DNA of 64,000 nucleotides from Tridacna crocea (lineage: Eukaryota > Mollusca > Bivalvia > Cardiida > Cardiidae). The notes under the pieces were generated by a model. The model saw only the letters and a list, made by a program, of their open reading frames with translations. It ran no database searches and was not told where the DNA came from. The translations under genes were made by a program, and so were the position numbers. The DNA is taken from NCBI GenBank assembly GCA_943736015.1, contig OX031071.1, forward strand, positions 11,566,119 to 11,630,118, in the 5' to 3' direction. Positions 1 through 64,000 of the stretch are shown one piece after another (position 1 is the stretch's first letter; the number at the start of each line of letters is the position of its first letter).

Positions 1-169
1 AACACTCTGGGAAAAGGAGAAAGTGCTCGTAACGAGCAATTTGTCCATTCCCACAGTGTTTTCTGCCCGTTCGGATAATTTTCTGCCATTGTTATGTAAG
101 TTGAAATTGTCGTCTGCTAGCTCTTTCAGTTTGGAAGAGTCTAAAATTTGTCGTTTGGGAAAAGGTTAA
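1..169 (-). mobile_element. TTAA-palindrome MITE, class B, cut by window start
   Basis: Right part of a copy: degraded palindrome with core GTGCTCGTAACGAGC, then the terminus GGGAAAAGGTTAA. Confidence 0.75.
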
Positions 170-275
170 ACCCTTCCCTAAACAAATTTCAGTATATGAG
201 TCATATTCATTTTGTCATCTGCAAATTCTTTCAATTTGGGCCAGTCCAAAATTTTGTCATTGGGTAAAGAGTTAA
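166..275 (-). mobile_element. MITE fragment, palindrome deleted
   Basis: Both ends are present (TTAAACCCTTCCC and GGTAAAGAGTTAA) but the palindrome is missing. It shares its left TTAA with the copy before it. Confidence 0.65.
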
Positions 276-490
276 AGGGACGATAAGAAATATAAAAAAA
301 CCCCCATAATACATGCATCATTTCATGTATAAGATAATAATCGTACATCATCTGAATGAAATATATTATGAAACTGGTGTTGGAAAAGTTTACTTCAAAT
401 GCCGGTTGAAGTTGTATAATCTCCATTTTGCAGTGAAGTAAAAAACTTTGTGGTGCTTTTTTGGTTGTGTTGTATTATATAACTGGAACA

Positions 491-588
491 ATGTTGGTTC
501 AAAATACTCAATATCCAAGTATGTGTGACGGGATGGATTTAGAAATGTTTTTTGAGCCGGACACCAGTGATGAAGATGATGATTACAG
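491..588 (+). CDS. KCNT (Slo2): KCNT exon 1: N-terminus, acidic
   Basis: Encodes residues 1-32 plus two bases of codon 33, ending at AG|GTAGAG. The start ATG at 491 has A at -3, and an in-frame TGA at 434-436 closes the frame upstream, so 491 is the only in-frame ATG. The segment is acidic near its end (DTSDEDDD) and aligns with the acidic stretch before the conserved pre-S1 region of vertebrate KCNT; the extreme N-terminus is not conserved. A CAG at 431-433 could be an acceptor, with untranslated bases 434-490 in this exon and a further 5' exon outside the window. No promoter could be recognised. Confidence 0.75.
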
Positions 589-3500
589 GTAGAGGGAACC
601 ATTTAGTTTACTTCTTAATTTGTATGTAGTTCTTTAAGCTCAGCTGAGTTTAACCCTTTACGCCATAAATACTCATTTCTATGCATTGCTTGTAGGAGCC
701 TTTGGAAAACATTGTGGCAAAAGGTGAAATTGCTCGTGACGAGCAATTTCACCTTTTGCCACAATATTTTCTATGCTATCAAAAGGTGTCATATACACAT
801 AATTTGGTTGGTTGTATTGGGGTTTAACGCCACTTTAACAGCTAAGGTCATATCATGGCGGTCGGTGACACACACGTGTTTCCTAGCTTTCCCACACCGG
901 TACTAACACAACTTTCTTTCCAAAGCCACCAACTACTTTTCTCACATGCTTCAGCAGAGGTGAGAGGCGAAAATACGCCGGAAAGAAAGTTCGCCTCAAC
1001 CGGGTATCGAACTCACAACCACCAGATCATGAGTCCAACACGCTCACCACTGAGCCACCCGGGCGGGCCATATACACATAAGAAAGAGCTTCATCCTTGC
1101 TGTTATCTAGGGTCAATTAGAGATACCATAGAAATGCTTTATGGGGTAAAGAGTTAAAATGACAATAAAGGCCAAATATATATATTTTTTCAGTTTATAT
1201 CTTATCATTTAAAAGTATGGAAATTATTGTGAAGATGGTAATTTGTTATTGTTTGGTCTGACAATCCAAGTGTTGGTCACCTACAGAGAACTAATTTCAA
1301 AACTAGGTTAACCCTTTACCAAACAACAACATTTTCGACTTGTCCAAATTGAAAGTATTTGCAGACAACAACTTCAGTGTGGCACAAATGATGCAATTTG
1401 TCTTTGATAGAACTAATTTCAAAACTAGGTTAACCCTTTACCAAACAACAACATTTTAGACTTGTCCAAATTGAAAGTATTTGCAGACGACAACTTCAGT
1501 GTGGCTCAATTAATGCAATTTGTTTTTGATAGACTTGAAAACATTGTGGGAAAAGGAGAAAATGCTGGTTACCAGCATTTTCTCCTTTACCCACAAGGTT
1601 TTCAAAAGGCTTCTCTGTTAGGGTCGTTAAAATTCGGGATTGTGTGGTAAAGGGTTAAAACCTACCAGTTAGCTGTATCTTTCATTTACTTTATGCCTAA
1701 TTTTGATTTTTTTTCGTGTGTTTTTGTAATTTTTTAAACAATTTGTTGTCTGCAAATACTTTTATTTTGGGTGGTGACATTTAATCTAAGATTTTGCCAT
1801 GTGGTTAAGAGTTCAAATATGTTCTCCAACACTACAAAGCTGATGGCAGCCATACTTCGTAAGGATGAATCTTTTGCTTAGCTATTCCAAACTTATTCAG
1901 GGTAATTTTTCTGTATAGAAGCCTGACTTCAACAGAAAGAACAAATTTTGAATTTTTTTTTATTTCTTGTTTGAAATCATGAGGCCTAGAGCTACCAATG
2001 TGGCTAAAATCATCTTGTGGACCTCTATCAGGACGTTCAAACGATGACTCCAGCATCAACATTGGACGTATCCCTGGAGTCACAAGTTTTGCATTGACTT
2101 TTGTAGTGAAATTCCGAAAGACCTTCTTGTACTGTATCACAAGAACAAGAGCTGTAAAATTTTGTACCAAAATTCTTAGAATTTTGTCTAACCCCATGTA
2201 GCATAAGTTTTTAAAATGTTTTACATCAAAGTTTTATGATTTTTAAAAGCTCATATTTTCCAAATCTTATGATGTATTTGGTTCAAGGAAGCATCTTCGT
2301 TGCATGGATATAAGTTGTGCATTGATCGGCAATGTGTTCAAACCCACAAAAGTATAAGTTTGTAGATTTGTTGAAAAGAGAATCAGTCTGTCTGGAAATG
2401 GGGAAATGGAGGACTGCCATTTAGAGCTAGTCATCTAAGGAAACATATTAATTATTTAACTTCATGTGTATAGAGCTGATTTTTGAGAAGTTTGTATACG
2501 AGTACTCTATTTGATATCTATCTGTAATATTTTAGTGTTTTGTTAGAGTTAGTACTCCTTGCTTACTTTCTTAACTAGGAAGAAGTCGTAACTGGTCATT
2601 TGATAATTTAGATTTAACACGGGTTCTTATATATTTTTGACGGGGTAAAAATATTTCTTCCCATTCAGAATCAAATGCTGAGCTATTCAAAATCTCTTAA
2701 AGAAACCTTTATGTGCATTCAATAGATTTAACAAAATACTACCCTGAAAAATACAAGTTTAATATTTTCAGTTTCACAGATCATTTTGCCAAGAAGCCAT
2801 TTTTGGTTTAGATCTCTCAAAATGACATTTCATGTTTTTTTACGGTTTTCATTGGTCAAATTAAGAGCAGTTCCAGGGAAGTGAAAAGTTTTGGGATTTT
2901 TTTCAATCATACAATGTAATGCTCATTTAAGGTTAAAAATAAGGACAGGAAGCTCCAAAGATCCTTTAAGCTTACTATTTGACTGTCTCAGACATTTATT
3001 GGCATTGCTTATGTCAGCAGTAAATCCAGTTGCAAAAATGACTAGAAAATTTTGAACGAACTGTACTTCGCCTCCAAGAAGTGTCAAGCGTTATATATGT
3101 CCACTAGTAATTGTTGATATACTTTTCTGGAGTCAAAATTCAAACTAACGTAAGTAATTTTCATTAAAAACTGTGGTTGCGGTGACAACAATTATACCCT
3201 TGAAAATATTCACCTTGCTTAATCATTCAGTGGCTCCTCCCCTGTGGCTCAGTGGTGAGCGTGTCGGACTCATGACCCGGTGGTTGTGATTACTATCCTT
3301 GGTTGAGGCGAACTTTCTTTCCGGCGTATTTTCGCCTCTCACCTCTGCAGAAGCATGTGAGAAAAGTAGTCGGCTAGTCGGAGGCTTTGGAAAGAAAAGT
3401 TGAGTTAGTACTGCTGTGATAAAGTCAGGAAACACATACATGTGTGTCATTGATCGCCATGATATTACCTTAGCTGTTAAAGTGGCGTTAAACTCCAATA

Positions 3501-6500
3501 CAACCAACGAACCAATAATCATTCAGTGATGACCGATTACAGTGCTTACAGCACTTTGATTTTTTTTTAAAGGAGGAATTGTGGGGTTCCAACTTTTTTC
3601 CCCCAAAGTTCAAAGGTCATTTACTAGGTAAAGAAACTCTAGAGCTTGATGTAATGTTATTCTTGTGTACTTTTATTGACCCTTTCATTTTGTGGGTTCA
3701 AACTGTGGCCTTGTTTAGGGACAAGCTATCTGATTGGCTAATTGGTGTAGGGAATTGGTCTCAATCAATCAGAAGAGTAGCAATTTATCTTTGAAATACA
3801 TTAGTATACTTGTTCATATGGATCTTTGATGAAGTCTGTCCCAGGCTTGGGTTTCTTAGCCCCTGGATTTCAGCATTTTCTTCTTTTCCTAGAATGTTTT
3901 CTTCTTTCCCAAAGGCAATGCTAAACTGTCAAGCTACATTTACATGAACATTGTTGCATGGCTTTCATAGTGGAAAAATCTAAAAAAAATTTGTCATGGA
4001 AAGGATTAACTCTTTACAACATTACAAAATTGTACCATTGTCCACATCAAAAGCATTTGCAGACCAGTTGACAGATTAACCCTTTCCCAAACGACAAATT
4101 TTAGACCCTTGCAAACTGAAAGAGTTTGCCGACGACAATTTTCGATTTTGTGAAAAAGGCAGAAAGTTCTCAAAAAGGGAAGAAAACTGGGGGAAAAGGA
4201 GAAATTGCTCGTTACAAGCAATTTCTCCTTTTCCCACAGTGTTTTCAAACGACTTTTACTGCAGATATGTAAAAACCAGGGCTTTTTTGGGAAAGGGTTA
4301 AATGTAGCTATCAACATAGAATTTGTCTTTCAAAGGTAAAAAAAAAAAGACTTGATGGGGAAAAAAATGGAAATGTGGGTAACCAGCACTTTCTCCTTTA
4401 CGATAATTTTCCACAGAATTTTCTTAAGCCTTCTTCTACTGGATTGTTAAAGCTGGTACATGTATTGTGTGGTGAAGACTTAACCCTTTACCACATAATT
4501 GCGACTTTTAATGACCCTGAGGAAGAAGGCATTTGAAACTACTGTGGGAAAAAGAGAAAATGCTGGTAACCAGCATTTTGTCCTCTTCCCACAATGTTTT
4601 CTCCACTTTCAAAGGCAAATCCCATTATTTTAGGCATGTAGAAATTGTTGTTTGCATACGCTTTCAATTCGGACATATCAGAAATGTTGTTGTTTGGTAA
4701 ATCATTAAAGTGTTCAATTTTCAGTCTATTGCTGATGTTTTATGTAAAAATATGTAAATATTACAAGTTCTAATCTTATCTTCGGATCCTTGGTATAGCT
4801 TGTCAGTCAAGTTGGGAATTTTCTTGATCCTCCTACCTCGTCCATTTGCATGAAAAATATTGTATTGTTTTATCAACACAAATATTTAAAACAGTAGAAA
4901 AACAACATGATCATTGTAAAGAAAAAATCAACTGTGAATAGTTTACAAGTAGTCCGATTGATTTGGTAATTGCTTGTCAAAAAAGGAACTGGATTTAAAA
5001 CCTCAATTAAAGAAGTTTTTGTTGATTTTATCTTGTGTATGGAATTTGAGAGATACTTGAAATAATACTTAAAGTAATGGATGGTTTTCATCATCATCAT
5101 CATCATCATCATCATAGGAAATACCATAAACTGATGTAAGTTGTGTTGTTGTTTAACTCTTTACCAAACGATAAAATTATAGACTGGTCCAAAATGAAAG
5201 CATTTGCAGACGGCAAAATGAAGATGGTTTAAATGACAGAATTTGTTCTTGATAGAGTAGAAAACATTGTGGGAAAGGGAGAAAATGCTGGTTACCAGCA
5301 TTTTCTCCTTTTCCCACAATGTTTTCAATAGGCTTCTTTCTCAGGGTCGTTAAAAGTCGGCATTGTGTGGTAAAGAGTTAACCCATTACCACACAATCCC
5401 TACTTTTGATGACCCTGAGATAGAAGCCTTTTGAAAACATTGTGGGAAAAGGAGAAAATGCTGGTGACCAGCATTTTCTCCTTTTCCCACAATGTTTTCC
5501 ACCCTGCCGGAAACAAAATTTTAATTTCAATTTTTTGAGTTACGTTTATTTTGTCTTCTGCTTGTGCTTTCAGTTTGGACGAGTCTAATATTTTGTTGTT
5601 TGGTAAAGGGTTAAACTTTCATCAAACAATCCATAGTTAGCCCAGCTGTTTTTGGAGAAAAATCTTGAGGTGATAAATGTCTTGAACTCTTTAGCAGACA
5701 ACAAAAATTTAGACTGGTCAGAATTCAAAGCACTTGCAAATGACAAAGTAAGCGTATAAACTCAAAAATTGAAATTTGTTTCCAGCAGGGAAGGAAACAC
5801 TGTGGGAAAAGAAGAAAATTCTGATTACCAGACTTGCTTCTCAGGATCGTAAAAGCCAGGGATTGTTTGGTAAAAGGTTAAGCTCTGCACTGACGACTCT
5901 GTGATATCGTATATCTGCAATTACTTAGCCCATTACCACACAATACTGACTTTTGACGCCCCTGGAAAGAAAGCTTTTTGAAAACATTCTGGTAATCAGT
6001 ATTTTCTCCTTTTCCCACAATGTTTTCTTCCCTTCACAAAACAAATTTCAAATTTTCAGTCACTTTTATTTTGTCGTCTGCAAATGCTTTCAATTTGGAC
6101 CAGTCAAAAATATTGTCGTTTGGTAATGGGTTAAGATACTTAGTTCAAATTTGGACTGGAAAGTATCAAAAGTGGAACCAGTGCTTTAACTCTTTACCAA
6201 ACAATCCCTGGTTTTTACGAACCTGAGATAGAAACCTTTTGAAAACATTGCCAGAAAAGGAGAAAATGCTGGTAACCAGCATTTTCTCCTTTTCCCACAA
6301 TGTTTACTACCCTTCACAAAACAAATTTCAAATTTTCAGTCACTTTTGTTTTGTTGTCTGCAACTGCTTTCAATTTAGAGATGCCTGAAATATTTTGTTT
6401 GGTAATGAGTTAACCCTTTACCACTCAAAAATCCCCACTTTAAATGACGCTATGCAAGAAGCCTTTTGAAAACATAGTGGGAAAAAGAGAAAATGCGGGT

Positions 6501-9500
6501 AACCAATGTTTTCTATCTTCCAACAGGAATTTTCAATTTTTCAACCACATTTATTTTGTTGTCTGCAAATGATTTCAATTTGAACTGGTCTAAAATTTTG
6601 TCGTTTGGTAAATAGTTAACCCATTACCACACAGTCCCTACCTTTGACGCCCTTGAGAAAGAAGCCTTTTAAAAACACTATGACTTTTCCCACAATGTTT
6701 TCTACCCTTCCCAGAACAAACTTCTATTTCTTAGTCTCTTTTATGTTGTCGTCTGCAAATGCTTTCAATTTGGACCGGTCTAAAATTTTGTGGTTTAGTA
6801 AAGAGTTAAGGCAGCTAACCTCTATATAGTTTTGAAAGTTTTGCCTCTTCTTTAACTTGACATTAAGCCCCATTTTTACAGAGCATGGCTCATTTTTCTT
6901 TTCTTACAGTTCGGCCCCAGTGAAGTATTTCGAACATGATTCCATCCGAGGTAAACTGAGACGGCTTCTTATAAGGAACTCTAGTGCACGTAAGTTTTAC
7001 ATTTTACTGAAAGTCTATGAAATTTCAATCCCACTTTTTTCCATACAATCCTGAGTTTTTACAACTCTGACAAAGAGGCCATTTGAAAAATTGTGGGAAA
7101 GAGGAGAAAATGCTTTTTTAACTCTTTTCCACACAATCCCGACTTTTAACATTCATGAGAAAAAAAAACAGCATTTTCACCTGTTCCCACCTTGTTTTCT
7201 ACCCTTCCCAAAACAAATTTCAATTTTTCAGTCACATTTATTTTGTGGTCTACAAATGCTTTCAATTTGGACCAGTCTATAATTTTGTTATTTGGTAAAG
7301 AGTTAAAGCAAATCCCATCATTTGAGAAGTTTAATTTGTTGGTTGTACGTGATTTCTCTTTTTGCAAATCCAAAGTGTTGTTGTGTGAAAAAAGTTAAAA
7401 ACCTACCTTAAGCTTGTTTGAAACATTTCACAAAAGATTAATATTTTAAGGACAGGATAACAAAATTCTTAATAGGGTATAAAACAATGTGAGAACAAGC
7501 CTTGTGCAAGTGATTTGCTACTTATTTTACAATAATTCCTTAATTTATCAAACTAGGGTACAAAAAAAATTTTAAGGTAAGTAAATGTAGATAATAAATT
7601 TATTACAACTTTCAACGCCTTTTAACATGTTCCCAAACAACAAATTTGTAGACATGTTTGTACATGAAAGCATTTGCAGATGACAAAGTCATTGTGCCTG
7701 AATTTACAAATATGCCTTTGAAAAGGTAGGAAAAATTGTGGGAAAATTATGAGTTATGTCTTTGAAAGACTAGAAAAAATTGTTCGAAAAAGAGAAATTG
7801 CTGCTCACCAGCACTTTCTCGTTTTCCCATAATTTTTTCAGAAGTCTTTTTCACATGTTCTTTTAAAGTTAGGCATGTTTAGTAAAGGGCAAACTATTTC
7901 TGAGAACATCAAGGAAAAGGAGGTGTTTAGAATGGACAAATTTGATTGAGACTGACAGTACTGTGGCATTATAAATCAAAGTATCGAAAATGCTAATGTG
8001 GCATTTGTCAAGGAAGTGTGGAATTAATAATTTTTGGAAAAAAAAAAGAAATATTATTCAAATATTAAGTTGAAAGACATTCTACTAAGCAAATTGATAC
8101 CTTTTTTTGGTTAACCCAATACCACACAATCCCTACTTTTGACGCCCATGAGAAAGAAGCCTTTAGAAAACACTTACTTTTATTTTGTCATCTGCAAATG
8201 CTTTCAGTTTGGACCAGTCTAAAATTTTGTCATTTGGTAATGGGTTAAAGGGAAAGTGCCAAATCCAAAGTCTTGAATATTTGTGTATTGGTGCTGTCCC
8301 TATGATTATTCACATGAGGAGTCAAGAGTAATGTCCCTTGACGGTAGTATGCGTGATGGGTAGAATGCATATAAATAAAATAGAATTAAGTTTATACCTA
8401 AAAACTGTGATATTTACATATCGTTGGTTGTCAAGATCTAACTCCCAACATTACAATCAATTATTTCGATCTGTAAATATTCATGCACAATAGAATGGAG
8501 TAACATGCAAAAATGGGATGAGCAAGCCCAGGGACAAACTGGTTTTCAAGCAAACAAGCCTAGAACCAAAGCAGTCAGTAGATAAATTTTGTGCACACTA
8601 TTGTGCCAGTAGAGGCTATAAGCAGGTGAAGCTATTTCCAATCAATGAAGAAGTATATATTTCCACAATCAGTTGCCTAATCCACTTTATTTTACTATGC
8701 CATTGCCAATTACATATGTGAGTGAGAAAAATTGAGTTTACTTGGGTTTATGTCCTTCAATTTTGTAGAAAATACGATACATGGCCTTCAAAACTCAATA
8801 TTGGACATTTTGTTGTTTGGTAAAGGGTTAAAACTCTCCAGAAAACCTGTTCTACAAGCTGTTAAACCAACTTTAGCTTGCTTTTTGTGGTATTTGTCGA
8901 AGACAATGCTGCTATGACTTCAATATTGAATGTTAATGATGTCATGTTACCAAACGCTAAAAGTACATTGATGTGGTTGTTACAGTATATAGATGAGATA
9001 CTGAGATTTCATTCTGTTACAGGTTTAGCCTTCACTGTATTTGACTTGTTGGTTCGAGTGCTTGTGTGTCTGTTATATGTGAGTCGTGTTATATTGGATG
9101 ATTTGTCACAGTACAAATGGTAAGTTTTTGCTTTTTTTTTTTCTAACATAACTTTGAGGTATTGATTGATTGTATGGTGTTTAACCCTTTACCACACAAT
9201 CCCGACTTTTAACGACCCTAAGAAAGAAGCCTTTTGAAAACACTGTCGGAAAAGAAGAAAATGCTGGTAACCAGCATTTTCTCCTTTTCCCACAGTGTTT
9301 TCTACCCTTCCAAAACCAAATTTTAATTTTTCGGTCACCTTTATTTTGTCGTCTGCAAATGCTTTCAGTTTGGACCAGTCTGAAATTTTCTCATGTGTTA
9401 AAGAGTTAAGGCCATTTTCAACATATTTTAGTTTTATTGCAAGTGACTGTTGTGGAAGAATTTCAGTTTTTAATTCTATGGTTAATAAAACATTTAAATT

Positions 9501-12500
9501 GTTTCATGTAAAGAGTAGTCAACTGCTTCATGTAAAGAGTGGTTTAAGAAATTATCTTCTTTCTATTGTGGTTTATCATTCAATAAACCACAGTTGTGAG
9601 TTAGGAGGCGCAATAAATAATCCATGAGGGTGATAGCCCGAGTGGGTTATTCATAGCGCCTCATAACTCACAACATGGTTTATTGAATGATATACCACGA
9701 TAGAAAGAAGATTATTTCGATTCTAACATTGCCAAATCTTAGTGAAAGGAAAACAGGTTCAAACTTAGAGTAAAAACATGGATGAAGGTTATGTTCCATT
9801 CAATAACTCGCTCATTGAATGACGTCACTCGATATAGAAGGACATCACTCTACATGGATTGTCGCATATTTTACCACGTTTTCCTTGCACTGTGTTTATA
9901 GAGCCAAATTGGCGTGTCATGTTAGAATAGTTGATATGCAACAACAGGCACTTGTTATTTACATAATATTATATTACTAAAAAAGTTAGGTTGGCAAATG
10001 TAACAGTGTAAAATTCAGCGAAATCAAGAATGGACAATCATAGCTTTAATAGAAGATGATAAATAGAAGTCCAATCTAAGGTGTTATGTAATGTAATAAG
10101 TGTTAACTCTTTACCACACAATCCCTAGTTTTAATGACCCTGTGAAAGAAGCCTTTTGAAAACATTTTGGGAAAAGGAGAAAATGGTGGTAACCAGCATT
10201 TTCTCCTTTCCCCAAAATGTTTTCAACCCTGCTGGAAGCTAATTTCAATTTTTGAGATAAGTTTATTTTGTTGTCTGCAAGTGTTTTTAATTTGGACCAG
10301 TCTACAATTTTGTTGTTTGGTACAGAGTTAAACAGCTTGACATGTGTGCACTAGCCGGAGCCATTTGTTTGCTAGACGCTTTCATTTGGACTTGCCACAA
10401 TGTTGAACCTTGGTGCTTTATGTCACTTCCACATTATTTCAGTTATATAAAGGCAAGAGATAGCTTGTTCATGTATGTCTTGGGGTTCAACAGTGCTAGC
10501 CTAGGGCTCTAAGGTGATTTGCTAAATGACACACCCATCAAAAAAACCCAATGTTTTCATTGAGATTTGAACCATGGGCCTCTAGGTTGCAAGATCCTAC
10601 ACTTAACCACTGAGACGTACAGGGTCTGTATTCACCAACCATTCTAAGAACATTCTTGGTCTTATTCTTCAGAATTATGTCAATGTGAAAGTAACAGAAT
10701 TTCTGATTGGCTAAACCATTTTCTGATTGGCTAAACCAAATGGTTTAGCCAATCAGAATTCTTGTTACTTTCACAGTCAAGAAATCTTGAAGAATAAGAC
10801 CAAGAATGTTCTTAAGAATTGGTTGGTGAATACGGACCCAGGACCTTTATATGAATGGTTTGTGAAAACAGGTCAAAATCTCATACAATGTTTATCTTGA
10901 TTTTTGTTTATGTCTATATTTCGCAGTAAAGGGGATCCATGTGACTTTTGTGACGATGAAGTTTTTGATACCAACTGTACTCTACCTGCAGTTAACTGGT
11001 ATGTATTATCAAAAACACACCGGCATCCTTTATCAGAATTCAATATAACATGACACTGTCATCTCATGAATTTGAGATAAAAATTGAATCACTTGTCTGA
11101 ATTATAGTTGTATATGTTTCTCATCTGAGCACAAAATAACCCATTACCACACAATCCCTACTTTTGATGCCCCTGAGGAAGAAGCCTTTAGAAAACAATG
11201 TGGGAAAAGGAGAAAATGCTGGTTACCAGGGTTTTCTCCTTTTCCCACAATGTTTTCTACCTTCATAAAACAAATTTTAAATTTTCAGTCACTTTTATTT
11301 TGTCGTCTGCAGGTGCTTTCAATTTGGACAAGCCTAAAATATTGTCTTTTGGTAATGGAATAATCAAGTTGAGCTTTTGTGAACATTCTGTGTCTGTTAT
11401 TCATCTCAAAGGTACTAACAGTTACCTTGTATATATACTCTAGAGGCCACATTTTCACATGAAAATTGGTAATATCATTTATTTTGATGAAACCTGATAT
11501 CTCGGCATTGTATAAAAATTTGTCATGTAATATCGAAATATAGTTTGCTGGATCAAATGGCAATATTTTGGGTTCAATACCAGTGAAAGTTGGTCAGAGT
11601 CTTGGTCTTGTTAATGTTTTGAATGAGTTTGGAAGTGGGTTTGGTAGGATCAAAAAGTAGATCAGTGGGACAAAATTTAAGAATAAAAAGATGTTTTCAG
11701 TTTGAAAGTATCCTTAACTGACTTATTCTGTCCAGTTCTTATAAAAATTAACCAGAATGTTTGTCTTAAACTCTTTACAGATGACAAAATTTTAACCCTT
11801 TACAAAACAATCTCTGGTTTTTACGACCCTGAGATAGAAGCCTTTTGAAAATATTGTGGGAAAAGGAGACAATGCTGGTAACCAGCATTGTCTCCTTTTC
11901 CTACAATGTTTTCTGTCCCGTTGGAAACAAATTTCAATTTTTGAGTTGCATTTATTTCGTCGCCTGCAAGTGCTTTCAACTTAGACCAGTCTTAAATTTT
12001 GTCGTTTGGGAAAGGGTTAAACTGGTCCAAATTGAAACTGCTTGCAGATGACAAAATGAACATAACTCAAAAATTGAAATTTGTTTCCAGTAGGGTAGAA
12101 AACTTTGTGGGAAAAGGAGAAAATGCAGGTTACCAGCATTTTCTCCTTTTCCCACAATGTTTTCAAAAGGCTTTTATCTCAGGGTTGTAAAAACCAGGGA
12201 TTGTTTGGTACAGGGGTAGTTACCACACTCTCAAAAGTTTGATACAACTTTGATACTTGGTCACATTATGCACGGGATCAAATCTTAGGAAAACCGTGTG
12301 TATGCTGTGACTGAAATATTTTCAGTTCAAAACTGACAAAAGTCTGGCAGAATGTTTGTCTTGATGCTATCTCTGACAAGTTTGAAAACTGGTCAAGTTC
12401 CATAAAAGAAAGTAGGTGATGGGGGACAAATCTTAGAGAAACCTTGTGAACACTCTGGAAGCCACATTTCCAGCCTAATACTGATACTGGTAAATACTCT

Positions 12501-15500
12501 CAAAGATACACAGACCTAGGTGAGCGAACCAAGGACATTATTGCTCTCATGTTTCACCTTGTAGAAGAACACTTTTGTCAACATTATGACAAAAGGAACA
12601 CTGCCTCTATCAAATAATGTCTTGTTTTGTTGTAGTATTTTCACATGTATTTGTATATAAACACCTTTATCCATATGAGTTATCAAACTTTACTATTATA
12701 TTTCTTAAGTTTTTTTGCTGTAAATTTGTGTGCTTTGGTGATGATTTCATTTTTGTTTTTCATTTGCACGTATATAGTAGTACAGGTTTCTGTGATAGTT
12801 TTGCTCAATAAAAACTGTCACCAGATTGTAATATGATTGTGTACCTAGAACGCTTTAACCCTTTACCACACAATAATGATTTATGACGATCCTGAGAAAG
12901 GAGTCCTTTAAATCTTTCCCAAAAGACAAATTTTGGACCCTTCCAAACCGAAAGAGTTTGCAGACTACAATTATAGATTTGAAGAAATTGGCAGAAAGTT
13001 CTCAAAAAGGGTAGAAAACACACTGTGGAAAAAGCAGAAATTGCTCGTTACGAGCAATTTCTCCTTTTCCCACAGTGTTTTCAAAAGACTTTTACTGCAG
13101 ACACGTAAAAACCAGGGCTTGTTTGGGAAAGGGTTAACCTTTTCCCAAACAACAAAATTTTAGACTGGTCCAAATTGAAAGCATGAAAGCACTTGCAGAC
13201 AACAAAATAAATTCAAGTCAAAAATTAAAATTTTTTTCCAGTAGGGTAGAAAATATTGTGGAAAAAGGAGAAAATGTTGGTTACCAGCATTTTCTCCTTT
13301 TCCCACAATGTTTTCAAAAGGCTTCTTTTTCAGGGCCGTAAAAACCAGGGATTGTTTGGTAATGGGTTAAAAACAATGAGGGAGAAGGAGAAAATGCTGG
13401 TAACCATTTGATATTTCTTGGATATGAACAGTGAAATTACCAACTTTTATCCCCTTACTCTTCAAAACATGATATAATCCTCTTCTTGAGAAATGTAAAT
13501 TTTAATTATGATAATGTACACGAGCTTTTGGCGGTACAACCGCCTTCTTCTAGTGTGATCCTGTGATACAATGCCTGCAGTAATGTTCAGTTCAACATTA
13601 CTGCAGGCATTGTATCACAGGATGACACTGGAAGAAGTCGGTTTTACCGCTGAAAACTCGAGTACATTATTATAACTCAAACTCTTCAACTGAAGGTGAA
13701 AATACAGTTGTTCCTTCACACTAGTTAGTTAACTCTTTATCTGAGAAAAAAGCCTATAGAAAACATTGTGGGAAAAGGAGAAAATGCTGGTAACCAGCAT
13801 TTTCTCCTTTTCCTACAATGTTTTCTCTCCCCTTCGGTACAGATTTTAAATTTTTGGTCACTTTTATTTTGACATCTGCAAATGCTTTCAATTTGGACTG
13901 GCCAAAAATTTTGTCATTTGGTAAAGAGTTAAGTAAAATGCACCTGCCTGTCAACAAGATGGGAGGAAATATGTGGTTTACCTTACATTTCTCGCACTTC
14001 ATGCAATATTGTTACTATGCAGAGGGGGTATGCTGGGGGGGGGGGGGGATGTAATGGATTTTGATTAACTTCCCTCCCAGAAAGGGTTACAATAATAGAA
14101 TATTTGGTTTTTTTTGGTGAATGATCGAAATTTATGTCATCGAGTAAACATCAGGTATAATATTTTCACTTGTGCCAGTGCCAGTTATGAAAGTATTACT
14201 GATGATGTTCACTTCATGAAATTTTGAAGTTTCACCATAAAAAATTATCCTAGGTATGTTAACTTGTTACAACATGGCAAACTTTTAGACATTGCTGTCT
14301 ACATTTACATTGTTTGCTGATTACAAAGTGAACAGGACTAAATTACGGTACTAGTATTTGTCATTGAAAGAGTTAGAAAAAAAAAATTAAAAATAAAAAA
14401 GCCAATGCAGATTTATAGTTTACCCTCCTTTCCCATAATGTTTTCTAAAGCTTTAACTCTTTACCAGACAATCCCGGCATTTAACTATCCATGGAGAGAA
14501 GCCTTTTGAAAACATTGTTGGAAAAAGGAGAAAATGCTGGTAACCAGCATTTTCTCCTTTTCCCACAAAGTTTTCTACTGTAAGTGGGACAAATTCCAAC
14601 ATTGGAGCCACCTAAATATTTGTCGTCTGCAAATGCTTTCAATTTGGACCAGTCTAAAATGAAGTCGTTTGGTAAAGAGTAAAGGTTGTCATAACAGTCG
14701 ATTGTTTAGTAAAGACTAAAGAGCACTTCAACTTGGCCAGATATTACGGTAGTTACTGTAGCTCTAGTTCAGCCTGTAATGATACCCCACAAAACGAATG
14801 TTTTCGGGGGTACACTGGAATAAGCCTGTCTGTCCGTCCATCCGTGTATCCGTCTGTGGACAAATAATTGACTGTGTCTGTCAAAGTGCTGGCGGGGGTG
14901 TTAAGACATATTCTGTGACGGCTCTAATTTTGCTTTGGTTAGAGCTTTGCATTCATGTAAATGTGAAAGTGTTTCCAGCACAATAGTTGATATCACTGTG
15001 AGCAACTTCACATACCCACCAAGTTTTCACACATGCAAGAATAATAACATGATTATTCATTGCTGAGGTAATATAGCTGCTCGATGCTATCCTAGAGCAG
15101 TTTCTAACTAAATCTCTCCATTTAACCTTTGCCAAACTATCCCTGTTTTTAGGCCAGGGAATCCCTCTCAAGGGATTCCCTTGCCTATAGCGATTGTAAG
15201 CTGCCTTTTCAGACAAAAACGTTGGACGGTGTGTCCACTCTATGTCGCTGAGTCCGCCAAAACAACTAGTTTCCCAAGTATATACAGAGATTGCTTATCA
15301 CACGGTGTGAATGTTTTCCTTTCCTCAAAGGTTTCATCTGCAAAATGCCATGGACCCTTTAATAACTGACGAGTGTATGTTTTTATTCCGTTTTTGTCAT
15401 TAACACTGACCTAGTAAAGGCGTAACCTAATGAACTTCGCTTTATCCGGCAGTTGTGTATTCCTACGCGCTATATACGGTTAATATCTATAACGCTCTCT

Positions 15501-18500
15501 CTTCACCAGCCGATATAGCTCAGTAGGTAGAGCGTAGGACTTGTGAACACAATGTCCTACAGGTTGTGGGTTCGAATCCCCGGCTGGCCAACTAAAATTA
15601 CTAATAGTCTTTCAGATGAGACATTAAACCGAGGTGTGACGTTGTTATACACCGAGCACGCTAAAGAACCGGGCAAAGCTCTCAGTAGTTTCGACCTGTA
15701 TCCTTGCACTATCCCCCGTAACAACTAACCATCTTCTAGGGGAGTCGCTCAGATGGACAACCGGCAGCGACAATAAATAAATGCAAATAACCAACGCTCT
15801 CTCTTGCACACTGGATCATTCACATTCATGTATGGTGAGAGTAACGAAAGCCAACTCTGCCTGGAATTTGTCTAAAGGTTGTGTTGACATTTGAACATAT
15901 TTGTCACAAAACGCGTCTCCGCTAAAATGCTATTGTGAATAAAGCAAACTACATATAGAATATTGGCCCGTGTTTTTATGTTTATTACTACTTCTTATGT
16001 ATATCGACTAAATCTAGGGTACTTCAGCGGAATTCTGGAGAAATCGGCCCCTGGAGAAATCGTCGCCAAACTGCTTGGCCCCTGTTATGTTTATCACTCC
16101 GGAGAAATTGTCCCTCTAGAGACGATTTCTTTGGAGAAATCGTCCCCAAATAAAATTTTAGAAAAATCGACCCCAACATCAAATTTCATCCATATCGTTA
16201 ATCAAGTTGTATATAAAAATATTTTTGAAAGTTTGTTGTCTTTGGTATGTACATGTTCATTATGTGTATTAGTTACCTTTATCCAAGAGTTATTTGGTAG
16301 TTTTGTCATTGTTTATACTGCATATTTCACACTGATAGGATGCATTTCACACCTTTTACACCTGTCACAAATAGATTACACCTGTGTGATTCTTAAAAGA
16401 ATGTCTATGATTGACTTTAATTTGAAACCAAATACATGCTTATATTTTTTTTCTGTAGTCGTTCGCTTGTCATTTAATGTATTTTTTTTTATCTCTCTCT
16501 CTCTACTAGTGTCATATGACATACCTGTGACCAATACCATTTAGCAGGGGCATCATTGTCTCTGACACACCTATTTCTAGTGTTCACTAGGGCTTGTATG
16601 CATCCGAATATTTCCAGTCCATGACCTCTACAATTGTGGATGGATTTCAAAATAATTTGGCACAACTGACCTCCATCACGAATAGATGTGCCGTTTGAAA
16701 TATCTGTTCAAGTAGGTTCAAGATCAAGGCCACACTGAAGGAAAAGTTTTCGTCCGAATCATGACTCCTACATTCATGGATAGATTCCGATATAAATTAT
16801 AGCATAATGCATTGTTCTCCATCATGAGTAGAAGTTCCCTTTGAAACATTTATTCAGGTCCAGGGTCTAGGTCAAGCTTGAGAGTCAAGTGTTTGCGGGC
16901 TTGACACAAGTTGTCCTTGGACAACGATTATGAATTAAGATTAACGTCTTTTTATATTATATAGATAAAAGTATCGAAGTTCAAGTCACTGTGACTCGTC
17001 CGTAAAATAGGCAAGTAAATAGGTAAACCGAGCCTAATCGTTTCCCCAAAACAATCCAACCTTTTCACAGTATTTTATTGAGAAAATATTTTGGCTAAAA
17101 GAGAATTTGATTGTAATAAGCAATTCCTCCCAATTTCCCCAAAATCTTACTTTTCAGTATACACGAAGAACTACTTTGGATTTTCATCTACAACTTCCAT
17201 CAAATATGACCAGTTCAAAATTTCGTCGACTTGTGGAAAGTAGAGACAACATGACAAACTGCTATATCACTCAAATCTTTATTATTCATTACATTTTACA
17301 CCGATATCTATCTTACATGTATTTTCATTGAAATCAATAAAATAAATATGTTCTTGCGTCATAAATGTAAAAAATAACGTCATTCAGGACTACAAGACAT
17401 CACATGTCTCAGAAAATTTAGATAACCAAAGTTGGTATTGCACCGATTGAATAGTTCAATTTTGACTTGGGATTGTTTACAAGCATGACAAATTACTTAG
17501 TATTCTAGTATTATCAAGCACCCCATAACTGTGAGCACATGCCTAGCTCTGGCTTAATTAGTTTCTGGCTGGTGCTTTCTAGTATCACTTCAAAATTTCC
17601 TGTTAAAACCAAGAATTCCAGGGACTTAGTGGAATCCGCTTGTATCCCTGTCCGTCTACCTGTTTGTATTAAAGATGCCTGTCTACAGCCGGTGAGCAGA
17701 AACACTGTTTAATTTCAAAAAGAAAAATAGAATGGTACAGAAATCTGTCCTTTGTGTACACAAGGATAAATTACTGACATATATCGTGTAAATGAAAAAA
17801 GAAACACTGGGGTTTGTGTGAAAAACCTATAATTAGCCAGACGAAAACTGGCTGACGATCGAAGCTGTAAACAATGGCGGTGACTCACGGAAATTTATCG
17901 TTGGTTTCCGCCTAGAATCGGATACGGTGTAACTTACATATAGGCCTCGATCTCCGTCTAAAAATAGAGGCTGCAACAGAGAAGCATCCATTTTCCTTTA
18001 TTTACCGCATCAAGGCCAAGGTCAAATATAGTCGCGTTACAGTATGCATGATCATCATACGAATCTACCCAAGTGTATAACGGATATCGAAAATCTTTGA
18101 TTCAAAATTCGGAAACGACCAGTCTGTTTACGTTGAAGGCGGCAAGTACGCGAAATGCATTTTCTATCAGGCGTAATCTAAGCAACCTTGCAACCGTCAG
18201 GCGCAATATTTGGCATAGATATATAAGAATGACTATATTTTGATGAAATAGAAACAAAATGAGTTAAAACTGGCTTAAAATGAGTATTATTGCCTCTTTA
18301 ATTAAAATTGACCTCTTGTGTTGTTTCGTATCCTCAATTTCCTGGCCTTCAGTACTATCAGTACTTTGATTTTAGCTTTAACTCTTTACCACACAGCAAA
18401 ATTTTAGGCTGGTTCAAATTGAAAGCATTTGCAGATGACATAAAAAAGGTGAATGAAAAATTGAAATTTGTTCTGGGAAGGGTAAAAAACACTGTGGGAA

Positions 18501-21500
18501 AAAAGGCTTCTTCCTCAGAGGCATCAGAAGTAGGGATTGTGTGGTAATGGGATTATGTAGAGAATGCTTGGTATATTTGAATACAAATAATTTTAATGTT
18601 TTGCTTATTGGCAAAGAAAACTTGAATTTACCATTTTCAAACAATCATAGTATTTCATTTTCATGACCCTGAGAAGAAGGCTTTTGAAACACTGTGATGA
18701 AAAACTGATAATCTTGACTCCTCTGTAAAAGAACTTATAAATTGATAAATTGGTTCACATTATTTATTTGGTTATTTTTTTCACAGTGAAGAAGTCTAAT
18801 AATTTGTCATTTGTAAAAAGTTATTGCGTATTTGATGCAAATTTATTTAATAAGTTGTCTTCAATCCTTTCCCAAACGTCAAATTTTATAGACTCTTTCT
18901 ATTTGAAAACATCTGTAGAAAATATATTCAAAACTGTGCAATCAAACTTCAGCCCTTTGATAGGGTAGAAAACATTGTGGGAAAAGGAGAAAATGCTGGT
19001 TACCAGCATTTTCTCCTTTTCCCTCAATGTTTTCAAAAGCCTTCATTCCCAGGGTCGTAAAAACAAGGGATTGTTTAGTAAAGGGTTAAAGCGTAGCATT
19101 AGTTATATGTATATACACTGTAGTGTGATATTCATTGGGTTGTACAGTACATGTATAGCATTTAGTTTTTTGTTTAATTTTTGTTTTGCTTATGTTTCAC
19201 TGCATGGTTTATTTTGTTTTACTTGCTTGTGTAGGTATCCTATATTGTGGGTGCACCGTCCCCTGCCCCTGTGGATTGTTCAAGTTGTATTAGCTGTTGT
19301 TACTTTCTCTAAAACCCTCCTGACTATTTATATAGCAAAGGTAGGTATGCATTTGTTCAAAGAGCCTTTCAGAATGAAAAAATGCATCTTATTCTTTTAC
19401 CACAATGCTTTTCCTGATTTAGCAGTCAAGTAGGCTGTTTGAGAAAAAAAGGCATTTTCGTGACTCCTTGTGTAATGGTTTAAACAGTTCTTCACACAAA
19501 CCCAAGTTTTAACAACCGGAAGGTGAATTTGTTACTTTCAAGCTTGTAGACAACAAACCAACCCAGAGTAACGAGCCCAAGATCTGTACAAATCAAACAT
19601 TAACTCATTACCAAAGGGAAATACATTAGGCTTGTCCAAATCAAAAGCATTTGCAGACGACAAAATAAAAGTGACTGAAAATTTGAAATTTGTTTTTTGT
19701 GAAGAGTAGAAAACATTGTGGGAAAGAGAGAAACTGCTGTTTAACAGCATTTTCTCCTTTTCCCATAATGTTTTCTAAAGGCTTCTTTCACAGGGTCGTC
19801 AAAAGTAGGGATTGTGTTGTAATGGGTTAATAGGCAAATTTGATCAGAAAGCACTTTTTGATCTGCTGAATCAAATTGTTTAGCAATTATATGAGTTATA
19901 TTACTTTATTACTTTCTAAATCTAGAATAAAATTGAAAATAAAAGAAGTGATAGAATAAGAGTTGGTATCTTTAAAGTACAATCTTTGTTAGTGATATGA
20001 AACATATCTTTGTATATGGGTATTTAACCCTTTCCCAAATAGCAAATTTTGGACTCTCCCAAACTGAAAGAGTTTGCAGACAACAATTGTAGATTTTGAG
20101 AAAATGGCAGAAAGTTCTCAAAAAGGGTAGAAAACACTGTGGGAAAAGGAGAAATTGCTTGTTACGAGCAATTTCTCCTTTTCCCACAGTGTTTTCAAAA
20201 GACTTGTACTGCAGACAAGTAAAAACCAGGGCTTGTTTGGGAAAGGGTAAACCCTTTCCCAAACAATCTCTGGATTTCAGGACCCAGAGAAAAAGCATTT
20301 GGAAAACATTGTTGAAAAAGGAGAAAATGCTGGTAACGAGTATTTTCTCCTTTTCCCACAATGTTTTCTACCCTTGCTAAACCAAGCTTCAATTTTTGAG
20401 TCCCATTTATTATCTTGTCTGCAAGTGCTCTCAATTTGGACCAGTCTAGAATTTTGTTGTTTGGTAAAGAGTTGAATATCATTGTTATGTGGGGGCCATT
20501 ATTTGTATTTTCACATTCATTATTATAAATGTCCATGACTCACACATAACCAATTGATGTCGCCTTTACCACAAAATCTCAAGTTTTAACGACCTTGAAG
20601 TGAGGATGCTTGTGAAAAAAGAGTAGGCAAAGGAGAAGATGCTCCCAACTAGCATTTTCTCCTTTTCTTACTTTTTTTCTATCCAGGTCCTGTAAAAGAA
20701 CTTGGTTTATTTATATCACTTTCAACTTTATTGTCTCTAGAAGTGTCCAGTTTGAAAGAGTTTACCATTTGCTGTTTGGTAAAGAATTAACTCACTACCA
20801 AACGACAAAATTTTAGGCTTGTCCAAATTGAAGGCATTTGCGGATGACCAGATAAAGTTGACTGAAAATTTAAAATTTGTTTCGTGAAGGGTAGAAATCA
20901 TTGTAAGAAAAGGAGAAAATGCTGGTTACTAGCATTTTCTCCTTTTCCAAGAATGTTTTCTACAGGCTTCTTTCTCAGGGTTGTCAAAAGTAGGAAATGT
21001 ATGGTAATGATTTAAGGAAAAAAAAAAGAATTGGTATATACATAATAATAATGGTTTATGAATGTGTTCCCAGATGAATGTTGTTCTTATTTACAGGGTA
21101 ACAGATGTGAAAAATTTATTCAGGGCAGTTTTGTACTGGAAGTATGCTCGTCCTTACCCCTGATAATTACCGTAAGTGTTGCTCTTGTTTTGTATTCTCC
21201 AACGTCTTTGTTTCAGTGATGGTTATGTGGGAAAGCAACCAGTGGCTTCAGAAGAACATTGTACAAAGTGCGAGTAAAAAAAAATTTCAGCAAAACATGG
21301 ATAAGTGCACTGGCTGCCGCAATATTCATGTAATAAAAATTACAATAAATACCATACAATCAGTCCGTCTATCAACTGACAAGTCAAATTACATGTACCG
21401 GTAATCCTTTATCACATGACTGAAAATTTGAATATGTTTTGTGAAGGGTAGAAAACATTGTGGGAAAAGGAGAAAATGCTGGTTACCAGCATTTTCTCCA

Positions 21501-24500
21501 TTTCCCACAATGTTTTCTAAAGGCTTCTTTTCAGTTTTGTCAAAAGTAGGGATTGTGTGGTAATGGGTTAAAGCAATTTCAGACAACCATTCAGATGTAG
21601 CTCAAAATCAGGATTTTTGCCTTCAACTGGACAGAAAACAGTGTGGTAAAAGGAAAATGTGCTGGTTACCAGCATTTTCCCCATTTCCCACAATGTTTTC
21701 CACTCTGCTTGTAAGAAATTTCAATTTTTGGGTTACGTTTATTTTGTTGTGTGCAAATGCCTTCAATTTAGACAAAGTCTAAAATTTTGTCGTTTGTAAA
21801 AAGTTAAAGCACAAGATTGTTTAATGGAAGAGTTAATATCATTATCAAAATTGAAAAACTTACTGAAAATTACATCTCTCCATGACTGGTTGTAAAACAT
21901 TTTTTTTTTCGGTTATTTCATGATGAAATAGTTCAGTATTTTAATATTTGTAAACAATCAATTTTTTATTGATGTATTTCTGTAGCTGTTTTACCCACCT
22001 GTGTTACAACACATGTTTGCACCGTCATTTTTGACATGTTGGCTTGCAAAGAAAGCTTTGGACAAACTGTTTGTAAGTACTATGTTTGTTTTTATAACAG
22101 TTTCAAAAATACAGTTGCAATAAGCAATTTCTGATTATGCCACAAATGTTTAGCAATGCATTTTTACATATAGCAAATTATAAATTTGACTGGAGCTTCG
22201 ACCCAGAATCCCTTACTCTCCTGATTGATCTATCAGGCCATGCCTGGTCCCATGACAGGTCTAAATCTATTGACCTTTTACCAGACTATCACAAGTTTTA
22301 ACGACCCTGAGGAATGAAGGTTTAGAAAGCATTATGGTAAAAAAAGAGATTGCTGGTAACCACCATTTTCTCCTATTCTCATAACTTTCTCAACCCGTAA
22401 AAAAAAAAAGGGAAAGTAGCTTATGGCAGACATTTTCATGTTTCTTGACATTGTTTTGTACTTTTTTGTGTAACCAATGTCAGTATAAAAGCCACATTAA
22501 ACCCTGTCTTTTCAATCCAAAATTTTTACAATTAGACAAAGAGAACTGTTAAAACATTTTGGGTATGGGAGAAAAGGCCAGGAAGGAGCACTTTCTCCTC
22601 TTCACATCATTTGAGCTACATTTTGTTTTCTCATCTACCAATGTTTATAGACCTGGAAGAGTCTAAAATATAAAATTTTGGTGTTTGTTAAAAAAGTTAA
22701 CTTTTTATCATATGACAAAAATACAAACCTGACTAAATTAGAAGATGTTGAAGATGACGACTTTCAATGTAGCTCTATGATTCAATTCAAAATATTGTCT
22801 ATATTTCAGAATGATTTACACAGAACAAGACAGAGGTTTCAGCTGATCTCTGTCACACTGTCACAACAATGTGTAATACTCACAGCCACCCTGTTTTGTT
22901 TGATCTTCACCACGTAAGTAATTTTATTCAACTCTTTACCAAACGACAAAATTTTGGACTAATCCAAATTCAAAGGATTTGTAGATAACAAAATAAATGT
23001 GAATCAGAAATTGAAATTCGATTTGTGTCTTGAAAGCCAATGCCAATTATAATGGCAGGTAATGAATCTGTATGCAGTTTATTGAAGTATCTTTAACCAT
23101 ACTATAAAAAGTAATTAACCCTTTCTAGAACAAGCCCTGGTTTTTACGTGTCTGCAGTAAAAGTCTTTTGAAAACACTGTGGGAAAAGGAGAAATTGCTC
23201 GTGACGAGCAATTTCTCCTTTTCCCACAGTGTTTTCTACCATTCTTGAGAACTTTCTGCCATTTTCTCCAAATCTAAAATTGTTGTCTGCAAACTCTTTT
23301 GGTTTGCAAGAGTCCAAAATTTTGTCGTTTGGGAAAGGGTTAAGTTTTCCAATATGAATTGTATGGGAGGAATGATTGGGAATTTAGCAGTGTAAACAGT
23401 ATGAATTTTGTTGCTATGAATCTCAGAAATTGTCACAAATCATATCTGCTTCTTCGGAAATCTTCTAAGATATTTTGATAAAACTTCACACATTTGTACA
23501 GCATCATGAGACAAAGTGTAATGCACAAGAACCATAACTCTGGCTCGTAAATTTTTCAGTTATTTCCTCTTATTTATTTTACTTACTCTTTTTACATACA
23601 ATTTCTTGTCCGCTATAGAAATCTGGGAGAAAATGTTATTGACTTTATCATGGATTATTAATCCTGATGACATCAACAAGGGGGAAACATTAAATTTTGG
23701 GTTTGTTTTCTACACTTCCCAAGCCAAATTTCCATTTTTCAGTCACATTAATTTTATCGTCCGTAAATGCTTTCAATTTCGATGGTGTGGTAAAGAGTTT
23801 ACCAAACGACATAATATTGCACCAGTCCATTTTGAAAGCATTTGCAGACTACAAAATAAATTTGATTCAAGAATCTAAATTTGTTTTGGGAATATTAGAA
23901 AACATTGTGGGAAAAGAAGAAAATGCTGATTACCAGCATTTTCTTCTTTTCCCACAATGTTTTCAAAAGCTTTCTTCTTCAGGGTCCTTAAAACGCGGGA
24001 TTGTGTGGTAAAGGGTTAAACTTTGGATTGGGAGGTAAAGGGTTCGGTCTGTGTTTCCGCATCAGGATTTGTTGACTATATTTGCAGGATCTGCGGTGTT
24101 CAGCACATACAGAGAGCCAGCAGCAAACTACAGTTAAACATGTTTCAGTCCATATATTTTGTGATAGTTACGTTCTCTACCGTGGGATATGGTGACATTT
24201 CTCCGGACATCTGGCCAAGTAGAGTCTTCATGTTGTTGATGATTTGTATTGCCTTTGCTTTTATTCCAATGCAGGTTAGTGTAATAAAAAGTCTGTGATT
24301 TTGAACTGGTCCATAATGAATGGCATTTGCAGACAAAAGTTATGGCAGCATTTCCTCCTTTTCTCATAATGTTTTCGAAAGCCTTCTTCCTCACATTAAT
24401 TAACTCTTTACCACATGATAAAATTTTCGGCAGATCCAAATTTGAAACATTTCCAAGGGATATCGTAATTATGACACAAACAATTAGATATGCATGGAAA

Positions 24501-27500
24501 AGATAAGAAAACATTGTGGGAAAAGAAGAAAATGCTGGTTACCAGCATTTTCTTCTTTTCCCACAATGTTTTCAAAGGCTTTATTTCTCAGGGTCAATAA
24601 AACTCAAGATTGTGTGTGAGAGGGTTAAAACACAGGAAAGGTAGAATAAATCTGCTGAAGGATGAGTTTTGATTATTGGGTAGTTTTAACCCATTACCAC
24701 ACAATCCCTAATTTTGACGCCCCTGAGAAAGAAGCCTCTAGAAAACAATGTGGGAAAAGGAGAAAATGCTGGTAACCAGCATTTTCTCCTTTTCCGACAA
24801 TGTTTTCTACCCTTCAAAAAACAAATTTCAAATTTTCACTCACTTTTATTTTGTCCTCTGCAAATGCTTTTGATTCTGGCAAACCTAAAATTTTGTCATT
24901 TGGTAATGAGTTAGAAGACAGGATAGGTAGAGTAAATCTGCTGTAGGATATTTTTTGATATTGGGTAGTTTTAACTCTTTACTACTCGAGAAAATTTTAG
25001 GCTGGTCCAAATTGAAAGCATTTGCAGACGACAAAAAAAGGTGACTGAAAAATAGAAATTTGTTCTGGGAAGGGTAGAAAACACTGTGGTTACCAGCATT
25101 TTCTCCTTTTCCCACAGTGTTTTCAAAAGGCTTCTTTCTCAGGGGCATCAAAAGTTGGGATTGTGTGGTAATGGGTTAAGTTGTGGAAAGTTGTCAGAAA
25201 AGGAGTGTTTGCTTTGAATAGGCAGTTGCTCCTGACTGGAAATGTGTCCATTTGGTCACAGCTACACAAAGCACTGTTTGAAAAGGAGCTATTCCTCTTT
25301 AGAAGTAGAAGTGATTACCCATTTGTGTAAAAAGTTTTCCAAACTGTCACAAACTGTATTTTGTGTTCTATTAAGCTTTTTCTCCTATATGTAACTTGTA
25401 TTTGATGGGTTTGGACATCTAGATAATTAGCCTGTATGAAAATGGGATGTTGTGTAACCCTTTACAAAATTGCAGATTTTGGGACTTGTTCAAATTGAAA
25501 GTGCATGCAGACACAAAATTAGATGTGTCTTGAATGATGTGGTTTGTTATAGAAAGGCAAGAAATCATTCTGGCAAAAGGCGAAAATAACCAGCATTTTC
25601 TCCTTTTAAATACGCCCGTCGAAGACGGGATGTATTATGGGATCACCCGTGGCGTCCGGGCGGGCGGGCGGGCGGCGTCCAGTTCTTTGTCCGCAGCATA
25701 TTTCCAAAACTATACAAGCTAGGGTTATGAAATTTCATGGGTGGATAGATCTCATCAAGGGGGAGTGCAGTGCACAGGAATCATAACTCTTGCTTGCTTA
25801 ATTTTTGAGTTATTGCCCTTTGTTGTTTTTCATACTTGAATTTTTGTCCGGAGCATATCTCCAAAACTATACTAGCTAGGGTTATGAAATTTCATTGGTG
25901 GATAGATCTCATCCAGGGGGAGTGCAGTGCACAGAAATCATAACTCTTGCTCGCTTAATTTTTGAGTTATTGCCCTTTGTTGTTTTTCATACTTGAATTT
26001 TGTCCGGAGCATATCTCCAAAACTATAGTAGCTAGGGTTATGAAATTTCATGGGTGGATAGATCTCATCGAGGGGGAGTGCAGTGCACAAGAATCATAAC
26101 TCTTGCTTGCTTAATTTTTGAGTTATTGCCCATTGTTGTTTTTCATACTTGAATTTTGTCCGGAGCATATCTCCAAAACTATACTAGCTAGGGTTATGAA
26201 ATTTCATGGGTGGATAGATCTCATTCAGGGGGAGTGCAGTGCACAGAAATCATAACTCTTGCTTGCTTAATTTTTGAGTTATTGCCCTTTGTTGTTTTTA
26301 GCTCACCTGAGCACAACGTGCTCAAGGGGAGCTTTTAGGGTCACTGGCTGTCCGTCGTCCGTCGTGCGTCGTCCGTCGTGCGTCGTCAACAATTCTTTAA
26401 ACATCAACTCCTCCTAAACCGCTGGGCCAATTTGGACCAAACTTGGCAGGAATGTTCCTTGGGAGGTCCTCTTTAAAATTTGTTCACAGAATTTGATTCC
26501 GTCAAAAAGTCTGGTTGCCATGGCAACGAAATGGAATTTTTTAGCAAATTCTTTAAAAATCTTCTACTCTGAAACCCCTGGTCGGATTTTGAAATAATTT
26601 CACAGATATGTTCCTTGGGTGACCCTTTTCAAAAATTGTTCGTGAAATTTTGATCCGTCAAAAATTGTGGCTCTGGTGAATGGGGGCTACTTGCACTATA
26701 CAGAAATGAAGGAATTCTTAAAAAATCTTCTCCTCTGAAACCGCTGGTTGGATTTTGAAATAATTTCACAGATATGTTCCTTGGGTGACCCTTTTCAAAA
26801 ATTGTTCGTGAAATTTTGATCCGTCAAAACATGTGGCTCTGGTGAATGGGGGCTACTTGCACTATACAGAAATGAAGGAATTCTTAAAAAATCTTCTTCT
26901 CCGAAACCACTGGTCAGATTTTGAAATAATTTCACAGAGATGTTCCTTGGGTGACCCTTTTCAAAAATTGTTCGCGAAATTTTGATCCGTCAAGAAACAT
27001 GGCTCTGGTGAATGGGGGCTTCTTGCACTATTGGGAAATGAGGAAATTCTTAAAAATTTTTCTTCTCTGAAACCACTGGTCAGATTTTGAAATAATTTCT
27101 CTGGGATATTCCTTGGGTGACCCTTTTCAAAAATTGTTCACAAAATTTTAATCCGTCAAGAAACATGGGTCTGGTGAATGGGGGCTACTTGCACTCTAGG
27201 GAAATGAAGAAATTTTTAAAAATTCTTCTTCTCTGAAATGGCTGGACAGATTTTAAAATGATTTCACAGTGATGATCCTTGGGTGACCCTTTTCAAAAAC
27301 TGTTCACAAAATTTTGATCCATGAAGAAACATGGCTCTGGTGAATGGGGGCTACTTGCACTATATGGAAATGAAGAAATTCTTGAAAATTCTTTTTCTCT
27401 GAAACCCCTAGTCAGATTTTAAAATAATTTGACAGAGATGTTCCTTGGGTGATCCTTGCTCTTGTGAATGGGAGCTACTTGCACTATATGGACATGATGA

Positions 27501-30500
27501 TATTCTTGAAAATTCTCTTTCTCTGAAACCCTGGTCAGATTTTAAAAGAAATTTTCCGAAATGTTCCTTGGGTGACCCTTTTCAAAACTTGTTCGTAAAT
27601 TTTGATCCATCAAGAAACATGGCTCTCGTGGATGGGGGATACTTGCTCTTATACAGAAATGAAGAATTCTTAAAAATTCTTCTTTTTGAAACTGATGGTC
27701 AGATTTCGAAATGAATTTTACATGAGACCTTTTGAAAATTGCTTAGCAAAATTATAAATTTGGTTCCAATGTTTCAATACCTCAAAAAAAAAAAAAAAAA
27801 ATAGGGTATGGTCATCTCAAAACTCAGGTGAGCGATCCAGGGCCATCTTGGCCCTCTTGTTCATACTTGATTTTTGTCCGGAGCATATCTCCAAAACTAT
27901 ACTAGGTAGGGTTATGAAATTTTATGGGTGGATAGATCTCATTGAGGGAGAGTGAAGTGCACAAGAATCATAACTCTTGCTCGCTTAATTTTTGAGTTAT
28001 TGCCCATTGTTGTTTTTCATACTTGAATTTTGTCTGGAGCATATCTTCAAAATTATAGTAGCTAGGGTTATGAAATTTCATGGGTGGATAGATCTCACCG
28101 AGGGGGAGTGCAGTGCACAGGAATCACAACTCTTGCTTGCTTAATTTTTGAGTTATTGCCCTTTGTCGTTTTTTATACTTGAAGTTTGTCCGGTGAATAT
28201 TTCCAAAACTATACTAGCTAGGGTTATGAAATTTCATTGGTGGATAGATCTCACCAAGGGGGAGTGCAGTGCACAGGAATCATAACTCTTGCTTGCTTAA
28301 TTTTTTAGTTATTGCCCTATGTCGTTTTTCATACTTGATTTTTGTCCGGAGCATATCTCCAAAACTATACTAGCTAGGGTTATGAAATTTCATGGGTGGA
28401 TAGATCTCATCGATTGGGAGTGCAGTGCACAGGAATCACAACTCTTGCTTGCTGTATTTTTGAGTTATTGCCCTTTGTTGTTTTTCATACTTGAATTTTG
28501 TCCGTTGCATGCCCCAGCTTTACAACTTGGGGTAAGACGGGCGTATCTTGCGACAATTTGCCGCTCTTGTTCCATAATTGTTTCAAAAGCCTTCTGTTTC
28601 AGGATCATTAAAACCTATGATAGTGTGGTGAAGAGTTAAATTGTTTTACTTTAGATACAAATGATTGCTTCAACATGGTTAGAGAGGGCCAAGTTTGGCC
28701 GGGAATACTCTGAAAGACGGGCCAACGGAAGTAAACATGTTGTAGTCTTGTCAAGGACGCTGCAGACCGAGTCAGTTATGGACTTTCTGCTGGAGTTTTA
28801 TGCACACCCCAAACTTGAAGAACACTGTGTGGTGTTAATGGCTGCTGATGCTATGGACAGCACTATGCAAGTGATCTTAAAAGATCCGAAGTGGTCTCAG
28901 CGTGTGGTGTATATGCGGGGTTCCGCACTAAAAGACACTGACCTAAAACGATGTCGGATTGACGAGGCAGAGGCTTGCTTTATTCTTGCACCTCGACATA
29001 TTTCTGATAGGTCTAAAGCGGTGAGTAGAAAAACACAAATATTTTAGCAATGCTCTGCCAAAAAGGAGTTAGTCAGAACATTCTTATTGATCCATAGAAT
29101 CCATTTCATTGAACGATTGACTGAATCATGAGGTAGACTGGTCTGTGGTCATGTAGAAGATCGACAAAAAGCCAAATATTTTTATCTAGGTCAGCCTGCA
29201 CAGACCCCCCTAGTCTTTTGTTGATATTTTTTGCACATGCGTCAAACCTCCTCACCATATAACATGGCTTATTTGTTTGAAACTTTGATAGTGATCTACA
29301 CAGATTTGGAAATGACTTTCATTGTTTTTGTTGCCTATGCAGTCAATTTTGATTAACCCTTTCCCAAACGACAAACTTTTGGACTAGACCAAATTGAAAG
29401 CATTTGCAGACGACAATTCAACTCTTGCTGAAAAGATGATTTCTGTCTATGATAGGGTAGAAAACATTGTGAGAAAAGGAGAAAATGCTGGTTACCAGCA
29501 TTTTCTCCTTTTCCCACAATGTTTTCAAAAAGCTACTATTCCAGACCCGTAAAAACCAGGGATTGTTTGGGAAAGGGTTAAGATTAGACTGCACAAAGCA
29601 TGTAGTGTTATCTTCGATCTAAACTGTCCACTTTGGAGTCACAATTTGGGCACTCTTTGATGATTACAAGTTTTATTAAAAAACATTTTTACAAAAAGAG
29701 ATAAAGCTTTCAGCTTCTTATGTCTGTATATTCTGTTTATGTTTTATTGTACTGTTCTTTGATTTTAACTCTTTACGAAACAACAAAATTTAAGACTAGT
29801 CCAGATTGAAAGCATTTGCAGACGACAAATTTATTGTGACTAAAATTTTAAAGATTGCTCTGGAAAGGGTAGAAAACATTGTGGGAAAAGGAGAAAATCC
29901 TGGTTACCAGCATTTTCTCCTTTTCCTACATTGTTTTCTAAAGGCTACCCATTCAGGGTCGTCAAATGTCGGGATTGTGTGGTAAAGAGTTAACAAAGGC
30001 TTCTTGCTCAGGGTTGTGAAAATCCAGGATTGTTTGGTAAAGGGTTAAGTCTGTTCTACCACATATTTTTGTCAGAATTCAAAGCATTTACAGACAAGGA
30101 ATGAAGTGTCTCATAAATGATGGAATTTGTTTATGAAAGAATAGAGAACAGTGTGTGAAAAGTTGAAATTGCTGGTACCCAGTGTTTTTTAAAAGCTTCA
30201 ACTTTTAGGATCAAGGAATACCAATTTACTAAAACTTCATATCCTATTCTATTGACAGGTTCATAAAATACTGTGAAAGGGAATGGCTACTTTTTCCACA
30301 TTGAAAAAAGTCCATTAAAATTCTGCCAAATATTTTTCTTCTTGAAAATTTGTACTCGACAGTAGTTCATCTAAAACTAACCGATTCAGTATTGGGCTGA
30401 TGGTGTTATGAAACAATCTTAACCCTTTACTCCATAGATACTCATTTCTACGCATTGCTTGTAGGAGCGTTTGGAAAACATTGTGGCAAAAGGTGAAATT

Positions 30501-33500
30501 GCTCGTGATGAGCAATTTCACCTTTTGCCACAATGTTTTCTATGCTGTCAAAAGGTGTCATATACACATAAGAAACAGCTTCTTCCTTGCTGTTATTTAA
30601 CCCATTACCACACAATCCCTACTTTTGACGCCCCTGAGAAAGAAGCCTTTTGAAAACACTGTGGGAAAAGGAGAAAATGCTGGTAACCAGCATTTTCTCC
30701 TTTTCCCACAGTGTTTTCTACCCTTCCCAGAACAAATTTCAAATTTTCACTCACCTTTATTTTGTCGTCTGCAAATGCTTTCAATTTGGACCAGTCTAAA
30801 ATTTTCTTGTGTGGTAAAGAGTCTAACACTCAATGGAATCAGGAGATAGAATGGATCTTGGATATGGAAAACTACCAATAGCAAAGTGTTACAAGCAGTG
30901 TCCGCCTGCATGGACTGTCCAGGCTGAATTGGTTTGATATTTTTTGCAGATGCATTAACCCTTTCCCAAACAATCCCTGGTTTTTGCGGCCCTGAAAAAG
31001 AAGCCTTTGGAAAACATTGTGGTAAAAGGAGAAAATGCTGGTAACCAGCATTTTCTCCTTTTCCCACCGTGTTTTTTACCTTCCCAGAACAAATTTCATT
31101 TTTTGAGTCCCGTTCATTTTGTCATCTGCAAATGCTTTCAATTTGGACCAGTCTAAAATTTTACCGTTTGGTGAAGAGTTAACCCTTTACCCCATAAGGC
31201 ATTTCTATGGTATCTCTTATTGACCCTAAATAAGAGCAAGGATGAAGCTGTTTCTTATGTGTGTATGATACCTTTTGATAGCATAGAAAAAATTGTGACA
31301 AAAGGTGAAATTGCTCGTCACGAGCAATTTCACCTTTTGCCACAATGTTTTCAACAGGCTCCTTCAAGCAATGCATAGAAGCATAGAAATGAGTATCTAT
31401 TGAGTAAAGAGTTAATCCCCTCTTTCAGAGCCTGGTTCATATATTTTATCTTTTCACAGGATCAACATTCCATTCTTAGATCCTGGGCAGTGAAGGACTT
31501 TGCACCTAAATGCAAACAATATATACAGTTGTTTAAACCTGAAAACAAGATCCATGTCAAGTTTGCAGGTAAGATGAAAATCTTGTACAGGTCTATTTGT
31601 TTGACCTATAGATAGCCTAACTCTTTAACACTTTACCAAACAATCCCTGGCTTTTACAACCCTGAGAAAGAAGCCTTTTGAAAACATTGTGGGAAAAGGA
31701 GAAATTGCTGGTAACCAGCATTTTCTCCTTTTCCCAAAATGTTTTCTACCCTTCCCAAATTACATTTTAATTTTTTGTTCACATTTAACCCTTTCTCAAA
31801 CAATCCCTGGTTTTTACGGGTCAGGAATAAAAGCCTTTTGAAAACATTGTGAGAAAAGGAGAAAATGCTGGTAACCAGTATTTTCTCCTTTTCCCGCAAT
31901 GTTTTCTACCTTGTCATATAGAAAATCATCTTTTTAGCAACTGTTAATTTGTCGCCTGCAAAATGCTTTCAATTTGGTCTGGTCCAAAATTTGCCGTTTG
32001 GGAAAGGGTTATTTTTTCGTCTGCAATTGCTTTCAGTTTTGGCTAGTCCAAAAGTTTGTTGTTTGGTAAAGAGTTAACCCTTTACCACACAATCCGAACT
32101 TTTATCACCTCTGTGAAGGAAGCCTTTTGAAAAACATGGTAGGAAAAGGAGAAAATGCTGGTAACCAGCATTTTCTCCTTTTCCCACAATGTTTTCTTTC
32201 CTCCCTGAAACAAATTTCAACTCTTTAATCGTATTTATTTTGTTGTCTGTAAATGCTTTCAATTTGGAACGGTCTAAAGTTTTGTCGTTTGGTAAAGAGT
32301 TAATTGCACAAGTCCCCATTTTAGCTAGCCTGGTAGAAGTGTCCCTGGTTGTCATGGCTTTGAGGTAGAAGCCTTTTAACCCATTACTACACAATCCCGA
32401 CTTTTTACGCCCCTGAGAGAGAAGCCTGTAGAAAACATTGTGGGAATAGGAGAAAATGCTGGTAACCAGCATTTTCTCCTCTTCCCACAATGTTTTCAAC
32501 CATGTTGGAAACAAATTTCTATTTTATGAGTGATTTTTATTTTGTCTCCTGCAAGTGCTTTCAATTAGGACCAGTCTAAAATTTTGTTGTTTGGTAAAGA
32601 GTTAAAAACATAGAAGAAAAAGGAGAAATTGCTGGTCACCAGCATTTTCTCCATTTCCCACCATCTTTACGACCCTTCCCAAAACAAACTTCAGTTCTTG
32701 AGTCATATCTATTTTGTTGTCTGCAAATGCTTTCAAGTTGGACAAGTCTTAAATTTTGTCTCTAAAAAGAGTTAAGGAGTTTAACAACCCTTATCAAGAC
32801 TTTTCAAAACTTTGATATAACCAGCATTTTATTGAGGAACAATACAAGTCCTGACATGGGCACTGAGACCAGGACCACTAAATTACAAGTTACACCATAA
32901 ATACTTCAATATGAACAACCCTTAGGAAAGATGGCCTCTGAAAACACTGTGGTGGCCAATATTTTTAGCTCTACTGGCTGAAAGCCAGCAGAGCTTATGT
33001 CATGGCAGGGTTTCCGTTGTCCGTCCCTCTATCTGTCCGTCCGTTAGTCTTTTTCTTGTTTACGCGACAAAGTCTGCATTTGTTGTCAGATTTTCGTGAA
33101 ACTTGCACAGCTTGTTTATCTTATCAATAGCTTCAACCCTATTGATTTTGAGAAAAATCCAACAAACAATATTGGAAAAGTAGCCATTTCAAGTTGAAAA
33201 TTTCAAGTTCTTGTTTACGCGATAAAGTCTGCATTTATTGCTAGATTTAAGTGAAACTTGCACAGTTTGTTTATTTTATCAATAGCTTCAACCCATTGAT
33301 TTTGAAAAAATCCAACAAACAGTATGGGAAAAGTAGCCATTTCAAGTTGACTGCCAGTAGAGCATATTCAGGGCCTTCTAGTTTTCTCTTGTTGCAATGT
33401 TTTCACTTTGCCCATCATTGAAGACACATTTGATTTGTTTTGCAGAAATGCTATCCTTTTGGAAATGTCTAAAATTTTTGTCAGGTAAACCCTGGACAAT

Positions 33501-36500
33501 TGAATCATTTAGTGTTGCTTTCTTTCAGTTGTCTATCCAGCTCTTGATATGATTTTTTTCTTGTATTCTTGTGAAATTTTTCAGAGCATGTTGTGTGTGA
33601 AGATGAGTTTAAGTATGCCCTTTTGGCCAACAACTGTTTGTACCCAGGGTTATCTACCTTAGTTAGCCTTCTTGTACACACTTCTGGTGGTTTGTAAGTT
33701 CTTTTTATTATCTCCATTAATACACAGTTAATTTTTCTTTTGATTTCTTCATTACTTTCATCCCATAATTAAGAGAACATGTACAATAACATTTTTAACT
33801 GTCAGTACTTTTTGACTTATTTCCATTTTACCTTCATAAATCCTTAACCCTTTCCAAAACAATCCCTGGTTTTTACGGATCTGGAATAGTAGCCTTTTGA
33901 AAACATTGTGGGAAAAGGAGAAAATGCTGGTAACCAGCATTTTCTCCTTTTCCCACAATGTTTTCTATCCTATCATAGACAGAAATCATCTTTTCAGCAA
34001 GAGTTGAATTGTCGTCTGCAAATGCTTTCAATTTGTTATAGTCCAAAAGTATGTCGTTTGGTTAAGTAACTAAACATTTTTCTTGTTGTTTGTTCTAAAG
34101 CTCAAGTACCACAACAAAACTATCTCTCTTATTAACCCTTTACCAAACATCAAAATTTTAGACTCGTCCAAATTGACAAGTTAAATGTAACTTAAAAATT
34201 GAAATTTTTTTCCAGCAGGGTAGAAAACATTGTGGGAAAAGGAGAAAATGCTGGTTACCAGCATTTTCTTCTATTCCAACAGTGTTTTCAAAGGCTTTCT
34301 TTCTCAGGGTGGTCTGGATTGTAAGGTAAAGAGTTAAGGTAATCATTTTGAAATTTGTTACGTTTCTGCATACATAACAACTATAAGAGTTTTTAGTCTT
34401 ATCTGACACTTAACCCATTACCACTCAATCCCTACTTTTGACGCCCCTGAGAAAGAAGGCTTTTGAAAACACTGTGGGAAAAGGAGAAAATGCTGGTAAC
34501 CAGCATTTTCTCCTTTTCCCACAATGTTTTCTACCCTTTCCAGAGCAAATTTCAATGTTTCAGTCACCTTTATTTTGTCGTCTGCAAATGCTTTCAATTT
34601 GGACCAGTCTAAATTTTTCTCGTGTGGTAATGGGTTAAACCCTAAGGTCACTTTCCTAGCCTTAGTTTTACTTATTACATAGCTTGCATCTTAACACTGT
34701 ATTAGAATGATTTCTCTGCCCATATTCATTTGGGAAAAACATATCATTGATATTGTCAGTCCCTCTGTTTGTCAGGTACTATAATGTTGATAGCTGGGTA
34801 AAACACCATTCAAACCATCAATCAATTGTTTGTCACATTGTTATACCCCTCCCCCCACAGCGAAGTGGATGGGGTATACTAGGCATTGCCATGGCTGTTT
34901 GTCCCTCCATCTGTCTGTTCGTCCCTCTGTCTGTCTGCAGACACAAATTTGTCAGGAGCAATACTCCAACAGTTTTTCAGGTACTGAACTCAAATTTACA
35001 CTCAGGGTTCCTATATATATAAAGTTGTGCATGTGCAATTTTCATGACCTTGCTGTGATTTGATGAGGAATTATCTCCCCTTGTACTTTTTTCAACTCTT
35101 ACTTTAGTACCAAATCATTTTGCATTGTGTGACAAAGACCTGTTTTTGTGACAAGGAGCTGGTGGGAGTTATAATTACCTTTAGTGATAGCTGTAGTTGT
35201 GTCTACTCTTTGTCTCCTTAACTCATTACCAAATGACAAAATTTTAGGTTTGTCGGAATTGAAAGTATTTGCAGACAACATCATAAAAGTGACTGAAAAT
35301 TTGAAACTTGTTTTGTGAAGGGTAGAAAACATTTTGGAAAAAGGAGATAGTGCTGGTTACCAGCATTTTCTCCTTTTCCCACAATGCTTTCTAAAGGCTT
35401 CTTTCTCAGGGGTGTCAAAAGTAGGGATTGTGCGGTAGAAGGTTAAAGCCTGGTAAGATTTTAAATATATTCTAAACACATGTAGTCTTAAAGGTGGCCC
35501 TTCAGATTTTGGGAGGAAAATTTTACAAAAGTGAAAAAAATCCATCCTTATACTCCCAAAGCCTTTTAAATTTCATTCATAAAACCCCAGTAGTCGAAAC
35601 CCGTTCAACAACACGAGATATTAGAGATTTACTACGGCTCAGGTTGACATCAATGGGAGACACATCCTATTTTTAGACGATCAATTCGCTCATTTAGTTA
35701 CAGGAATACACAGAAAAAGCTTCAAACATAGCGTCCAAAGAAGACATTATGGAAAATAATTACTACATGTTTGTTATGATAGGGAATTTAAGAATCATGA
35801 GTCACGTGCCAGTCACTTGACATGCTTTATTGATTTTGGCGCGAAATCTAAAAATAGCTTAAGAGGCTACGTAGCCTTTTAAGGGAATACCATCAAAAAA
35901 ATTTTTTTTTAGTAATTTTATGAATCTTAATTAATGATGATTTGTATTATTTTTCCATATGAATTTCAGTGATATATATATTTTTTAATTTGCTGAGATG
36001 TAAAAATTCTAAATACCCACCTTTAATAAGATGACATGCAGAGTGTTATAGACTGAAAATACACACTTGTAAAGGAATTTTTGGTCTTGATTACTAATTG
36101 TTCTGTCGTAGATATGGCAAAGGTTCAATAGAGGGAACCATCCGCAGGTAACCATCATTTTTCATCACTAACCCAACCCTGTGTTCATCATGCGTAGCTG
36201 TCAGTGAACCCTTGACCTTATATTTATGTTTGTAGAAACATGAAAATTTCCTTCCAACTCTTTACTTTCCAATACTGTCCTGTAACTGTTTACCAGATGA
36301 CTAAATTTTAGACAACAAAATAAATGTGACTCAAAAATTGAAACTTGACTTTAGAAGAGTAGAAAACATTGTGGGAAAAGGAGAAAATGCTGGTTACCAG
36401 CATTTTCTCCTTTTTCCACAATGTTTTTTTCAGAAGTCTTCTTCCTCTGGGTCGAAAAAACCAGGGATTGTTTGGTAAAAGGTAAATGACCCTGGAAAAA

Positions 36501-39500
36501 AGACTTGAACACATTGCGAGGAATGGAAGAAAAAATACTGGAAACCGGCATTTTTTACTTTTTTCAGTATGTCTAAAACCTATTCTGATGAAAATCCCAT
36601 CATCTATATTACATTTAAATTTTGTCTGCAGATGCTTTTAATTTGCTCGGAATTACCTTAGTAAAACGATACCATGGTGATAATGTTTTTACAAATTAAT
36701 CCAAACATTTGTCACATGCTAAATTTGTCGTTTGCTATTTTCTTTCAGTGCGGAAAAGGCCATCTTATTTTTGGTCTGGATAAGAATTCAAGTACTGTAT
36801 TGTATATAGTACACATGAGGACAAGGGTTGATTGATATTGAGTTCCTTTCTCATATTGAAGATCTCTCAGGTTTAGGATAGCCAGCAAATATGGAAGATA
36901 ATTATTACTATCTCTAGGAATCAGTGGAGAACTCCTGGTGGATTTTTGGAGGTAGTAACCCTTTACCAAACAACTCCTGGTTTTCACAACCCTTAGACAG
37001 AAGCTGTTTGAAAACATTGTGGGAAAAGGAGAAAATGCTGGTAAACAGCATTTTCTCCTTTTCCCACAATGTTTTCTACCCTACTGGAAAAAAATTTAGT
37101 TTTTGTGTTTAGTTTATTTTGTTGTCCGCATATGCTCTCAATTTGGACCAGTCTAAAATTTTGTTGTTTGGTAAAGGGTTAATTAACCCTTGGAGTGCCA
37201 AATACACTCAGTAGATATTTTAAGTCTAGAAGTGTAATCCAACATGTTGCATTTGTCTAGATTGTCTGAGCAAACTGGACAGTGTAGATCAGGTCAGAAT
37301 GCATGTTTTGTGTAGTCTGATCTTGACCTGCATCAGCAGCAAAAACAACTATTGTAGAGAAAAAGGTTAAGGTTAAGACGGCACAAAATACAATATCATT
37401 TGCAGTCCATCAATAGCTTGACCTCATTTTGGACAGGGTATTGTATTTCATTTCTTGAAATTTTATCAGCTGTGCATTGTAAATAAGCTGAAATGGCATT
37501 TTGAATAAGAGAAAAAAATACCCCCTTCTTCTGCTGTATGTCTGGTTTTGCTCTCCAACTTGAGGGCCTTTGATGGTCCTTTGATGCAAGCAATTTTCGG
37601 AATCTGTGGAAGGCATGCCCTGGTGTACCACATGGCTTATTGATTGGGTTTGTGCTATAAGTGCTTTTGACCAGAATCATTTTTCTTTTACATGATCACT
37701 GTATCAAGTTTGGCATATGGAAAGGCAGCCAGTTGGTGAAAGGGTCATTGTGCATGGTGAAACTTTAACTAACCCCTTACCACATGGTAAAATTTTAGAA
37801 CTATCCAAATTGAAAGCATTTGCATACAACAATTTCATACAGGGTCAAATGACACAAACTTCTTTAATAGGGTAGAAAACTTTGTGGGAACAGGAGAAAA
37901 TGCTGGTTACCAGCATTTTCTCCTTTTCCCACAATGTTTTCAAAAGACTTCTTCCGCAGGGTCATCAAAAGGCGTTATTGTGTGGTAAAGACTTAAAAAT
38001 GGTTTGCTGTGAAATGAATGAAATAACAGGAAAGAAAGATATCATCGTATGAAATGTTGCTTAGTTTCAAGTATTCTCTGCTCACAAGCTTGCTAAAAGT
38101 GAAGTACAAGCTTGCTAAAAGTGAAGTACACACAGGATGTTTGTGTATGCAATTCTGATCTTAATCCTACAATGATTTCAGTTTGATTCCAAACAGAGAC
38201 TACATGGGCGGATCCAGAGGGGGAGACCGGGGGTCCGCCCCCCCCCATCTCCCCCCTGGAATTTTGGCAAAAATGTGGTTATCGGATTCGTGAAATGGTA
38301 CTGGTTTGATATTGCACAGCATTTATGTAAAATACAGTCATAAATTTAAAAAAAAAAAGGTTCTACATGTGGAGACTTCCTCATGGTTAGAACTGGAAAC
38401 ATTTACTTTTCTTGTAAACGGCTTACATCCACTTAAATCCGGAAATCAAAGTTTCATATAATAAGACGAGTGCGTTTTCGGTGGGACCCCCCCTGAGAAA
38501 GATATCTGGATCTGTGCATGGACTAAATGTCTCTTCAGTTACATAACAAGATAAACAAGACTTATATTCAGTTACCCAATGAATCTGTACTTGCATGCGA
38601 ATCTTCAGTTACATACCAAATCTCCAGTTACATATCAAATCATATGTTACATACCAAATGGGTAGTTTGGTAAATTGTGATATTTACCTTTTACCAGACA
38701 ATTCTAAGTTTTGATGACTCTAAAAAAGAAGAAATTTGTAGATGTTTCCTCCTCTCTCAAATAATAATTCCGTCGTTTGCGGTACATTCAATTTGCCATC
38801 AGCAAATGCTTTCAAGTTGGACGGGTCTATAATTTTGTGGTTTGGTAAATCAGCCCAATAAGAGGGTGCTGTATGAAATTCCTACACAAGCTAAACTGAC
38901 CCAATCCAAGAGATCAACCATCATTTCCCTATATATGTATATGAGAAAGGAATAGAATAGTGGAACAGTAGCCAGAAAAGCTATGATACTCTTTTTCATA
39001 TTAGAAGATAAAGATTGTTCGAAAGTAACCAGAGGTTACTTTGTATTTTGTGATTAAACTTGTGTGAAATTTCTACACAAGCTTAACTGACCCAATCCAA
39101 GAGATCAACCATCATTTCCCTATAAATATGAGAAAGGAATAGGATAATGGAACATTAGCCAGGAAAGCTATGATACTCTTTTTCATATTAGAAGAGAAAG
39201 ATTGTTAGAAAATAGCCAGAGATTTACTTTGTATTTTGTGATTAAACTTGTGTTAACTGTGAAATTTCTACAAAAGCTAAACTGACCTAATCCAAGAGAG
39301 CTACCATCATTTCCCTATGTATATGAGAAAGGAATAGAACAGTGGAACATTAGCCAGAAAAGCTATGATACTCTTTTTCATATTAGAAGATAAAGATTGT
39401 TAGAAAGTAGCCAGATATTTACTTTGTATTTTGTGATTAAACTTGTGTTAACTGAAATTTCTACACATGCTAAACTGTCCCAATAACCCACCATCAATTC

Positions 39501-42500
39501 TCTCTATATATATGAGAAAGGAATAGAATAGTGGAACATTAGCCAGAAACGCTATGATATTCTTTCATATTAGAAGATAAAGATTGTTAGAAAATAGCCA
39601 GAGATTTACTTTGTATTTTGTGATTAAACTTGTCTTAACCCTTTCCAAAACAATTCCTGGCTTTTACTTGTCTAGAATTGTAGACTTTTGAAAACATCAT
39701 AGGAAAAGGAGAAAATGCTGGTTACCAACATTTTCTCCTATTCCCACAATGTTTTCTACCCTATCATAGACAGAAATAATCTTTTCAGCAAGAGTTGAAT
39801 TGTCGTCTGCAAATGCTTTCAATTTGGTGTAGTCCAAAAGTTTGTCGTTTGGGAAAGAGTTAACTAAGTGTTTGTGAACAGAAATTGAGCCATGCAGTGT
39901 GAAAAGGGGGTTTAATCTTTTGCCTGCTAAGGATGACTAGCTGATCTTTTGTGGACAGTGTAGATCAAAGATCAGACTGCACTGAAGGTGCAGTCTGATC
40001 TTTGATCTACACTATCTGATAAGGAGATATCATTCCCCAAGACCTAAGTTTGAAACAGCAATATTTTGGTTGTTACTATTAAATTAAATTTTAATTTTAG
40101 TTATATAGCAGGATAAGGATTCACTCTTTACCACACAATTCCGATTTTTAATGAACCTGAGAAAGAAGCCTGTAGAAAACATTGTGGGAAAAGGAGAAAA
40201 TGCTGGTAACCAGCATTTTCTCCTTTTCCCACAATGTTTTCTACTCTTCACAAAACAGAGATAAAATTTTCAGTCACTTTTATTTTGTCGTCTGCAAATG
40301 CTTTCGATTTGGACAAGCCTAAAACATTGTTGTTTGGTAATGAGTTAACCCCCATTTTGCCAGAGCATGGCTCATGTTTCATTTGTCCTTTTGTGTATCT
40401 GTGTGATGTGTACATTATTAGTTGTATGGTCAAGTGGCAGGGGACTTGGAAACTTGCTCATGGCTGTGGTTAATCATGTCGCCCCGAGCTGAAGGCAAGG
40501 TGGTGACATGATTTGACACAGCCGTGAACAAGTTTCCAAGTCCACTGCCACCAGACCGTACAACGAATTTATTATACTGCAAAGTTTTACCCTTTCAAAG
40601 TGCGTTAATTGAAATTTTCCTGTATTATAATCTCACAAATCGAGTATGCTGACGAAATAGAAGTTCCCTTCTGAGTGCCCCAATTCAATGAAAACTGACG
40701 TCACTGGAAACTGATTTCACTAAAACATGAAGTTTGGTGCATAAATGTGTAGTCTGGTGATCGATCGATGCCGCCATTTTAGATGTTGTGTTGCATATGT
40801 AGTGATGTTTACGGGGCACTCAGAAGGGAAACTGCTTTACATGGTTTTGCCAGGGAACATGATAAATATGTTCCTGGCAAGTTAACCAATCAGATCAAGA
40901 GAAAGTTTTTGCGGTATAATAAGTTAGTTTATTACTTTGTCAATCTGTTTATGCATATATACAGCTGAATTTATATTCTAGAGTTAGCAAGAATGGATTT
41001 GTTTGACTAAATTGTTGGTTCAGTTAAATGGTATGATTGTAACCAGTGTCAGAGAAATTTTGTAAATGAAGATCAGAACGTAGATCCACATTTGTGCAGC
41101 CTGACCTAGTTCTACATTGTTCTCATCATGTGTCTGCTGTTGTGTTTACAAGATCACAAAATTTTAGACTTGACTGCATTGAAAGCACTAATGTCTTGTA
41201 GAGGTCATATTAGACTCAAAATACAGCGTGTGAGATATGTCTTTGAAAGGATAGAAAACATTGTGGGAAAAGTAGAAAATGCTGGTCACCAGCGTTTTCT
41301 CCTTTTCTCACAATGTTTTCAAAAGTCATTCTCTGCTAGAGTTTTAAAATTAATGCAGTAATGTTAATGTCATTCTTTGGAATGTATTTTCAAAAGTTTT
41401 CTTTCTCTCATTACAAAACGACATAATTTTGAAGTTGTCAAAATGGAAAGCATTTTTGGATTACAAATTAGAAGGGACTTTAATGGCAGAATTTGTCTCT
41501 GGTAGAATAGAAAACATTGAGGGACAAGGAGAAAATGCTGGTGACCAGCATTTTCTCCTTGTCCCACTTTGTTTTCAGTAGGCTTCTTTCTTAGGGTTGT
41601 TTAATCCCAGCAATTTGTTACAGGGTAATAAACCAGTGATTGATTAGTAATATGGTAATGAAAGCCAAAGTTTTTGCTCCACTCCTAATCAGATTTTCAG
41701 TAAATACATGTACATATATTTCACATTTCTGTATTTGCATGCAGCTGAGGAATGGACTTTAGCAGGTACTTTCAGTAATTACATATTTTTTTAGATGAAA
41801 TAGAATTGTCTTTCTGTGTGAAAAGGGGATTTTGAGTTGCCCATGGCACTCTATGATATGTTTCACTGTTTATTATACTTAACTACAAAATTTTAGACTG
41901 GTACCGAATGCAAGAAAGTGCTGATGAAATTTTATTACCTTCTTCTTATAGCATTTGTCCATGCCAGGGTAGAAAACATTGTTTTGGTAATATTTACATG
42001 TTGGTGGAAAAAAATCAGATTCTGAGAAAGAATACATGTACTGTTAGAAGCATGGTTAACACTTTACTCCATAGATACTCATTTCTACGCATTGCTTGAA
42101 GAAGACTTTGGAAAACATTGTGGCAAAAGGTGAAATTGCTCGTGACGAGCAATTTCACCTTTTGCCACAATGTTTTCTTCACTATCAAAAGGTGTCATAT
42201 ACACATAAGAAAGGGCTTCATCATTGCTGTTATTTAGGGTCAATCAGAGATACCATAGAAATGTGTTATGGGGTAAAGGGTTAAAGGGGAAATATTTCAT
42301 ACATTTTATGACAAGCACTTGTTCAGGGAGTATAACCTCTCTCTGACGGCTCGTGTTTTCTATTTTATAGTGTTAACATACTTTGCTACCAAATTTATAT
42401 TCTAGCGAAGGAGAGCTGGCTACAGATCAATGGCAGCAGACCTATGGGCGTCATTCAGGGAATGAAATCTATCATATACAGCTAGGCCGCAGTGCTTTCT

Positions 42501-45500
42501 TTGGCAGGTATGAGGGCAAGAAATTCACAGAGGCATCAGCAGATGCCCATCAAAGGTATGAAAATTGTTTATCCCATTACCAGACAATCCCTAATTTTGA
42601 CGTCCCAAAGAAAGAAGCCTTTTGAAAACACTATAGGAAAAGGAGAAAATGCTGGTAACCAGCATTTTCTCCTTTTCCCACAGTGTTTTCTACCCTTCCC
42701 AGAGCAAATTTCTATTTTTTAGTCACCTTTATTTTGTCGTCTGCAAATGCTTTCAATTTGGATCAGTTTAAAATTTTCTTGTGTGGTAAAGAGATATGAG
42801 AGTATATAGGGATTACTTTACCTTTTAGCTGAATGTTTGAACCCTCTACCACACTGTCCCAACTTATAACTCTTTTCCACACAATGCTGACTTTTAATGA
42901 ACCTTTTGAACCAACGAAGAACTTTGGAAGAAGCCTGTTGAAAACATTGTGGGAAAAGAAGAAAATGCTAGTAAACAGCATTTTCTCCTTTTCCCACAAT
43001 GTTTTCTACCCTTCCCAAACGTATTATCAATTTTTCAGTCACATTAATTTGTCATCTGCAAATGATTTTGGACTTACTGTAAAGATTTAACTCATTACCA
43101 GACGACAATGTTATAGATTTGTTCAAATCGAAAGCATTTGCAGAAGACAAAATAACAGTGCCTGAAAATTTGAACTTTGTTTTGTGAAGGGTAGAAAACA
43201 TTGTGGGAAAAGGAGGAAATGCTGGTTACCAGCATTTTCTCCTTTTCCCACAATGTTTTCTAAAGGCATCTTTCTCAGGGTTGTCAAAAGTAGGGATTGA
43301 CTGGTAATGGGTTAACAGCTTGCAGATAAAAGCCTTCTAAAAACTAAGTTTGGGAAAAAGGGAAAATTACAAGTAATCATTTTCTCCTTTTCCAACAATG
43401 TTTTGTTCACTATCAAACACAATTTCTATCTTTTGAGTCATATTTAGATTGTCATCTACAGAATACTTTCTATTTAGACACGTCTAAATTTTTTATTTTG
43501 TAGTAATGAGTTAGCCCTTGGCTTAATGCATAATTTCTTTACCAAACAAGGGAAACTTAGACTTTTCCAAATCGGAAGCATTTGAAAACAAATAGAGTGC
43601 AGGTTAGATGTATGAATATGTTTATGGAAGATTAGAAAACATTGTGGAAAAAGTAGAAAATTCTGGTTACCAGCATTTTCTCCTCTTCCCATGATGTTTT
43701 CTTAAAGCTTCTTTTCCAGGATCAATGAAACTCGGAATAGTGTGGTAATCAGTTTATTAAGTGTGCTTTATATTTTACAGGTTTGGTATTTCGCTGGTAG
43801 CTGTGTTAGACACAACTGTGGAAGATCCCCATCTACAACTCAACCCCGGGCCAAGTCACATATTGAAGCAAACAGACTTCTGTTTTTATATGTCTGTTAC
43901 AAAGGAAGAGTATGCCAAAATACAACCAGATGCACTCAAACAGTATGATCTGAAATCAAATAGGGCAAAAAATATGGGTAAGTTATTACTGGACCCCACT
44001 CCTTCTTGCATAGCTTCATTCCAATTTAACTCTTTACCACACGAGAAAATTTTTGACTGGTCCAAATTGAAAGCATTTGCAGACGACAAAATAAAAGTGA
44101 CTGAAAAATAGAAATTTGTTCTGGGAAGGGTAGAAAACACTGTGGGAAAAGGAGAAAATGCTGGTTACCAGCATTTTCTCCCTTTCCCATAGTGTTTTCA
44201 AAAGGCTTCTTTCCCAGGGGCGTCAAAAGTAGGGATTGTGTGGTAATGGGTTAAATACAATACCTGACAGCTGCGTTGAAGAGATATCTCATTGGCTCAG
44301 TGCTTATGTAATTGGTCCTGTAACCATTTACCAAACAATCCCTGGTTTTTACGACCCTGAGATAGGGGCCTTTTGAAAACATTGTGGGAAAAGGAGAAAA
44401 TGCTGGTCACCAGCATTTTCTCCTTTTCCCACAATGTTTTTGTCCCTGCTTGACACAGATTTCAATTTGAGTTACATTTAATTTGTCGTCGTGAAAAATT
44501 TTGTCTTTTTGTAAAGGGTCGAACCTCGAAAATCAAGAATATTTGGCCGTCATGGGTTCGAATCTCACCAGAGCCAATTTGTATATCAAGTATGCATTTG
44601 TTCAGTTGTTTCTTTGTTACAGACTTTGTTTGTAAGAAAGTCTATTTATTTATCTTCAGCCCTTTACCATATGATAGAATATTTGATGAATCCAAATAAT
44701 AACATTTGCATGTGATGAATTAAGTTTTTATATTGCTGAAGTAACCAGATTTCCCTATGAAATGCTACAAAACATGATGTCCTTGGTGACCAGTATTTTC
44801 TCCATTTCCTACAATGTTTTGATTATGCTATCTTTTTAAGGGTCAGTTAAACTTTTGATTGTATGTTAACTCATTACCAAACGAAAAAATTTTAGGTTTG
44901 TCAAAATTGAAAGGAATTGCGGACGACAAAATAACAGTGACTGAAAATTTGAAATTTCTTTTTGTGAAGGGTAGAAAACATTGTTGGAAAAGGAGAAAAT
45001 GCTGGTTAGCAGCATTTTCTCCTTTTCCCACAATGTTTTCTAAAGGCTTTTCTCAGGGGCATCAAAAGTAGGGATTGTGCAGTATTGGGTTAAATCTTTT
45101 TCAGACAACAAAAATATGACTAGAACCAAATTGAAAGCGTTTGCAGGCAACAAATTAAACGTTGCTAAATTAATGATTTTTGTCTAGCATAGGGTAGAAA
45201 ACATTGGGTGAAAAGGAAAAAAATGCAGGTCAGCCACCACAAAAATTGCTAATTTTTGAATCTTATTTTCTAGGATGATCATTTCTTGTTTTTATACCCC
45301 GGCAAAATGAATGATTTTGGGTTGGTTGGTTGTATTGGGGGTTTAACGACACTTTAACAGTTAAGGTGATATCATGGCAGTCGGTGACGCACATGTGTTT
45401 CCTTGCTTTCTCACACCGGTACTTACACAACTTTCCTTCCACCAAATACTTTTCTCACATGCTTCAGCAGAGGTGAGTTGCGAAAATACGCCAGACAGAA

Positions 45501-48500
45501 AGTTTGCCTCAACCTGGTATCAAACTCACAACTACCAGGTCATGAGTCTGACACGCTCACCACTGAGCCACCCGGGTGGGCGAATGTTTTTGGGGGTATA
45601 CTGGAATCAGCCTGTCTGTCGGTGTGTCTGTCTGGCTGTCCATGTGTCCGTCTGTGTACAAATTTTGTCAAAGCGCCGGCGGGGTATAAAGTCACATTCA
45701 GTGACAGCTCTAGTTTATCTTGTGCTTTAGGGGTTAGCATAGATCCTGTTTACAATGATTTTGACCTGATACCTGGATGCCACATTATATTTCGTGTTAC
45801 TCCTCATTTGGTCCTATAACTATAGGAATGCACACCAATCAACTGGAAAGGTAATTTAACCCTTTACCAAATGAGAAAATTTTAGACTGGTCCAAATTGA
45901 AAGCATTAGCAGAAGACAAAATCAAGGTGACTGTAAAGTTAAAATTTGGTTTAGGACGGGTAAAAAACACTGTGGGAAAAGGAGAAAATGCTGGTAACCA
46001 GCATTTTCTCTTTTTCCCACAGTGTTTTCTAAAGGCTTCTTTCTCAGGGTCGTTAAAAGTCGGAACTGTGTGGTAAAGAGTTAATAGCATCTCAAAAAGT
46101 TAATGAAAGTATTGCCAGCAACAATGGTTGCTGAATGTAAAATGTCTGAAAATTTTATCTTTATTTGTACATGATTTTTTTCTGTATCTTACAAGCACTG
46201 AAACAGAGAAATATTCTGAAATTATTTTTCTTTTGTGTGTATGATTGTTTTCTTAATTTTACAAGTACTTGAACTGAGAAATATCTATCTTATTTAAAAA
46301 CATTTTTCAGCGAGTAAATAAATGGTATGCTATAACAAAATAAGAGTATTGTTTCCAAACACTAGATATGCTTGTAATTGGCTTTTATAGGAAAAAGCAA
46401 TACTGGGGGTAAGTTTGATTGAAATAACTAGACTGAACTACAAGTGTTTGTTTTTGCAGCTTATCCCAACCATTAGATTATCATACTTCACTCTCTACAT
46501 ATAGGAAATGATATCTTTTAGAAATTTTTTAGAAATCTGTGCAGGTAGACTCTTATACTAATTGAAGACTTGCTGCTTTAACCTCTAGTATAAAGGTAAT
46601 AAATTACTGAAACGGAAAGAATCTAGAATGCCAGATTGCAGGAATTACAAGATTGAACTTTGTCTGTCAGGCTGCCTGTGTATAACTGTTAGCTCAAATG
46701 GTCACATTTTTCATCAAAATGCTCCCGAAAGTTTGTCAAAACATTGTTAATGACATTATAATCTAAATAATATCTGCCTTTGAATCCAAGTCAACTCAGA
46801 TTGAAAAAGATTGAATATTGTTTTAGGAAGAGAACATTTTGGGAAAAGGAGAAAATACTGGTAACCAGCATTTTCTCCTTTTTCCCTCAATGTTTTCAAA
46901 AGGCTTCTTCCTTAGGGTCGTTAAAAGTAGTCTTTGTGTGTTTAGGGGTCAATGATGTTGTGATCAAGGTTTTTTTCTCACTCCCTTTGGTTTCCTTTAA
47001 CTCTCTCCCAAACAACAAAAATTTAGACTGGTCCAAATTGAAAGGATTTGTAGGCGACAAATGTAACTGGATCTATGATTTTTGTTTAAGAACAAGTAGA
47101 AAACATTGTAGGAAAAGAAGAAAATGCTGGTTACCAGCATTTTCTCCTTTTCCCACAATGTTTTCAAAAGCCTTCGTCAAAACTCGGGATTGTGTGCTAA
47201 TGGTTTAAAGGTATACTTGCACAATAAATGCTGAAGCTGATGTTTCCAAGCTTCTGGCTGCCTAAATGCCTGGCTACTATGCTGTTGCCTTTGTAATTCA
47301 GGCATGTTAACCCTTTACCACACAGTGACAAGTTTTGACGTCCAAAGGAAAGAAGCCTTATGAATAAATTGCAGGAAGAGGAGAAAATGCTAGTTACCAG
47401 CATTTTCTCCTTTTCCCACAATATTTTCTACTCTGTCAAAGAACAATTGCAGCATTTGATCCAGATTGAAATTGTTGTCTGCCACTGCTTTCAGTGTGGA
47501 CAAGGCTAGAATTGCGTCGTCTGGTATAGGGTTAACAGTAAAGATTTTAGCATGCATTTGATTCATGTCAATATTAGCAGCTTTGTGTTCCCGAATTTTG
47601 TTTCAAAATTATATAATGATAGTCGATGATAGACAATCAAAAGATATATCAAAGTGTTTAGAACGCTGAAGTGGTATTTGTCAAGGAAACTGATTGTTTG
47701 GAATTAATAGTTTGAAAGAAAAAGAGACATTTTGTTCAAATATTGGCTTAAAAGTCAACCCACTAAGCAAATGAATACCTTTTCGGGTGAAGGGAGAGTG
47801 CTTATGTTCCTTAAAACTATAATTCTGAAATATCTTTAGCCTTTTACATTTAATTTCCAACAATACAATCAATTACGACGATCTATAAATATTCATGAGC
47901 AATCACATGGAGAAGCGCTCAATCATAGGACGAACAAGCCATGGAATGAATTGGTTTGGAACGAAAAAGCAGGCAAATTTGTATCATTGCGCCAATAAAA
48001 GGCTATGAGCGATAGAAGCTATTTTCAATAAAAAATAAGTACATGTATCTCAACGATCGATGCCCCCCCACCCCCCTCCCAAAAGTATTTTAATATGCCA
48101 TTTCAAATAACATATCTGAGTGCTACAGAAAAACTCATTTGCCTGAGCAAAAATGAGTTTAACTGGGTTTATTTCCTTCGGCTTTGCACAAAATAAGATA
48201 CATGGTTATCAAAATTCAGTCTTGAACTCATAGTGGTATTGTCTTCGACAAATACCACAAAAATGAATTTTATGGTAAGTTTACTAATATTTGAAGTGTA
48301 GTTCCCCATTCTTGCTTGAAAGAGAGAAGCTTCTGGTTTGATTTGTCAATCTGATTCTGTTAGTTTTCGAGGCTTCAGTGGGCGACTGATTGAATTTGTT
48401 AAACATTTTTGTTCATGTTTCAACTGTGAACATTCAAAATGATAGATATCTTCACATACAAAGGAAATTGAAGATAAAAGAATACAAAGTTAGATGAGGC

Positions 48501-51500
48501 CTTTGTTTTCAATGGGCTTATTTCTCAGGACTGTTTAAAACGCCTGATGCAGTGAAGGATGAAAGTTAACTGTTTAATACATTGAAAGTAAAACTAAGAA
48601 TCTTACTTTAACTCTTTACGAAACGAGAAAATTTTAGACTGGTCCAAATTGAAAGCATTTGCAGACGACAAAATAAAAGTGACTGAAAATTTGAAATTTG
48701 TTTTGTGAAGGGTAGAAAACATTGTGGGAAAAGGAGAAAATGCTGGTTACCAGCATTTTCTCCTTTTCCCACAATGTTTTCTAAAGGCTTCTTTCTCAGG
48801 GGCGTCAAAATTTGGGATTGTGTGGTAAAGGGTACAATGCTTCTACTGAAGCAACATATAATGTACTAGTAGTTTGTGAATGCTTTGAAATTAGACTGGT
48901 CAGAATTCTTTTTGTCGGTGTGAGTTATAGAAGATTTTTAATAGTTAGCAGCCTATTGTAATTTCTCCAGGCTGCAGTCATTAGAACCTGTTGTAAAGTG
49001 CAGCCAGAAGAATGTCAAGTTAACTCTTTCCCAAACAATCCCTGGTTTTCGCAACTTTTTGAAAACATTGTAGGAAATGGAGAAAATGCTGGTAACCAGC
49101 ATTTTCTCCTTTTCCCACAATGTTTTCTACCATTCCAAATACTGAAAGAGCGAAACACCAAATAACCATATACAGACAGATCCTGTGTACCACACAATCC
49201 CCAATTTTAACCACTCTGAGGAAGAAAGCCTTTGTAAATATAGTGGGTAATGGAGGAAATGCTGGTAACCAGCATTTTCTCCTTTTCCCACAATGTTTTC
49301 TAACTATCTCAAAACAAACTTCAATTTTTGAATCACATTACTTTTGTCATCTTCAACTGCTTTAAAATTTGGACTTGTCCGAAATTTTGTTGTTTGGTAA
49401 AGATTTAACCTATAACTGGTGAAAAAACTTTTTTGTAAAAAGACATTGTGCTTGTTACAAGTACCGAACTCCTTCCTAACAATATTTCCCATAAAATTGA
49501 ACTTTTACATGTTTCCTATTTTACTTTAATTGCAATCTGGACCAGTCAAGAGTAATGCAGGGACACATATAGACACAAGTACTATGAATACCTTGTTTCT
49601 TGTTTCAGAGAGAATGGCTGCAGAGTTACAAAGAATGCTAGAATCTGAGGATGAAGATGAGGATTATGGAGAGGAGGAGAGTGTATTTAACACTATTACA
49701 ATACAACAGGGGTAAGTTTGAACATGACTTTATTACAGCTAAAGTATGTCAGAGCATAACATCATTGCAAAACAACAGGGGTAAGTTTAAACATGACTTT
49801 ATTGCAGCAAGGGTAGATTTCAACATGATTGCATTACAGCAAGGAAATATTTGACCATAACATCATTACAGTACAGCAGGGGTAAAGTGTAAACATAACT
49901 TTATTACTGAAGGAAAAAGGTTTGAACATAAGATCATTACAATATAGCAAGGGTTAAGTGTAAACTTGACTTCATTACAGCAAGAAAAGGTTTTAATGTA
50001 GGATCATTACAGTACAGCAATGGTTAAGTATAAACCTGACTTCATTACAGCAAGAAATGGTTTAAACATAAAATCATTACAGTACAGCAGGAGTAAAGTG
50101 TAAACATGACTTCATTACAGCAAGGAATGGTTTAAACATAAGATCATTACAGTACAGCAGGAGTAAAGTGTAAACATGACTTCATTACAGCAAGGAAATG
50201 TTTAAACATAACATAATTGCAGTACAGCAAGGGTTAAGTGTAAACATGACTTCATTACAGCAAGGAATGGTTTAAACATAAAATAATTGCAGTACAGCAG
50301 GTGTAAAGTGTAAACATGACTTCATTACAGCAAGGAATGGTTTAAACATAAGATCATTACAGTACAGCAGGAGTAAAGTGTGAACATGACTTCATTACAG
50401 CAAGGAATGGTTTAAACATAACATAATTACAGTACAGCAGGAGTAAAGTGTGAACATGATTTCATTACAGCAAGGAATGGTTTAAACATATTTAAGATCA
50501 TTACAGTACAGCAGGAGTAAAGTGTAAACATGACTTCATTACAGCAAGGAATGGTTTAAACATAGCATAATTACAGTACAGCAGGAGTAAAGTGTGAACA
50601 TGACTTCATTACAGCAAGGAATGGTTTAAACATAACATAATTACAGTACAGCAGGAGTAAAGTGTAAACATGATTTCATTACAGCAAGGAAAGGTTGAAA
50701 CATAATATCATTACAGTACAACAGGAGTAAAGTGTAAACATGACTTCATTACAGCAAGGAAAGGTTTGAACATGACATCATTACAATACAGCAGGAATAA
50801 ACATTAAAGGTTTGGACATGACATAATTACAATAAAGCAAGGGTAAAGTGTGTACATGACTTCATTACAGTAAGGAAAGGTTTGAACATTAGATCATTAC
50901 AATACAGCAGGGGTAGATTTATCGCCTTGCAGAGATCCATTCACCCTATAAAGTTAAACCCCTTGTTTTAACAACCAACAGGAAGATTTAAAAATGCGCT
51001 TTGGGAAATTTAAAATGCTAGTTTGATGTTTGAAATACATTTTCTTTAATTTAGAAATTCACCTTTTGTCTGTGGCAAGTTAATCTTTTACCACACAATC
51101 CCAACTTTTAACGAACCATAGTGACAAGCCTTTTGAAAACATTGGTAACCAGCATTTTCTCCTTTTCCCACAATGTTTTCTACCCTGCTTGAAACAAATT
51201 TTAATTTTTGAGTTACATTTATTTTGTTGTCTGCAAGTGCTTTCAATGATTTACGGATGTTTTGGTAACAGACGAGTTGGGTAACATAGACTTAGAGAGT
51301 AAATCGATTGGATGTTTCGGTAACAAAGCAATTATATAGTGTTTATGTATTGCAATGTTCTTTACCCCCAACGCATGGCTTTATTTCGTTATTTAAAACT
51401 TTAATTTGTAATTTCCATTATGTTTCATAAATATTTTTTGGTTATGTACCTCATCTCATGCTCTATGTAATGACCATGTGGATTGCCTATCTTTCAAGCG

Positions 51501-54500
51501 AAAGAGGGTGGAAAGTGAAAAAATAAAAGTTTTGAACCTATCTATCAAGGGATAACTGGGTGAAAAGTGCAAAAATAAAAGGTTTGAACTTAACAAAGCC
51601 ATACATTAGGTGTCACAGGACATAAACACAATATAATTGCTTTGTTACCGAAACATCCAGTTGATTTACTCTATAAGTCTATGTTACCAAACTCGTCTGT
51701 TACCAAAACATCTGTCACCCCTTTCAATTTTGACCTGTCTAAAACTTTGTTTTATGGTAAAGAGTTAAAGGCCTCTACATGGCATAAACTGATTTATTGC
51801 CATAAATCTAATAATTCAAAAAAGAAAAAATACTGTAACATTGCATAAACTTTTTTAACATGTAAATCATATAAAACTTACATCATAGAACATAAAAGTC
51901 TCACATCCTCACAAAATACTAAATCCAGTGTCTGTTGTGGTGGATATCTGTGGTTTGCAATTATACTCGTAAGTTAACTGAAAATGGAAGAAAATAAACA
52001 ACAAATAACTGGTGTATTGTCAAAAATAAGTGACAGGTTAACTCTTTACTCCATAGATACTCATTTGTACACACTTGTAGGAGTGTTTGGAAAACATTGT
52101 GGCAAAAGGTGAAATTGCTCGTGACGAGCAATTTCACCTTTTGCCACAATGTTTTCTACACTATCAAAAGGTGTCATATACACATAAGAAACGGCTTCAT
52201 CCTTGCTGTTATTTAGGGTCAGTTAGAAATACCATAGAAATGCCTTATGGGGTAAAGTGTTAAATAGACTGCTAGTAGATGTTTTATGTATAAGATATAC
52301 ATGTACATGTATTATCTCAATATTCTTACCTTAATTTTAGATATGAGTTGGCCAACAGAGTAAGAAGAGCGACCTACAGCCCAGGTGACTCCAACAATGT
52401 AAACAGTTTTCACCAGATGGCTATGCTAAACAGTAAAAGTAGCAACAGGTTGGTCTTTGAGTTATGGACTTAACTCTATACCACACTAGAAAATTTTAGA
52501 ATGGTCCAAATTGCACGCATTTGCAGACGACAAAATAAAGGTGGCTGAATGAAATTTGTTCTGGGAACGGTAGAAAACACTGTGGGAAAAGGAGAAAATG
52601 TTGTTGACCAGCATTTTCTCCTTTTCCCAGTGTTTTCAAAAGGCTTCTTTCTCAGGGGTGTCAAAAGTAGGGATTGTGTGGTAATGGGTTAATGTTCAGA
52701 AGTTTAAAAAAATCTTTCACTAAAAAAAAAGAACAAATATTATAATTATGTCATGCTTCTAAGCCCTTTTTTGTTGGGACTTTCATCAAAATCTAATACA
52801 GTAAATTATTGTTTCGGTAATTCCCTGTGGTAAACCCCACCCCCACTTAACCAAATGACAAAATTTTAGACTTGTCCAAATTCAAAACATTCACAAGCGA
52901 CAAAATAATCGTAACTCAGACATTGAAATTTGTTTCCAGCAGGATAGAAAACATTGTAGGAAAAGGAGAAAATGCTGATTACCAGCATTTTCTCCTTTTC
53001 CCCCAATGTTTTCAAAAGGCTTCTATCTAAGGATCGTTAGAACCAAGAATTCTTTGGTTAAGGGTTAAGAAGGCATTACCTTATTAACCCATTACTACTC
53101 AATCCCTACTTTTGATGACCCTGAGAAAGAAGCCTTTAGAAAACATTGTGGGGAAAAGGAGAAAATGCTGGTAACCAGCATTTTCTCCTTTTCCCACTTT
53201 GTTTTCTACCCTTCACAAAACAAATTTTAAATTTTCAGTCACTTTTATTTTGTCGTCTGTTATTCACAGAATATTATGATATTTTATTTTTCACTCACAG
53301 CCCAGGTCCAAGTGAGTTACAGAGAAAGGTGTTGTTGAGTGAGGCACACAACCATTCTGATGACAGTGACAACACGGCTCATCATTTTGATCATGTAGAT
53401 GGGACAGACGGACAGGTGCTCGGGCAGTATTCAGATATGGGACAAGATGAGTAAGTTTAAAAAAGGAAGGGGGGCGGGGTCGATTCATCCCAATTATGCA
53501 CGATACCCAGCAAGTCATCATATAGTTGATAAAACGCACAGACAAAATGCTGGTAACGGGCATTTTCTCCTTTTCACACTGGGCCTTGGTATAACATTTC
53601 ATCTGAAAGACTTTTAGCTGTTTTAGATGGCCAGCCGTGGGGATCCAACCCACACCCTCAAGTGAATTGAAACATCACGTTCACAAGTCGTACTCCCTAC
53701 CTATTGAGCTATGCGGGCTGGTCACTAAAGTACAGTATGCCTGCCTGGGTGGCTAAGTGGTGAGCGTGTTGGACTCAAGACCTGATGGTTGTGAGTTCGA
53801 TACCCAGTGAGACGAACTTTCTTTTCGGTGTATTTTCGCCTCATAGCTGTGCTGAAACATGTGAGAAAATTAGTTGGTGGCTTTGGAAAGGAAGTTGTGT
53901 TAGCACTGGTGTGAGAAAGCCAGGAAACACGAGTGCGTCACTGACTGCCATGATATGACCTTAGCTTTTAAAGTGGCTTTAAACCCCATTACAACCAACC
54001 AACAACTAAATTACTGTATGTATTTGCAGGTTTATTACTGGGCCCCCGCCTGTGACCTTGTATGTAGGATCCAAGAGGGCCATATGTCATCTAATGAAAG
54101 AACAGAGACCATTGTGTTGTCTAGAATGGGGAAAGGTAAGTTATTATTTAACCCTTTACTCCATAGATACTCATTTCTACGCATTGCTTGTAGGAGCCTT
54201 TTGAAAACATTGTGGCAAAAGGTGAAATTGCTCGTCACGAGCAATTTCACTTTTTGTCACAATGTTTTCTGTTCTATCAAAAGGTGTCATATACACATAA
54301 GAAACGGCTTCATCCTTGCTGTTATTTAGGGTCAATTAGAGAGAATGGCTTGCTTATTAACAATTTTTTAGACTGATTTAACAAAACTTTATCTCAAACT
54401 CTAACTCAAGTCAGATACTATATGTCTCTTATTTCAGGATTGCACTCACTGTAAATACAAAAACACCAATGATGACAGATGGGACCATCAGTTGATCATT

Positions 54501-57500
54501 ATGGCTTCACAGAAGGCCTGTAATGGAATCTACAACTTCATCGTACCTTTACGGTCACAGTTTATAGGGATGAAATCTCTTTGTCCAATTATACTGCTAT
54601 TAGCAGAAAAGTAAGTGTTTACAACTGTAGAATTAGGGTTATGAGTCTGAGAAATTAACCCATTACCACATAATCCCTACTTTTGATGCCTCTGAGAAAG
54701 ATGCATTTAGAAAACATTGTGGGAAAAGGAGAAAATGCTGGTAACCAGCATTTTCTCTTTTTCCCACAAAGTTTTCTACCCTTCACAAAACAAATTTCAA
54801 ATTTTCAGTAACTTCTATTTTGTCGTCTGCAAATGCTGTCGATTTTGACAAACCTAAAATTTTGCCGTTTGGTAATGAGTTAAGCCCATACTAGGTTGTT
54901 TCTATTATAGAGAAAAGTGTTGCCCCTCAAAGCACTAAGCACAACGAAATGTAACTTTGTGGGCAGTTTTAGATCAAGAAAAAAGTTCGTTTGATTTATT
55001 TAGTGCTCAAAGGGTTTAATTATGATAATTCTTATGAAAGTCCGTAACAAAGAAACAAATTAATAAATGCATGGCAGAAATAAGGGACCGGGAGGGATTA
55101 GAACCCCAGACCTACTGTTAGAAAGGCCAATACCTTAACCACTGAGCCAAAGAGATATCTCTCTGACACAGTAATTAGGTATTGTATTTAAATCGGGACA
55201 ATGCCATGCAGGTAGGAGTGGTCTCCCGTAACACACCCTCTCTTAAAGTTATTATTTATTGATGACTCAAAGCCTTATTTGGCAGAAAGTCCATTTTTGG
55301 ACAACAAATAGGATTACAGGCTCAATGGCCAATCCCGGACGAGCCCCCATCTTACGAACATAGTCCCTAACATTGAAACAAATGAATAAATGGATGGCAG
55401 AAATAAGGGACCGGGAGGGATTTGAACCCCAGAACTCCCCAGACGAGAGGCCAATACCTTAACCACTGAGCCAAAGAGATATCTCTCTGACGCAGTAGTC
55501 AGGTATTGTATTTAAATCGGGACAATGCCATACAGGAAGGAGTGGTCTCCCGTAACACACCCCTTGTTAAAGTCATCATTTTTGATGACTCAAAGTCTTA
55601 TTAGCCAGAAAGTCTGTTTTTGGACAACAAATGGGATTACAGGCTCAATGGCCAATCTCGGATGAGCCCCCATCTTAAGAACATAGTCCCTAACATTGAA
55701 ACAAATGAATAAATGCATGGCAGAAATAAGGGACCGGGAGGGATTTCAACCCCAGAATTCCCGTACGAAAGGCCAATACCTTAACCACTGAGCCAAAGGG
55801 ATATCGCTCTGACACAGTAGTCAGGTATTATATTTAAATCGGGACAATGCCATGCAGGAAGGAGTGGTCTCCCGTAATATAATGTGTTCACAGAAGGATT
55901 TAGATATTTTTACAGGATTTATATATTTGTGTTTATACTTCTAACAAACTACATTCATGAACACTATACTAACCCATTAGCACACAGTCTCTACTTTTGA
56001 TGACCCTGAAAAAGACGCCTTTCGAAAACATTGTGGGAAAAGGAGGAAATGCTGGTGACCAGCATTTTCTCTTTTTTTCAAAATGTTTTCTACCCTTCAC
56101 AAAACAAATTTCAAATTTTCAGTCACTTTATTTTGTCGTCTGCAGATGCTTGTAGGAGCCTTTGGAAAACATTGTGGCAAAAGGTGAAATTGTTCATCAG
56201 GATCAATTTCACTTTTTCCCAAAATGTTTTCTATGGTATCAAAAAGTGTCATATACACATAAGAAACAGCTTCATTCTTGCTGTTTTTTTAGGGTCAATT
56301 AGAGATACCATATAAACCGGTTAAAGTAATATCTTGGTCTATGTAGTGTAATAAATGTCTTTTTTTACTGAAAATACAATTTTCTGTTTTTCATCAGACC
56401 AGACAAGATGTTTCTGGAGACAATCTCGTACTTTCCTTTAGTCTACTGGATGTTTGGCAAAATAACAAGGTAAGCTAGGTGTTCATTATATCTCAAAATG
56501 ATGTGAGATTGCTTGTCATTTTGCGTTATGATTATGGTTAATTCTGTTTTGCCAGAATCATTGTTCTGTATTTCAAATCATGCAATTTTAGATATATTAG
56601 TCAACTAGTAAATATGATATAAACAAAAAAAAAAATATGTTTATGCAGTATTCTGCCATGATCTGGTTAACTCTCTCCATCACAAGAAAATTTTAGACCA
56701 GTCAAAACTGAAAGCATTTGCAGACGACAAAGTAAATATGACTGAAATAGTAAAATTTGGTCTGGGAAGGGTAGAAAACATTGTGGGAAAAGGAGAAAAT
56801 GCTTGTTACCAGCATTTTCTCCTTTTCTCACAATGTTTTCAAAAGGCTTTTTACCCTGGATCAGTAAAATTCAGGATGGTGTGGTTAACCCATTACCACA
56901 CAATCCGTACTTTTGACGCCCCTGAGAAAGAAGCCTTTAGAAAACATTGTGGGAAAAGGAGAAAATGCTGGTTACCAGCATTTTCTCCTTTTCCCACAAT
57001 GTTTTCTACCCTTCACAAAACAAATTTCAAATTTTCAGTCACTTTAATTTTGTCGTCTGCAAATGCTTTCAGTTTGGACGAGTCTAAAATATTGTCATTT
57101 GGTAATGGGTTAAGAGGTAATTCATTTTGGAAAAGTCCGGACTTTTGTAGTCTGGTAAAAAAGTTACTGTATCAAACTACTTAATATATAGTTCTACCCT
57201 GCTATTGGTTGTTACATATTTTACCTTCTGTTTCAGCGTGGATGACTTACTGAAAGCAGGTATAAACAAGGCGTCCCATCTTGTAGTTGTGAACAAAGAG
57301 GAGCAGGACTTTGCATGTGAAGACACACTGGCGGACTCAGAGACCATTGTTGCTGTTCAGACTATCTTCAAGTAAGCTTTAGCTCTCTACTATCCATCAA
57401 AATTACCAGCATTTTGTCCTTTACCTACAATGTCTTAAAGGCTTCTTTCTGAGGGTTGTCAAATGTAGGGATTGTGTGGTAATGGGTTAATTAGACCAAA

Positions 57501-60500
57501 TTTCAAACCTAATCTTTCATTTTTCCTTCATTTTTCAGGTTGTTCCCAAACGCTAACATAATCACAGAGCTCAACCAAGCTTCTAACATGAGATTTATGC
57601 ATTTTCGAGCCCATGATGAATACTCTCAGAAAATATCGGACCTAGAAAGGGTAAGTATTTATGGTGTTTCAACTTCATGAACTTTTATACTTCATTGGAT
57701 CCAAGACTTTGTCATATGGTGAAGACGTCATGTTTTCACTTTTTTTTTTCCAAAATAATATCGCCTGCAACTAACACAATTTTGTCCTGTATCAGACTAC
57801 ATCTGATTACTACATTTTGCAAAAACTTAGACATATTATAATTACTTAAACCCTTTCCCAAACGGCAAATTTTTGACTAGGCCAAATTGAAAGTATTTTG
57901 CAGATGACAAATAAACAGTTGCTAAAAAGATGATTTTTCTATATGATAGGGTAGAAAACATTGTGGGAAAAGGAGAAAATGCTGGTTACCAGCATTTTCT
58001 CCTTTTCCCACAAAGTTTTCAAAAGGCTTCTATTCCTGACCCGTAAAAACCAAGGATTGTTTGGGAAAGGGCTAAACTCAGACTAGTTAACATGCATATT
58101 ATAATTACTTTAAACTCAGACTAGTTGTTACCTATCAAAAAGGGTACCTAAAAAATATAAGGACTGGTAACCATCAGAATATCTTGATGTAGATATATCC
58201 CCGTTTCAACCTGAAATTTTCATTAAAAATAAATCTATTTCTTAACCATTTATACCCCATAAGGCATTTCTATGGTATCTCTAATTGACCCTAAATAACA
58301 GCATGGATGAAGCCATTTCTTATGTGTATATGGCACCTTTTGATAGTGTAGAAAACATTGTGGCAAAAGGTGAAATTGCTCGTCACGAGCAATTTCACCT
58401 TTTACCACATTTTTTTCCAAAGGCTCCTACAAGCATTGCGTAGAAATGAGTATCTATGGAGTAAAGAGTTAAAATAATTGCAGTGTTGGCACCCACATGC
58501 ATTCCTCATGTTTTCTTTTTAATTTTTAGAAACTGAAGCATAGTATGACATCTAATCTCAGTCATATATTTCGTCTGCCATTTGCTGCAGGTCACGTATT
58601 TAGTGCAAGCATGTTGGACACACTACTCTATCAGGTAAAACATTAAAATCTTTTAGTTAGTTCATTAACTCTTTACCACACGAGAAAGTTTAGACCAGTC
58701 CAAATTGAAAGCATTTACAGACTACAAAATAATTGTGACTGAAAAATTGAGATTTGGTTTGGGAAGGTAAGAAACATTGAGGGAAAAGAAGGAAATGTTG
58801 GTTACCAGCATTTTCTTATTATCCCACAATGTTTTCAAAAGGCTTTTTTTCTTAGGGTTGTTAAATGTTGGGATTGTGTGATAAGGAGTTAACCATGTAC
58901 GACACAATTTAGATTTTAATAACTCTACTGAAGGCATCTTCGCGAGCCAAGGTTACAATCACTATGTGGATCTTACCTTGGTTGATTGAGCCCGATTTCG
59001 CGATTCCTGCAATGCGCCCTCTATTGGATGCTGGTTATTACCCCCCTTTACATCATATTTCTGAAAGCCAAAGAAATATCGTTGTACAAACCGCTTATGA
59101 ATACAATTATTCAGCATGAAGCGATAAGCAGACATCCACGTGGGTTTCGATGTTTACCTTCTATTCTGTCGCAAATTATTCTATTTTCTATCAAAGATGA
59201 AATGCTACGAGAGGTTTCATTCGTTGCAGCTAGAGCTGGCTGCATCCAATAAAAAAACATATTGGGGGAATGTTAAAATCAAGCTCGATCTGCCAAGGGT
59301 AGAGTAGCCTAGTGAATCTTCAGCCTTGGCTTGCAAAGATGTACTGAAGGAGGCTTTTGAATACATTGTGGAAAAAGGATAAAATGGTGATGACTAAAAT
59401 TTTCTCCTCTTCCTACAATGTTTTCTACACTATTGATGAGGAATTTCAGTATTTGAAACATATTCACTTTTTTGTCTGCAAATACTTTCAATTTGGACTA
59501 GTCTAGAATGTTGTTGTCAGGCAAAGGGTTAACCCTTTACCAAATATTCCCTGGCTTTTCGACCCTGAGATATAAGTCTTTCGAAAACATTGGGGAAAAG
59601 GAGAAAATGCTGGTAACCAGCATTTTTTGCTTTTCACACAATATTTTTCTCAGGTAGCAAAGTCAGAAGTCATCATATAACCATGATTTAACTCTTTACC
59701 AAACGACAAAATTTTGGTCTGGTCCAAATTGAAAGCACTTGCAGACGACAAAATAAACTAATTTAAAGATTGAAATTTGTTTCCTGCAGGGTAGAAAACA
59801 TCGAGGGAAAAGGAGAAAATGCTGGTTACCAGCATTTTCTCCTTTTCCCACAATGTTTTCAAAAGGCTTCTATCTCTGGGTCGTAAAAACCAGGGATTGT
59901 TTGGGAAAGGGTTAAAGTATTATCATCCTAATGCTTCCAGTGCAACATGGAATGAAATTTATTAGTTGACAAGTAAGGATTTATACTGATATAATATTTT
60001 TACACATTTCTAAACAATTAGAAATGCCTTTTATGTCTGTCTGGTAGATATTTGTGGACACTTTTGTATGTTTCCTGAAAAGGGAGGTAATGATTATCTC
60101 CCTTTGTAATGAGAATAAACTGGTTTTAGATTTATGAATTATAATTCTAATAAGGAAAAGGTGGCTTGGTTAACCCTTTACCACACAATCCTGACTCTTA
60201 ACGATCCTGAGAAAAAAGCCTTGTGAAAACAACCAGCATTTTCTCTTTTTCCCACAATGTTTTCTAACCGTTCCAAAACCAAATTTCAATTTTTTCAGCT
60301 GCATTTATTTTGTCGTCTGCAAATGCTTTCAATTTGGACTGATCTAAAATTTTCTCGTTTGGTAAAGAGTTAAAGTAGTTCAATAATACCAGTACTCATT
60401 TTTAATCAAAGCCAAGTTTGCAGAATAATATTAAAGTGGAAGTAAGTGTTTTCCATTAGAAGGGTACTACCTTAAAATGTTGTTTGCAGATGCTTTGAAT

Positions 60501-63445: not shown

Positions 63446-63538
63446 GTAATATATTTTTCCCTTTGAAAAACCTTGAAGCAGCAACTTACTCATATGAAAA
63501 TCTGGTTTCACAAAACATACATCTTACTTTGGGATGGT

Positions 63539-63767
63539 TTAACCCATTACAACACAACTAAATTGTAGGCTAGCCCAAATTGAAAGCATTTGCAGACGAC
63601 AAAATTAAAGTGACTGAAAATTTGAAATTTGTTTTGTTAAGGGTGGAAAACATTGTGGGAAAAGGAGAAAATGCTGGTTACCAGCTTTTTCTCCTTTTCC
63701 CACAATGTTTTCTAAAGGCTTCTTTCTCAGGGGCTTCAAAAGTTGGCTTTGTGTGGTAATAGTTTAA
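63539..63767 (+). mobile_element. TTAA-palindrome MITE, class A
   Basis: 229 bp, TTAACCCATTACAACACAAC to GGTAATAGTTTAA. Confidence 0.92.
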
Positions 63768-63868
63768 CTAAAAACTCATCAAGCAACATTTTAGACTCAG
63801 CAAAATTCAAACCATTTTCAGATGACTAATCTAAAGGTGGCCAGTTACCACACACCGAAATTTTAGAC

Positions 63869-64000
63869 CTCCGGGAATGCAACTTGCATCATGTGATGTC
63901 ACAGCGGATGATTTCACAATGATTGATGCTGATTTGGTTTCTACAGAGACAAGGTCAACGGACAACATTGTTTCTGCTATTTTGACAATTTCTGAGGAAA
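63869..64000 (+). other. Open frame at window edge, possible further KCNT exon (weak)
   Basis: One frame stays open to the end of the window from a Met at 63876, with a polar, acidic product. An acceptor-like TTTCTACAG occurs just before AGACAAGG near 63955. Phase is a problem: exon 25 ends in phase 0, and the open frame would need an entry in phase 1 at that acceptor, so another exon or a different donor would be required. The preceding bases (about 63845-63868) look like a MITE end. I do not call it coding. Confidence 0.2.

Follow-up and report, generated by a model that had tools for sequence, protein, structure and literature searches.

The MITE copies that pack this stretch of a potassium-channel gene are best explained as non-autonomous elements moved repeatedly by a TTAA-specific transposase, most likely piggyBac, with an internal palindrome that would act as a cis element at the DNA level. 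We put the probability of this reading at roughly 60%. In the proposed mechanism, a TTAA-specific cut-and-paste transposase would have moved the copies repeatedly over a long period, and the palindrome would contribute to mobilisation as DNA, a role suggested more weakly than the piggyBac mover. After insertion, deletions strike the palindrome above expectation, and the damaged forms seen appear to have given no further copies. Accounts of MITEs normally rest on their ends alone, the parts expected to be recognised by a transposase. In this case the ends are variable, the best-kept part is a palindrome inside the element, and two families share the same geometry. The palindrome offers a concrete candidate, open to test, for the internal sequence behind the very high copy numbers that some TTAA MITEs attain.

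A dense MITE family in a channel gene

The window, that is, the whole 64-kb stretch of DNA analysed, was searched with a profile built from its repeats. The 231 raw profile matches, many of which correspond to the palindrome matching both strands, were reduced to 139 non-overlapping fragments of the main family (F1) and parts of a second one (F2), found between positions 1 and 63839 and covering 24,323 bp (38.0% of the window). At least 100 of the 227 model columns are spanned by 115 of the 139 fragments, and MITE cover ranges from 26 to 49% per 8-kb bin. These figures bear out the original prediction of about 100 copies making up about a third of a channel gene.

Near-full-length fragments number 74, with 37 on each strand (including two F2 copies) and a modal length of 229 bp. 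TTAA is present at both edges in 47 of them, at one edge in 18 and at neither in 9. The 47 TTAA-bounded copies range from 189 to 237 bp, with 22 measuring exactly 229 bp and 32 measuring 228–230 bp. The elements are short, non-coding, present in many copies and homogeneous in length, with TIRs and a target duplication, as is characteristic of MITEs. Two modules make up each element: short TIRs beside the TTAA, and a 67-bp palindrome, nearly perfect, whose position is fixed and off-centre. The palindrome is far beyond chance, and the copy number appears to be so as well.

The 47 TTAA-bounded copies lie at:
1430–1658, 4076–4301, 4480–4708, 5153–5381, 5378–5614, 6186–6413, 6410–6619, 6616–6809
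7118–7306, 9181–9409, 10103–10331, 11792–12020, 12908–13137, 13134–13370, 19600–19830, 20787–21015
23115–23343, 24400–24628, 24971–25179, 29353–29581, 29765–29993, 30955–31182, 32074–32303, 32376–32605
34132–34337, 34410–34638, 35218–35446, 39635–39863, 42056–42284 (F2), 43087–43315, 44026–44254, 44866–45093
45856–46084, 46997–47208, 47307–47535, 52038–52263 (F2), 52470–52692, 54655–54883, 56885–57113, 58665–58892
59688–59915, 60170–60373, 60536–60761, 60758–60979, 62320–62549, 62881–63108, 63539–63767

The host is a KCNT/Slo2-like potassium-channel gene, in line with the channel gene originally proposed, and its richness in introns suggests an animal source. Four of the five open frames tried match KCNT1 chains, and the fifth (8866–9120) gave no KCNT1 match:
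24020–24295, plus strand: open frame with a KCNT-like pore exon (KCNT1 pore domain, E 1e-21)
28655–29044, plus strand: open frame with a KCNT-like RCK exon (KCNT1, E 5.6e-33; Pfam Slo-like_RCK, 2.8e-20)
57151–57372: open frame matching KCNT1 (E 1.2e-5)
63260–63463: open frame matching KCNT1 (E 9.9e-6)

Beside the RCK exon, 156-bp and 166-bp tandem-repeat arrays occupy positions 25686–28510.

Target site, element ends and the candidate mover

The target site was read from 142 confident ends, among the 148 ends of the 74 near-full copies, whose TIR lies at most two mismatches from one of five variants. Position by position, TTAA is preserved in 131, 128, 130 and 131 of these 142 ends, and the flanks drop to background. 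The target site comprises 4 bp, and not TA, because the outer T and A are kept as well as the inner TA. On the same counts, TTAA as the favoured form of a TA target was rejected, and so was the TA duplication of Tc1/mariner. Several copies allow the insertion site to be compared with related sequence or show an unusual duplication:
44026–44254, minus strand: F1 copy with an empty-site match; its flanks, once joined, match three tandem-repeat units with a single TTAA
55128–55231, 55452–55555 and 55774–55879: the single-TTAA repeat units matching those joined flanks
11792–12020, plus strand: F1 copy inside an older family copy; its flanks, once joined, match intact copies without a gap at the junction
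32376–32605, plus strand: F1 copy inside an older family copy; its flanks, once joined, match intact copies without a gap at the junction
31785–32012, plus strand: F1 copy inside an older family copy with a gapless junction, ambiguous, with TTAA on one side and TTAT on the other
11136–11363, plus strand: F1 copy with ATAA at either side, by flank reading a 4-bp duplication of non-canonical sequence

The ambiguous nested copy at 31785–32012 fits a TA target equally well, and a fourth nested case (4076–4301) gives a poorer alignment, with a 5-base gap near the junction. Taken with the 142 ends, the empty sites and the nested insertions leave the 4-bp TTAA target duplication well supported. TTAA targeting had been put forward from the start, and the empty-site test, run inside the window, left it standing, the joined flanks of 44026–44254 matching units with a single TTAA. 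The empty site was supplied by the tandem repeat at 55039–55877.

The element ends read TTAACCCTTTACC and GGTAAAGAGTTAA, with the variants CCCATTACC and CCCTTTCCC. In the confident ends, C occupies the first TIR position in 130 of 142 cases and the third in 132, position 2 is C in 81 and T in 58, position 4 is T in 101 and A in 39, and position 7 is A in 113 and C in 28. The piggyBac TIR motif is given as CC[C/T]T with TTAA in the available part of PMC2872659. Many ends in the window read CCCT, but many others, with CTC or CCCA, depart from the strict motif. The same portion of that paper describes coral piggyBac elements terminating in CCCTTTCCC and CCCATTCCC, ends that resemble variants found in the window's family, and PMC2872659 was the only literature match to TTAACCCTTT together with piggyBac.

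From the TTAA, the termini and the likeness to the coral piggyBac ends, the mover would most likely be a piggyBac-superfamily transposase acting in trans. No transposase-sized frame was found in the window, whose longest stop-to-stop frame has 201 aa, and no Pfam transposase match among 10 of its longer frames, in agreement with the original prediction. The naming of piggyBac as the mover is retained in part: the TTAA and the C-rich/G-rich termini fit and Kolobok termini disagree, but no transposase was found in the window. It is unlikely that another TTAA transposase, Kolobok or Sola3, moved the family in place of piggyBac. Sola3 gives TTAA duplications. Kolobok also has the TTAA target duplication in common with the window's family, but its termini, in the part of PMC9587614 available, are 5´-RR…YY-3´, in contrast to the CC…GG termini found here, where C is so predominant as the first base (130/142); Kolobok is disfavoured by its termini.

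The internal palindrome in two families

The consensus palindrome (model columns 55–121) consists of a single central base with 33 complementary pairs in unbroken succession about it. It occupies bases 56–122 of 229, in agreement with the off-centre, nearly loop-free palindrome of about 30 bp per arm first described. A representative copy is located as follows:
56885–57113, plus strand: intact F1 copy, 229 bp, with TTAA at both ends (profile; folds as DNA, z −11.5)
56940–57006, plus strand: 67-bp palindrome of this copy (RNA fold, z −15.3)

The palindrome is the most conserved part of the element. Its departure per site is 5.4%, against 18.8% elsewhere in the 71 near-full F1 copies (TIRs 13%, left spacer 19%, right spacer 27% and right subterminal part 14%), a contrast possibly exaggerated by misaligned spacer columns and by copies having been found partly through the palindrome. 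In a tree built without the palindrome, 198 palindrome changes are terminal and 20 internal, compared with 959 and 293 outside it (Fisher 6e-7); tree changes are not independent, and these counts are unfiltered, since a support filter had no effect. The excess of terminal changes indicates that the source lineages altered the palindrome little and that decay after insertion hits the palindrome too. The palindrome was also considered as a copy of the element ends, and six tests of this likeness (four of an arm against an end, a fifth using a variant end and a sixth comparing the left end with the right) gave no significant result, the best p being 0.057.

The view of the repeats as one family holds for F1, but the set includes a distinct second family, F2, with 8 loci in the window:
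42056–42284, plus strand: full F2 copy, 229 bp, palindrome at 42111–42177 (sequence comparison)
52038–52263, plus strand: F2 copy, 226 bp, palindrome at 52090–52156 (sequence comparison)
650–802, plus strand: F2 copy interrupted by another dispersed repeat, with a further piece at 1069–1123 (sequence match)
30419–30599, plus strand: partial F2 copy
31213–31415, minus strand: F2 copy (matched part)
54148–54342, plus strand: partial F2 copy
56147–56305, plus strand: partial F2 copy
58278–58472, minus strand: F2 copy (matched part)

The full F2 copy follows exactly the F1 plan, with the palindrome starting at base 56, 107 bases after it and a total of 229 bp. The palindromes of both families agree at 58 of 67 bases, and the nine differences correspond to the centre and eight stem bases, all eight of which are compensated, forming four pairs. 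The left spacers show no alignment above chance (11/30, p 0.17) and the right spacers a weak trace of common descent (36/94 ungapped, p 0.007; gapped, p 0.30), while the 12 bases to the left of the palindrome are alike (10/12). This comparison indicates that the palindrome and its position have been kept by both families and that most of the rest has drifted nearly to randomness.

Covariation between the arms was analysed in 71 hairpins (68 distinct), consisting of 65 of the 66 ungapped palindromes of the F1 profile (41516–41582 was left out, and two of the 65 are F2) and six of F2. Both-sided changes occur in 42 cells, compared with 7.7 in shuffles and 6–14 in slid controls. Since 37 of these 42 cells belong to five pairs, much of the covariation signal is carried by a few events inherited by many copies. 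Pairs with a both-sided change number only 9, the shuffles giving 5.5 and the slid controls as many as 8. The F1-only tree contains 12 compensatory co-changes (8 terminal and 4 internal), against 1–3, none of them internal, in slid controls, and 8 non-complementary co-changes at true pairs. Both the conservation of the palindrome above that of the ends and the covariation of its arms go beyond what the original prediction saw. The symmetric base swaps that are tolerated fit a structural role better than a strict sequence reading.

As a cis element, the palindrome could serve a transposase dimer or a host protein as a symmetric docking site, or could form a cruciform or hairpin. The docking model is offered because piggyBac and piggyBat transposases, in the portion of PMC11707139 available, bind palindromic motifs as dimers via paired C-terminal domains. 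Their ends are like those of the window's family in having TTAA and palindromic motifs, which in piggyBac are placed asymmetrically from the tips. However, according to the same portion, these palindromes measure about 14–19 bp and lie near the tips, whereas the one in the window measures 67 bp and starts 56 bp in. For the other option, it is tentatively conceivable that TTAA-type MITEs can depend on an internal cruciform or hairpin, with a long palindrome, set at a constant distance from the ends and selected for both symmetry and sequence, as an essential element of mobilisation or as the start of replicative amplification. If true, this would suggest a function for the conserved cores, so far unexplained, of CMITE and other piggyBac MITEs.

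The symmetry of the palindrome could instead result from copying and not from selection, with one arm templating the other in replication or repair. As the origin of the symmetry this is rather improbable; as an explanation for the covariation, arm-to-arm templated copying is a serious rival, and it may act beside selection. Complementary changes, including transversions, occur in both arms of one and the same copy. Without the three commonest pairs, 17 complementary cells are left, compared with 4.7 in whole-arm shuffles (the two F2 copies account for 4 of them), the 8 terminal-branch compensatory co-changes exceed the 1–3 of the slid controls, and palindromes attract deletions in the window, which bears on arm copying. 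Nevertheless, most changes are unmirrored (285 one-sided versus 44 complementary two-sided cells in all 98 copies), only 10 of 85 palindromes are perfect, and arm correction alone provides no explanation for the sequence conservation between families (58/67). Complementary transversions in both arms are found in the copies at 19601–19829, 11793–12019, 41407–41625 and 10104–10330, for which arm-to-arm templated correction is possible. In three of them the change at the pair is unique among those listed, and the copy at 10104 shares its pair type with the one at 17050.

That the palindrome is selected at the RNA level, for instance as a hairpin yielding small RNAs, and not at the DNA level seems very unlikely, although its predicted transcript folds very stably (−51.7 kcal/mol, z −15.3). 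Among one-sided changes, G–U (67) is not favoured over A–C (81), which gives no support for selection at the RNA level. Moreover, near-full copies are equally distributed on both strands of the gene (37/37), and no Rfam family matches the palindrome, the sole match above the gathering threshold being a weak tRNA elsewhere in the window. A DNA-level cis element is still the preferred reading of the palindrome.

Palindromic repeats with TTAA ends include the PALTTAA repeats of C. elegans. The closest precedent seen is CMITE from Acropora corals, a group of piggyBac-type MITEs with a core shared between families, whose function was left open by the authors in the part of PMC2872659 available. CMITE is TTAA-flanked with C-rich ends (CCCTTTCCC and others), as is the window's family, and has been linked to piggyBac-like elements. 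Furthermore, both show an internal region conserved above the TIRs between families, and adjoining copies. They differ in length (about 100 bp in CMITE versus 229 bp), and the published 60-bp core of CMITE does not form a long palindrome, with a predicted −11 versus −53 kcal/mol for the palindrome of the window. CMITE arrays were attributed to slippage, in contrast to the unrelated abutting insertions in the window. Identity of the CMITE core with the palindrome is not supported, local alignment being no better than with shuffles (p 0.48). Thus, going by the text available, a core common to piggyBac MITE families was already known from CMITE, and the new features here are the long palindromic core, the compensated changes and the fixed position.

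No record of the family was found among the matches listed in the literature searched with the sequences CCCTTTACC, TTAACCCTTT and TTAACCCTTTACC. A 31-base piece of the palindrome gave 0 matches to viral contigs.

Accumulation, decay and neighbouring repeats

The 71 near-full F1 copies depart from their consensus by 14.5% on average (range 4–32%), so the family is not the product of one very recent burst. The mean pairwise difference is 26% over 98 copies; the 98-copy comparisons and the set of 85 palindromes include two F2 copies, and the main tests were repeated without them. Sequence divergence and the existence of subfamilies point to repeated activity. The copies had been described as very uniform at 229 bp, which is true of their length (32 of 47 at 228–230 bp) but not of their sequence. 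Similarly, of the recent or repeated bursts suggested by density and uniformity, repeated activity is retained, but a recent burst fits the lengths only, the sequences having diverged.

Some copies adjoin one another, as in the following case:
6186–6809, plus strand: three copies in head-to-tail order, with a single shared TTAA at each junction (profile and abutment analysis)

End-to-end abutting pairs number 12, six in the same orientation and six in the opposite one, against 24.1 (sd 3.9) in a simple simulation of random TTAA choice, so there is no excess of abutments. In none of the 9 comparable abutting pairs is either copy the closest relative of the other. The mixed orientations, the absence of an excess and the lack of nearest relatives among partners make these copies look like independent insertions. 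That the density arose by local tandem or segmental amplification, and not by separate insertions, is scarcely credible. The 12 abutments themselves and one tandem duplication of a 122-bp unit at 1287–1533, which holds one end of a MITE copy, speak for such amplification, but it is disfavoured by the abutment count, orientation and kinship.

Deletions of at least 15 bp overlap the palindrome in 13 of 16 cases, compared with 8.2 expected (p 0.011), the 15-bp limit having been chosen after viewing a list of 21 deletions of at least 6 bp plus three chained cases. Without these three chained cases, 10 of 13 deletions overlap the palindrome (p 0.020). No deletions in the window share both breakpoints, although some share the left one. 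The closest pair (64–82 and 64–84, in the copies at 5927 and 51082) does not belong to near relatives, with ranks 41 and 37 of 97. Another pair, outside the palindrome (173–199 and 173–196), may be inherited, its copies ranking 9 and 10 of 97. In the small sample that the window represents, copies with a damaged palindrome appear to be separate casualties that were not passed on to further copies. The approximately 70 long palindromes constitute a natural set in which the decay of such sequences in an animal genome can be followed.

Other repeats are also present in the window. Tandem repeats with 70-, 195- and 323-bp units lie at 49822–50801, 38870–39633 and 55039–55877, respectively. A dispersed repeat of about 260 bp, SINE-like by eye, is found at 804–1157, 3244–3511, 45322–45576 and 53749–54002, the first of them inside an F2 copy. 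Finally, the weak tRNA match is located at 15509–15589 (29.7 bits, with a cut-off of 29) and is possibly part of a tRNA-derived repeat.
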